From Erigeron canadensis (lineage: Eukaryota; Streptophyta; Magnoliopsida; Asterales; Asteraceae): a stretch of DNA of 64,000 bases. A model generated the notes under the pieces. The model did not search any database. It was not told where the DNA came from and saw only the letters and a list, made by a program, of their open reading frames with translations. The position numbers were made by a program, and so were the translations under genes. Where the stretch lies: assembly GCF_010389155.1 (NCBI RefSeq), contig NC_057763.1, positions 3,004,475 to 3,068,474 of the forward strand, written 5' to 3'. This document shows, piece after piece, positions 1 to 64,000 of the stretch (the first letter of the stretch is position 1; each line of letters starts with the position of its first letter).

Positions 1-2829
1 GAAAACTTTCAGAGCAAAGTTTAAAAACAAAGTTATATGAAAAACGTACAAAAGTTAATAAACTTTATACCTAAAAGTAAAGTTTGTATGTTGAAAGTTT
101 AAAAAGCAAGAGCTGTGTGACGAAAGATAAAAAGGGAAATATAAAAAAAAAAAAAATTTGGTGGAAAGTTTAAAAAGTAAAAGTTATGTAGTAAAAAAAA
201 AAGAAAATAAGGGTCGTTAAGTCCGTCACCTAACAGTCGTTAAGTCTGTTACCTAACCATCGTTAAGTCCATTAATTATGTTGGATGCTTTAAAAGCTTG
301 TACCTTATGCTAAAGGGGGGTACTTTTAGCTACAGTAACTCCCCCTCACATTCCAGCTTTAGTTTTTAGTATATATATAATATAATGTACAGTACGTATA
401 TGTTCTGCTATTCTGTTCAATTGATTTGGTAGCTCTTCTTTCACCAACTTGAAATGCTACCTTGAAATAAACTATTTAAGAGTAAACTTTAAGTATGGTT
501 TCTAGTGTTTGAGCCAACTTGAAATGCTACCTGTATGTTTTTGGCCCAAATGACCCTCATTGTAAATCATTTGGTTATCAAAAAAGACAATTTATATACT
601 TATATGTGACTAAAATGTTGTAGAAACATCGTTAATTCATATACTGTACATTCATGATAGTGTAATGTCTTAGCATAAATATGCACAAAGGACATTAGAA
701 CAATAGTAAAGTCTGATTATGAACTGTAGCAATACAATTCCTGATCAAAATGATTTTATCCACCAGACCAGTGGCATACTCATTCTTCAGGTTTAGCTTG
801 GTATGCTCATCAACATACTTTTTTAGTGATACGACAGTCATATGATAAGCTTTATATATATAAACCGAGGGCAATGCCTCGTTTATCATATTAACCACCA
901 AAATTCATACAAATATAGTTGAACCATCTTTCACTGATACACATTCCCACCACCTAGACTTATACCAGCAAATCAGCAATACAAAGAATAGCCTATTTTA
1001 TCCCCACTTTTTGTTTAATACTCTTCTTGTTTCTCTCTTTCGATACCCAAATAAACACTTGCATAAAAAGAGATCCTTTTATGAGATTTCAACTTTATAA
1101 CGGAATTGTTAATTTCCTTAAACACTTGGTCTACAATATAACTTATATTTTTTCAATCCATCAATAAAACTTCAATACGAAAGTGTATATAAGATTGAAT
1201 CTTTTTAGGATAAGGAATATGATTTACACCAACAATTAAGAAAATCGGGCATCAAATTCGATTTATAAACTGCTACTCAAGAACCTCAACATGAAAAAGG
1301 TCACTAGAACATGAAGAAAAACATTAAAAAGTATCCAAAACCCACACACCTAGTTTGTTGTTTTATCTTGTTTGTGTATTTAGATTTTAGAGAGATTTTT
1401 TGAGTCTCTGATTTTGGGAACAGAAAAGATGGAGTTTATATTTTTAGGAGAGAGAAAGAGAGAAAATAACGAAGGTTGAGTTAAGAGATCGTTTTCTAAA
1501 AAGTAAATTAACCATAGTTGAACAATAGGGAATGACATGGATGGGCCAGGTGGGTAGCCACGTCAGTTTGTAAAAAAAGGTTTGTAAAAAATTAGTCAGT
1601 GTAGCATTACTTTTATATATTTATACTAGGTCTTTTACTCGCACGATGTGTGGTAGTTTAAAGCTATAGTTTAACGTACAAAGTATTGATCAAAATTTTA
1701 TTAATGTAAGTCTAGGTATTTCCATGTATCTAACTCGGCTTATGGTTATTTTTAAAACGTGGCTCCTTCATAAAAGGATCATGTGACTTCATGACCAACC
1801 ATTCGATTAATTTTGTTAATAATCCGGTGTGATGCACGACATTGCTTAATGCTTATTTTCCTTTCTTTATATGTCGTATGTTGATTAAAAGTAAAAAGCA
1901 AAGGGGCGCATGGCTTCATCCATGTTACAAATAAATATGTCGATGGACAATAATATTACCTTCCAAAGTTGATACAATTACTCAACAATGAGCTCCACAA
2001 AAAGCTTCCAACTTATACAAATACTACAGTATAACATTTACTCTCATTTTTTCAGATATGGTTATATTTCTAGCATTTACTATCGCATGCTAGTTACCTA
2101 CAAATACTATAGTGTATCAAGCACAAAACCTAAAATGAATTTGAGATGGTAAGAATAAGAACTATCGAATAATAATTACAGCATTTTAATTGAAACTAAT
2201 CATTATGAAGATCTCAAATCCCGGCAACATGAATAATTAGAATGACAAACAATTTATATATTGATATTGCTTTTCGTTATTCTAGACAATCAGAAGAACT
2301 AAATCAGGGATGTTTTTACACAATGTCAAATTTATTTTAAAGTTCGTTGAAGTCACAAATATTGATAGGGAACATGACTCACTAACCATTTCGCTTTTAG
2401 AAATCCATCGTAGTAAAACTTTATGAAAAGAAGCATTATTACTGAGTGGCATGCTATGGGTATTTGTCTTGGGGCAGCAAAGCCCGCGTATTGCATCATC
2501 ACCATCCTCATCATCCTTAAACCATTGTGCGTACCTATGTGAATGTGAAAATAACCTTTTAATTTTTAAGTGTCGCGTTCTTAGCACATTGAATTTCTGA
2601 TACTATATATAAACATTACATTTAAATTAATAAACCAATTTTTTATTCTCCTATAGGATTTTTAAAATGAGGACCTACTACCAAAATTTGCAAATAATAT
2701 AAAAGTACAAATAATATGAACATTGCATGATCCTAATTTAATGTTTTAAACTCTAAATTTGTTATTAAAAAGGTAATGGTAAATGAGTGCAATGTACCTT
2801 GTAAAGTTCATGACATAATGTTGTGAAGA
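1..2829. other. intergenic, no gene recognised
   Basis: AT-rich DNA with only short ORFs that show no recognisable protein features. The first 250 bases hold loosely repeated AAAGTTTAAAAAG-like phrases. Nothing else stands out. Confidence 0.6.
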
Positions 2830-2975
2830 GACTATAGTGCTTCAGGTGGACACAAATGACGAAAAGACTTCATAGCCTCAATTGCTTCTTCTGATCTATT
2901 AAAGTGTTTCATTGCTACTGGTATGTCTTTTAGAGCGCTATCACCTAGATATATAGCAGCCCAAACATAGCCATA
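2830..2975 (-). pseudogene. SDI1/MS5-like TPR gene fragment
   Basis: Read on the minus strand this stretch encodes a peptide containing SALKDIPVAMKHFNRSEEA followed by IEAMKSFRHLCPPEA. This is very like the conserved TPR block of plant SULFUR DEFICIENCY-INDUCED 1 / MALE STERILE 5 proteins, whose normal version reads ALKDMAVVMKQ...RSEEAIEAIKSFR. Directly after the PPEA motif the frame meets a TAG and then a TGA, where the family continues with a 'SLDN' stretch, followed by a splice-donor-like ACAAG|GTACATT near 2,800. I could not find the other exons of the gene at a sensible distance. I infer a broken, partial copy. The family assignment is from memory of the motif; a BLASTX search would settle it. 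Confidence 0.5.
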
Positions 2976-4157
2976 ACTTACAAATAGTTGGATGCTAAAG
3001 TAAGATACTAAATGAAAACTCTACACTCTACCTCTTCCAAATGACCTGTAACAAAACATCATTTCGAGAAAATACATTTGTTGTTATGTACCTAGGTTAA
3101 CACCATCTCGGAAAAAGAAACTAGATGCTTTTTCATAGATATTTATAAATACATCATGAGGGCACACATACATTCAAAGTTACAAACATATCTAAGTTTC
3201 TTATAGTGTAAGTTCCCGGGGAGAATTCTTTAAAGAAGTGTATTCATAGAACCCTTGGATCTACCAAACTGTTTAGCCCTGTTTTTTTTTTTTTGTTTTC
3301 TATTAACACTCATAGTAGCTATCTCCCTTCTCAATCTATTTGCTTCAACCTCCATAACTTTGGTCAACGTATCTATTTAGCATCTAAGACGAATATAATA
3401 TTCCTAATTATAGATAACGGCCTTATAAAGAAATCTCTCGTGTGGAAGGGTTGTCGCTAAACAGATGAAAATCAACTGACATAATCATTACTCATAAAGC
3501 TAACATTTTTTTATGTAGAAACCTAGACAATAAACCCTCATCAAACAGTAATACTAATACTTGTTAATTTCATTCATACCATAAAGATAGATAGAGATGC
3601 AGATATACATACATAATCACGGAAGTAATGCCAACTTATATACTCTGACTAATTTCTTCGGTTAGTTCTAAGATACCATATATTCACCATCTAACATTTG
3701 TCCACCACCTGTACACATATATACAAACAAAAAACATATATACATAATCAATTATGTAATTACCAAAAAAAAAACACAATTATATAATTACATATTCAAT
3801 CGAATTGAATTTAATTAATAACTCACCGGCCATAAATTAGCTTCTTAAGAATGCAATTCGAATTGGGTATCTTTTCCTTTCTGTTTGTATAGAATCATAG
3901 ATTTTATAGATATTGATATATAGACATATAGATGCTTGTGTATTTGTATTACGTCTAACTAATTAGGGCAAAAGAAAAGGGAAGGAAGAAGATAGAAGTT
4001 GTTTAAACGGATTGGGTGGGCTAGGTCCGCGTGTGTTTTTCTATAAAACATTGTAAGAAAAATTATGGTGATGCCATATAGGATTTATCCTATGTGGCAA
4101 TATTTTAGCATAGTTTTAATATATTGAGGAGGGATTAAAACGCTTGGTTAACTACTG

Positions 4158-4200
<43 letters not shown>

Positions 4201-4489
4201 CAGTATCAAATAATTATATTCACCAAAGATTGAGTGGGTGACTGGGTTTGGCCCTAGGTGATATAGATTTCTACCGGCTTGAATCTTTCGTTGCCAATAG
4301 CCCCATACCAGTTGCAACTTGCGAGGAACATATTTGGCCCAAACTATTTGCCCATAGCGCATTCACAATACTACACCATATTAGTATCATATAATTTCGA
4401 GAGAAAGGTATCTGCATGTTGTGGCGGTTATGAAAGTGATAGCGGGGTGGTGATGTAATGGCCGTGGTGGCAGTGGCGATGATGGGGTG
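2976..4489. other. intergenic with an (AT)n microsatellite
   Basis: No coding signal. A pure AT dinucleotide run occupies about 4,162-4,192. A GTG/GGT-rich stretch at about 4,415-4,490 leads into the Helitron-like repeat. Confidence 0.6.
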
Positions 4490-4841
4490 ATCTACCTGGC
4501 GTGCTTCGCTCTTAGCCGTACGGGCTCTGTCTCGGATTTAAAAATTCGTATCGAATGACCTCTCTAATAAAAGAGCATGAAATTTTAAGAACACCCATAT
4601 AATTTTTATAATTTATCGATGTATGTTTTTTGAGATAAAAGATTTTGAATGAATTAGAGGAATAAAATGATTTATGGAGTAGAAAGAAAAAAAATGAGAG
4701 GTTGAAATTTGATAAGAGAGGATATTATATTTAGGTAAATATTGAATAGATGGAGAAACATTTTGGGGAGTAAATGTTGAAACTTAAAATTTTAGACAGA
4801 GGTATTTGATTTATTTGATTTATAAGATAGTATAGTATAGA
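4490..4841 (-). mobile_element. Helitron-like non-autonomous repeat, copy B
   Basis: On the minus strand the copy begins TCTATACTATACTATC at 4,841, a TC start typical of dicot Helitrons. It continues through TTTAAGTTTCAACATTTACT and ends in a GC-rich segment near 4,490. The same phrases in the same order occur on the plus strand at 21,503-21,911 (copy A), so the two are diverged copies in opposite orientation. No Rep/helicase coding is present. The exact 3' end (CTRR plus hairpin) is not clear. Confidence 0.5.
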
Positions 4842-5040
4842 TATAGATATAGATAATGGAATTAAGCCCAGTAAAGTGTGGCGCAAACCCAAACAATCAA
4901 ATCCCAAATTAGCAACCCAACTCAAATTGAATGAACAAATAAAGATTTCTTAGTTTCTGAATGGGGCGTTTTAATTTTAAACTCATAGCATTATGTTAGT
5001 GATTTCAAAAAACCAACAAAGTATACATATTGTGTTTCAA

Positions 5041-5300
5041 GAAGGAGTTAGCCTAGTGGTAAGACAATCAATTGAGAACCTTAAGGTTTTAAGTTCGGAT
5101 TCTCACTTGGCACAAAAAATAATTCCTTTAAGGTATTCGTTACCAATGAAGCGTAGACCCACATGTGAAGTTTAAATACGCGGGTTTGATTCTTTGGGGT
5201 GTCCAAATCATGTGGGGATTAGGATGGAGGTATTGTACCGGCATCATATGACTCATACGGGTGAGTCAATTGATATCCAATTATGATACCGGAGTTAGGG
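5041..5300 (+). mobile_element. tRNA-derived SINE
   Basis: A Pol III A box (TTAGCCTAGTGGTAAG, from 5,048) is followed about 30 bases later by a B-box-like AAGTTCGGATTCTC (from 5,091). This is the layout of the tRNA-related head of plant SINEs. The body that follows (to about 5,300) ends in a TAGGGTTCCATC-type tail. No clear target duplication was found, so the 3' limit is approximate. The degraded B box suggests an old copy. Confidence 0.5.
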
Positions 5301-8300
5301 TTCCATCTATTACATTTATTGAGTAAATTACAAAAAATATGCTTGTGTTCTTTCAGTTTTGTTACCTCGATTGTAAATAGAATTAGGCATCCTTGTGATG
5401 ATGTTTTTCATCCCAAACTCGTCCTTTTGAGTTTTCACTAATGTTGTCAGGTTTTCTATGTTATCCTTGCAGATGCAACTCACGGGAGTGTATTTTTCTA
5501 GATTTATCTTTTTTCTTTCCTAATTTACATCGTAATATGTAAGATTTATGTGCCAATATATATAATGCTACTAGGAGCTTTTTTTTTTGGTAATAATCAA
5601 AATTTAGTGTGATCTATAACATGTAAGTCATATGTAAATGATGTATGAGCGATGTCACGTTGACACGTGTAGTTTTAACATCGGTTCAAGGATGGCCGTC
5701 ATGTTGTATTTCAGATCGAGGGTTGTGCTTGTCTAGTAGTATTTTGTAGAGTGTCAACTCGCTCTATAAAGTAAAGTAATGTTACATTCGCCCAAATAAA
5801 AAATTTTTAAAATGTTGTATGTAAGTATTCTCCTGTCCGTAATGCTTATAATACTAAAAGCAATTGTTTATTTCAATTTTTTTTATATATTATAAATGTT
5901 AAGGAGTCAAAATAGTTGAACGTGATAGGAGGATAGTTTCAGCAGTAGCTCAAGGGTAAAGCAAGTGAAGCAAAGACTTTAGGCCTTAAGTATCCGAAGG
6001 CCTCATATTTTTCTAGTTATGCATATGATTATGTGAAAACGAGTATTAGAGAAATAAGTTTTATCAATTAGGTGATAGTTACTTAAATGGAGATATGTTT
6101 TTCAAAGCTTATGAAAATTTTTTTTATATGGTTAGATATCACATAAAATGTTAAATGAAATAACATGTCTATTGATTATGAGTGATTTATCATTTCAAAT
6201 TAGTGTTTAAAATTTGTTAATTTTTTTTTCATTGTTGAAATAAGTAAACTCTGTTTAGAATATCAATAGTTTTGTTATTTGAAAAGACCCCCGATAATAA
6301 AAACTTGGTTTAGGCCTTCAATTTGATTGAGCCGCCACGGGATAGTTTTGCATCAAAATTCATGTGTATCAAAATTTAAACATAGCGAGACACATAAATT
6401 ATAAATGTTATTTTTTTCTATCTCTGTTTTACATAAATTATTTTCTTTTTTTTTTTTTCCTTTTTTCTCTAAACTCCAACGAAAATATTCTTAATTATAT
6501 CTTTTGTTGATAAAAACAAAAAATAATATAGTAAAATAGAAAAATGGAGTTAAGGGAGTTAGGGAGTGGCATCTTGCTTTTCACCGTCACGATCCAGCGT
6601 CATAACCGCGGCTTCCCACGTCCACAAACCACTCATCGATGATCAGATGGATCGAATATTCGCCTTCTGGGCAACATTCAATAACATACTATTTTCCCAT
6701 TTTCCTCTTTTTTTATTTATTTAATTTAATAGTAGTACATAACTTAATAGAAGTAACTTATTACTCGTATTTATTAAGGTTAAGAAGTTGCCATTTGAAA
6801 TAAAAACAAATATACATAAATTAAATCTTTACAAGATATTCATTGGGAAAATAAAAACAAATATACATAAAATAATTTCACTTGAAGTGTCATTTTTGTG
6901 CTTTCACAATTGTCTCAAGACTAATAATAACTTTATACGGATCCGTATTTTTGTATGTAATGTTTCTTCGTGTCTTCCAAGGTATCGTTTTCTTCATTTA
7001 CTAACGACTTTCTTTTTCATCCAATTTCTATCGCACATTTTTGTAGAAAACAAAGAAACCAATTAATGAGAAAGGGAAAACACCTAAATAATATTTTTTT
7101 TTAAAAACCCAAAACATCTTTCTTCTGTACTCCTTTGTCACTTTTAAAAAAGAACATGAATAAGCAAACGCGTTAAAGGGCAACAAAAAATTGTGTGATT
7201 CCATGAATTTGATTCTAAAAGGAAGAAATGAAGTATATATACCTATGTAACATACACGTACATGTTAATGTTGAGGATATCTATTTTTGCCACGACCAAC
7301 CAAAAGAAAAAAAAAATTAAATGCAAAAATTGGTTCGTCACCGTATAAATTTGGATTATAAACTGTCGGCAAGAATAAAACTATAATTCTGTTACACATA
7401 AATTAAAATAGTTAATAAAGATCTTTGTTGTATTGTATTGAGACTTGATCATAAATAAACGGATACGACTGTCATCTATCTTTTAAAATTTTTTATCTTC
7501 TTAAAGCTCAAAGTGTCACAAAAGTAGTACACGAAATCATATCAAAACAAACGGAGAGAGAGATATATATCACATTAACACATTACCATTAATTATAATA
7601 TTATATACAAAATGTATATACAAATCTTTAAATATCTTATCTTAATATACCGATATACCGTTTAACTAATGACTTATTAACCAATCAAATTTCTTAATTT
7701 TATCAGATTAACTATCGCTGATGTCATCATTTAATTTAACTTTAAATTAAAAGTTCTAATAATCATTATCCAAACATATTATTATATTAATTAGTATTTA
7801 TATTAATATTTGTAAAAAAAGTCTCATTAATTTACACTCTTTTGTTTTCCATCAATAATTTACACTTTTTAGTTCTGCATACTTATTTTATATTTATTTT
7901 AGCCATTAACTTGAGAGGTTTTGTTTAAATTTTTCTTAATCATTTATATAATTAAAAAAATTTCAATATATGAAATATTCCTTAAAAAAAATATTTTAAA
8001 AGATGATAAAATATATGTACGTTCAATGTTCTAGAAGCATATTTTTTTAAATATGTTTTTACTTACATTTTTTAACTTTTAAAACTATATATTTAATAAT
8101 TTATCATATCTTTAAAATGATATAAACACTACGTGTAATCACATCTCTCAATTTTCTCTAAGTTTTAATTTTGACTTTCTTTGACTTTTAATTATATAAA
8201 TAAATATAGATTTACACATATAAATGTTTATGTCGACTACATGGCTAAAGATAAATATTAGCTTATATGAAAATATTACAAAATGTTATAAACTGATACC

Positions 8301-8664
8301 TATAATTATCGTACATTGTATCCAATGCAATATTGATTATGCCGTTCAATTTAATAATATATTAGATTATAATTTTATAAATTATAGATATTAAAATTTA
8401 ATTTAATTTTTAATATAAACACAATATAAACTCTAGATACCTATCCCAAACACAATAACAGATGACGATATACGATATCCTTATCCTAAACACAACAACA
8501 ATCATAGAAAATGAGACGATCACAGTTAAAAACACGATTTACAATAGAGGGTTATTTGAATACTAAATCCAAATTAATATGAACTCTATTCAAGATTTAT
8601 TCTATCTCTCAATAAAAAAAAGTACAAAACTTTCTCCCTTTTTATATATTAGATTTGTATATTA
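5301..8664. other. intergenic, no gene recognised
   Basis: Very AT-rich with several poly-A/T tracts. The small ORF around 6,788-7,066 is low-complexity and has no recognisable domain. Confidence 0.6.
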
Positions 8665-8920
8665 CTCTCTCTGTCCTATTATATGTGTTTTACTTTAAAA
8701 TTTCAAAGTCTTCGCTTTGTAACTTTGACCATATATAATTATAATTGTGTTATATAATAATCGATGAAAGTTATATCAATGAAAGCACATCTAAAACTTT
8801 ATCAATCCATATAAATTTCATCAAGTATCATATAACACAAATAATTATAATTAAGGTCAAAGTTGCATGAAAAAGACTTTGAAAATTCAAAAGTGGACAC
8901 TTCTAGTGGGACGGAGGGAG
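8665..8920. mobile_element. Stowaway-type MITE (Tc1/mariner)
   Basis: The 256-bp element is bounded by imperfect terminal inverted repeats, CTCTCTCTGTCCTATT on the left and GGGACGGAGGGAG on the right. These match the well-known CTCCCTCCGTCCC ends of plant Stowaway/mariner MITEs. A TA dinucleotide flanks both sides (8,663-8,664 and 8,921-8,922), as expected for a mariner target duplication. Internal arms also pair (TTTGACC...GGTCAAAG). It has no coding capacity. Confidence 0.85.
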
Positions 8921-8922
8921 TA

Positions 8923-10199
8923 ATGTTAAAGTTACAATTGTCATTCAAATCATATAATATGAAAACAATCCTAATTGATATCAAATTATCATAGGACAAG
9001 TGATTGAATATAAAACATATTCGTGTTATGTACCCGCATCATGATCAAAGACATACTTGAATGTCAAGTACATGATCACAAGTATTTTTATATATAATTT
9101 TTAATTATCTTTCATAATAATATCACATTATTAGTACAACTGGTTTCAAAATATACTATAATATAAGAATTATTGTAGGTGCCTTGTGGAATGATCACGA
9201 TAAATAATTCCATTAATATGTCTCGGCTAATAATGACAGTGACAAACCTGTGATTATTGGACTACAACTTGTAAAGTATAACACTTGAAACCGTATATTT
9301 TTAAAAGGATTTTAAAATTATAGACTTTTATGACTTAAATTTATTAAGATCTAATATTGATAATATCGTAAGCCTAGTGTCCAATATTGGACACAGATCT
9401 AAAATCTTGTATCTTGTATATATACTATAACATAATATCCGTATAATATGTCCGGTAAATATATTCTATCGGAATCTGAAGAGGTGGATTAATAATTGAG
9501 TTGCTAACGTAATTTGTTTCACAATTTTTAAAAAAAAAAAAAAAAAATGTTCAAGAAATAATTATAATATGTATAGTTAAAATCATGAAAAAAAATTAAT
9601 TTGTTTTTTTTTTTATAAAGAAATGTTTGAATTTTCATATCGGTTTAAGAAAATAAACTAAAAAACTTAATTCCATATACAAAAAGTTTGAATAACATCG
9701 ATATTGATTCAAGCATAATTGTAGGGATATTTTGGATATTTTTTATATTTAAAGCTTAAATATTTTTTAATGTTTGTTAACTTTTATAAAGAAATACGAG
9801 CATGGTATCCATGCAATGCGGCAGCGATAGTGAGCAAGACAGTCTAATGGTGTCGGTGATGGTACCATTGGTGGTAGTGGCAATATCAAGTAGTGTAGGT
9901 TGTTGTAATTGTGACAGTGGAAATTTTTCAAAAGCTAAAGACTTAAAGTGTTAGTTATTAAAATTAAGGTTTAGAATGCACATTATTTCATTAAGGGTAA
10001 ATTTGGTATTTTATCAAAACTCTTTCCAAAGTGGGTGTTTATTAAGGGTAATTTAGTAATTTCGTATGTAACTATTGTGTAACTATTTCTAAAAATAGGA
10101 GGTGTGATAAATTTTATAAAGGAGTATAGATAGATAAAAAAATAAGAGAAGATTTTGTATTTGTCCATGTGGCATTTAGATGGTGCATGAATATTTTTT
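8923..10199. other. intergenic, no gene recognised
   Basis: AT-rich. It contains a poly-A run near 9,531 and a short GGTAGTGGC-rich patch at 9,820-9,910. No coding or structured element recognised. Confidence 0.6.
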
Positions 10200-10755
10200 A
10201 TAGGTCCGGGTCGAATATTACAATGGAGGGTTTATAATATGTTGTCTTAATCGGGTCAACGTTAAAGAACCCCCACCCAATTCTAGAAGGAGAAAAACCA
10301 CCTAATAATCCATCCAAAGACACAACAACACATTAAAATACAACCTTACACTCTAAGACATGTGTATCCATAAATTCAAGCCTTCATTACTAAGTCAATG
10401 GTTGGGGCATGTGATTTTTTTTTAATGTGCATTTCGTTTGAAATTTTATGTCGCGATTTTATAACAGGAGGTCTAACATACGTTGTCTTAACTAGGTCTG
10501 CGCTAGAGAGCCCCCTTGAAGTAGAAATGTCTATTTCGAATACTCGATGGAGGGAAAATCCCCTACTAATTCACCCGAAGACACGACGATTAATAGGGAT
10601 GAATCATGTCCCCTCAGACTTGAATCTGGGTATACCCAATCCAAGCCCTCATAAAAGGACTTCTTTTGTCCATCCCAAAACTTGAACCTAAGACTTCATA
10701 AATGAGAGGATGTCTTTTCAACCAATGAGTTAGTGCTCAAGACGGTGCATATGAT
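10200..10755 (-). mobile_element. two diverged SINE-like copies
   Basis: On the minus strand an A-box-like AGCACTAACTCATTGGTTG (about 10,718-10,736) is followed by a B-box-like CTTAGGTTCAAGTTTTGG near 10,675-10,692. This spacing fits a tRNA-derived Pol III promoter. Plus-strand phrases TGTTGTCTTAATCGGGT (about 10,239) and CGTTGTCTTAACTAGGT (about 10,480), each followed by AGAACCCCC/AGAGCCCCC, show that the body is present twice in a row. Boundaries are approximate and no target duplications were identified. Confidence 0.45.
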
Positions 10756-11452
10756 ATTTAATCCGATTTTTACTCATAAATTTAGTTGAATTAAGATAAT
10801 TCTTTAAAGGGATTTTCTAAAGAAACTAAGAATACACATAGTCCAAATAAGCTCAACTACATATCTGTACATTTATGCATACATTTTAAATGTATAATAA
10901 ATAATTATATGACAAGATTGTGTGTAAAATAATACTCGTATGTTCCCATTTTCTTTCATAAATTCAGTTGCCAACCCATTTGAGCTATGCCACCACTTCA
11001 CTACAAGACGCCATTATAAATATTTAAAAATCCACACCAAAACTTGAATTCTGGTATAGGTCTACACTACAACCCCTCCAAGGCTCCATCCCCTTCATAC
11101 CTAATTCACATATTGCCACACTGTAATTTTCTTCATTACACAAGTATATATAGACAGACCAAATTTTAATTTTGGAAATTTATTACTACAATTCTTGGTT
11201 CAAGGCAATCAATGCATATGTATAAAGGTCTTTACTCTTTATTTAAGAAAGTTTTGTTATTTATAGTTTCCAACTATTTTTTTAGCATGTGAACTTTAAC
11301 TAAAAGAGTCATCTGTCTTGGCTCTTCTGAATCTTTTTGGCTAAAGATTCTCAAAACTTTTGATTTTAAGTACTACTAGAGTAGGTCTTTCTCAAACTTG
11401 AGAACAACACAATCTTTTTTGAAACTTGATGTGCAATTCTTGAAGTTGAAAA
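10756..11452. promoter_or_regulatory. upstream region of the 11.5-kb gene
   Basis: Intergenic DNA preceding the 11,453 gene. A TATA-like AGTATATATAGACAG lies near 11,143 and a weaker TATTTAAG near 11,237. The stretch just before the ATG is leader-like (short, CT/AC-rich). No motif proves the start site. Confidence 0.3.
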
Positions 11453-12316
11453 ATGTCATCTTTTAGTGGTCTTGAGATTGGTTTGTGTCTTTTCTTTGTA
11501 TCCATCTTCTTGGTTCTTTCTGCTGAACTTTATTATCTTCTATATTGGAAGAAGTTCTCCAAGAATAAACAAGATATTGAAAACCAATATTTTTCATCTT
11601 CCAATAGTACCCCTAATACACTCTCTTCTTCATGTTGGAAAACCTCAAAATCCTTTCTCTCCCAAGAAAAAGATTTGCAAACCCATGTCAAACAACATGA
11701 TTCAGACATGGGTTTGGCCAAAGATTTGGTGTCAAAGAGTTTAGGAGAAGAAAGTTTGGATCTTGAACTCATGAGGTTACATAACTTAGGTGGGCCACCA
11801 AGGTTTCTTTTCACAATTAATGAAGAAACCAAAGAAGACTTGGAATCAGAAAGAAGCAAAATGGGGTCAAGAACAAGAAGCATGAGTGACATTCTTGATA
11901 CTTTAGATACACCATTTTTGTCTCCATTAGCTTCACCAGCAATGAAGGTCCCCCATCAACTAAATTTTGAAGCTTATATTCAACATGGGTTGAATCCTTT
12001 GTTTGACTCCAATGAATTTGTAATGAACAAGATAAGATCTTCACCACCACCAACATTCAAGTTCTTGAGAGATGCAGAGGAGAAGCTTTTGAAAAGATTG
12101 ATGCAAATGGAAAGTGAGAAAAAGGCAAGTTTCAAGAAAATGGATCAAGATTTCTCTCCAAGAAAAACAGAGGAAAAAGATGGCTCCTTTGTGAAAATGG
12201 TTGTAAGTAAGGGCAATATTGAAGGAGGGAATCCTCAAGTTTCAACAAATTCAAAGGTTACTCCATTGACTTGCTCTCCATCAACAACAATGGTTACAAT
12301 TGACAAGAAATGGTGA
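11453..12316 (+). CDS. uncharacterised plant membrane-anchored protein, 287 aa
   Basis: Intact single-exon ORF from ATG to TGA. Residues about 5-30 form one strongly hydrophobic segment followed by WKK, which is a signal-anchor or single transmembrane helix. The rest is hydrophilic and probably cytosolic: Ser/Thr-rich, with a short 'GGPPRFLFTI(N/K)EET' block near residue 113, an SRTRSMSDIL block near 139, 'TPFLSPLASP' near 153 and an 'SSPPPTFKFLRDAEEKLLKRL' region near 197. These proline/serine blocks separated by variable linkers look like a conserved plant-specific family seen in many angiosperm proteomes, but I cannot name a function. Codon use and the lack of breaks suggest a functional gene. 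It is the only intact gene in the first 29 kb and has no close neighbour. Confidence 0.85.
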   Translation: MSSFSGLEIGLCLFFVSIFLVLSAELYYLLYWKKFSKNKQDIENQYFSSSNSTPNTLSSSCWKTSKSFLSQEKDLQTHVKQHDSDMGLAKDLVSKSLGEESLDLELMRLHNLGGPPRFLFTINEETKEDLESERSKMGSRTRSMSDILDTLDTPFLSPLASPAMKVPHQLNFEAYIQHGLNPLFDSNEFVMNKIRSSPPPTFKFLRDAEEKLLKRLMQMESEKKASFKKMDQDFSPRKTEEKDGSFVKMVVSKGNIEGGNPQVSTNSKVTPLTCSPSTTMVTIDKKW

Positions 12317-14926
12317 ATGGTGGATTAACTTATCATTTTCTATTTTTCATTAAGTTATATATATATATATATATATATTATAATTAATATTAGAAAGAGA
12401 TCAAGGAGTTATAATCCAATAGATTCTACACAGGTTTAGTTTAATCTAAATTGTGATTTGCCAATGGCATAGCATGTTAAATGATATAGAAAATAGTAGT
12501 TATACTATTCTACTAGTAATAATGGCAATTGTCATAACAAAGCTTGCAGGTTAAACAAAGATTTATACAAATTTTGGGTCATGTTTTTTTAGCTTTCGTG
12601 ATTGTTTTGGCGTGGTTGACTCTAAAGATTAGCAATGAGCCATTTTCATTTTCTTTAGGCTTGGCACATCTTTTTTTTTTTCAATTCTGTTTACAAAGAT
12701 AACTGACTTATATTAAATGAATGCTATCATTTTTTAAGGTTTGTTGCGTTTTAAGTTTATCTGATCTTATCATATGTAAACTATTACATAATATATATTT
12801 GTTAGATTATGAGCACATAAACATATAACATTTCACGAGTATGCAACGGAAAGAAACGTATATGCAATACTATTAATTAACAAAGAGAGAATCGAAACGT
12901 ATACCTTTGCGCAAAGCTTTCAATATTAATTGATAATATAATTATTATTATATAGGGTCTAAAGTAAAACTTCTCTACAATCGTACACTAGACACCCCTA
13001 TATCGTATGTTAGTATCCCGATCACAGTCAAGAAACCCCTTTGTATTATATCCCTTTAATACGAAAACCCGATGAGTCGAAAACTAATGTCGTCGACAAC
13101 TACAAGAAACACCATAATTAATGCTTGTAATAATGCATTAATTATGTATATCTATTACGTAAGTCATGAACCGAACAACTAAAAAACCCCTTTAATTGTA
13201 ATTCACGGCCGAACAAAGAATGTACAACACTAATTTCATAATTTCACATTTAATCATCCTCTTTAATTAATTAAATACAATTAACCCTTTAATTTAGTTT
13301 AATTAATCATTTTGTGATCAAATTAATTAATATATTACTTTAATATACTAATTAATAATATACAGTTACCGTGTCATATCGTATAACCCCGTAGGCTTAA
13401 ATTATTTCCGGACATACGTTTTATAATTAACATGATCACGTAACAATAGTCGACACGTTTCCGCCTAATCATGTTTGAATATTAGTTTGCAATACTTATT
13501 AGTTTTAATTTTTATTTTGGTTGATCTTTTATTATTATAGATTATTTTTCATTTTACTTTTTATTTTCATAAATTTTGGAAATTTAGCCTTAACTATATT
13601 TGCATTCTTCTTTTGTGTTTTTATTTAAATTTTCTACTTTCAACTTATTATCTAACTTATATAATTTTTTTAGTTTTAAAAAATTATATTGTCAAATTTT
13701 TATTTTTTTTATCTATAATAATTAACTTCATCATTAAAAGATTAATTTCAACTCAACTTTTAGAACTATGTATTGTTTTTGAAACATGTTATAGATTTTA
13801 AATTGTATGAAACATAATATATAATCTCTCCATGAGCAACGTCCGAGTGATATGCCTTGTTATTTATTACGTCCGAGTGATATGCCTCGTTATTTATTAT
13901 ATAGTGAAATTTTAACAATATGTTTGTTGCTACTATACTTGTTTAAATTGGAAGGCCATCAACATTACAAGATTGAGCAAATTTATACAAATTAATTTTC
14001 GTGCTTTAAGAAGGCATTTAGTCTAACGGTATTCGTTGTGATCAAAGTTGATTAATATGCTTTATGATAGAACTTGACCTAAATTTTTGTCCCAAGTTGA
14101 TATGAATAGACAAAAAAGCAGTATATACACTAATACACATCAAATTGTCCATATGGTTTGGTTAATAAGATCGGAGTACAAAAATTGCACTAGGATTCAT
14201 CATCTATAAAGTTTCAAACTTTCTATTATTTAATTCAAACTTTAAACATATATAATGCATTTTTGATAATCATCTGTCACTCAAAAGATGTGGTGTCTTG
14301 GTCACTCTAATTGTTTGCACATGCTCTTGTTCTTTCAATTCTATTTCATATGTTGATTAATATAACTTCAGAATATTTAAGTGCATATACTATATATACG
14401 ATCTTAGTATAAGTCAATAGTACTCACTTTTCACAAACAATCTTAGATGAATTTGGTGTAGTAGTTCCAAAATATTTTAAGAATACCAAAGAAGTCAATC
14501 AATAGTAGAGCAAAAGTTATACTTTTTTTTTGTCGAGAATGTGTGATTTGTAATTCAATTTATATGGCAAACGCCAAACAGTGTAAAAAACGTTTGGTTT
14601 CACAAAACAATCTACGAACTTAAGGTAGCTACAGCCTACATGCGATTTTTGAAACTGTTCTATCATATATACCCGGGGCCCAAAAAGTCTTGGACCCAAA
14701 ATTTGTACAACTTTCTACTAAATTTTTATCTATATGGGTTAACCTGATCTAGCTCAAACTTTTCCATAAATCTTTCAAAAAATTTATATATAAATGGAAC
14801 CATAATTCATAATTTTTCAGCGGCTTCAAAAAACAAACCTTTAAATTTTATTGACAAATTACTCTATATAGTATCAAGATTAAAATAAAAAACCTATGAT
14901 ACTTTTATTTGACAATTTTCTTATAT
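12317..14926. other. intergenic; microsatellite and a 2x30-bp repeat
   Basis: 3' flank of the membrane-protein gene with a (TA)n run at about 12,356-12,379. At 13,839-13,898 a 30-bp unit starting ACGTCCGAGTGATATGCC is repeated twice with one mismatch. No coding signal. Confidence 0.6.
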
Positions 14927-15220
14927 AATTTAGGGATTAGTATTTTAAAATATAAACAACTTTACACGAATTGTCATAATGTGTATCGAACTTTAATCTC
15001 GTGCATAGTATGTAATGAACTTTCAAATCATGTGCATTATATGTATTCGACCAATTAAAAACTTACAAGTGACAACTTATATGATTGTCACATATACCCG
15101 GATACATACAATTCACAAGATTTGAAAATTTATTACATACAATGAACAAGATTAAAGTTTGATACACACGACAAATCGTATAAAATTGTTTACATTTTAA
15201 AATACTAATCCCCACAATTT
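14927..15220. mobile_element. foldback / MITE-like inverted repeat
   Basis: The left arm (GGGATTAGTATTTTAAAAT and onward, including CGAACTTTAATCTCGTGCAT) reappears as its reverse complement in the right arm, ending ATTTTAAAATACTAATCCCC. Arms are about 120 bp with roughly 85% match by eye around a short loop. This is a non-coding hairpin element; the superfamily is not clear because a target duplication could not be set. Confidence 0.6.
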
Positions 15221-17387
15221 ATCGATTATTATTTTATGGGGCTATTTTTTCTCCTTGTCCCGGTTCCGAATATATATTTTCATTTTCAACGGGCTACAAA
15301 CTAGTCATTTACTCATTTAGAGTGTTCTCGTTCATATGTTCTAAACACAGTTGTGGCTTTTCCGATTTGGATATGTGACCATTAACAAGTCGATAACTCT
15401 TGATGGATTGTCAAAAGAAACTTTATGCACATATCTTAATTCAAATATAATGAATTATATCACTGAACTGGGTTAGGTACTAAAAATCAACTTCAAAAAA
15501 GTTAATTAAAGTGAAAAGACGGCTTTGATGAAGAAAAGTAATTGAGTGGAGTCATTTTATCCAACAATTAATTAAGAAAATGGCACTACCGCATTAGTAA
15601 CACGCAATAAGACTCATCTTTACCAAACCCAATATAGTAACCATCATTGGTTAATTTGACCAAGTGTATCAATAGAAAAATATTGTTACATAAATCAACA
15701 AATATTTATGATTTTAATAATAGGAAAAAAAATCAACAAATAATGTTTGTATTTCACAAAATAAGAGGCGATATTGGTACCTTTAATTTTTATAGATGTC
15801 TGATGTCTCACATTGTATAAATTTTATAATTGATTGTACAACCGATTATTGTACAACTGTGATAGATCCAATATAAGTATCGGTACTAATATCACACCTA
15901 ATCTCTTTACATGTACTTATATTGACGTTTTACAAAGGATTCATCATGATACGGAAAATACTAAAGGTGTTGTGTTTAACGTGTATAAAATATTTTTACT
16001 TTTCATATTAAAAGTCTACCTTAAAATAGATCTTAATTACATCTTTTAAGTGATGTATCTAGCAAATTAGGTTTTGTACACTCTTGCGTCACTCGGAGAG
16101 TCGGCCTTTCTTCGGGCTTAGCGGGAGTGAAGAAATTTGACTTCTAATGATATGTTAATCACACGGTAAATTATTCGAGCACTATTATTAACTTGATTAT
16201 GACAATCAAAATAGTCCCTTTCTGGAAGAAATTTGTTAGGAAAGAATAGAAACTTTACGATGGGGTCATAATATTTCGTAGCCCCAACATCCATATTCTA
16301 GCATCAAAATGATTGGAGTAACATGATACAATTATATACGTGTAAACATTTTATTTGTATTAGCATTTTCTTTGAATAATGCACGATAATAGACAATTTT
16401 ATAGGTTTTATGGATGTAGAGTTGAATTAAATTATTCAATTATAAAATTAAAACTCAAAGATTCAAAGGTCTTAGTTAGTGTTGGTATAAACATAGCGAT
16501 ATTCTGGTAATTAAATATATCTGATTCTTGCGAGTAATTATATCATTCATTCACAATTTCACATGACAGTATATATTAATTCCCCTAATCTAGAATGAAA
16601 TGCAAAGTAGTTAGGCCGCTACTTATAGCATGTCGGACGCTCGTCCGACGCCGAACAAATCGAAAACGTTAGTGGCAGCCCTTGCGTCCGAGCCGCGTCC
16701 GTATCGTTGCTTCCAAAATTAAACGCACGTCTTTGCTTGTTTGTGGGTTCCAAATTCGTTTAATTGGGTTTTAAACTTAAAAAAAAAAAACGTGTATGTG
16801 TGTGGAGGTGGATTTTATATACACATATATGTATATGTATATCTCATGGAGAAGACAAAGAGAATAGGTGATATTTTTATAATTTAAAATATTAATATTC
16901 ATTTAAGCCCTTGACTTTTATCTATTTACATATTACAAGTTTTATTTTTAAACCTTTAATTTGTTTGTATCATTTGTTAAAAATTGTTGTTTGTTATTAT
17001 TATATATAAATTTTCTAAGTTAACTTTTTTTAAAAATTAGTTTAATTTCTAAGTAATGTTATATGTTTTAATTATAATAAAATGTGTTTGTTTAATTTTA
17101 TAAAAAATGAAAATGAAATAATATAATAATAGATGAATAGTGTTAGAAGTGGGTTAGAAGTGGAGGTTATAAGGAAGAGTGTGTCTTGGTGTGTCTAGAA
17201 GAAATGAATAGTGTTAGAAGTGGGTAGAAGTAGTTTGTTATAAGTTGAGGCCTTAGCAAGTCTTTACACACTTCAAAACTGAAATAACAGCAAAACGCCA
17301 AAACGGCTATAATTCTTGCGAGTAATTATACCATTCACAACTTCACATGACAGTATATATTAATTTTATAAGTTATCTTTTTATTTA
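15221..17387. other. intergenic with a 50-bp direct repeat pair
   Basis: No gene. A phrase beginning TTCTTGCGAGTAATTATA and ending ACATGACAGTATATATTAAT occurs at about 16,525-16,583 and again at 17,312-17,362. The roughly 730 bases between them were therefore probably inserted or duplicated. A poly-A run lies near 16,779. The segment 17,255-17,300 is similar to 25,921-25,970, the first block of the duplication described under findings. Confidence 0.5.
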
Positions 17388-18613
17388 GAGTTAATTACTG
17401 AAATGGTACCTCACGTTTGCGCCATATTACTGGTTTCATACCTTTCCTTTTGAAATTACGCTGATCATACCCAACGTATGCAAATCTCCACTCGGACCAT
17501 GCTGGAGGCTAACGCCGTCAGTTGGCCGTTAAAACCTCCCCCACGTGACTTGCACGTGAGGGGTAAATATGTAATATCGCGTTTCCTAATTACTGAAATG
17601 GTACGTAACTTGTGCACGATATTGCTGGTTTCATACCTATATGTTTTCTTAATTACTTAAAAGGTACCTAATGTTTAGTTATTAATTTATTTTATTTTTT
17701 TATATTTTTTTAATTTGTTTTATTTTTTCTTTTATAAAAATTCTCCAAAACTTGTTACAACTTAATAAAAATAGTCAGAATATACTTATAATCCACTCAA
17801 AAATAATACCAAATAGCAATTTCATAACAAAATATAAGTTTTAAAGTTCACGAATAACCAAAAATAGCAATAAAGTGTAATAAAACAATTTTAAAAAAAA
17901 TTGCGAGGAAATTTTTTTTTTTTTGAAAAAATTCCGGAAATACCGCAATGGTAATACCAGAAATACAAGTCAGTATTTATTGCGACACGAAGCTTAAATC
18001 AATGTTTTAAATACCCGTAAATACCGGCTGATATTTCTGGTATTCCTGGGTATTTATGGTATTACCATTGCGGTATTTCAGGAATTTTTTCAAAAAGAAA
18101 ATTTCCTCGCAAATTTTTTTAAAATTGTTTTATTACACTTTATTGCTATTTTTGGTTATTCGTGAACTTTAAAACTTATATTTTGTTATGAAATTGCTAT
18201 TTGGTATTATTTTTGAGTGGATTATAAGTGTATTCTGACTATTTTCATTAAATTGTAACAAGTTTTGGAGAATTTTTATAAAAGAAAAATAAAACAAGTT
18301 AAAAGAAATATAAAAAAAATAAATATATTAATAACTAAACATTAGGTACCATTTAAGTAATTAAGAAACATATAGATATGAAACCAGCAATATCGTGCAA
18401 ACGTTAGGTACCATTTTAGTAATTAGGAAACGCGATATTACATATTTACCCCTCACGTGGGGGAGATTTTAACAGCCAGTTGACGGCGTTAGCCTCCAGT
18501 ATGGTCCGAGTGAAGATTTGCATACGTTGGGTATGATCATCGTAATTTCGAAAGGAAAGGTATGAAACCAGTAATATGGCGCAAACGTGAGGTACCATTT
18601 CAGTAATTAACTC
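17388..18613. mobile_element. long-TIR foldback Mutator-like element
   Basis: The 1,226-bp element begins GAGTTAATTACTGAAATGG and ends with the reverse complement CCATTTCAGTAATTAACTC. The inverted repeats extend about 580 bp inwards, leaving a loop of roughly 60 bp near 18,000, so nearly the whole element is one hairpin. The 9-base sequence TTTTATTTA is present immediately outside both ends (17,379-17,387 and 18,614-18,622); 9-bp duplications are the hallmark of Mutator-like transposons. There is no transposase; small ORFs inside the arms are incidental. The arms have diverged by scattered substitutions, so it is not brand-new. Confidence 0.85.
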
Positions 18614-18622
18614 TTTTATTTA

Positions 18623-19953
18623 TTATGATAAGTATGGATTGATTTATTTCTTATTTTAGAGGTATTAAGTTTAGTTTAAATAAGGATTTTGGTTATTATA
18701 AAATTCAGTTGAATATTTTACGTCTATAAGAAATTGACGTTTTGTCAATGGTTTTTGGTTTTTTAATTGATTAGTTGTTCTTTTTGCCATTTGAATGCGC
18801 GTGAAACTTTGTCAGTTTTTAAGATAGTTTTAAGGCTATTTATTAAGAAGATATATATATTTTTTTTCTTACTAAAAAAATAAAATGGATTGAATTGTGG
18901 GGGACCAAACGAGACAAAGACAAGAAGCTGTACAGAACAGATAGTTGGGTTGGTTGGAGTTTAAAGGGTGTTGATAATTGGGCCCAATTTCAATTTATCA
19001 TTTTCTAACCAGTTTATAGTTGTGTGTTTCCAATGCCGACTAATTATTTTCTTTTGAAAGCATATGCAACATTAGTATAGTTTTTTTTTTGGAACGGCTG
19101 CAGCATTAGTATAGTTAAATACTTAAATCATTGAGATTTGAAAATAAGCCTACATTTGCAAAATTCTGCCTTGCTCAATATCTTGTATGTATGAAAGATG
19201 TATGTTTATATCCATATACGAGCATCATTGTATGCTATGCTTGTTATTCAGGCCGACTAAATGCTTGTGATATGTACTTTTTTTTGTTACATATTATTGT
19301 AATTGAGACGAATTGGTTTAAAGAAGAAAGAAGAAAAAAAAAAGTACGAGTATTTTGTACCCTCTTGCCAAAAAGAGAGAATTGATTGTAAGAACACGCA
19401 CAATTAAAAACAAATGATGATGTTTGCCTTTATAGAACTGTTAATATCCTCTCGACGAAAAGAGATAATCCATTGTAAAAATTGGAAAAAAAAAATGACT
19501 TTGGATTTATAGAAGTGTTACAATGTCTTCTCAAAATATTGTTTGAAGCATGACCCTCTCGATGAGTCGATGATAATCATATGCAGTTTAATAGTTTATC
19601 TATTTGTCGTCTCGTTACATCTAAAGTTGCATGTGTGTTATTTCCTCGAAGATAAGGTCAACCGTTTAAGTAAAAAAGAAAAGCTGAATATTCGATTTAT
19701 GACATTGAGTTTAATGTTTTATCAGTTCAGTCTTTCGATTTATAACTTTGAAATTCTTGCAAACCTTATACATTATGTATTAACGACCCAAAACAAATTT
19801 GGGTCTACATATTTGTATGAAATGAAAATTGACATCAAAAGCGACAAAAGATATAAAATATTATTATATTATATATTAGTAATAAAAATAAAAATTCTTT
19901 GCTAGTACATTGAGATAGTCTTCCAAAAAATAATATTTGTGTGCATTGTGGTC
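18623..19953. other. intergenic, part of duplicated HSP70 flank
   Basis: ORFs here (19,131-19,385; 19,543-19,905) show no recognisable protein features. Pieces at about 18,910-18,965 and 19,676-19,765 match 26,245-26,305 and 26,337-26,640 respectively, so this is one copy of a duplicated block. Confidence 0.55.
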
Positions 19954-19954
19954 T

Positions 19955-20002
19955 AAAGAATCATCTCGAAGCATTTGATGTAGCAAATTCTTCCTTTTTC
20001 CG
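19955..20002 (-). repeat. partial duplicate of the Myb/SANT gene 3' end
   Basis: About 48 bases (ATCATCTCGAAGCATTTG ... TTCCGG) repeat the 3' end of the adjacent minus-strand gene at about 20,055-20,103 with few differences. This is a short local tandem duplication. Confidence 0.6.
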
Positions 20003-20047
20003 GGTACAACAAAAGGGTCAAATGAAGTAAGCCAAACCAAGTACCAT

Positions 20048-21490
20048 CTAGGCTAAAGGACCATCTCGAAACATTTGAATGTAGCAAATTCTTCCTTCTT
20101 CCGGCAACTGAAGAAATATTTTAGCCATGCTTTGATTTTGACCAAAAATGTGCATACCTTTCACACGTTCAGTCCAAGTGAGGTTAGGCAAATTGAGTAT
20201 TTTCGCAATAACTTGATCCAATATACCACCAGCAATGTTACAATCTTGATTGGCACTGTCAACAATTTTGTCACTCGGCCTGTTGATGGAATTTTGGTTA
20301 CCATCTGTCAAGTCTATGAAACATCTGCAAGAAGTATAATTGAAATCATCATCAGTATTGCGTTTTTTTTCTTTTATAACGCACACTACTTGTAGGTCCA
20401 TTGAACTTGGGACCATCCTGATATGATTCCACATCGGCTAAGTATGGGATTGGTTGGTGGTTTATAAGCCTAGGTGTCCCTCCTCCTTTGAGCTAGCTTT
20501 TGGGAGTGAGTTCTACACTTAGCTTATGCCATGATGCGAGCCTATTATGGGATGGATTCGTATCAATTGGTATCAAAGCCAACTCTACCTTTCGAGGTTC
20601 TAACACTCAGAGTGGTGGCCTATGGAGTGGTGGCTTGGACCCATGGAGAAGGGTGCCAACCGTGACCAACATAGCCGTAACCAACGAGGACGTTGGCTCT
20701 TCAAAGGGTGGGGTATTGATATGATCCCACATCGGCCAAGTATGGGATTGGTTGGTGGTTTATAAGCCTAGGTGTCCCTCCTCATTTGAGCTAGCTTTTG
20801 GGAGTGAGTTTTACACTTAGCTTATGGCATGATGTGAGCCTATTATGGGATGGATTCGTATCACATCCCTATCAACATCAGTAGGGGAAGTCACTGGTGT
20901 CGTTGGCATCTCTTCTAAAGTATCTTCATCTCCAAGATCAATAGCTTGAGATTGTGTAGCCCTGTCTTTACCAAAGAGAGTACAAAGCTTTTCGTAGAAT
21001 GACAATGGCTTGCCTCTAAAATTAGCTGCACTTTTATGAGACTTCAATAGAAAGTGTTTATGTGCGTTAGTTATTTAAGTGATTTAACAATGGTCATCAA
21101 AGAGTATATAAAATGATAAACCTTAATGTACTCATTCCACACTTGGGCTTCTGCATCAATGCAACATGTTTTAGAATCCCACCTAAATCCGAAGCCACCT
21201 GTGTTTGTGTCGACTAGCATATCATGTACAATGCTAAAGTTCGCCTTCAATGTTTTTATTCTTGATTTGATATGAGGCCCCGCTTTCAAACCCGAGTTAG
21301 GGAGACTTACATCCAATAGTTGTTGCACTGCCTTAAGATATCCGGGTTTGAAACCATTATCTGTACTTGAATACTTACCAGATACATGCAAATTCATGAG
21401 GGCATCTATTAGCTTTGCATCTTCATGCATTGTCCATGGTCTTTTGTTTCTTCTAGCACCTTGAGGTGTACTTGCACTTGAATCTGCCAT
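20048..21490 (-). pseudogene. Myb/SANT-like domain protein, interrupted by a TRIM element
   Basis: Exon 1 (21,122-21,490) encodes a Myb/SANT-like (Myb_DNA-bind_3) domain of the At2g29880/L10-interacting MYB type. It shows RPWTMHEDAKLIDAL at residues 18-32, DNGFKPGYL and 'GPHIKSRIKTLK', and ends EYIK. An 80-bp GT-AG intron (21,042-21,121) leads into exon 2, with SHKSAANFRGKPLSFYEKL and LFGKDRAT, also typical of the family. Exon 2 is then cut at 20,868 by a 445-bp retrotransposon. Reading across the single target-site copy keeps the frame until an A8 run (T8 on the plus strand, 20,363-20,370), where a one-base shift would be needed to reach the downstream ORF ending at 20,048. Proteins with this domain are often relatives of PIF/Harbinger helper proteins. 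The current copy is inferred to be non-functional unless the insertion is spliced out. Confidence 0.75.
20419..20863 (+). mobile_element. TRIM (terminal-repeat retrotransposon in miniature), 445 bp
   Basis: Two 147-bp direct terminal repeats (20,419-20,565 and 20,717-20,863) start TGATATGAT and end CGTATCA, with TG...CA ends. Immediately inside the left repeat is TGGTATCAAAGCC, one mismatch from the initiator-tRNA-Met primer binding site TGGTATCAGAGC. A polypurine tract AAAGGGTGGGG (20,703-20,713) precedes the right repeat. The internal part is only about 150 bp with no coding capacity. The 5-base sequence CATCC flanks both ends (20,414-20,418; 20,864-20,868). The repeats carry the CCCACATCGG...TTTATAAG phrase seen in several plant TRIM families. 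Only a handful of differences separate the two repeats, so insertion is fairly recent. Confidence 0.93.
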
Positions 21491-21502
21491 GCCAGTGATA
21501 TA

Positions 21503-21911
21503 TCTATACTATATTGTAAAGCAAAAAGTCTTGTCTAAATTTTAAGTTTCAACATTTACATTCCCAAAATGCCCCTCTATCAATTCTATATTTACTTAAA
21601 ATAACTATATTACCCTTTCTCTCTTCTAAAATCTCAACAAATCATTTTTTTTCTCTCTCCTCCATAAATTATTTATTCCTCTAATTCATTCAAAATCTTT
21701 TATCTCAAAAACCGTACATCGACAAATTATAAAAATTATATGAGTGTTCTTAAAATTTCATGCTCTTTCATTAGAGATGTCATTCGATATACTTTTGACG
21801 AATTTTTAAATTCGATGACGGAATCCGTACGGTTAAGACATTTAGCTATCACACTCTATGACCTATCACCCCCACCATCTCACCGGTGTAACGCGCGGGT
21901 ACTTACTCTCG
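21503..21911 (+). mobile_element. Helitron-like non-autonomous repeat, copy A
   Basis: Starts TCTATACTATATTGTAAAGC, a typical dicot Helitron 5' end. It ends near CACCGGTGTAACGCGCGGG before an AT microsatellite (21,911-21,937). It shares TTTAAGTTTCAACATTTAC, CTTTTATCTCAAAAA and AAATTTCATGCTCTTT with the inverted copy at 4,490-4,841. It lies only 12 bases upstream of the Myb/SANT start codon and so would have replaced that gene's promoter or 5' leader. Confidence 0.55.
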
Positions 21912-21937
21912 TATATATATATATATATATATATATT

Positions 21938-22359
21938 AACAATTAACAATTATAATACTTTACAAACTATTAATCTGCTATAACAAAATTAAAAGTAACA
22001 AAGTCGAACTCTGGTGCATTGCTAAGGCAGAAAGTATATAAAACCAGTAACAAAGTTGAAAACCAGGTCTAGTAGCAATACCAAGGTCCAAGGCAGAGAA
22101 TTTATACAAAGTCGAAAGCTTTGAGATGCTTGAAAACCCTCAAAGAAATTATCCTAAACATTTAAGACTTCACGATTACTTTCATCACCTGTTTCTTGAG
22201 CATCATCCAAAAACAATCACTTTACACAACTTTGCTTTGGCTTAATCTGCTATGTTTTTAGACATTTAACGACCGTTAACTAACTGTACATGTTTTCTGC
22301 CTTTAATGCATAGATGGCTAACGGGCCACTAAATGTATAAGATAAGCCCAAAGCCCCCC

Positions 22360-22390
<31 letters not shown>

Positions 22391-22619
22391 AAAAAAAACT
22401 CTAAACAAGTGCTAAGTCTTGCGAGTGATTGTTCCTTAAATAGTTTAGGATAATTTTGTTAAAAGTTTAGGAAGCATCTCAAATGCAAAAATCCCAAAGC
22501 TGTTCTCAAATCACAAAGATTTGATACATGACATGTTCTCTTTTGACTGCTATCATCATCAAATTCAAACAAATCTTGAGAGAAAAGCACCATAATTTTT
22601 ATATATGTTAACAATATTG
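21938..22619. repeat. 3' flank of HSP70 copy 1, duplicated at 26.6-27.1 kb
   Basis: From about 22,100 to 22,600 the sequence matches 26,641-27,065 with small gaps. Shared phrases include TCGAAAGCTTTGAG, TCATCACC(T/G)GTTTCTTGAGC, GGGCCA(C/T)TAAATGTATAA and CATTCTCTTTTGACTG or near variants. Copy 1 alone contains a run of 27 C followed by 18 A at 22,354-22,398. No gene recognised. Confidence 0.7.
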
Positions 22620-24838
22620 TCAAGATGGTTTCCAACAACCCACCTGCAGCATCCCCAGCCCCCCTTGATACATTTTGGCAATGATTGGGTTGCAGATATC
22701 CTCAAGCTCTTTCACCTTCCCATCGAAGTCATCAGCCTCAGCAAGCTGGCTGGTATCCACCCAATAGATGGCTGCATCAATAGCAACCTCAATCTTTTTC
22801 TTGTCAGCTGGGCTTAGTTTCTCCCCAATCTTCTCATCCTTGATGGTATTCCTCATGTTGTATGCATAGATCTCTAATGCATTTTTGGACTCCACTTTGT
22901 TCTTATGAACTTCATCCTCTGCCTTGTACTTTTCAGCCTCTTGAACAGTTGAACCAACTTCTCTATTTCCTCCTTTGACAATATAGATTCATTTTGATAG
23001 CATTTCGGAACACTGTCATCAGAATTAAAAGTGATTGAACAAGTCGTGTGGTTACATAAATCTTTTGTGAATAGATTCCTTGCATATCTTGTGGTTTTGT
23101 ATTCTGCTGAGACATTTAAAATACCATTGGCACCAATGTCAAAACAGACTGGCTGAATCTTTTGTCAAAACACCTCTTGGCGCAGGCGGGATTCCAGAGA
23201 GCTCAAATTTGCCCAACAATTTATTATCTCGGTTTCTTGTACTTTCACCTTCATAAACCTGAATCAAGACTCCTGGCTGATTGTCAGAGTAGGTAGAGAA
23301 CACTCTCTCTTTCTTTGTCGGGATGATTGTGTTCTTCGGAATGAGAACAGTCATTACACCACCAGCCGTTTCAAGTCCTAGTGATAGTGGGTTAACCTCC
23401 AAAAGTAGCAAATCTTGGACCTTTTTGGTAGCCTCCCCACTCAAGATTGCAGCTTGAATTGCAGCACCGTATGCAACAGCCTCATCAGGGTTAATGCTCT
23501 TGCTGTCTTGCAGAGCTCTTTTCCATTGAAGAAATCTTGAAGTAGCTGCTGCACTTTGGGAATTCTGGTTGACCCGCCGACTAGAACCACATCATGTACA
23601 CTGGTCTTGTCCATCTTGGCATCCCTAAGACACTTTTCAACAGGTTCCATACACTTCCTGAACAGATCCATATTCAACTCTTCGAATCTAGCACGGGTAA
23701 TGGAGGTGTAAAAGTCGACACCTTCATACAATGAATCAATGTCAATGGTGGTTTGAGCAGTGGATGACAAAGTCCTCTTGGCCCTTTCACAAGAAGTCCT
23801 CAACCTTCTCAATGCTCTCTGGTTGCCTGTGATATCCTTTTTATGCTTTCTCTTGAACGCTTGTACGTAAGAAATGGTTCACCATTCTGTTATCAAAATC
23901 CTCACCACCAAGATGAGTATCACCAGCAGTCGCTTTAACCTCAAAAAAATCTTCAATAGTCAAAAGAGAGACATCAAAAGTACCGCCGCCAAGGTCAAAG
24001 ATAAGCACATTCTTCTCCCCAACACTGCTAGCCATCTTGTCAAGACCATAAGCAATTGCAGCAGCAGACGGCTCATTAATAATACGCATCACATTAAGAC
24101 CAGAAATAAGACCGGCATTTATGGTGGCCTGCCTTTGAGAGTCATTGAAGTAAGCAGGAACAGTGACTACAACATTTTTGACAGTCGATCCAAGGAAAGC
24201 TTCCGCAATTTCCTTCATTTTGATAAGAACCATGGAGGAAATTTCCTCGACCGCAAACTGCTTCTCCTCACCTTTGTAATTGACAGAAATCATGGGTTTC
24301 ATAGCAGGACCAGAAGTGACCTTAAAAGGCCACAACTTGATGTCACTTCGTACTGAAGCATCACTATATCTTCGACCAATAAGACGTTTTGAATCTGTTT
24401 TATTAAATAAAAAACTCACAAATTTCGCAAATCATTAAAACTTTGAAAGCATGAGGATGGGAAAATCAACATTTTGTAGTCTAATATACATATGGTCATT
24501 TTCAAACAATAATAATATATTTATAATTATAAACTTAAAGTTCAAAAACGTATATATATAGTTATATACATAATGAGATATACAATAAAATAAATTTAAA
24601 AAAAACCCTTCAAATAACTTACCAAAACAGTGTTAACGGGATTCATGGCGACCTGATTCTTGGCAGCATATCCAATCAACCGTTCTGTATCAGTAAATGC
24701 GACATAAGACGGTGTCGTTCTGTTGCCCTGATCATTCGCGATTATCTCCACTTGATCATGCTGCCATACGCTGACATACGATTATGTTGTTCCTAGATCA
24801 ACTCCGATTGCTGGTCCTTCGCCTTTTCCGTCCGGATT
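22620..24838 (-). pseudogene. cytosolic HSC70/HSP70 pseudogene
   Basis: Two-exon HSP70 structure on the minus strand: exon 1 about 24,623-24,838, a GT-AG intron (24,395-24,622), exon 2 down to 22,620. Recognisable blocks in order are the phosphate-1 motif [97 protein letters not shown] and NPIIAKMYQ. The copy is dead: the initiator ATG is lost, a TAA replaces the Tyr codon after DLGTT (24,782-24,784), and frameshifts occur near 23,865 and 23,510. Downstream of PPAPRG the end of the substrate-binding domain is scrambled, and the EEVD tail is absent. The 3' flank is shared with the chimeric locus at 29-30 kb, which marks this as one of two tandem copies. Confidence 0.93.
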
Positions 24839-26640
24839 CCTCTTTCCCGCCCTTCTCTTTTATTGATTCTTAGTCAAACACTCAAACTTTTACTTTCAAA
24901 ATGAGATGTATTTCTTATCCATCCATTGAAGTAAAACCAGGAGTGAGATGTATTTTCTCTCAGTATTTTCTTTCAATCTTTCTTTTATTTCCTCTAGTTT
25001 TTTAATTTATTTAATAATTGTAATTATTGAGCCAAAGGATTTGTGGGTAGATAACTATTCTTCGCCATTGAAATAAATTCTTAACTAAAGATTTGTGGAA
25101 TTAAGTGATTATTAGGGATAAGGATGCAATCGGCAAAATGGATTACGGGTAAGAATTGCCTCTTTGACAACCTATACCTTATTAATTGGCAAGCATTGAC
25201 ACATTCTTTTGGCTTCCTCTATCGGCTAGATTTTGGCAAGAATTGGCACCAAAAGTTAGCACACAAGATTTATTATTATTATTTTTTTGTGTGTGGCACT
25301 ATTTCACATCTTTTGGCAACTACACCTTTAAATTTGGCTTTCTTTTGGCAAAAGTTAGCAAATTTTTCTATGTCACACGATGTGATTTGGTTGGCCTAAT
25401 TTCTTACTAAAGTGTCAATTTGTGGCAGTGCATACTTGCCCTTTAGGCATCATATTGTTTCCTTTATATAAATATGTGTAATGATATCAAAATGTAAAGG
25501 TATGTGAGAATGTTTATATGGTTGGAGTAATAATAACTATTTTAAAGACTAACACGACAATCACAAAATGCGGTGATGGTCATGGTAGTGGAGACGGCGT
25601 CGAGTGATGTAGATAATTGATTTAAAAAGTCAATGAAGATCTATTAAAAGAATAAAGGACTGATTGTGTAATTTAAAAAGACAGTTTCCTTTAAACCCTA
25701 ATTCATCATCATAATAATATCATCTTATTATTGGAAGCTTTGCATAAGGTACACGTCTCAATTCTATTCTTTGTTAATTAATTTGATTGCATATATGTTT
25801 CGATTCTTCCGTTGCGCACACTCGTGATTATATGTTTTATATATGTCATATTATAACAGTAATACCATTTACATGCTAGTATATAATCTGCCTAAGTCTA
25901 ATTAATATAAAAAAATAGCTAGCAAGTCTTTACACACTTCAAAACTTAAGTAACAGTAAAACAACTACGATGTGATGTTAACACAGTTAGTGACAAGTTA
26001 TTGATTAAACAACATTTAGATAGAAACAACAAAACAATAGTTACATTACATCAAAGGTTACGGGTCATGATGAAGATCCAATATGGTTCTGGGGACATGA
26101 TGTCATCTTACGTCCTTTTTTTTTTTCTGTTACATTAGATTCTCACAGGAAGATATTATCTATAGGGAAATTATTCGTAATGCAAATTGTTAAAATTTTT
26201 TTTTATCACTAAAGATATATAAATCGAATGAAATGTGGTACGAAGTCAGTGAGACAAAGACAAGTAGCTGTACAGAACAATTAGTTGGGTTGGTTAGGAG
26301 TTAAAAGCGTTCATTTCAATTATCATTCAAGGAAAAAAGAAAAGCTCAACATTCGATTTTTGACATTCAGGTCGATGTTTTGTCAGTTCAATGATTCAGT
26401 ACAGCATAAGTACTGTTTGGATGGTGTTTGGAGACACTTGTGTGCAATGTAAATTTCAATGAAATAGTATTACTGTGTAAACAATCAGAAATGTCACAAA
26501 ATTCCCCGCAGTTGTTTGTCGGATGACAAGTAATATGAAACACCTCATATACACACGTTACCAGAAACTATCATCGAGGACCTCCCTTTAATTCAGTATT
26601 GAAGCATAGCTTTGAGATTCTTGCAAACCTGCATGTAACA
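24839..26640. other. intergenic, no gene recognised
   Basis: Spacer between the two HSP70-derived loci. From 25,921 onward it begins to resemble 17,255 and 18,910 (GCAAGTCTTTACACACTTC; GAGACAAAGACAAG; AGCTGTACAGAACA), so the second duplicated block starts about here. ORFs at 25.1-25.4 kb have no recognisable features. Confidence 0.5.
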
Positions 26641-27065
26641 AAAGCTATGAGATCGAAAGCTTTGAGTTGCTTGAAAACAGTTAACAATATTATCATAAGC
26701 ATTCAAAACTTCACCACGGTCACTTTCATCACCGGTTTCTTGAGCTTCAATCATCCAAGAACAATTACTATACAAGAATTTCCTCTTTTTTTTTTTTTTA
26801 GAACGGCAAAAATTTTTCCTTTGGTTTAATCTGCTACATTTCTTTACATTTAACGACCCTTGACTAGATGTACACATTTTTCCAACTGAAATGCATAATC
26901 AGCTAAAGGGCCATTAAATGTATAATAAACTAGCAGAACAAGCCAAACAAAAAACTCAAAACAAGTGCGAAGATTTGATACATGGCACATTCTCTTTTGA
27001 CTGTTATCAGTATCACTATCGAATTAAACAAATCTTCAGAAAAAACCATCAAAGATTTTTTAGCA
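26641..27065. repeat. 3' flank of HSP70 copy 2 (duplicate of 22.1-22.6 kb)
   Basis: Homologous to 22,100-22,600 (see that entry). It lies downstream, in the minus-strand sense, of the chimeric HSP70-ARM ORF. This shows the ORF occupies the position of a former second HSP70 gene. It lacks the C27/A18 run of the other copy. Confidence 0.7.
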
Positions 27066-27639
27066 TGTTAAAAATAAAGTCTGGATGGTTTAAATGATAA
27101 TCAAAATGGGAGTTTAGTTTTTGAACTTTGCCACTATTCAACAGAAACTAACATAAACACTCCGTGAGACTGTGAGAGCAATTTTTACCAACCAAAAGTC
27201 CAAAACACACTTGCAGTGCGTTTGAAAGATCAACAAAATTTGAAAAGAAGATCCCCTCAAGTTGAAAATAACTCAGAGGGGTAAAGTTAAGAGTCAAAAT
27301 TTAATTATCATCTTTGAATCATGACCCTTGATTTTAATCCAACGGCCAAAATTCCTCTACCTTCACCCCTCAAGTTGGATAACTCGAGGAAATCTCCATT
27401 ATTACTGTTAAAAATGAAGAACGTTAGTGTAATACTGTAATGTTACAGGTAAAGTATCAAACTCAACAACAAATCCCATCTTTCACCATCTTTCTCTTAT
27501 GCTTTTATGTCAAAATTTAGAGTCATATGTATGTCTTTCTCAAACACAACAAAAATAAAACAAAAAAGTTTGAGAAAATGAATTACAACTATAACTGAAC
27601 AAAGGGATGCAGGTGGTGTTGACCTTCCACCTTTCTCCT

Positions 27640-29159
27640 TCTACATTAGTGGAGTAAATCTACTTGCATTTCACTCGGTCAATCAGAAAACCAGACGAAA
27701 CTGGTATCGGATTCTTATTAATTCTCAAAATCAAGCTCAAAAAACTGTCTTACAATTGAAAACAAGCGCAATTTAATCACTAATCTTGACCCTGCATATA
27801 CAAGGAGAAAGAAACAAATTTCTTCTAAAACAAATAAAAGATGAATAAAAACTGATGGTAAATCAAATAACCAACTCTACCTGGACTATGAGAAATCCCA
27901 TTGACTTTGGTCTCGTCCTGGATCATTGACTTCTTACTGCAATGGCCCACAGCTAACAAGCAATCCAAAGCCATGCCCCCTCTCCTTGCGCGCGAAACTT
28001 GTCCTCATGGCAACTCAATCATTGTATGCATTGTCATTAACCCACTCCAACACTTTAAAGTTTAAACGGCCCAGCAGTTCGAGCTTTCAGTTTACGAGCA
28101 CGACCCGGGAGAAACACTCCTTACTAAGATGAAGCCACATCACCCTCCTTGAAAACTACGCTTGATAGTCCGATGTTAGCCCTTAGTTGATACACAATGC
28201 TAACTTTCTCATGTACCTGCTGATCTATGAGCTTAATTTAAGCAGCCTTATCTTCTTCCTCCATGCTAGACTGATTAGTAGCCTGTAATGGGGCAAGATC
28301 AAATTAAGTGAACAGATTCAACCACAAATAATCATAGGCAAATTCAGCTTGAGGTAGAACAAGGTCCCACTGTTTTGGTAGGACCCCACAAAGGCTTCCT
28401 AATAGATTTCCTAAGCTGTTGTTGACTTTCTTGAGCTTTGGTCACTTCCGTTTGGCCGTTGCTTTGCAGGTGATGACCACTACTTAAATGTAAGTCTTAC
28501 AATTTCAGAGAAGTACAATTGAGACATCTTCCCCCTTGAGAAGTGGCATGACCATGTTTTCACAACTACCACCCGTCAATAAGCGGAGTACCAACTTTCC
28601 CTTTGGAAAATGTTGTGTGCAGCCAAAGGGTATTAACCATAGTGTTCCCTCGCCATGGATGCCTTCCTCGCGAACCCAGATCCGCTGTTGCAGTCGAGCA
28701 ATCTCCTCAATATCTCATGAGTCTAGCAGTCAGCAGGTCTATGAGGATGTCAAAAAGCGCCCCACACGATCACCCATCTACAATCTCGCTGATGGAGCTA
28801 TAATACCAACTAATGCAAATCTGTTTGCAATATAATCACTGATAATCTGCTTGCAATACAATCAGTCAAATCAAGAACACAGGACAAAAGTGGAATGGAT
28901 TTTTATTAATTTTCAAAATCGAACTCAAAGTACTGTCTTACTATTGAAAACAAACTTAATATATTACTAATCCTAAGCCTACAAATAAGGACTTGGGAAG
29001 AAAACATATATCTTCTGAAACATATATAAGATAAATAGATAACGATACACAGAAGCAAATAATAATTAAATAACCAATTCCAGCTAGACTAAAAAAACTC
29101 ATTGACTTTTGGCTTATCCTAGATCATTGACTTCTTGTAGCACCTGCACATTGCCCACA
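27640..29159 (-). mobile_element. decayed Ty3-type LTR retrotransposon remnant
   Basis: Two diverged direct repeats of about 300-350 bp (about 27,640-27,951 and 28,811-29,159) share TTATTAATT(T/C)TC, ACTGTCTTAC(A/T)ATTG, AAACAA and GGATCATTGACTTCTT or its variant. At the inner edge of the right repeat, minus-strand TTGGTATTATAGC (28,797-28,810) resembles an initiator-Met primer site, and a purine tract GGAGAGGGGG lies inside the left repeat. Minus-strand sequence near 28,000-28,130 contains, across frame breaks, a KLKARTAGPFK-like and VNDNAY-like stretch, typical of the C-terminal GPY/F module of Ty3 integrases. Only about 860 bp of internal sequence remains. It probably inserted into the 3' region of the chimeric gene. 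Confidence 0.55.
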
Positions 29160-29207
29160 ATGGGCCCATGAGCCCAATCTGAGTCCATTGAACCACAACA
29201 CCTCAGC

Positions 29208-30155
29208 TTATCTCTGCATCTTTTCTAGCAACTGCTTGGCTAGTCTCTTTCCTCTATCAGTGCCATGATGTAGCAAATCCGCCAGTACTCCCATAACTCC
29301 AATTTCTTGAGCCTCCACCAGATACTTTTGATCAGCAGAACAAAGATTGGCCAAAATAGCAGCTGCGTTCTCTTTATTCCTCGGTGAACCATTACCGATG
29401 AGCTCCACCAAAACTAGCACCACCTCAGCTTGATCACCTATAGCCAACTTACCCTCCGGGTGACTTGATAATATAGCTAAAATGGCTAATGCTTCACCCT
29501 TCATCACACTCTCTGGTTCTGTGAGCCGCATTAAAGTAGGCACCAAACCTGCCCTCACCGCCCTTCCTTTATTGCCTTGATATATACACAAATTAAATAA
29601 CGCTGTGACCGCATCCTTCTTCCCTCTTTGAGTACCTTCTTTTAAAAGTAACACAAGAGGTGGGATAGCTTCTAAATTACCAATTGCCACCTTGTATTCG
29701 TCAATAACAGAGAGGCTAAAAAGGGTAGCAGCTGCATTTTCTCGTGCTACCATGCTACCTGTTCTCAAAACTTGAACTAAACCTGGGAGAGCCCCGGAAG
29801 ATACTATACTCCCTTTGTTATCCTCACGTATTGAGAGGTTCAGAAGAGCAGTAACTGCATGTTCTTGTGTGAGGGAATCAGGTGCGGTCAGGAGATGTGT
29901 AAGGAGTGGGATGGCTCCAGCCTCAGCTATAGCCACACGGTTATCAGCATTCCGCTTTGCAAGGAGGCGGATTTCACCAGCAGCAGCTCGCTGGTCATCA
30001 GGACTCGCGGAATTAAGCTTACGAAGGTTACTTTCTATACATTCTGCAACGTTAAAGGGGGTGGTCCTGTTGCCCTGATCATTAGCATCATGTTGCCAAA
30101 CACCAACACATGAGTTTGTTGTTCCTAGATTGACTCCGATTGCTGGTCCAGACAT
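29208..30155 (-). CDS. HSP70 N-terminus fused to U-box-type ARM repeats (chimera), 315 aa
   Basis: Intact ORF with an unusual composition. Residues 1-34 are the start of cytosolic HSP70 ([17 protein letters not shown], then [10 protein letters not shown]), with the usual five to six residues before NDQG missing. From about residue 36 the protein switches to ARM repeats closely resembling the C-terminal half of PUB13/PUB14-type plant U-box E3 ligases: [20 protein letters not shown], then [55 protein letters not shown] and [14 protein letters not shown]. That is about six repeats. There is no U-box and no ATPase domain, so neither ligase nor chaperone activity is expected. A substrate-binding or dominant-interfering ARM protein is possible but inferred. 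It lies on the minus strand only about 218 bp downstream of the kinase stop. No stop codons or frameshifts suggest recent origin or selection. Confidence 0.85.
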
Positions 30156-30270
30156 TATCTGCTAATTTTGTGTATTTTTAGAAATATTAATAAATTTGAC
30201 AAATTTATTTATATGGGCAGAAAAATGCTTCTTTTTTCTTTCACAAGAAAACTTTACAGTCCATTCTAGC

Positions 30271-30370
30271 TAAAATAACACATTCTTTGTTCATATTTAT
30301 TATGAACAGCTGCTAAAATAACACATTCTTTGCTCATATTTATTATGAACAGCTGCTAAAATAACACAGT
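30271..30370. repeat. 43-bp tandem repeat, 2.3 copies
   Basis: The unit starting TAAAATAACACATTCTTTG begins at 30,271, 30,314 and (partial) 30,357, with one base different between the first two. It contains TCATATTTATTATGA, an imperfect hairpin. It fills the short space between the kinase stop codon and the chimeric gene, so it belongs to the 3' UTR of one or the promoter of the other. Confidence 0.85.
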
Positions 30371-30373
30371 TTA

Positions 30374-31330
30374 TTAATCGAAATCCTCTTTGATTAAACT
30401 TACTTGTGATTTCCTGGCTTCTTCAAGTTTCTCTACAACCACACTCATTGACGGTCGTTTTTCACGATCATTCTGTAAGCATTGATAAGCAATATCAGCA
30501 ATTATATTCAGTGAAGTTGAGCCGATCTGATCCTTCAGTTCAATATCAACAATCTCATTTAATCTTCCTGCCTCGTAGTAACGCGGGGCCAAACGGTCTA
30601 GAAATCGTCGCTCATTTTGTACATTCATGAAACACAATCTCCCGCACAAGACTTCAAACAATACCACGCCAAATGAATAAACATCCGACTCTTTAGTTAG
30701 GATTCCTGTATCCCTATATACTGGATCGCAATAACCATGTGTGCCGCAAGCATTAGTAATGAGATAACTATCATTGTCATTTGAACGGCCAATTTTAGAT
30801 AGTCCAAGATCCGAAATCATAGCTTTCCAACTTTGATCTAACAAAATATTAGCACTCTTAATATCTCTGTGGATAATTTTATGGAATTTCCCAACATGAT
30901 TATGGAGATAATCCAATCCCTGGGCTGCATCAATGCATATATTGATTCGTTGGGTCCAAGTGAGTGGAGACGCCGGGGCTTTATCGTCACTACGAAGATA
31001 CTTATCTAGGCTTCCACGCACCGCATGTTCATAAATCAGGATTTTTTCATTTCCTTCCTCACAAAAACCAAGAAGCGAGATTAGGTTTGGGTGTTTATAG
31101 CGAGAAAGCAACTTTATTTCAGTTAAGAACTCCTTGAACCCTTGACCAGAAATGTTACTACTTAGTCGTTTTACAGCGACAATGGTAAGTTTATTCGAAA
31201 GCAAAAGTTTACCTTTATAAACAAACCCATATCCACCTTTCCCAATAACTGTTGTGAAATTATTCGTTGCTACTTCTATATCTTCAAAGGGTATACTAAG
31301 ATGCTGTGACTCCTTAATGGTAATTGCCAT
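30374..31330 (-). CDS. receptor-like cytoplasmic Ser/Thr kinase, 318 aa
   Basis: Complete single-exon protein kinase with no signal peptide or transmembrane helix, i.e. a receptor-like cytoplasmic kinase. Visible elements are the glycine loop GKGGYG (30-35), VAVK with catalytic Lys54, Glu71 in helix C, HRDIKSANILL with catalytic Asp156 and Arg155 (RD class), SDLGLSK (the magnesium Asp174 in a DLG variant of DFG), 'GTHGYCDPVY' activation segment (GY.DPEY with Val for Glu), SDVYSFGVVLFEVLCGR and 'RPSMSVVVEKLE'. The FEDIEVATNNF preamble and these motifs match the CrRLK1L/FERONIA-like kinase-only group that is expanded in Asteraceae, by recollection. All catalytic residues are present, so activity is likely. 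It lies on the same strand as, and just upstream of, the HSP70-ARM chimera. Confidence 0.92.
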   Translation of the reverse strand: MAITIKESQHLSIPFEDIEVATNNFTTVIGKGGYGFVYKGKLLLSNKLTIVAVKRLSSNISGQGFKEFLTEIKLLSRYKHPNLISLLGFCEEGNEKILIYEHAVRGSLDKYLRSDDKAPASPLTWTQRINICIDAAQGLDYLHNHVGKFHKIIHRDIKSANILLDQSWKAMISDLGLSKIGRSNDNDSYLITNACGTHGYCDPVYRDTGILTKESDVYSFGVVLFEVLCGRLCFMNVQNERRFLDRLAPRYYEAGRLNEIVDIELKDQIGSTSLNIIADIAYQCLQNDREKRPSMSVVVEKLEEARKSQVSLIKEDFD

Positions 31331-31440
31331 TTATATTTTATGACCGAAATAAATTAGAGAAGCTGCAACAAAATTGATGCCTCAAACAGGATATGATGTC
31401 TATGAATGTAAGTAAGCAAAGCTAGAAGAAGAGAGAATAT

Positions 31441-31572
31441 GAGCTATATATATAACATATAAACACAAACACATTGTAGTTGAGTCAACTCCAAGAGAGA
31501 GATTGAAAATGAGCTGTCTATATATATAAAACATATAAACACAAACACAATGTAGTCAAGTCAACTCTAAAA
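31441..31572 (-). promoter_or_regulatory. tandemly duplicated promoter segment of the kinase gene
   Basis: Two copies about 70 bp apart of a segment with TATATATA, ACATATAAACACAAACACA, TGTAGT and GAGTCAACTC or variants lie 110-240 bp upstream of the kinase ATG. The AGTTGACTC core is W-box-containing (TTGAC), suggesting WRKY-responsive control. This is inference from motif and position only. Confidence 0.45.
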
Positions 31573-32264
31573 GAGAAGTTTCTGCCTCCTTTCGGAGAAG
31601 GACCCTAAAACCTCCCTTTTAAATTTGTTAATTTAATAAAAGAAATAATATCATCTAGAGTTGTTAAATTAATCATCAACTCGCACCTTAATAAAATAAT
31701 ATTAGCATCAATTCATTGACCACATTATCATATCATAATCGGCTGGAGACTAGTTTCAGATTTAAGGTTACGTCCGGATTATCTTTGTATAAAGAAAGTA
31801 AACGTATGAATATACCTTAATTATACCGAAATAAACGTCTGATATAGAAAGTTGTGTGTGAGAACAGAAAAGCATGACCAAGATTTCCTGCACCAGACTA
31901 GTTTTTGACCACCGATTTGAACCACTTTTCTTTGGACAAACCTATACATATCATATATATATATATATGAGATGTACTCACGTGAAACTACAAAAATTGG
32001 TGAAACCAAATGGCTACATCTCAGCCGTTGGATCAAAATTGATCAACAGCTGTTATTAAAAAAAAAAAATAACACGAAAGGGTAGAAAGGTAATTTGACA
32101 AATTATAATTTTCTTTCTTTTTCCCAAAAAACAAATAAAACTCAGTTTCTTCATGAAAAACACTTCCTCCTTTCCAAAATTCTCCGATCAAAATAACAAA
32201 AAGTCAATCAATATTTCCTCCGAAAGTTCCGACAACAACACCGGCAACATATTTAGCGAATTCA
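31573..32264. other. spacer between kinase and FAR1-like gene
   Basis: Divergent intergenic region. A short ATATAT run lies at about 31,957-31,968 and a poly-A run at 32,056. No gene recognised; it probably contains the promoter and 5' leader of the FAR1-like gene. Confidence 0.4.
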
Positions 32265-35200
32265 ATGGAATCGATCGATCCTAATATTGTAACTCGATCT
32301 CCGGCGAAAGTTCCGTCATCATCTTCATCGAATTCGGTGGATTCAATCAATCCAACTAGATTTCCGGCCAAATCTCTATCAACATCAATATCCAATTCAG
32401 TTGATGAAAGAGAAATAATTTCGGAAGTAGAAAATTATGCAGATATTTCAAAGACATTTTTCGATAATTTTAATCTATTTTCTTCTTTATTTTAAATTTT
32501 ATCATGAATTTTTTTAAATTTATTAGGATTATTTATGAAGATTTTAACTAAAAGTATGTAGTAGAATCAAATATGATTATTCATGTTTCAAAGCACATGT
32601 GTTTGAGTAGTTTTAAGTTTAGGATCAAATTTGATTTTGTGCAGTATAACTGTATATGTTTGTGTGATTTCGTGTATTGAATCAAATATGATTTCGTAAA
32701 TTATCTGTTATATATAAAATTTTTTGTTCAGAATCATATTTGATTAATTATCTGTATGTGTAAAATCATATATGATTTTGTATGTACTTTCTGTAGATTT
32801 TTGTTTTGTAACTTTTATTAGTACAATCAAATATGATTTTGTATTGACGTTTTAGTTACGCGTGATGTTATTACTGTAATTATATTTGATTTTACACGTA
32901 GATTGTGAAAAACATATACAAAATAAGCTATTGAAAATCAAAAATGATTTTACACAAAATCATATATGATGTTGTTCAAGTTTTACGTTTTAAGGTATAA
33001 TTTTCTATCTAAGACTATCAGTGTAAAATCAAATATGATTTCGCATTGAATGCATTTATTTCTGACCTGTATATTCTAATACAGTTCCCGTGCTGAAAGA
33101 AATACCTAAAACAAATGTTACTCGAACATTCCAAACGCCGGATGGATCGCAGTTTTTTGTCCCAATAGTTGATTACAAAAGACAACCAGTGATAGGAAGA
33201 AACTATGGATCACTTGAAAGATGTCGTAAGATGTACCACGAGTATGCTTATTATTCTGGTTTTGAAATCAGAAAAGGGAGCCAGAAAACTAATATGTCGG
33301 GAATAGTAAGACAAAAGTACTATCTTTGTCATAGAGCTGGAGAAAGAAAGAAGGTTAACATAGATAGTTTAGAAAGAAATGAAAAACAAGTTAGAAAAAG
33401 CAGCATGGAATCCACTGGATGTAGAGCTAGAGTGAGATTTGACTTGGATTACTTGAACGAAACATACATAATAGCTGATTTCCATGCAATTCATAATCAT
33501 GAATTGGTTCCGCGAGAGTATAGACATCTATGCAAAACAGATAGACAACTAAAATATGCAGAGCAGCTATTTGTCTACAACGCCTCCATCTCAAATGTTG
33601 GACCAACAAAAGCTCATCAACTGTACAATAACTTGAAGGGAAGCTCGTTAAATGTAAACGACACAGTCGATGATTTCAGAAACTGGAAGAGGGACCTAAA
33701 TGTGTACATCAATGAAAGTGACGCTCAAATTTTAGTTAACAAAATGATGGAAATGAGAGAACATATCCCTGGTTTTGCATTTGAGTATAAGGTTGACAAC
33801 TCTGAATTGCACTCACTCTTTTGGGCCGATAATGTAGCAAGGCGTAACTATGAAGAATTCAGCGACATAATGTCCTTTGATGCAACGTATCGGACAAACA
33901 GGTATATTTTTTAGTTTTTAAATAGGTTTATTTGCATAGAACTCGTTTGCGTTGTCTCAAATTTATACCTTAATCATATATAAATTTTTCATAGTGTATG
34001 TTTAAAATCACTTTATTGTCTATATGTATAAAATCATATATCATTTTGTATAGTTTTTTACACCATATATGTAAAATCATAAATGATTTTAAATGGTTTT
34101 CCCATATGTATGAGTAAAATCATAAAATGTTTGTTCTTAAAATCAAATATGATTTTGCACATACAGTTAGAAAAACAGAATTCTGTATAATCTCTATACA
34201 TAATCAAATATGATTATGAACATAAAATTAAACAATAACAGATTACAAATTGAAATTGATTGTACATGAATATGGTTTTTGATAACAGGTACAACATGAT
34301 GTTTGTCCCTTTCACGGGAATAGACAACCATAACAAATGCGTAACCTTTGCTGCTGGGTTGATAAGAGATGAGAAGCAAGAAACATACACATGGCTTCTA
34401 AAATGTTTCATGGATAATTTCAAGAAAGAGCCAACAATGGTGGTAACAGATCAAGACAAAGCTATGGAGATTGGAATAAAAAATATATTTAAGACTGCAA
34501 AGCATAGGCTGTGCATGTGGCACATAACACAAAAACTGCCAACAAAGGTGACGTCTGTTATCAATCAAAAAGGATTGTATACTGTTTTTCTCAATTATGA
34601 TTTTTTCAGTGAATAATCAATTTTGATTTTATACAGATAAAAGAGGCAACTCCAAGTATAGAAGATGAAACTGAGAGAGACTTCAAGAGCAGGTTTGACA
34701 GTATAGTTTGGAATATTCACATGGAACCAAAAACTTTCGAGGAAAAATGGGAGAAGTTGATGATTGATTTTTCATTACAAAATGACAATTGGTTCAAGTA
34801 TATGTTTCAAATCAGATCAAAGTGGATACCAGCTTACTTCATTGACACTCCAATGTGTGGCCTGATGAGAACAACATCAAGGTCAGAAAGCGAGAATGCT
34901 TTTTTTTCTCATTTCACAAGATCAACGTCAAATCTGGTGAGTTTCATGAGTGGATTTGAATCAGCAATGATGAAACAAAGGTCAAAACAAGAAAAGTTAG
35001 ATGCTGAAACAATAAAGAAGACTCCAATATTGAACACAAAACTCAAAATAGAAATGCATGCTTCAAAACTGTACACAAAAACAATTTTTGAGATGATACA
35101 GAAGGAAATAGAAGCTGGTCTATATGATTGTTTAGTTGCCCAAATGACTGCTGAAGAAGAGTGTCAAATTTATATCATTAATGAGATGTTAAAGAGGAAA

Positions 35201-35941
35201 GTGAAAGAGACTGGACAAAATGTGATTCAGTATAACGTAAAGCTTTTATTTTATTAAATAAATGTTATGTTTAAATCAAATTTGATTCAACACTGAAATA
35301 ATTTTATGTCAATGAAGGTATTGCATAACCTTGTGGATGGTTCTGTTGTGTGTACCTGTAGACACTATCTCCGTTTAAGTCTACTTTGCCGACATTGTTT
35401 CAGTGTTTTGAAGAACAATAATATAGATGAAATACATGCACAATACATTATGAGGCGGTGGACAAAAGGCATCATACCACCTGATTTGAGATCAAGCAGA
35501 AACAGATTTGACAATGGAAATGTTGGTACTCAAAAGATGGTTGCTGAAGCAAGTTCAGTTTTTGAGGACTGCTTGCATCTTGTTGTGAACGATGATGAAA
35601 AACTTAAAGAGTTTCTTGAAAGAGTCAAATCGTTGAAGTTAGAAGTTGAGGCTGATATGGCAAACCAACCACCAAAGAAAAAAAATGAAGTGATATCAAG
35701 AATGATGGATGTTGAAAAACCAGATTTAAATGAAATAAAAAACCCTCCAGTTGGAGTGTATAAGGGATGTGGAACTGTTAACCGTATAATGGGCGGTAAG
35801 GAGAAAGGAATAAAAGAAGGCAATAAAAGAAAGAGAAAGTATACTACATGCGGAGATACGAATCACAACAGCAGGACATGTGGAAAAAAGAAACAAAAAT
35901 TCAATGAAAAAGTGAATACTGAAGGAGCTTCAAACAATTAG
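32265..35941 (+). CDS. FAR1-related sequence (FRS/FHY3-FAR1 family) protein
   Basis: Multi-exon gene. Supported exons are 33,085-33,901, 34,289-34,547, 34,637-35,236 and 35,318-35,941, all with GT-AG borders and matching phase. A Ser-rich first exon from ATG 32,265 is likely but its donor is unclear. Order of domains: FAR1 zinc-finger DNA-binding region (CRKMYHEYAYYSGFEIRKGS ... TGCRARVRF ... 'NHELVP'); MULE transposase core (SFDATYRTN, then VVTDQDKAM, CMWHITQKL); SWIM zinc finger (VVCTCRHYLRLSLLCRHCF); C-terminal basic tail with a zinc-knuckle-like CGDTNHNSRTC. FAR1-family proteins are transcription factors domesticated from Mutator-like transposases, acting in the nucleus; some close relatives remain transposases. 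No stop or frameshift lies within exons 2-5. Introns are packed with the AAAATCAWATATGATTTT palindrome, absent from the exons. Confidence 0.88.
32550..33060 (+). repeat. palindrome-motif block in FRS intron 1
   Basis: About nine copies of AAAATCAWATATGATTTT or near variants occupy the intron between the Ser-rich exon and the FAR1-domain exon. Most are followed by GT or GTA. This is the left edge of the motif domain: I see no such cluster further left in the window. Confidence 0.85.
33930..34260 (+). repeat. palindrome-motif block in FRS intron 2
   Basis: At least six copies (e.g. from 34,048, 34,073, 34,138, 34,202) lie in this 387-bp intron. The much shorter introns 3 and 4 (89 and 81 bp) carry one copy each, next to their acceptor or in mid-intron. 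Confidence 0.8.
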
Positions 35942-37447
35942 ACAAGTAATTTTTTTCTTTATGACAAATATTCTATTCTTGGATTATAGTTTTAGTTGGT
36001 TAATCAATTGTCTAGAGATTGTGTAATAAAATTTGGTTCTGAAATATGATCAATTTTGATTTCTTCCTTGATAAATTCAAATATGATTTAGAGAATGTTT
36101 CTTCATATGGACTTCTTTTAAATGTTTCTTTTTTTCTAATATTATTCTCAAAATCAAATATGATTTTGAATGCCTTTTTCGTACAGTATGCGTAAAATCA
36201 AATATGATTCTATGTTTTTTTCACACAGTATGCTTAAAATCATATATGATTTTCTATACCTTACTCACACAATACGTTTAAAATCAAATATGATTTTGTA
36301 TACCTTTCTTACATAAGACAAAATAGTAAGATGAGTAACAATCTATCTTTAAATAAAATCTATTTATGATTAATTTTGTTTTCTTCTTTGATAAATTCAA
36401 ATATGATTTAGAGAATGTTTCTTCATATGGACTTCTTTTAAATGTTTCTTTTTTCCTAATATTATTCTCAAAATCAAATATGATTTTGTATGCGTTTTTC
36501 ACATAGTATGAGTAAAATCAAATATGATTATGTGTATTTTTCTTACAGTATGCTTAAAATCATATATGATTTTCTATACCTTACTCACACAATACGCTTA
36601 AAATCAAATATGATTTTGTATACCTTACTCACACATGCTTCATTGAAAGATTCTACATAAGACAAAATATTAAGATGAGTAACAATCTATCTTTAAATAA
36701 AATCCAATTATGATTATTTTTGTTTTCTTTTTTGATAAATTCAAATATAATTTATAAAATGTTTTTTCATATGGACTTCTAAATGTTCCTTTTTTTCTAA
36801 TATTATTCTCAACATCAAATATGATTTTGTATGCGTTTTTCACACAGTATGAGTAAAATCAAATATGATTTTGTGTATTTTTCACACAGTATGCTTAAAA
36901 TCATATATGATTTTCTATACCTTACTCACACAATACGCTTAAAATCAAATATGATTTTGTATACCTTTCTTACACATGCTTCAATAGTATGCGTAAAATC
37001 AATATGATTTTTATATCTTTTTCACACAGTACGCATAAAATCAAATATGATTTTGTATATGTTTCTACTTATTGACTCCACTTGTATATTTCATTAAATA
37101 CTTTATTCTAAAAATCAAATATGATTTTGTATAGGTTTCTACCATGGACTCGACTTGTATATTTCATTAAATAATTTATTCTGAAAATCAAATATGATTC
37201 TGTGTATATTTTTCACACAGTATGCTTAAAATCATATATGATTTTCTATAACTTACGATTAAAATCAAATATGATTTTGTATACATTTCTAACACAATAT
37301 GTTTACAATCAAATATGATATTCATTGTTAACAACACATGCTTTATTGAAAGATTCTACATAAGAAAAAATATTAACATGAGCAAAAATTTATCTTTAAA
37401 TAAAACAACAGTTATAAAAAAATAATCATAAAGGTCTTCCTCCTGAT
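35942..37447 (+). repeat. dense palindrome array with 320-344-bp higher-order repeat
   Basis: About 25 copies of the near-palindrome follow the FRS stop codon, spaced mostly 35-80 bp. A larger unit beginning GATAAATTCAAATATGATT recurs at 36,070, 36,390 and 36,734 (periods 320 and 344), carrying TTCTTCATATGGACTTCT and four to five motif copies each. A further shorter unit (CGACTTGTATATTTCATTAA) appears twice near 37,080-37,180. No ORF of note. It lies between the convergent FRS and F-box genes. Confidence 0.9.
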
Positions 37448-38582
37448 TCAGTGAAAATCTACATGTTCAACTAACTCGTTATCAGATAATTCATTATCAA
37501 TGTAGTTAGGTGAAGAAACATCTACACCAATCAAATTTGATGGTAAAACAAATCCTTTGACTTCCAAACGAGACAGAGCCTGCAGATTTTGGTCATTTTA
37601 AACAAATCAAATTTGATTTCTAAAAATACATATAACAAAGAAAACAGATACAAACACGTACCGCATAACAAGAAACACCTATTCTGACATGTTTCACATG
37701 TTGTAGTTTTATTAGAAGCATTTTAAGCAACTCTTCTTCATCATGCTTACGAGCCATCGGAAAAAAACGTGGCAAAACATAACCTAATTCCGCTTCGAGT
37801 ATACAAGATACATCTTGTAACAATATCTTTGAGATCCACAAACTACCAATTATTTTTAATGATGATATAAAAGGAGCATTGATGGTAAGATAAGATCGAT
37901 CGTCTTCAACAATATAGCCATCTAAAACCAATTTCTTAACACTAGTGCAGCTAATATCAAGCAATTCACCAATACAAGAACGTAATGTCAAACTGTTTAA
38001 CAAAGGGCTTCCAAACATAATATTAGCAATCAAATTTTCATCTAGTTCTGAATTTTCAATAGTTAAATGCCTAAGGTTGTTCCATCTTATAGAAACAGTC
38101 GGATGAAGAAGACAGAAACCTAATTCAATATTTGTGAAATGTGAATTCAAATAAAATGATTGAACAGCGATCGAGAACTGATCTTCATCTTCCACATATC
38201 TCAGATACATTTTGAATTCTTTGACATTTTTACTAACAACAAACTCTATCCAACTATTGATATAAGAGACAAATCGATTATCAAAATTAGCATCTAATTC
38301 AAACTTATTTATATTTCCCAACTCATATTGATTTAGGGTTTTATCAATAGCAACATAAAAACTTAAAAACGGTTTATCACAAACTTCAAAAACATCAAAA
38401 CCATGAATAGGAGAAGTATAAAATGCAAAATCATCAAGAAAAAGACAAGGAACAGATTTCCAAAGGTGTTCCCATCTTTTAGAAAGAGTACCTGTTCGAA
38501 TTGAGAATTTAGTTTTATCCAAACGAGATAGAATTTGATCAGTAATTAAAGAATCAGGTAAGCAACTTAACCGATCTAACAT
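37448..38582 (-). CDS. F-box/LRR protein, 350 aa
   Basis: Two exons, 37,662-38,582 (307 codons) and 37,448-37,579 (44 codons including stop), joined by an 82-bp GT-AG intron in phase 0. The N-terminus RLSCLPDSLITDQILSRLD ... 'TGTLSKRWEHLWKSVP' is a plant F-box (residues 3-43), the Skp1-binding module of SCF ubiquitin ligases. It is followed by LRR-like repeats (NNLRHLTIENSELDE; SPLLNSLTLRSC; CTSVKKLVLDG; APFISSLKIIGSL). The C-terminal part (KMLLIKLQHVKHVRIG) resembles the region where FBD domains begin, but a full FBD is not present. No breaks, so probably functional as a substrate receptor; the substrate is unknown. Its intron also contains an AATCAAATTTGATTT palindrome variant, linking it to its FRS and Ulp1 neighbours. 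Confidence 0.88.
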
Positions 38583-38800
38583 TTCATAAAAATCAAATTT
38601 CTTAAAATAAATTTAGATCTGTCCGTATATGTGTGTGTGTGTGTGTAATTTCCTTTTTTATATTTTCTTTATCTTTTTGGATTCTATCATTTTTGTAGTT
38701 TTCCTAAAAAATAAAATATATCAAAAATACTAAAATAATCTTTAATTATAAAAAATATAAGTAATGAAAATAAAAAATGATTTAAACTAGTAGGAGATGG
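38583..38800. promoter_or_regulatory. F-box gene upstream region with (GT)n
   Basis: Upstream of the F-box ATG. It holds a GT dinucleotide run (about 38,630-38,646) and AT-rich DNA up to the hairpin array. No defined promoter element. Confidence 0.35.
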
Positions 38801-39826
38801 GTGCATACGGTACGCTTAGGGTTTATGGTTTGAAGTTGTAGGGTTAGCCTAACGGCTAACCCTACGACTTCAAACCCTAAACCCTAAGCTACAAAGTAAA
38901 ACCCGAGGGGAAAGTTACATTCTAAAAGCCTAGATGCTCAACCCTAAAATGCTAAAGGCTACAAGAAGGGGACGGGTGCATAAGGTACGCTTAGGGTTTA
39001 TGGTTTGAAGTTGTAGGGTTAGCCTAACGGCTAACCCTACGACTTCAAACCCTGAACCCTAAGCTACAAAGTAAAACCCGAGGGGAAAGTTACATTCTAA
39101 AAGCCTAAATGTTAAACCCTAAAATGCTAAAGGCTAAAAGAAGGGGACGGGTGCATACGGTACGCTTAGGGTTTAGGGTTTGAAGTTGTAGGGTTAGCCG
39201 TTGAAGTTGTAGGGTTAGCCTAACGGCTAACCCTACGACTTCAAACCCTAAACCCTAAGCTACAAAGTAAAACCCGAGGGGAAAGTTACATTCTAAACGG
39301 CTAACCCTACGACTTCAAACCCTAAACCCTAAGCTACAAAGTAAAACCCGAGGGGAGAGTTACATTCTAAAAGCCTAAATGCTCAACCCTAAAATGCTAA
39401 AGGCTACAAGAAGGGGACGGGTGCATACAGTACGCTTAGGGTTTATGGTTTGAAGTCGTAGGGTTAGCCGGCTAACCCTACGACTTCAAACCCTAAACCC
39501 TAAGCTACAAAGTAAAACCCGAGGGGAAAGTTACATTCTAAAAGCCTAAATGCTCAACCCTAAAATGCTAAAGGCTACAAGAGGGGGACGGGTGCATACG
39601 GTACGCTTAGGGTTTAGGGTTTGAAGTCGTAGGGTTAGCCTGGCTAACGGCTAACCCTACGACTTCAAACCCTAAACCCTAAGCTACAAAGTAAAATCCG
39701 AGGGGAAAGTTACATTCTAAAAACCTAAATGATGAACCCTAAAATGCTAAAGCCTACAAGAGGGGGACGGGTGCATACGGTACGCTTAAGGGTTTAGGGT
39801 TTGAAGTCGTATGCTTAGCCTAACGT
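38801..39826. repeat. tandem array of long hairpins with telomere-like units
   Basis: A unit beginning GTGCATACGGTACGCTTAGG starts at 38,801, 38,976, 39,151, 39,421, 39,592 and 39,771 (periods 175, 175, 270, 171, 179). The 270 unit contains an extra internal duplication. Each complete unit holds a near-perfect inverted repeat with arms of about 33 bp: CTTAGGGTTT, a TTTGAAGT segment and GTAGGGTTAGCC, then a TAAC loop, then the reverse complement ending AAACCCTAAACCCTAAG. The arms carry telomere-type TTTAGGG/CCCTAAA repeats. The remainder (GCTACAAAGTAAAACCCGAG, AAAGTTACATTCTAAAA) is highly conserved. No coding. Confidence 0.93.
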
Positions 39827-41430
39827 ATGTGAAATCAAAAAAAATGAGATCGATATCATTAATCGAGTCAAAACTAAAATAAGTTGCTTAAAAATATAAC
39901 CGTTTGAAGTATTATATGATTTTAAACATAGTGTGAATTATCCATGCAAAATCATATTTGAATTATCCATAAGAATGATTTTACGTATACATTGGGAAAA
40001 ACATATACAAAATCATATATGATTTTATTTGTATATATAGACAAAAAAAAATGAGTTCGATATCATTAATCGTATTGAAAATCAAATATGATTTTAGTCG
40101 TAATTAGTCAAGCAAGTATACAAAATCATATATAATTTTGTGTAGGACATTTAGCTAACTTCCATCTCATTCTTAAAAAGACAATAGGAAATCAAAAATA
40201 ATTTCATGCATCATTTAGGAAACCTATGCAAAATCAAAAATAATTTTACAGATACATTAGAGGAAAACTATAGAAACTCATATATGATTTTGTATATTAA
40301 CCGTTTGAAGTCATATAACATTTTAAACATAGTGTGAATTATCCATACAAAATCATATTTGATTTTATTCATACTTATACAAAATAATTTTTGAATTATC
40401 CATAAGAATGATTTTACTTATGGACGGAGGATAAGATATACAAAATCATATATGATTTTATTTATAAAAGAAGAAAAAAAAATGAGTTCGATAACATTAA
40501 TCCTATTCAAAATCATATATGATTTTAGTCGTAATTAGTCAACCAAGTATACAAAATCATATATTATTTTGTGTAGGACATTTAGGTAACTTCCATCTCA
40601 TTCATAAAAAGACAATAGGAAATCAAAAATGATTTTATGCATCATTTAGGAAACCTATGCAAAATCATAAATGATTTTACACATACATTAGAGGAAAACT
40701 ATAGAAACTCATTTATGATTTTGTATATTACATCGAGTCAAAACTAAAATAAGTTGCTTACAAACTTAACCGTTTGAAGTCATATAAAATTTTAAACATA
40801 GTGTGAATTATCCATACAAAATCATATTTGATTTTATTCATACTTATACAAAATCATTTTTGAATTATGCAAAAGAATGATTTTACTTATGGATGGGGGA
40901 TAAGATATACAAAATCATATATGATTTTATTTATAAATGAAGACAAAAAAAGAAAATGAGTTTGATAACATTAATCCTATTCAAAATCATATATGATTTT
41001 AGTCGTAATTAGTCAACGAAGTATACCAAATCAAATATTATTTTGTGTAGGAGATTTAAGTAAGTTCCATTTAATTCATAAAAATACAATACGAAATCAA
41101 AAATGATTTTATGCATCTTTTAGGAAACCTATGGAAAATCAAAAATGATTTTACACATACATTAGAGGAAAACTATAGAAACTCTATTTATATCAAAAAA
41201 TCAAAATCCACTATTTATATCAAAAATTATTTTGCAAAAAATTTGGAGAAAATCTATAGAAAATAATATAATAATATGTGAATCATGTTGGAGAAAAAAT
41301 GAATTTCATACAAATAAACCTATTTAAAATCAAAAATGATTTTAAACGTAATGTTTAAAAACGCATAAGGTATCATATATGATTTAATTTATAAATCTGT
41401 TGTGAATCATATATGATTTTACACATACGT
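39827..41430 (-). repeat. palindrome array with 400-470-bp higher-order repeat
   Basis: About 30 copies of the near-palindrome, here mostly in the reverse orientation (ACAAAATCATATATGATTTTA). A higher-order unit starting CGTTTGAAGT recurs at 39,901, 40,302 and 40,771, carrying AATTATCCATA, GAGTTCGATA(T/A)CATTAAT, GGACATTTAG and CATCATTTAGGAAACCTATG. The last phrase reappears near 63,923, so the same family borders the Ulp1-like gene on both sides. Confidence 0.88.
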
Positions 41431-41439
41431 TATCAAGAA

Positions 41440-41827
41440 AACATAAAAAACGTAGGGGTAGTATTGTCTTTTTCACCGAATCCATTATATACTTCTTTTC
41501 CCCCCAAAATCCTTCATCTTCACACACGTACTCACAAACACATACAAACACACACTAAAAACCGGCGATTGATTTTGATATCTGTTTCTCTCCGGCATTG
41601 TTTCTTACCGTCGTAACGTCAATACAAATCCATTACATTTTGATATCTGTATTCTACTGTCGTACGCTTCCTCCATTATTTTCGTCCGTCGTACACTTCC
41701 TCCACTATCTCTGTGACTTAAAATATGAAATTTATCATCTTAAAAAATCATGGCTGAGAAGTCTAAATCGATAAATATGAAAAGGAAAAATGTATAGAAG
41801 ATTCTGAAAACTCAATTTCAGATTCAG
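41440..41827 (+). promoter_or_regulatory. candidate promoter, leader and first exon of the Ulp1-like gene
   Basis: A TATA-like TTATATAC (41,485-41,492) is followed by a CT/AC-rich leader typical of plant 5' UTRs and by ATG at 41,750. The reading frame (MAEKSKSINMKRK) stops at a TAG after 15 codons. A one-base shift would continue as acidic sequence to a consensus donor CAG|GTATAT at 41,828. After that the palindrome motif resumes, as in the FRS intron 1. I infer this is the original 5' end of the gene whose body starts near 60,070, now 18 kb away because of the nested insertions. Not proven. Confidence 0.4.
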
Positions 41828-42185
41828 GTATATTTTATATTTATTAATTCAATTTTTTTTTATATTTTTTTAATTTTATTTGATTTTTTTAGGGTTTTAG
41901 TTTATTTTTTTAGTTTTTTTTTAATTTTTAATTCTATGCTTACAGTCCACTGATTATGTAGTTAACTATGTGTACTGAATCATATTTGATTATGTATAGA
42001 GTTTTTAATGATATATGTTTTTTTAAATCTATGTGTAAAATCATATATGATTTTGTATATAGATTTGAGCTTTTTAACTTTGAGTGTACAATCAAATATC
42101 AATTTGTAATGAGGCTGTAGTTAGCTGTTTCCTTATGAATAGAATCATATTTGATTGTGTATATAGAATTTAGAGATATAGGTTC
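41828..42185 (+). repeat. palindrome-motif block, left of the nested insertion
   Basis: About four or five motif copies (AATCATATTTGATTATG, AAAATCATATATGATTTTG and variants), interspersed with TATATAGATTTGAG... text. The same text resumes at 59,645. The region is interrupted exactly at 42,181-42,185 (GGTTC) by the LTR element. Confidence 0.85.
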
Positions 42186-42825
42186 TGTGAATCCATCGAT
42201 AGCTACAGATCGCTCTCGAGATCGTCTATGATTATGTCGTGAGTGCGGAATCCTCACGAGATAACTAGTTTGATTAGTTAACGGGTATATCACTAATTAT
42301 CAAGTAAATAATCAGCCGTATGATGCTATATTCGTTTCTATAAGCTATAGAACGAACTTAGAGGTCTGGAGTACGTGTATGTCGAATATGATCACTTATT
42401 TTAGGGTATTCATTCGTATATATATGTTTCAGATCGAACTGGGCTTGCTGGGCTTTGTTCTTACGAACTTAGCTGCCCAACCCATGTAACGAAGTTAATC
42501 TTCGTTTGTACCAAACGAAGTTTATCTTCGTTTGCCTCTAACGAAGATATACCTTATCTTCGTTAGATGTAATACTTGGTTATATTCCTAAGTGTTTCAT
42601 TTTAAGAAATCCTAACACATATTATGTTTGTACTTGTATATCACACAACAAACATCATACATAACACATATATATAACACCAAAACATGTAATCGATCAT
42701 TACCAAAACATAAAGTCCATAATCTATCAATTACATATATAGATACGACATAAATTAACATAATGTCTTAATCTAAACGAAATATCAAATCTAAGTTACT
42801 GTTGTCACATCAACGTGCATCAACA
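42186..42825 (-). repeat. 3' LTR of the LARD-like element
   Basis: 640 bp, with TG...CA ends in element orientation. It includes several small hairpins made of ACGAAG/CTTCGT (e.g. TAACGAAGATATACC then TTATCTTCGTTA). Of the 640 bp only 42,466-42,825 has a counterpart at the other end. Confidence 0.8.
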
Positions 42826-42875
42826 AACTCCCCCTTGACAGCAGCACCTTCGATTTCTTAGTCTTCAAAATCTGA

Positions 42876-43981
42876 TCATTCATCAAACAACAATCTTTTG
42901 CTATTTGCATGAATATCTTCATGTAAGCAGAGTTGAAGTATCTTACGATATCTACTTTCTTCATGCTTCAAAAATGGCAAGAACGAACACTCTGTATCGT
43001 ATAACTTTCTCAGATCATTTCTTGAGAAGTTTACCAGCTGCATCGGATCATAAACTCTTCTCAACAAAATCTTCTTCTTTGAGTTTGCATACATCTTGGC
43101 TTCACCAGAATTTCGATCAATTTCCCAATTATCCATCTTGTCCAAGACATCTTGTGCCCATTTCTTGCCAGGGACCTTGATCATGCACTTAATATCATGT
43201 TGAACATACTCAACTGTTTTATCTGGCTTAACCACTCTTTTCTTCGATCTTGGCTCAATCTTAAACTGTGGTTTATCAGAATCTTTCATGTTCTTCCTCA
43301 ACCAGAAATCATTTCGAAGATTCTTACCAACAACATCAGCTAAACCATCATCGCTTGGATTGATAATCCAGTTATTTCGAAGCTCATGTAAATCTTCTTC
43401 ACACAAACTCCTGAAATGTCTCTCACACCATGCTAAGTACTGACAACCTTCTGGTCTTTTAAGCACAAACAGCTTCAGTTCATCATCATAAAACCAACTC
43501 CAGATGATTGTCTTGTACTTTGCAGCATCTTTGTCTGAGATATGAGTCCAATATAGATTTGGTTTCCATGTTTCCCTATGTACTATCCATTCATTAACTC
43601 TTTTCTCGGGAACATGTCGATCAACCATATGTAATGAATCATCATCTCTGAGAGGAACTGGAAAATCATTTGGATTGAATGGTCTTGTCACATTAATCTC
43701 ATAATCAGATGGAATCGATACATCACCATTCTTAGCATACACAACAAAATGTAGAACTTGAGTTAGGCTACTGAATGGAACTTGAAGCATTCTTTCCCAA
43801 ACATCTGATCTCTTCTGATTCAACACTCTACTCTCTTCAATCAATGGATCTTCAGGATTTGAGTCCCATACTTCATCAAACCCATAAGGCTTCTTGAATA
43901 TGTCTAGATTTGGTTCAGGAACAAATTCGCCTTCCTCGAGCTCATCACCATCAAAGAATAAATCTGTATAATCTGGATCAT
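42876..43981 (-). pseudogene. LARD-like element ORF, C-terminal exon
   Basis: Last exon of the element's only gene. A splice acceptor TTTAAATAG precedes 43,981 (minus strand), and the phase fits the donor CAG|GTTTCT after 44,168. It reads on from DDPDYTDLFFDG to a stop at 42,876. The part with PLRDDDSLHMVDRHVPEKRV, KRPEGCQYLAWCERHFRSL and 'KCMIKVPGKKWAQDVLDKM' matches no family I can name. From memory, such ORFs are common in Asteraceae genomes next to LTR elements. It sits at the 3' end of the element, just before the polypurine tract, where some plant elements carry an extra ('env-position') ORF. The exon itself has no breaks, but upstream exons do. Confidence 0.6.
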
Positions 43982-44167
43982 CTATTTAAATTTACACAAA
44001 TGAACACCAGAATAGAAAGAATAATCTTGATAATTATAATAAAGATGAAATGTACTTGTATAGAAATAAGATAAATTACATTTTCATTACACAAAATGTC
44101 ATAACTTATTACACACACTCAATTATACTACTATCTAAAAATCTTTATCATAGACAAAATTAGAAAC

Positions 44168-44364
44168 CTGAATCACGAGGAGCACCAGAAGGACCAGCAC
44201 CAGTACCAGAAGCACCAACAGCAGAAGTATCACCTCCTGTCTCCCTCTCGATCTCTGCACCCTTTCCTCTATCTTCAACTGGGCGAGAAACATTCCTATC
44301 ACCAGCATTATCAGCATCATCATCGTCATTCTGACGTCTTGGTTGAACCGCTGACAATCTGCAG
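44168..44364 (-). pseudogene. LARD-like element ORF, middle segment cut by the Ty3 insertion
   Basis: Reads RLSAVQPRRQNDDDD ... GPSGAPRDS in frame with the segment ending at 54,681, once the Ty3 element and one TGCAG copy are ignored. Low-complexity, acidic and Gly/Ser-rich. It ends at a donor CAG|GTTTCT. Evidence that the Ty3 element landed inside an exon. Confidence 0.7.
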
Positions 44365-46774
44365 TGTAACACCCCGAGCTAGGGCTCGAAATATTACGGA
44401 AATCATATAGCACAAGGAGGGATTATCGTAGGCAACTAAATGACATTAATGAATTCGGTGAATCCACAACAAGTCAAATATTCAAACAATGCACAAGGAG
44501 CAAATGACCATCAAAGTTTACAAAAGAGAAATCTAGAGATGGCTATCGATCCTAAGCATTAATCCAAAAGTGGGCGTATGAATCCTTGATCCATAAAGTC
44601 CATGCCCGAAACCAAAAGCTACACCAGATCATGCATCACATCCTTGAACCACCTGATTACCTGAAAAGTGTTCTACAAGTCAACACGAGGTTGGTGAGTT
44701 CGTAGTGGTGGCCCAAGATGAACCACCGACCATAACCACATATCATAAAAACAAGAACAATTATCACATACAAGTAGTCTTACACGTCATCCAACCATTG
44801 CATCACTATATAACAAACGTATAAGAACAATCAATGCAATGTCAATGCCATGATGTGAATGATATGCATGCCAAACCAAAATACATATAATATGTAGGGC
44901 CATTATGCCATCTATGCAACGATACTCACAGGTCATCACCATGACCATTGTGGCATCTCAAAAACGTCGGCGAATATACGTCTATAAACCCGGATGACCA
45001 ACACCAGTGTATACGTCTATACCTGGATGAACACATTTGTCTCAACAGACAACCAAATCATCTCAAGCAACCAACACAATGCAAGCACAACAATCCATCA
45101 ATCCAACATCCAATAACCAACAATATGATGAAACTATACATACATACACTTGAGAGGGCTTGCTTTCAAAGAGTCCTCGATGTTTGTATACAGGGTGTAC
45201 CAGCGGCTAACCCTCCACATCTCAAACCTTTTGAACGCGAAGTCGACTTCCATGTATGTACATCTAATCTAAATATAACCTTTCTCAATACCAACATACA
45301 CAAAACATTTCAATGATTCATCCATCAATCTTCATTCAATCAACAAACAACTAATTCAAACAAATAAACACACAATGTACACTTTTCAGCCCGAATCTCA
45401 ATAGAGTAGGGAGATACGAACTCACCTTGATTGGCAAAAGAGGCTAATATCGAATTAAGATGAGATTATAGGTGATTATAGTGCTCCACGCGTCCACAAC
45501 CTAGTAATGTATACAAGACATGCATTATTCACCAAAGACGACTCTCTAACTAGGTTTTAGCTTTAGTTTATGGCTTTGAAAGACTTTCGGGACCCAACAT
45601 GGTCGTTAGGGAGGTCATGTAATAGTTTGTAACCAAAATGAAGTCGCCCCAAGGTCGCCTCATTCTCAAACATAAGTTATATGTTTATTTAGTTTATGTT
45701 AATGTCTTGAATTAGGTTCCAAAGAGGACACCCAACTTTAAACGACTCGTTTGTCATGTGTAGGGCACCAATAAGGTCATAAGAGTACATTCCGGAAAGG
45801 TCGGGACGATCCTAGGATGTTAGAATTAAAGCTAGGAAAAAGTTAAGTGATTTAAGCCCCCAACTGCGCCGCAACTTATCGCTGCGCCGCAGCTGAAAAA
45901 CAGACTCGTGAAGCTGCGCAGCAGCTTAACTAGCTGCGCAGCAGCTGAAAAACAGAATTGCGAAGCTGCGCAGCAGCTTAACTAGCTGCGCAGCAGCTCA
46001 CCCAGTTCAGCATCAGCAACCCATTTCGACCTAAACACACCAAAACTAACCCATAACTCATTTTTGACACCCAAAATCAATTTTTGAAGCATCAAAACTC
46101 AATATGAAGCATAAATAAGCATGTTTACACATGAATAACCCAAACCCACTTCAAAATCTTTCTTCAAAACACCAAACTCAAGTTCAAATTCGGTTTAACC
46201 CATTACTAACCCTAGACAAACCCTAATTCGACTTTTGACCCGATTTGTGACCCGAAAATGTTTTGGCACAACTATAGATACATTTACTAACATGAAGTGA
46301 AGGTCATAGAGTAGAATTTACTTACCAAAAGCTTCACAAATCCTCAAACCCGAATTTTGATTCAAATGAGGTCATTTCTTACACTTTGGAACCCAAGTTT
46401 TTGATATGAAGTTAAAATGGTGATAAGATTTATTATTCTTGCATTAACTAAGCTTGAATTTCCATGAACTATGAATTAAATTAGAGAGAGAGAGTGAAAG
46501 GAGAGTGTGTTCTTGGGAGTAAAGAAGAGAGAGATAAGAAGAATAAGGGAAGGAAAGGATAAGGTGGGTGGGGGGTTGGGTTGACTAAGGTGGGTCATGG
46601 GTCAAGACTTTGATCCATGGGTTGACCCGTCAACATAACTAATTAGTTCAAAACCCACGACATTACATCTAGCACACCGTCAACCGGCTCATTGAGTATA
46701 CAATTAGTCATTTAACTACTATAATTCATAACATGACACTTAAAGTCAACGGGTCAAAATTCATGGATGTTACA
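44365..46774 (-). repeat. Ty3 element 3' LTR (2,410 bp)
   Basis: Starts TGTAACACCCCGAGC and ends GGATGTTACA on the plus strand, with 5-bp inverted termini TGTAA/TTACA. It contains a 122-codon ORF at 44,948-45,316 on the opposite strand, which has no recognisable domain and is an LTR by-product. It also holds a cluster of AGCTGCGCAGCAGCT repeats at about 45,870-46,003. Confidence 0.95.
45862..46003. repeat. GC-rich AGCTGCGCAGCAGCT cluster within LTR
   Basis: Four copies of AGCTGCGCAGCAGCT plus a related GCTGCGCCGCAGCT are separated by TTAACT or GAAAAACAGA spacers. Each copy is nearly its own reverse complement and neighbours can pair with each other. The same cluster is in the other LTR (about 53,770-53,905). 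It stands out in base composition from the AT-rich LTR and may be regulatory or structural. Confidence 0.85.
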
Positions 46775-46819
46775 TTATTCCCCCGATAAAAGGATTTCGT
46801 CCCGAAATCTAACAAAACA
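46775..46819 (-). promoter_or_regulatory. Ty3 polypurine tract region
   Basis: Minus-strand TCGGGGGAATAA abuts the 3' LTR start TGTAACATCC. This is the expected position of the second-strand primer. Confidence 0.7.
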
Positions 46820-48031
46820 CTAATTATTAAACAAGTTCGGGTACTGGGACTTCATATGATCCTCACGCTCCCACGTGAACTCGGCTCCGCGTCTAGCATT
46901 CCATCTAACCTTAACAATGGTATAACGCTTGTTCTTGAGCTTTTTGGTTTGACGGTCCAGGATCTCTACTGGCTCCTCCACAAAATTTAAATTCTTATCC
47001 ACCCGAATTTCATTCATAGGCACATGTTGTGTCGGGTCCGCCAAGCATTTGCGTAGGTTGCAAATGTGGAAGACATCATGTACTCCCCCAAGTTCTTGTG
47101 GCAATTCCAACCGATAAGCAACCTTCCCAACCCGTTCAATAATCTTAAAAGGACCGATATACCTTGGCCCGAGTTTGCCTCTCTTCACAAAACGGATAAC
47201 ACCCTTCCATGGCGACACCTTCAACAATACATAATCCCCCGCTTCAAACTCTAGCGGTCGCCGCCTCACATCGGCATACTTCTTTTGTCTTTCACGGGCC
47301 AATTGCAATCTCTCCTTGATTTGGTAGATCACCTTTGTTGTTTCCACCACAATCTCCGGTCCAATGAGTTGGCTTTCACCGATCTCCGCCCAAGCTAAGG
47401 GAGATCGGCAAACCCTACCATATAAAGCTCTAAAAGGCGCCATTTGGATGGTGGCATGATAACTATTGTTGTATGAAAATTCCACCAAAGGCAAGTGATC
47501 TTCCCAACTCCCACTAAAATCAATGGCACATGCCCTTAACATATCTTCAAGCGTTTGTATTGTTCTTTCGGTTTGCCCATCCGTTTGAGGATGAAACGCC
47601 GTGCTCATATTTAGTCGCGTACCCATTGCACGATGAAAGGCCCTCCATAAATTCGAGTTATACCGGGAATCTCTATCGGAGATGATAGAAACCGGAACTC
47701 CATGTTTAGACACCACTTCCTTGATGTACAAACGAGCTAAGGTGTCAACACCATCGGTTTCACGAATGGCCACGAAATGAGCCGACTTCGTTAACCGATT
47801 AACTATCACCCAAATTGTATCGTGACCACTTCTTGTCTTCGGTAACTTCGTTATGAAGTCCATTGCAATGTGTTCCCATTTCCATTCGGGGGCCTCGGGT
47901 TGCACTAATAATCCGGGTGGCTTCTTATGATCGGCTTTCACTTGTAAGCAAGTAAGGCACTCACTCACATACCTAGCCACATCTCGCTTCATACCCGGCC
48001 ACCAATAGAAATCTCTTAAATCAAAATACAT
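46820..48031 (-). CDS. Ty3 integrase and chromodomain-like C-terminus (pol part 2)
   Basis: 404-codon ORF continuing pol after a frame break. It has the zinc-binding second half [16 protein letters not shown] (residues 25-40; the H-H pair is in the upstream ORF) and the catalytic core with Asp58 (MDFITKLP), Asp119 ([10 protein letters not shown]) and Glu155 ([11 protein letters not shown]). The 35-residue spacing is the DD35E signature of retroviral-type integrases. A GPY/F module follows ([17 protein letters not shown]), then a chromodomain-like tail ([13 protein letters not shown] ... [20 protein letters not shown]) typical of chromoviruses, thought to steer integration to certain chromatin. 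All catalytic residues are intact. It is normally part of one polyprotein with the upstream ORF. Confidence 0.93.
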
Positions 48032-51000
48032 CTTATCCGACCGGGGTGGACCGAATAAGGTGATCGATGAGCTTCATGCATGAGAAGAGTTCTTAGATTG
48101 CCGAAAATGGGAACCCAGAGCCTTCCAACTAAATAGAGCCCATTATCACTCTTCCTATCGAATTGTTGCTCCATACCATCCAAATTCTCATTACCAAAGT
48201 TTTCTGGTCGAGTGGCTTGTACTTGAGCCGCAATGATTTGATCGCGAATGTTTGGTCCTACCGTGAGGCTCATAACCCTAGCACGTCTTGGTTTAACTCG
48301 TTCCTTCCGGCTCAAGGCATCGGCTACCACATTGGCCTTACCCGGATGATAACGGATGTCACAATCATAGTCACTAAGGAGTTCAAGCCAACGTCTTTGT
48401 CTCATGTTCAATTCACTTTGATTAAAAATGTGTTGTAGGCTTTTGTGATCGGTATAAATCACGCACTTGGTGCCATAGAGATAATGCCTCCAACACTTCA
48501 AAGCAAATACTACCGCTCCCAATTCTAAGTCGTGTGTCGGATAGTTCTTCTCGTGCACCTTCAATTGGCGGGAGGCGTATGCAATAACTTTGCCCCTTTG
48601 CATAAGGACACAACCCAATCCTTGCCCCGAAGCATCACAATATACTACAAAATCTTCAACTCCATCGGGAAGGGTTAGAATGGGTGCTTCACACAACATG
48701 TTCTTAAGAGTTTGAAAGGCTTGTTCTTGTCTATTGCCCCATTCGAATTTCCGTTCTTTTTGAGTCAAGAGTGTAAGAGGTTGTGCAATGCGGGAGAAAT
48801 TTTCGATAAATCTTCTATAGTAACCCGCCAATCCAAGGAATTGACGGATTTCGGAAGGTGTTTCGGGTCTCCTCCAATTCTTAACCGCTTCGATCTTACT
48901 TGGGTCAACGTGAATACCGTCTTTGCTTACCATGTGACCAAGGAAGTGAACCTTCTCTAACCAAAACTCACACTTGGAGAATTTAGCATACAATTTCTCC
49001 TTTCTTAACAACTCGAGTACTTCTCGCAAGTGTTCGGCATGTTCTTCCTTCGTTTTAGAATAAACAAGTATGTCGTCAATAAAGACAATGACGGACTTGT
49101 CCAAGAAAGGGCGACACACCCGGTTCATCAAATCCATGAATACTGCTGGTGCATTGGTCAACCCGAAAGGCATAACGGTGAATTCAAAGTGCCCATACCG
49201 AGTTCGGAAAGCCGTTTTATGAATGTCATCATCATGAACCCGGAGTTGATGATAACCCGAGCGGAGATCGATTTTGGAAAAGTGCTTGGCACCTTGAAGT
49301 CGGTCAAAGAGGTCATCGATTCGAGGAAGAGGATATCGATTCTTCACCGTAAGCTTATTCAACTCCCGATAGTCTATACACATTCTAAACGACCCGTCTT
49401 TCTTCTTGACAAAGAGAATGGGAGCACCCCAAGGAGATTGACTAGGACGGATGAAACCTTTCTCTTGAAGTTCCTTAAGTTGGGCTTCGAGTTCTTGCAT
49501 TTCAGTGAGGGCAAGTCTATAAGGAGCTTTTGCCACGGGTGCGGCTCCCGGAATAAGATTGATACGAAAGTCAAGTTCACGAGATGGGGGTAATCCCGGT
49601 AATTCTTCCGGAAAAACATCAGAGAATTCGCAAACAATAGGGACAGTCTTCAATTCTACCTTTGAGATGGTAGCACTAAAGACTTTAGAATTTAGAGAAT
49701 CGGAAGTTTCACCTTGAACTCTAAGAATTTTACCGCTAGACAACGATATTTTAACAACTCTCTCCCCACAATCAATAGTTGCATTTACCGCCGTTAACCA
49801 ATCCATTCCCACAATAACGTCAAAGCTACCGATTTCAAAAGGCATAAGGTCGATGTAGAATTCGATGTCGTTTAGAGTCAAAATACAATCACGAAGTATT
49901 TGACTAAGTTTTGCTAAGGTGCCATTTACCGTTTCTATATCGAGTACATAGTTTAGGGCACACGGATGCACATCAATCAAAGGAATAAAGCGAGAGGACA
50001 CAAAACTATAATCGGCTCCAGAATCAAATAAAACCGTTGCATAATGACCATTAAGAAGAAAGGTACCTGCAACAACATTGGGATCATTACGGGCCTCATT
50101 TGCATTGACCGCAAAGGCTCGGCCACGGGGTTGCACTTGGTGACCTTGTTGTCCCCGGTTTTGGTTAGGCCCGGCAATTTGTAGTTGATTGGGGTGAACG
50201 GCCACTTGAACTTGTTGTCCCACCCATTGAGGACAATTGTTACGGTAATGATTTGGGCTACCGCACACATAACATTCGCCTCTTCTTTGATTGCCTTGAG
50301 GAGGAAGAGCTTGAATAGGAGCTACATTGAGCGGACCCGTACCCCCCCTTGGTGCCCTACATTCTTTCGCCATATGCCCCAAACGGTTACAATTAAAGCA
50401 TGCCCCACATTGAACATTGGCGGGGTGGTGTCTATTGCATCTCCCACAATGTGGGTGGGGCCCCACATAAGGCTTCTTCACCGGCTCCACCGCCGCCATC
50501 ACCCTACCCCGATTAGCATTCTTGGAGTCAAACCTCCCCATCTTCCTTGGACCACTTGTTTCCCCAACCTCCTTTCTTTTTGATGATGACGATGATGATT
50601 TACTCAAAACTCCACTTCTTAACAAGTCTTCGGTAACACTACCGGCACGGTTAATAGCCTCGACCATGGAAGTAGGCATGACCGGATTGATGAGAGAACG
50701 GACTTGTGGAGTCAAACCCAAAACAAACTTCTCAATGGCCCGAGACTCGGTGCTCACTAGGTGAGGAACAAGGGTAGACAACTCTTGGAATCGTCTAACA
50801 TAGCCCTTGTAGTCGGCCCCGTCCATTTTGAGATGGACAAACTCGATGGTCAAGTTTTGGAGCTCATAAGGTGGGCAAAACTTCTCTTTCACTTTGTTCT
50901 TGAAGTCGGCCCATTCCAAATTGTGGGCCCGACCCAAGGCCTTCTCTTGGTTCCACCAACTTAAAGCATCCTCCTTGAACATACCGGAGGCATAATAAAT

Positions 51001-51549
51001 TCGGTCATCATAAGTACAATGACTCCTTTCAATCACCGCTTCAATCCTCTCAAACCATTTTATACATTCCACGGGCCCACCCAACCCATCAAACTCCGGT
51101 GCCCCACAATTCTTGAAATCTTTGAATTGACAACCTTGGCGGTACACTCCATGTTGGTTATACCTAGCCCTATAGTTATCCGCTCTTTCGAGTTCTTCTT
51201 CTTCTTCTTCTACTACAACATGAGATTGAGCACCCTCATCATTCACATTTTCCGGGTTTCCAACATTTTGATGCTCATTAGGTTGTACCCCATTGTTCCC
51301 ATCAAGAGTTGCTTGGACTTGGGCAACAATAGTCGGCATGATATTGGTGACCGTTTGAGCAATCACATCCGCCAAGTTAGGCCTGGGAGCCTCACCACGA
51401 CCCCTACCTCGGCCCCTACCTCGTCCTCCACCACGACCTCTACCACCCCGGCCCCTACCTCTACCTCCTTGCACTTCCGGTTGAGCTTCCGGTTGAGGTT
51501 CTTCCGAGTTAGCCCTATAGTTAGTTCCAGCTCTTCTTGGTCTTACCAT
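48016..51549 (-). CDS. Ty3 Gag-protease-RT-RNase H polyprotein (pol part 1), 1,177 aa
   Basis: Starts at ATG 51,549. Order: an Arg-Gly-rich basic stretch (residues about 28-52); a Gag capsid-like region ([20 protein letters not shown]); two CCHC knuckles ([14 protein letters not shown] near 385; [14 protein letters not shown] near 430); an aspartic protease with [13 protein letters not shown] (Asp near 505); reverse transcriptase ([28 protein letters not shown]; the FIDD active site near 822); RNase H ([37 protein letters not shown]). The frame ends at 48,016 inside the integrase zinc finger ([11 protein letters not shown]). The continuation is in another frame, consistent with a single-base loss around 48,035. 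Apart from that break the element looks coding-competent. Confidence 0.95.
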
Positions 51550-52271
51550 TTCTATAAAACAAGCAAGGCGTTGACCCGAAAGTTAGTCTCAATACTCACA
51601 TGTTAGTCACACAAGTTGTCAATGCCCTCAAGTCGACATAACATACACATTTCATACCATTAAGCTAAGGCAAAAGCGATAGATTTCTAGGGAGAAATTA
51701 TTACTTACCATACTGAGCTCACTACAATCATTTATCATACAATCCTATAATCTAGCACGGATGGTTCAAAGTATAATCCGAATCCAATATGCTTTCTAGT
51801 TACTGATCGAGTTTGTGTACAGGGTGTACCGGCGGCTAACCCTCCACTCAATCAACTTCCCAAAAAGCATATCGATTCCTTATTATGTTTTAAACCAAGC
51901 GTGCACAATCCGTGATGTCATTAAATTGCTATAACATCGGGTGACCATAAAATAGTTGATCACGCTCTTTTAGGGTTGCCACAATGTTACATCAAGTTAA
52001 CGCCATAACTTCACCTCGCCCTAAATCAACAACTATTATCAAACAACAATCCATCTCAATCACAATCAAACTCAAACCAAAACCATATCGTACTCAAGTC
52101 ATCACATAATTGGTCTCAACTACGAACTCCCAATGTACACTTTCTAGGGTTCACAAAAATCAAGTTGCACACAAAATTCCTAGCCATGCATGCTATATGA
52201 AGAGTTTTAACTTAAGCCGTAGTCTAGGTCAAACCACCTAATTCTCTACGACCTCGCATGGGCCACCATTC
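51550..52271 (-). other. Ty3 leader between 5' LTR and Gag
   Basis: About 720 bp of untranslated leader. It contains the phrase ACAGGGTGTACCGGCGGCTA, also present (one change) in the LTR near 45,190, so part of the leader derives from an LTR-like sequence. No ORF of note. Confidence 0.6.
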
Positions 52272-54680
52272 TGTAACACCCCGAGCTAGGGCTCGAAATA
52301 TTACGGAAATCATATAGCACAAGGAGGGATTATCGTAGGCAACTAAATGACATTAATGAATTCGGTGAATCCACAACAAGTCAAATATTCAAACAATGCA
52401 CAAGGAGCAAATGACCATCAAAGTTTACAAAAGAGAAATCTAGAGATGGCTATCGATCCTAAGCATTAATCCAAAAGTGGGCGTATGAATCCTTGATCCA
52501 TAAAGTCCATGCCCGAAACCAAAAGCTACACCAGATCATGCATCACATCCTTGAACCACCTGATTACCTGAAAAGTGTTCTACAAGTCAACACGAGGTTG
52601 GTGAGTTCGTAGTGGTGGCCCAAGATGAACCACCGACCATAACCACATATCATAAAAACAAGAACAATTATCACATACAAGTAGTCTTACACGTCATCCA
52701 ACCATTGCATCACTATATAACAAACGTATAAGAACAATCAATGCAATGTCAATGCCATGATGTGAATGATATGCATGCCAAACCAAAATACATATAATAT
52801 GTAGGGCCATTATGCCATCTATGCAACGATACTCACAGGTCATCACCATGACCATTGTGGCATCTCAAAAACGTCGGCGAATATACGTCTATAAACCCGG
52901 ATGACCAACACCAGTGTATACGTCTATACCTGGATGAACACATTTGTCTCAACAGACAACCAAATCATCTCAAGCAACCAACACAATGCAAGCACAACAA
53001 TCCATCAATCCAACATCCAATAACCAACAATATGATGAAACTATACATACATACACTTGAGAGGGCTTGCTTTCAAAGAGTCCTCGATGTTTGTATACAG
53101 GGTGTACCAGCGGCTAACCCTCCACATCTCAAACCTTTTGAACGCGAAGTCGACTTCCATGTATGTACATCTAATCTAAATATAACCTTTCTCAATACCA
53201 ACATACACAAAACATTTCAATGATTCATCCATCAATCTTCATTCAATCAACAAACAACTAATTCAAACAAATAAACACACAATGTACACTTTTCAGCCCG
53301 AATCTCAATAGAGTAGGGAGATACGAACTCACCTTGATTGGCAAAAGAGGCTAATATCGAATTAAGATGAGATTATAGGTGATTATAGTGCTCCACGCGT
53401 CCACAACCTAGTAATGTATACAAGACATGCATTATTCACCAAAGACGACTCTCTAACTAGGTTTTAGCTTTAGTTTATGGCTTTGAAAGACTTTCGGGAC
53501 CCAACATGGTCGTTAGGGAGGTCATGTAATAGTTTGTAACCAAAATGAAGTCGCCCCAAGGTCGCCTCATTCTCAAACATAAGTTATATGTTTATTTAGT
53601 TTATGTTAATGTCTTGAATTAGGTTCCAAAGAGGACACCCAACTTTAAACGACTCGTTTGTCATGTGTAGGGCACCAATAAGGTCATAAGAGTACATTCC
53701 GGAAAGGTCGGGACGATCCTAGGATGTTAGAACTAAAGCTAGGAAAAAGTTAAGTGATTTAAGCCCCCAACTGCGCCGCAACTTATCGCTGCGCCGCAGC
53801 TGAAAAACAGACTCGTGAAGCTGCGCAGCAGCTTAACTAGCTGCGCAGCAGCTGAAAAACAGAATTGCGAAGCTGCGCAGCAGCTTAACTAGCTGCGCAG
53901 CAGCTCACCCAGTTCAGCATCAGCAACCCATTTCGACCTAAACACACCAAAACTAACCCATAACTCATTTTTGACACCCAAAATCAATTTTGAAGCATCA
54001 AAACTCAATATGAAGCATAAATAAGCATGTTTACACATGAATAACCCAAACCCACTTCAAAATCTTTCTTCAAAACACCAAACTCAAGTTCAAATTCGGT
54101 TTAACCCATTACTAACCCTAGACAAACCCTAATTCGACTTTTGACCCGATTTGTGACCCGAAAATGTTTTGGCACAACTATAGATACATTTACTAACATG
54201 AAGTGAAGGTCATAGAGTAGAATTTACTTACCAAAAGCTTCACAAATCCTCAAACCCGAATTTTGATTCAAATGAGGTCATTTCTTACACTTTGGAACCC
54301 AAGTTTTTGATATGAAGTTAAAATGGTGATAAGATTTATTATTCTTGCATTAACTAAGCTTGAATTTCCATGAACTATGAATTAAATTAGAGAGAGAGAG
54401 TGAAAGGAGAGTGTGTTCTTGGGAGTAAAGAAGAGAGAGATAAGAAGAATAAGGGAAGGAAAGGATAAGGTGGGTGGGGGGTTGGGTTGACTAAGGTGGG
54501 TCATGGGTCAAGACTTTGATCCATGGGTTGACCCGTCAACATAACTAATTAGTTCAAAACCCACGACATTACATCTAGCACACCGTCAACCGGCTCATTG
54601 AGTATACAATTAGTCATTTAACTACTATAATTCATAACATGACACTTAAAGTCAACGGGTCAAAATTCATGGATGTTACA
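52272..54680 (-). repeat. Ty3 element 5' LTR (2,409 bp)
   Basis: Virtually identical to 44,365-46,774. It contains the promoter for the element in principle, but no TATA box was assigned with confidence. Confidence 0.95.
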
Positions 54681-56250
54681 TGCAGACCTCTTCAGGAACT
54701 TCTCCCCAGTTGATCAAAAAGGTTAAGGCGGCGCGAGTATCAGTGAGATCAGACTCCAAAGTGCGAACTCTAGTCTCCAAAAGATCAATACGACGACCAA
54801 GCGACGAATCGGAAGGAAGTCGGTAAGATAAGGAAGGAGCCACCAGAGGACGTAAAACTGGTGCTTGTGAAACAACAGGAGCAACAGTAGCAGTTGGTCT
54901 TGGAGGATCAGGCATTGCTACAGAAGAAGCTTCAACAACACGTCGACGCTGAATTATGGTATATTGAAGTTCAACACTCCCTTGCCTCTTCACCGGACTA
55001 CCTGAACTTGCTTTGTTCACCGGATCTTCCATATCTTCAAAAATCTCACGTAATTCAGAATCATGCTGAGCTGCAACATCAGGATCAATCTCAGCAGCAG
55101 CAGGAGTGAAGTTAGCTGAATCTGAAATAGCAGGAACAACATGACAAGTCTTGCTTCTACGCTCTCTATGGAACGCAACACCCTCTTGATCAAACGACTG
55201 ATGCGAATGATCGCTTCCAGAAGCAGCCGCGATATCATGAATCATCTTAGTTCGACGTTCAGCAGCAGCAGAATCATCTGTGCCTGTCGCATTTGTAGCA
55301 GCAGAACCGTCGGAAGTATCAACATCATCTCCATCATTTCCATCATCCGAACCAGCAGACTCATCCCTTGAATCATCATCAGAACTTTCAGAAGTACCAG
55401 AATCAGAACCGGCATCAACATCATCCACAAACATATCATTCTCAAGACGAGATCGATAGTTTGGATTAATCAGGTGACCAAAAAGTGGTGGATCATGGAG
55501 ACCAGCCACATTACTCGTATTAGCTTCAAGATCAGCAAAAAGACGCGAAGGCCAAGCATGAAGAACTTAGCGAGGATCTTGGTCATATACTAAGTCAGGA
55601 CAGAAATGTCTAACGATAGCCATCACAAAGCGAGGATACAAAAGAAATTGCTTTCTCCCCCTAGCATTAATCTGATCAATAAACTCTTGATAAAAGTATC
55701 AGGAGAAAGGATAAGGTCGATTATATACCAAAGCAACCATCTGCGATGCAATCTGAGCAGACAGTTGATCAAATCCAGCCTTGCTATTGCTCAAACATAC
55801 GAGCAATGCATATGCTAGATAACGCCATCGTCCCTGAAAACCACTTTTGTCAAAAGGAAGTTTGACCTGTCCAACAAATCCCATTCTCTGAAAGCAGCGA
55901 AGAAGAAGTTCAAACTCGTAAGTCATCTCGACGTCTTCCTCTTCTTCTACGTCTGGTTCTGCTCCTAGATGCAAAATAGTGTGGAGCGATTCAGCATTGA
56001 AATCAAAAGTTGTGCCTTCAACAGTAGCACGTACAAAACTCTGTCCTGCAACCATGACTTCATGAGCAATGGACCAGAAAGAATCAATATACTGCCTAAC
56101 CAGTCTCGGCGAATCACAAAAAGCAAAAGATAATCGCGAGCGAGCAATGTAGTTGAACATTTCATGAAAATGTTCGCAATTATGCTGATCGGGATCTAGA
56201 TTCAGTGCAAGATTATGCTTTTTCACAAACTGACGAGGAGCGAGAGCCAT
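54681..56250 (-). pseudogene. LARD-like element ORF, N-terminal part ('MALAPRQF' protein)
   Basis: Starts at ATG 56,250 (MALAPRQFVKKHN) after a leader. The first 183 codons encode a globular region (CEHFHEMFNYIARSRLSFAF; YIDSFWSIAHEV; RCFQRMGFVGQVKLPF; GRWRYLAYALLVCL). The frame then meets TGA (55,699-55,701) and, 44 codons on, TAA (55,567-55,569). It continues unbroken as an acidic Asp/Ser-rich low-complexity region and a coiled-coil-like end (LLETRVRTLESDLTDTRAAL) until the Ty3 insertion at 54,680. With the two downstream pieces the coding length is 956 codons in one frame. I recall closely similar proteins as abundant 'hypothetical proteins' in Asteraceae (Tanacetum type); their role is unknown. 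Two nonsense codons make this copy dead. Confidence 0.7.
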
Positions 56251-59200
56251 TTCTGCAAAACCAATCACAATATCGAAACAAATATAAATAATCACGATAA
56301 ATGGATTGCAGAATTGAAAAACCCTAATTTGAAAAACCCTAATCAATAATGTCGCAAAGTAAAACTGAACGAAAATAAACAATAAATTCGTTAAATATAC
56401 AGAACGAAGATAGAATCTAAATTCGTAAGCAATGACCAAACGAAAATAGATCTTAAGTTCGTAAGAACTAAACTTAAATTTTCACCTAACGAAGTTTAAG
56501 TTCGTAAGGTCTAAACTGTACATGCAAGTTCGTAAGTTATAACTTATCTTCTAAGTTCGTAACTTATAAACGAAGTCTAAGTTCGTTCCTTATCAACTAA
56601 GGTCTAAGTTCGTAAGGTATCATCTAAAGTTAACTTCGTTTCTACCCAAGTTAAATTCGTTCAATTCAAAATCTAAGTCCATGTTCACAGATCTAAATTC
56701 ATTTTGAACTAAAGTCTAAGTTCGTTTGCACAAGTCTAAATTCGTTTGAGTAAACCAGGTGAATGATTACAAGAATTTATAAATATAATCAAAACGAATC
56801 AAATCGAAGATACATGGAAAACCTAAATCGTTTTCGTGAATGAAAATAACATCAAACACTTACTTAGATCACAGTTTGCACAACGAATCAAGAAAACGAA
56901 TTAGAGTGAGAGAAAAGAAAAGAGTTTGGGTTTTAGGGTTTTGCTCGAAAATGAGAGTAATTTTCGTTTTATGAAGCAAAAACGAAGAGAAACCCCTTTA
57001 TATAGTGAAGTAACAATGGGCCAACAATGGGTCGGGCTAAACTTCACAAACGAAGTTAGCAAAACGAAGATAACCTTCGTTTGAACAAAAATAGTTTCGA
57101 ACGAAGATAATAGATATCTTCGTAAGAACAAATCAAAATCAGAAAATATTCCAGATTTCAGCAAGTGTCTGAAAAATTTTCAGATTTTTCATACAAGCAA
57201 TCTTCCAAAACACGATCCTTTATCATAATCTGTACATAGCAAAAACTCGTTAGAAAGCAACCTGTTCATGCCTTGTACTAAAAATGTGCTTATCACCCAA
57301 ATTCATAATCATAATGTAAATAGATAACCGAACATTATAATCTTGAATGAAAACCCATGGTTTAAACACTAACCATAAACAAACCTGAAACTAATCAATT
57401 TAAATATGAACCTCATTACCAATGACGATTATGACACCAAGAACTTCCTTTGATCATAGATATGCATGACGGCAAACCATCTTGAAACACTTAAGTCCCA
57501 CACTAGATGCCGTCTACAAAACTAACAAACAATGAACTAGCCAACAGAAATTCACTGAAGAACTTAGTAAAAAAAAAAAAAATCCAAAAGTATGTTATAA
57601 ATCACAGCATGAAATTCAAAAGAAACTAATATCAAATTTGATTATTTTCATTAAATACATGAATCATAAATAAATAACTATTCCAAAAACACAAACAAGT
57701 TCATGTATTCATCCTTCACATGCTCAAATCTGCATCACAAGTATTATCACTACACACCAAGGATCTTATCATCATGATATCATCCGTGTAAATAACAATG
57801 TAGTAACAGAAATCAGCACTCCAACTTTATCTTCTTAACCTGAACACTGCACACTTACCACAGAACTCATCAACGCATTGAGAACAAAAACAGTATAATG
57901 CAGAAAATTCAAGTTACAATCACACTCAATCAGGATTAACAAATATGAAATAACTAAAAATCTAACAAAAGATCAAGGGAGGTCATTTCTTGTCAAACCC
58001 TAAAATGTCACCACACAAATTTAAACAAACCCGATTAATAACTTGGTGACAGGTGAAAATTATGAGATTTCAAATAACTTTGACATTTCACATAACACTT
58101 GAAAAGATCATTTTCTAAACTTAAACAAATTAATGTCCATATTAGAAAATCTTCTTTGTAAACAATCCACACAACCTCATTAAAAATTCACATGAAGAAA
58201 TTCAGCAAAACATATACTCAGAATTTAAATAGGATCTCTTGTGCAATAAGAACTTATAAAAATACTATTTTGACTCAATTAAAAAGAAAAATAACACAGA
58301 ATATAAATTGCAGAGTAATAAACTAATCTAAATTCTAATTAACTAGACTTTATACATTATTCACATTATGCATGATTACTGCTGATTAGATCAGATTAGC
58401 ATGTTACATAAGCCTGCGGGTGAGAAATAATTCTCTTATTATAAGTTTTGAACCGTGACCCAACAGCGATTACCGGTATGTTTGTCCTCTTAAACACTCG
58501 GTACGTCCAGTTTCCTTTGAGTTATGACACTTTCGACATACCCTGGCCAAGGACAGTCACCATGTAACCCGAGTAGCCTAATATGCCATTTGAATAGTTT
58601 GCGAACTTATGTAACCCACATTCAGATATATTTTCGTAATCGATACAAGCACTAAGATAAAAAATATTCAATATATTCAAGAACATCCTTAACCAATCAT
58701 GAAACACTTTGTGGATAACTGAATTGAATTACTTTGTGATGTCACATATTTGCTTCTGCATTTCATGATTTACAAGGAACCCGTGATTTTCTATGAGATC
58801 CATGTAGCGAACTTTCTGACAACCTATCCCAAGTTGGAAGCTTTAGGTAGGCTAGGTATACAAAGATACCCCGAGGACATACTTGTCCGAATCTCAAAGA
58901 CCACATTAGCCCCTTAATTTGCATTCATTTGATTTGCATAACAATATCACATTTACTTTTATGCTCATGATTGGTAGAGGTTCTTGCCTATTCATTGAAC
59001 AAATCTTATAGTAATGCTAGATCTTTCACAAAATTTAAGGACTAGATCAATTCATTACTGAAAAACAAGCAATCTCAGCCATATATCTGAATATGTTTCC
59101 CGCAAGAACATTGTTTAATTTTAAGTTCAGATTGAAGGAAACCTTGATACTTTGTGTCTACCGATATATCCCAAATTATAATCGCTGAACTAATCAGTTA

Positions 59201-59279
59201 TATTACGATTAAGCAGGCTTAAAAGCTAAAGTATCGTCACTTCTCAAGTTCATGTAGCCTAACTACAGATCAGATGTTT
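56251..59279 (-). other. LARD-like element 5' leader, non-coding
   Basis: About 3 kb with no convincing ORF. The part nearest the gene (56,430-57,130) has many copies of AAGTTCGTAAG and ACGAAGTTA-like words on both strands. The rest is AT-rich. The junction at 59,279/59,280 is where LTR similarity stops abruptly, so part of the 5' LTR and the primer-binding site appear to be lost. Confidence 0.6.
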
Positions 59280-59639
59280 AACTTAGCTGCCCAGCCCATG
59301 TAACGAAGTTAATCTTCGTTTGTACCAAACGAAGTTTATCTTCGTTTTCCTCTAACGAAGATATACCTTATCTTCGTTAGATGTAATACTTGGTTATATT
59401 CCTAAGTGTTTCATCTTAAGAAATCCTAACACATATTATGTTTGTACTTGTATATCACACAACAAACATCATACATAACACATATATATAACACCAAAAC
59501 ATGTAATCGATCATTACCAAAACATAAAGTCCATAATCTATCAATTACATATATAGATACGACATAAATTAACATAATGTCTTAATCTAAACGACATATC
59601 AAATCTAAGTTGCTGTTGTCACATCAATGTGCATCAACA
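59280..59639 (-). repeat. truncated 5' LTR of the LARD-like element
   Basis: 360 bp, equal in length to 42,466-42,825 and differing at about six positions (roughly 98% identity). In element orientation it begins TGTTGATGCAC. The expected further 280 bp of LTR is absent. Confidence 0.8.
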
Positions 59640-59644
59640 GGTTC

Positions 59645-60069
59645 TTGTAACTGTATATTTAAAAACATATATGATATGGTATATAGATTTGAGTTTTGTA
59701 ACTTTGTTTATACAATCCAATATGCTTTTCTATTGAGGTTTTAGTTACCTGTGTCCTTATGCTTAGTATTATATTCAATTTTGTATATAGAATTTAGAGG
59801 TGTCTGTTTTTGTAACTCTATGTTTAAAATCATATATGATTTTGTATATAGATTTGAGTTTTTAACTTTATTTTTTAAAATCATATATAATTTTGTTTTT
59901 AGTTTCCAGTTACCTGTACCATTATACATAGAATCATATTTGATTACGTATTTAGATGTTAGAAGTATCTGTTTTGTATAGTTATTTATATGTCACTCAC
60001 ATTTGACAATTTATAATCTAAAATATCTTATACGGATTTTTATATACTGTAAATGATCTAAATCTCACA
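59645..60069 (+). repeat. palindrome-motif block, right of the nested insertion
   Basis: Motif copies resume here (AAAATCATATATGATTTTG near 59,826; AAAATCATATATAATTTTG near 59,878; AATCATATTTGATTA near 59,931), in the same orientation as 41,828-42,185. The phrase TATAGAATTTAGAG is present just left of the insertion and again here, so the block has its own local duplication. Confidence 0.8.
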
Positions 60070-60919
60070 ATGGCGGAACTTAAGTCAAGTAAAAAAGGAA
60101 ATTCAAGGGAGATTGTTCCATTGCCAGTTAAAGTTGCCAAGAAACAAAGAGTTAGTAAAGAGAAAGAAGAATAAAAGTGATAATCATAATACTTCAAAGA
60201 AGCAAATTGTAACTAAAGAGAAGAAGAAGAAAAATGATAATGAAAAACAATTGACAATAGCTAATCCAATTTCAAATCGTGTCGGTTCTAATCTACTGTC
60301 GATTAGAATGAGGACATCACCAAAACCTCTTGCAAAAATGATGTCATCACTGAGTTTATCTCAGAAGAAAATGGTTTCCGAGATGGGATTTGGAGGTTTG
60401 TTTGGCTTCTCAATAACCAAATTCAACCCAAAACTTGGTTATTACATTGTAAAATCTTTCAAAGAAACTGAGATGGTGATCAGGACAGCTAAAGGAGATA
60501 TTATATGTGACAGAGATGTTGTATATCACGTCCTTGGGCTTTCCACTTCTGAAGGTACTAGTTTGGATTCAAATGAGTATTCAGAAGAATTTGAAAAAGA
60601 ATGGTTTAAGCAATTTGCAGATGAAGGTGTAAAAGAAAAAGAAGTTAGAGCTTCTACCATTGCAGATTACATGAATTATCAAGAAGCTGACCACATGTTT
60701 AAAATGAACTTCCTGATGGTGTTTTACAACACAATGATAAAATGTGACAGCAGTGGTCGTCTTGATCGGAGTGTTCTGCGTTTTATAAACAGGGAAACAA
60801 AGGTAGAAAAAATTGATTGGTGTGGTGAGCTATTGAAAAGTTTGGGCTGTAGTAAAATCCATTGGAATGAACAAAATCTGTACACAAAACCATACGATGG
60901 ACCCTACACTTTTATATAT

Positions 60920-61200
60920 GTGAGTGCATTTTTATTCAGACTTAGTAAAGTTGATTGTTTAAATGTGCCATAAAAAATAATACTTGATTTTTCATAATTG
61001 TTTTCAAAATGTATGTGTAAAAATCATTTTTGATTTTGAATATGTTTCTTTGTAAAGAAATCATTTGTTTTTTATAAATTTAATATAGAAAATCATTTTT
61101 GATTTTCTATATGTTTTTCACATTGTAAGCTTAAAATCAAATTTGATTTTTAAATGTTTATGTGATTTATAAGAAATTCCTTTTTGTATTCCTTTTGTAG
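60920..61200 (+). repeat. palindrome motifs in Ulp1-gene introns
   Basis: Variants AAATCATTTTTGATTTT (about 61,020 and 61,090) and AAAATCAAATTTGATTTT (61,133) lie in this intron. Further copies are in the introns at about 61,425-61,500 and 62,925-63,070. None is in the exons. Confidence 0.8.
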
Positions 61201-62912
61201 TTGTTGTATGTTGATTCTACGAAAGCAGATTCTCAAGCGATCAGTGCAAAAAAACCAATTTTCAAGAATTGGACAAATGCTCTCATTGAAGCAAGAGGAA
61301 TTGAAGAAATGAAGAAAGGATCGTTTGGGACATTTCCAGTTGTGCAAATTACAAAAAGCAACAAAGAAGGAGATGAGAACTTGTTAGAAATGAATGAGAA
61401 GAAGGTAGTTTATTATTATTTGTTAAATCATATATGATTTTGGATTATCTATAAAATTTTGAATCTATGTTTTCCTATGTAAAATCATATTTGATTTTGT
61501 GTGAAGCACAATAATTTATCTAACATGTGATATGTGATGATTTAGGGTTATCTGGAGTTGATTGATAACAGTTTTAGTGTTCTAAGTGAGATGAAGGATT
61601 TTTTTAATGGTGACTTTTAACGATATATCAAAAGAGTTCGGCCATGATGATTTTTTTTTAGAGAGCCGAAAGAAGATGGCCGAACTTTTTTCACTGGATG
61701 AAAGGGTTGTTGATAGTTTGTTAAAAAAAAAGAGGTGGATGCAACTAATTTGATTGTTTCTGTGGTTGATTCGATAAATCTTCCAAATAACGATTATGAA
61801 AGTGCTGAAGAGGGTACAGATGAAGAAGGTGGTAATTGGCGTGACCTTCTTAATAGTAATGATAACAATGAGTTTGAAGATGTGTTAGTTTTGACAGATG
61901 GAGGTAATAATGAACAAATTGCTATTGAAAACCTCGAATTAGAAGTGTCAAAGACTGCTGGAGATTTTGTGGTAGAAGGAATGAAAGATAATGCATCAGA
62001 ATTGACAAAGGTTGATGTTAATGATACAGTTGAGTTGGTTGATGTGGAAGATGTAAATTTAAAAGAGACTGTGGAAATGAATCTTATTCTTGATGAAAAC
62101 TTAAATTTACAAGAGTCGGAAAATGTTGAAAATGTGGATGCTGAGTTGTTACTGGCATTGAAAACCTCTAACACTTTAGTGGACATCTAAACTGAGAATG
62201 CTGAATTGGTGGTTGATACTGAGAATGAAACTGCAATTTCAAGCCCAGCTATTATGCAGGCAGTTTTTGAAAAACGTACTTCAAAACCATCTGCTGCTTT
62301 GCTTTCTCCATTTGTGTTTACTCTCACACCTGCTAGAGATAAGCTAAAGAGATCAGAGGTTGTCTATGCAGTTGAAATGTTTTGTAATGATGAAGCAGAT
62401 GAAGTGTAAGTTTCATCTTTTGTTATTTCACTTATAGTTTTATATATTACAATAAATATTTTGCAGTCCTTAATTGTTGATTTTCAATTTATCTTTTTTG
62501 ATATTAGGGAAATGATTTTCACGTCAGACAAGTACTTTGGAGAGTTGATTGCCCTTCGTCTGAATATGCAAACTTTAAAACCAGGATCATATGTGGATGT
62601 TTCTGTAATTGATTGTTGGTCAGCTCTCTTGAACTTCCAAGAACAATCGAGAGGAAAAGTGGATGTTAGAAAAACTTTTCTCAACACTTCAATACTTGTA
62701 AGTTTTTTTCATAGTTTTCTAAAATTTCTATTTGCTTGTTCATTCAGTTTTTATCAATAGTATTGACATATTCTTTAAACAACCAGTCTGAAGAATTTTT
62801 TAGTGAAAAAAAGACGAAAACAGAGGAACAACTTTATGAGTTGTTTGACATCAATATGCGTACGTTCTTTGGAAAGAATGAAGATTTGAGTAATTTTCAA
62901 CAGTTTGATCTG

Positions 62913-63131
62913 GTATGTACAAAATCAATTTTGATTCTGTATAGGTTTCTTGATATCTAAATAATTTGGTTTTTAGAAATTTATGCATAAAATCATATAT
63001 GATTTTGTATAGGTTTTTGTGATATATATACAAAATCATATTTGATTTTGTATAGGTTATTGATATGAACTGCATTTGACTTTGTATGGTTCTTGATATT
63101 TGTTTTGCTTTTTATCTTCACTTGTAAACAG
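62913..63131 (+). repeat. palindrome motifs in Ulp1-gene intron before the His exon
   Basis: Three to four copies close together, including AAAATCATATATGATTTTG from about 62,990 and AAAATCATATTTGATTTTG from 63,024, each followed by TATAGGTT. Confidence 0.85.
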
Positions 63132-63751
63132 GTTTTCTTCCCCATGTGTCGTTCACAACACTTTTACTGTTTCGTATACGGCCTGAGGAAGAAACCAGAA
63201 TTAATTGTGCTTGACAACATCCATGCTGGCGACAATTTTGAAGCAAAATATAGCAATGTCAAAAATGTTGTTGTAAGTATTAATTATTTTTCATGTATTT
63301 TTATATTTATATATTTTTCAAGTGCTTGACAAGATTTTTCTTATTTTAAAAATTCTGTTATGCGTAGCATAACCAATTTTGTAGGTATTTGAATCACAAG
63401 AAACATCCAATGGCCGACAAGATTATTTCTCTCAAGTTAAAGCAAATGAAACTAAAATGGAATACAAAGAAAAATTTTATTGATTGTGGAATCTTTTTGA
63501 TGCGTCACATGGAATGTTTTGATGGTCAGAAGCCACAAAATTGGGATTGTTCAATTCCAAAAGAGTCTGAAGGTCAATCTGAAGAAATTTTCAATCTCAG
63601 AATAAGGTATAATAAAATGATTCAGGTACATCAAGCCAACAATCTTGCTTCAAGTAATATTCAAAGGGTTGAAGAATATGGAAAAAAAAGAGAGTGGAAA
63701 AAGATGGGAAAGGTTTTTGTTGCAATGCAAAAACAAAATGTTTCTAAATAG

Positions 63752-64000
63752 AAATTCAGACTTGGAAGTTTCAGTTGTTGATAGACTTGTGGAAACTTTG
63801 AATGGTGAATGTCTTGTAAACAGTTTGTAAGCTATTGAAAATTATGATTAATATTACTTATAGAGTTTGAAAATCATAAATAATTTTGTGTTCAAAATTC
63901 AGATAAATCAAAAATGATTTTATGTATCATTTAGGAAATCTATCAAAAATCAAAAATGATTTTGTATAGGTATCTCACAATGTATGCTTAAAATCATTTA
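63752..64000 (+). repeat. end of window: motif array continues
   Basis: Motif copies at about 63,870, 63,908, 63,945 and 63,990, with the phrase CATTTAGGAAATCTAT shared with the 39.9-41.2 kb array. An alternative frame at 63,645-63,830 may be further Ulp1-gene coding. The domain clearly extends past the window. Confidence 0.7.

Follow-up and report, generated by a model that had tools for sequence, protein, structure and literature searches.

The right half of the window analysed here, a stretch of 64 kb of Erigeron canadensis DNA (NC_057763.1), is crowded with copies of one short near-palindrome. Which kind of DNA carries this motif, and what could read it? Coordinates are those of the 64-kb window, and positions beyond 64,000 are given as extended coordinates. 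Exons were estimated from open reading frames and homology, without transcripts.

The element and its genes

The motif domain is one large DNA transposon, a FAR1-type Mutator-like element (MULE). Its left end at 31,969, GAGATGTACTCACGTGAAAC, is common to the window and five other copies with 95-97% identity, and one of the five has altered initial letters. With the same end between differing flanks, the window element and the five copies represent a mobile multi-copy unit. To the right the element reaches about 81 kb, with the final motif site at 81,017 and no site from there to 96,000 (extended coordinates); the retrotransposon insert aside, its size is about 30 kb. No right terminus was located for the element; the initial search was dominated by matches to a neighbouring LTR. 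Terminal inverted repeats (TIRs) were not found for 31,940-32,140. The target-site duplication of MULEs is about 9 bases long.

The preliminary description had placed a motif-filled domain of 30 kb at 32.5-64 kb, extending over three different genes. Sites are dense in this region, but they run on to 81,017, and 17.4 kb of the domain is a nested retrotransposon. The three genes named there (FAR1-like, F-box, Ulp1-like) all belong to one transposon as its cargo. The element, its genes in the window and the insert are as follows (strand where assigned).

31969..64000, + strand: FAR1-type Mutator-like transposon with the motif; continues past the window, retrotransposon insert inside
32248..35938, + strand: transposase gene; exons approximately 32248-32492, 33066-33911, 34260-34544, 34637-35218 and 35297-35938
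37623..38612, - strand: F-box/LRR-type cargo gene; Pfam LRR_At1g61320 (1.1e-10) and LRR_At5g56370 (1.8e-7)
42186..59639: nested insert, an LTR retrotransposon with TG...CA ends and the duplication GGTTC; one weak motif match
60062..63748, + strand: Ulp1-like gene 1; conserved N-terminal domain at 60062-60940, then an acidic middle part and protease-like exons at the C terminus

The joined exons 2-5 of the transposase gene were matched by the Pfam families FAR1 (1.8e-12) and MULE (PF10551, 6.8e-26), the latter being the MULE transposase domain; SWIM (0.12) was below the cut-off. The F-box/LRR-type gene was present in 6 of 6 copies compared (pN/pS 0.45), some of them with stops or indels. Its name rests on the LRR families, the F-box domain proper being unscored by Pfam. 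The nested insert has direct repeats at 42466-42825 and 59280-59639 and includes an inner Ty3-type element with LTRs at 44365-46775 and 52272-54681.

Three Ulp1-like genes were identified in the element, and the N-terminal domain of gene 1 shows 55% identity to gene 2 and 41% to gene 3. The Ulp1 assignment is weak. Gene 1 had no Pfam match at the cut-off, Peptidase_C48 included. This domain was also not detected in gene 2, scanned as unjoined exon pieces, or in the corresponding gene of the sister family described below, and for gene 3 it was sub-threshold (E 0.025, 14.9 bits vs a cut-off of 20.7). Hence, a Peptidase_C48 domain above the cut-off, as would mark a KIU-type partner, was not found in these genes. 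A profile search against the PDB gave SENP7 as the sole match (E 0.09-0.12). By eye, H, D and C are kept in order in genes 1 and 3 and in the sister gene; in gene 2 Ser replaces the expected catalytic Cys, and the His is also replaced. For the N-terminal domain the PDB search returned nothing meaningful, and the structure prediction was unusable (mean pLDDT 38.9 from 3 sequences). Its homologues were two proteins on short contigs of the source 'lgn', without Pfam match. DUF1985, a domain of VANC proteins, gave no match with 9 exon pieces searched singly (hits allowed to E 10, with the HMMER filters active); therefore, the element was not filed as a VANDAL.

Distribution and constraint of the motif

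The motif is an 18-base dyad with the consensus AAAATCA-WWWW-TGATTTT. The strings ATCATATATGATT and AATCATATATGAT were not found in the literature text searched. With up to 3 mismatches, 154 strand matches were counted in the window vs a mean of 1.98 and a maximum of 6 among 100 shuffles, a comparison proposed in the preliminary description. Collapsed over strands, they give 83 distinct sites from 32 to 64 kb; thus, the former estimate of 80-100 copies by eye was correct. The whole element has 201 sites. Genome-wide (426 Mb), the motif has 1,016 + 1,053 exact strand matches and its reversed pattern 5 + 7, and a chance origin of the motif is ruled out by the shuffle counts together with this control. 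The positions in the window are listed below; "scan" denotes the scan with up to 3 mismatches, and a strand is assigned only to the array without motif.

32563..33042: motif array, transposase intron 1 (scan)
34030..34217: motif sites, transposase intron 2 (scan)
34613..34630: single weak motif site, short transposase intron 3 (intron 34545-34636, read from the sequence)
36073..37322: motif array, spacer from transposase to F-box-type gene; 42-44-bp units within 320-341-bp units
38792..39821, + strand: tandem array without the motif; units of about 171-175 bp, rich in CCCTAAACCCTAA
39948..41420: intergenic motif array (scan)
41976..42158: intergenic motif sites left of the insert (scan)
59661..59947: motif sites right of the insert (scan)
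60974..61498: motif sites, Ulp1-like gene 1 intron (scan)
62921..63049: motif sites, Ulp1-like gene 1 intron (scan)
63870..64000: first part of a motif array on the 3' side of Ulp1-like gene 1; runs past the window end

The motif had been described as missing from the 32 kb to the left and from the nested transposons. The first part holds, with no match in the left flank (1-31,968); the insert has one match with 3 mismatches, at 57,628. Absence from exons was confirmed for the predicted exons, which are overlapped by 0 of the 201 sites compared with about 62 expected under uniform scatter (predicted exons are 9,889 of the 31,876 bases counted, and the count takes in about 280 insert bases). 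For the less strict core AATC-N6-GATT, 152 occurrences were counted in the element, one of them inside a predicted exon.

Copies of the motif have partly spread as tandem units of 42-44 bp and larger, and units of 22 bp are also present. Hence, the sites are not independent. The first 100 exact matches, those that were listed, are all on contig C1 and most are clustered; 56 of them lie outside the full copy on this contig, and at one such locus no element protein was found within 3 kb. Some motif clusters have no known transposase alongside. A derivative without the transposase middle has kept 42 sites in 7 kb.

The motif diverges more slowly than its surroundings. In comparison with the five other copies, 326 differences in 11,108 core positions were counted vs 2,101 in 33,003 positions of the 30-base flanks, a ratio of 0.46 (0.38-0.56), or 0.59 (0.45-0.76) for A/T positions alone. 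The contrast is weaker when the core is compared with non-coding DNA at a distance of over 40 bases from every site, with 316/10,928 (2.9%) in the core vs 1,033/21,858 (4.7%), and 2.4% vs 3.1% at A/T positions.

Related families and known systems

A sister family has transposase exons with 73-75% DNA identity to the window element, and the window motif is nearly absent from it. Its own dyad, ACAATCAAAGTTGATTGT, has 19 exact matches genome-wide (reversed control 0), all 19 at 418-1,225 bp from sister transposase matches, and shows matched changes in both halves relative to the window motif. In a third relative, AATC-N7-GATT dyads were found (9 vs 0.2 expected), and for this relative 19 of 55 matches have a transposase match no more than 20 kb away. 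The AATC...GATT frame is kept in all three families, and the motif is re-coded from family to family. Between the window and sister families the amino acid identity is 57-83% for transposase exons vs 25-50% for comparable Ulp1-like exons. No match to the Ulp1-like N-terminal domain was found in the sister stretches; these are 8 kb long and may stop short of this domain.

The preliminary description knew of no described family of this kind. However, Arabidopsis VANDAL elements share the architecture (PMC5735166, PMC10398659). The motif bound by VANC21 is 9 bases long and recurs in the introns, the spacers and the ends of VANDAL21; VANC6 binds other motifs, and the VANDAL transposase is more conserved than VANC (PMC5735166); the TIRs are degenerate (PMC5735166, PMC10398659). 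The window element resembles VANDAL21 and VANDAL6 in being Mutator-like with several genes, the TIRs being degenerate there and not found here. A short tandem motif in introns, spacers and ends, outside exons, is likewise shared, as are a motif that differs among related families and a transposase more conserved than its partner gene. It differs in the 18-base dyad, compared with the 9-base YAGTATTAY or the 8-base AGTTGTCC/AGTTGTAC, in the FAR1 domain of the transposase, and in its three Ulp1-like genes and F-box/LRR-type gene within about 30 kb. Unlike in VANC systems, no DUF1985 match was obtained in the 9 exon pieces, and anti-silencing is putative here.

Kaonashi and KIU-carrying VANDALs were reportedly described in Hoen 2006 and Sasaki 2022. 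In PMC13317346 and PMC2528002 they are, like the window element, non-TIR MULEs with an Ulp1-type gene, and a review reports motifs in non-coding DNA that are recognised within the group; the Ulp1 match here, in contrast, is below the cut-off. KI-MULEs have their Ulp gene in the opposite orientation to mudrA (PMC2528002), whereas the orientation is direct in the window element and reversed in the sister family. Jittery and the FAR1/FHY3 MULEs share the FAR1-type N terminus, the MULE core and the SWIM-like C terminus, sub-threshold here; the available part of the source mentions neither an Ulp1 partner nor motif arrays for them (PMC2528002). By analogy, the system is best read as a variant of the VANDAL/VANC-type anti-silencing design already published for Arabidopsis.

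Candidate readers of the motif

The motif probably provides arrays of binding sites for an element-encoded dimeric anti-silencing protein, most likely Ulp1-like; protein binding, identity of the binder, dimerisation and anti-silencing are what we infer. The approximately 200 dyad copies in non-coding DNA would be docking sites for the dimer, with one of the Ulp1-like proteins as candidate. Bound on introns, spacers and gene ends, it would keep off silencing marks or strip them, acting on the element as well as on deletion derivatives of it, while the host genome would be spared. The overall scheme would be sequence-specific anti-silencing of the VANDAL/VANC type. Several observations weigh against this reading: the weaker contrast with distant non-coding DNA, the weak Ulp1 assignment and the replaced residues of gene 2, the negative searches for DUF1985 in the 9 exon pieces and for the N-terminal domain in the sister stretches, the FAR1 type of the transposase, the clusters away from known transposases, and the non-independence of tandemly duplicated sites. 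Sites for a dimeric protein were among three explanations offered before and are the best supported of them, by the dyad, the slower core divergence and the two-half changes in the sister family.

The binder favoured at that time was the FAR1/MULE transposase itself, with the sites as subterminal or internal repeats required for transposition. FAR1 is a DNA-binding domain, and motif and transposase co-vary between families. Nevertheless, we regard this as unlikely, and the transposase as a less likely binder than an Ulp1-like protein, because the first 594 bases from the left end have no motif site (first match at 32,563) whereas the interior of about 30 kb is filled, and because the Ulp1-like exons evolve faster, families with different motifs conserving the transposase exons better.

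AT-rich dyads with TGATT halves generally resemble host transcription-factor sites. The dyad could be the site of a host factor, recruited as enhancer or chromatin boundary and multiplied by tandem duplication, which is in line with the units of 42-44 and 22 bp. This is doubtful, since a single fixed factor fails to explain the differing sister-family motifs within the same genome. Neutral growth of AT-rich tandem repeats without any binder appears more improbable still: the arrays do expand as tandem repeats and the core is closer in divergence to distant non-coding DNA than to the flanks, but core divergence is about half that of the flanks, predicted exons are free of sites, and arrays persist after coding DNA was lost.

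The two other former explanations hardly deserve credit. A self-spreading mini-palindrome with autonomous insertion would account for a short palindrome in many copies, but not for the absence of matches from the left flank (32 kb) and the single match within the insert, and at the loci examined the copies come as element-derived arrays, many within tandem units sharing flanks. An RNA hairpin active in introns would suit the near-palindromes in transposase introns, but intergenic arrays exist too, and 147 one-armed changes of the dyad were counted vs 2 compensated ones, with 3.5 expected by chance (the 3-mismatch limit restricts double changes).

Beyond element-encoded binding as such, we tentatively suggest that FAR1-type MULEs evolved their own counter-silencing lock and key, separate from VANDAL. 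One dimeric reader might retain its contacts to the outer AATC...GATT, with the adjacent letters re-coded simultaneously in the two halves and with a drifting centre and spacing. Every sister family would thereby obtain a private address; the F-box cargo might be a second counter-defence gene.

If true, sequence-specific anti-silencing would extend beyond VANDAL-type elements. The three related families in one genome would then offer a natural series with fixed outer contacts and variation in the rest of the site; therefore, target change of such proteins would be testable by protein and site swaps. The arrays would be compact addresses for protein-guided demethylation.

Motif arrays in the window

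In the window, 154 strand matches to the near-palindrome AAAATCAWATATGATTTT were counted at up to three mismatches, compared with a mean of 1.98 and a maximum of 6 in shuffles. Thus, the enrichment proposed in the preliminary description was confirmed. After merging of the strands, 83 distinct sites remained at 32-64 kb. The domain had been placed at 32.5-64 kb and does hold these sites, but it continues beyond the window. The final motif site lies at 81,000-81,017 (extended coordinates, i.e. window numbering continued along the contig), and no site was detected from 81,017 to 96,000. Genome-wide (426 Mb, 356 contigs), exact AAAATCAWATATGATTTT was found 1,016 times forward and 1,053 times reverse, and the reversed-pattern control 5 and 7 times. 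Among the 100 exact places listed, all on contig C1, 56 were outside the full element copy at 7.29 Mb, which holds the other 44.

Over the 201 sites of the window element, AATCA and TGATT flanking a four-base AT spacer were the best-conserved letters; the 18-base core was set by the search itself. Four of the five flanking pairs outside the core were complementary above AT-rich chance, the innermost was not. Compared with the per-column base make-up only two of five exceeded expectation, which indicates little covariation. Among the 172 spacings of at most 120 bp between neighbouring sites, 42-44 bp was the commonest class (59), and additional peaks occurred at 61-70 bp. None of the 201 sites overlapped a predicted exon, in agreement with the absence from exons described before; the site at 34,613 is inside a short intron with visible splice sites.

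In comparison with five other copies, 326 of 11,108 positions differed in the core and 2,101 of 33,003 in the 30-base flanks. The core/flank ratio was 0.46 (0.38-0.56; bootstrapped over the sites for which copies could be aligned, 136 of 201), an interval which is too narrow because of tandem duplication of sites. At A/T positions only, 0.59 (0.45-0.76) was obtained. A separate count gave differences of 2.9% in the core, 6.0% in 40-base flanks, 4.7% in more distant non-coding DNA and 2.7% in coding DNA. The sites were picked in the window copy and some ascertainment remains in these values.

The element and its genes

The genome was searched with window positions 32,100-36,200. Among the 40 of 425 candidates that were scored, five further full or near-full copies (95-97% identity) and many fragments were found. 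In the 40 kb fetched around each of the five, similarity started close to a common position, 31,969 (GAGATGTACTCACGTGAAAC), with one letter changed in copy C8 and several first letters in C3b; the flanking DNA differed among them. A nested insert at 42,186-59,639 has TG...CA ends and a GGTTC duplication, and the uninterrupted version of its site is present in copy C4. Across this position C4 and C1 are collinear with the window element up to 77,012 and 69,127 (extended), respectively, each with its own gaps and inserts. The stretch at 77-81 kb is assigned to the element by its motif sites and by Ulp1-like gene 3, and not by a second copy. Neither a terminal inverted repeat nor the right end of the window element was found.

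The FAR1-like gene is the transposase of the element, with FAR1 and MULE matches and a sub-threshold SWIM match. The further genes are as follows.

Genes carried by the window element
Window 37623-38612, minus strand: F-box/LRR-type gene, antisense, present in six of six copies compared
About 60.1-63.7 kb, plus strand: Ulp1-like gene 1
About 69.1-72.5 kb (extended), plus strand: Ulp1-like gene 2
About 76.1-79.5 kb (extended), plus strand: Ulp1-like gene 3

Pairwise pN/pS was 0.15-0.67 in 11 of 12 exon sets (3-6 copies each, exon limits approximate). The sole set outside this range was the acidic middle of Ulp1-like gene 2 with 1.23. For the F-box/LRR-type gene, perhaps a captured host gene serving the element, 0.45 was measured. 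Stops and indels in several copies indicate decay of those copies.

The three Ulp1-like genes share 41-55% identity in the N-terminal domain and 40-51% in the C-terminal part. Pfam C48 reached an E value of 0.025 on gene 3, under the cut-off, and was not detected in gene 1 and the sister-family gene. A PDB search with a four-sequence profile returned only two SENP7 chains (E 0.09-0.12). As an assignment from sequence, the Ulp1 name is weak. By eye, His, Asp and Cys are retained in genes 1 and 3. In gene 2 (extended 71511-72524, L007:1511-2524) Ser replaces the expected catalytic Cys and His is absent; it is probably a non-catalytic paralogue. Two short contigs (P0001 and P0002, source 'lgn') encode relatives of the N-terminal domain with 67% and 54% identity.

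Recent LTR retrotransposons were located at window 44365-54681 (LTRs 99.9% alike, Ty3-type by Pfam) and extended 81549-91458 (98.2-99.9% in pieces). A tandem array of about 1 kb within the transposon, at 38792-39821, consists of 171-175-bp units rich in the telomere-like CCCTAAACCCTAA, without the motif; similar stretches occur in L005 and L033. Furthermore, a 1.2-kb stretch at 17387-18614 aligns with its reverse complement at 88.6%. On the minus strand, an HSP70 piece (23844-24431, 3.2e-76) and an armadillo-repeat ORF (29211-30161), whose first residues match HSP70 (1.2e-4), look like a chimeric gene.

Related families and derivatives

Two loci of a sister family, L030 and L031, have 73-75% DNA identity to the window transposase exons and 98% mutually over 7.3 kb. 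Each locus contains 3 window-motif and 17 ACAATCAAAGTTGATTGT matches (up to three mismatches), compared with 201 sites and 6 matches in the window element, five of the six common to both motifs. ACAATCAAAGTTGATTGT shows the same change in both half-sites, TGATTTT to TGATTGT; its centre AAGT is not self-complementary. A 43-bp tandem unit was also detected in this family (TRF). AATC-N6-GATT occurred 23 times in L030 (0.34 expected), once within predicted coding sequence. Genome-wide, 19 exact ACAATCAAAGTTGATTGT matches were found at 9 loci and none with the reversed control; all 19 sit 418-1,225 bp from a listed transposase match (72-77% identity). The orientation of the Ulp1-like gene is opposite to that in the window element. 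Its conserved N-terminal domain was not found in L030/L031, where the gene nearly reaches the end of the fetched stretch.

A third relative, L032, has 67-71% DNA identity. AATC-N7-GATT occurred 9 times (0.2 expected), never in predicted coding sequence, and the 22-bp tandem unit is AATCCCCATGGGACTGGCACAA. The L032 string AATCTCTTAGTGATT gave 55 matches genome-wide, the reversed pattern 1. Nineteen of the 55 lie within 20 kb of two similarly divergent transposase matches (C1 at 4.56 Mb, i.e. L032, and C9 at 37.84 Mb), 26 in four other clusters and 10 singly. Thus, the AATC...GATT frame is retained in these dyads, while the rest, and once also the spacing, varies.

In locus L033 (C1:4676000-4683000), the first part of transposase exon 2 runs directly into the final part of the last exon, which identifies the locus as an internal-deletion derivative. 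It keeps motif arrays with 42 sites in 7 kb. Array similarity was also seen in L002-L004, overlapping stretches of one place, with no element protein within 3 kb. Together with the exact places outside the full copy on C1 and the N-terminal domain missing from L030/L031, these loci argue against a simple picture. A missing transposase near a motif cluster is weak evidence, because the list of transposase matches is incomplete.

Precedent and proposed mechanism

No described family of this kind was known to the preliminary description. However, the kind of system is already known from the Arabidopsis VANDAL elements and their VANC proteins (PMC5735166, PMC10398659). In PMC5735166, VANC21 is described as binding YAGTATTAY, which forms tandem repeats within the introns, spacers and ends of VANDAL21, and as causing methylation loss; other motifs are given for VANC6, and the VANDAL transposase is far better conserved than VANC. 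PMC10398659 names non-coding regions as the place where both RdDM and VANC act, and describes degenerate TIRs in VANDALs. Ulp1-carrying VANDALs likewise recognise motifs of their own group in non-coding regions, according to a review (PMC13317346). The window element resembles VANDAL21/VANC21 in its motif in non-coding DNA and in element-family-specific motifs. New in the literature searched are this motif, motif arrays in a FAR1-type element, a half-site frame retained over three families, three Ulp1-like genes with F-box-type cargo and a deletion derivative rich in arrays; part of this may already be in print.

Binding by a dimeric protein would account for the dyad, which evolves more slowly than its surroundings, avoids exons and changes in both halves together between families. 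Since the motif change follows the element family, an element-encoded reader is likely. Between window and sister family, amino acid identity is 57-83% for transposase exons and 25-50% for comparable Ulp1-like exons, and the leftmost 594 bases of the window element have no motif sites. This lower conservation and the site-free left end point to a Ulp1-like protein as putative reader rather than the transposase. Modelled on published VANC, binding to the motif would be followed by methylation loss; we infer each step from binding onward.
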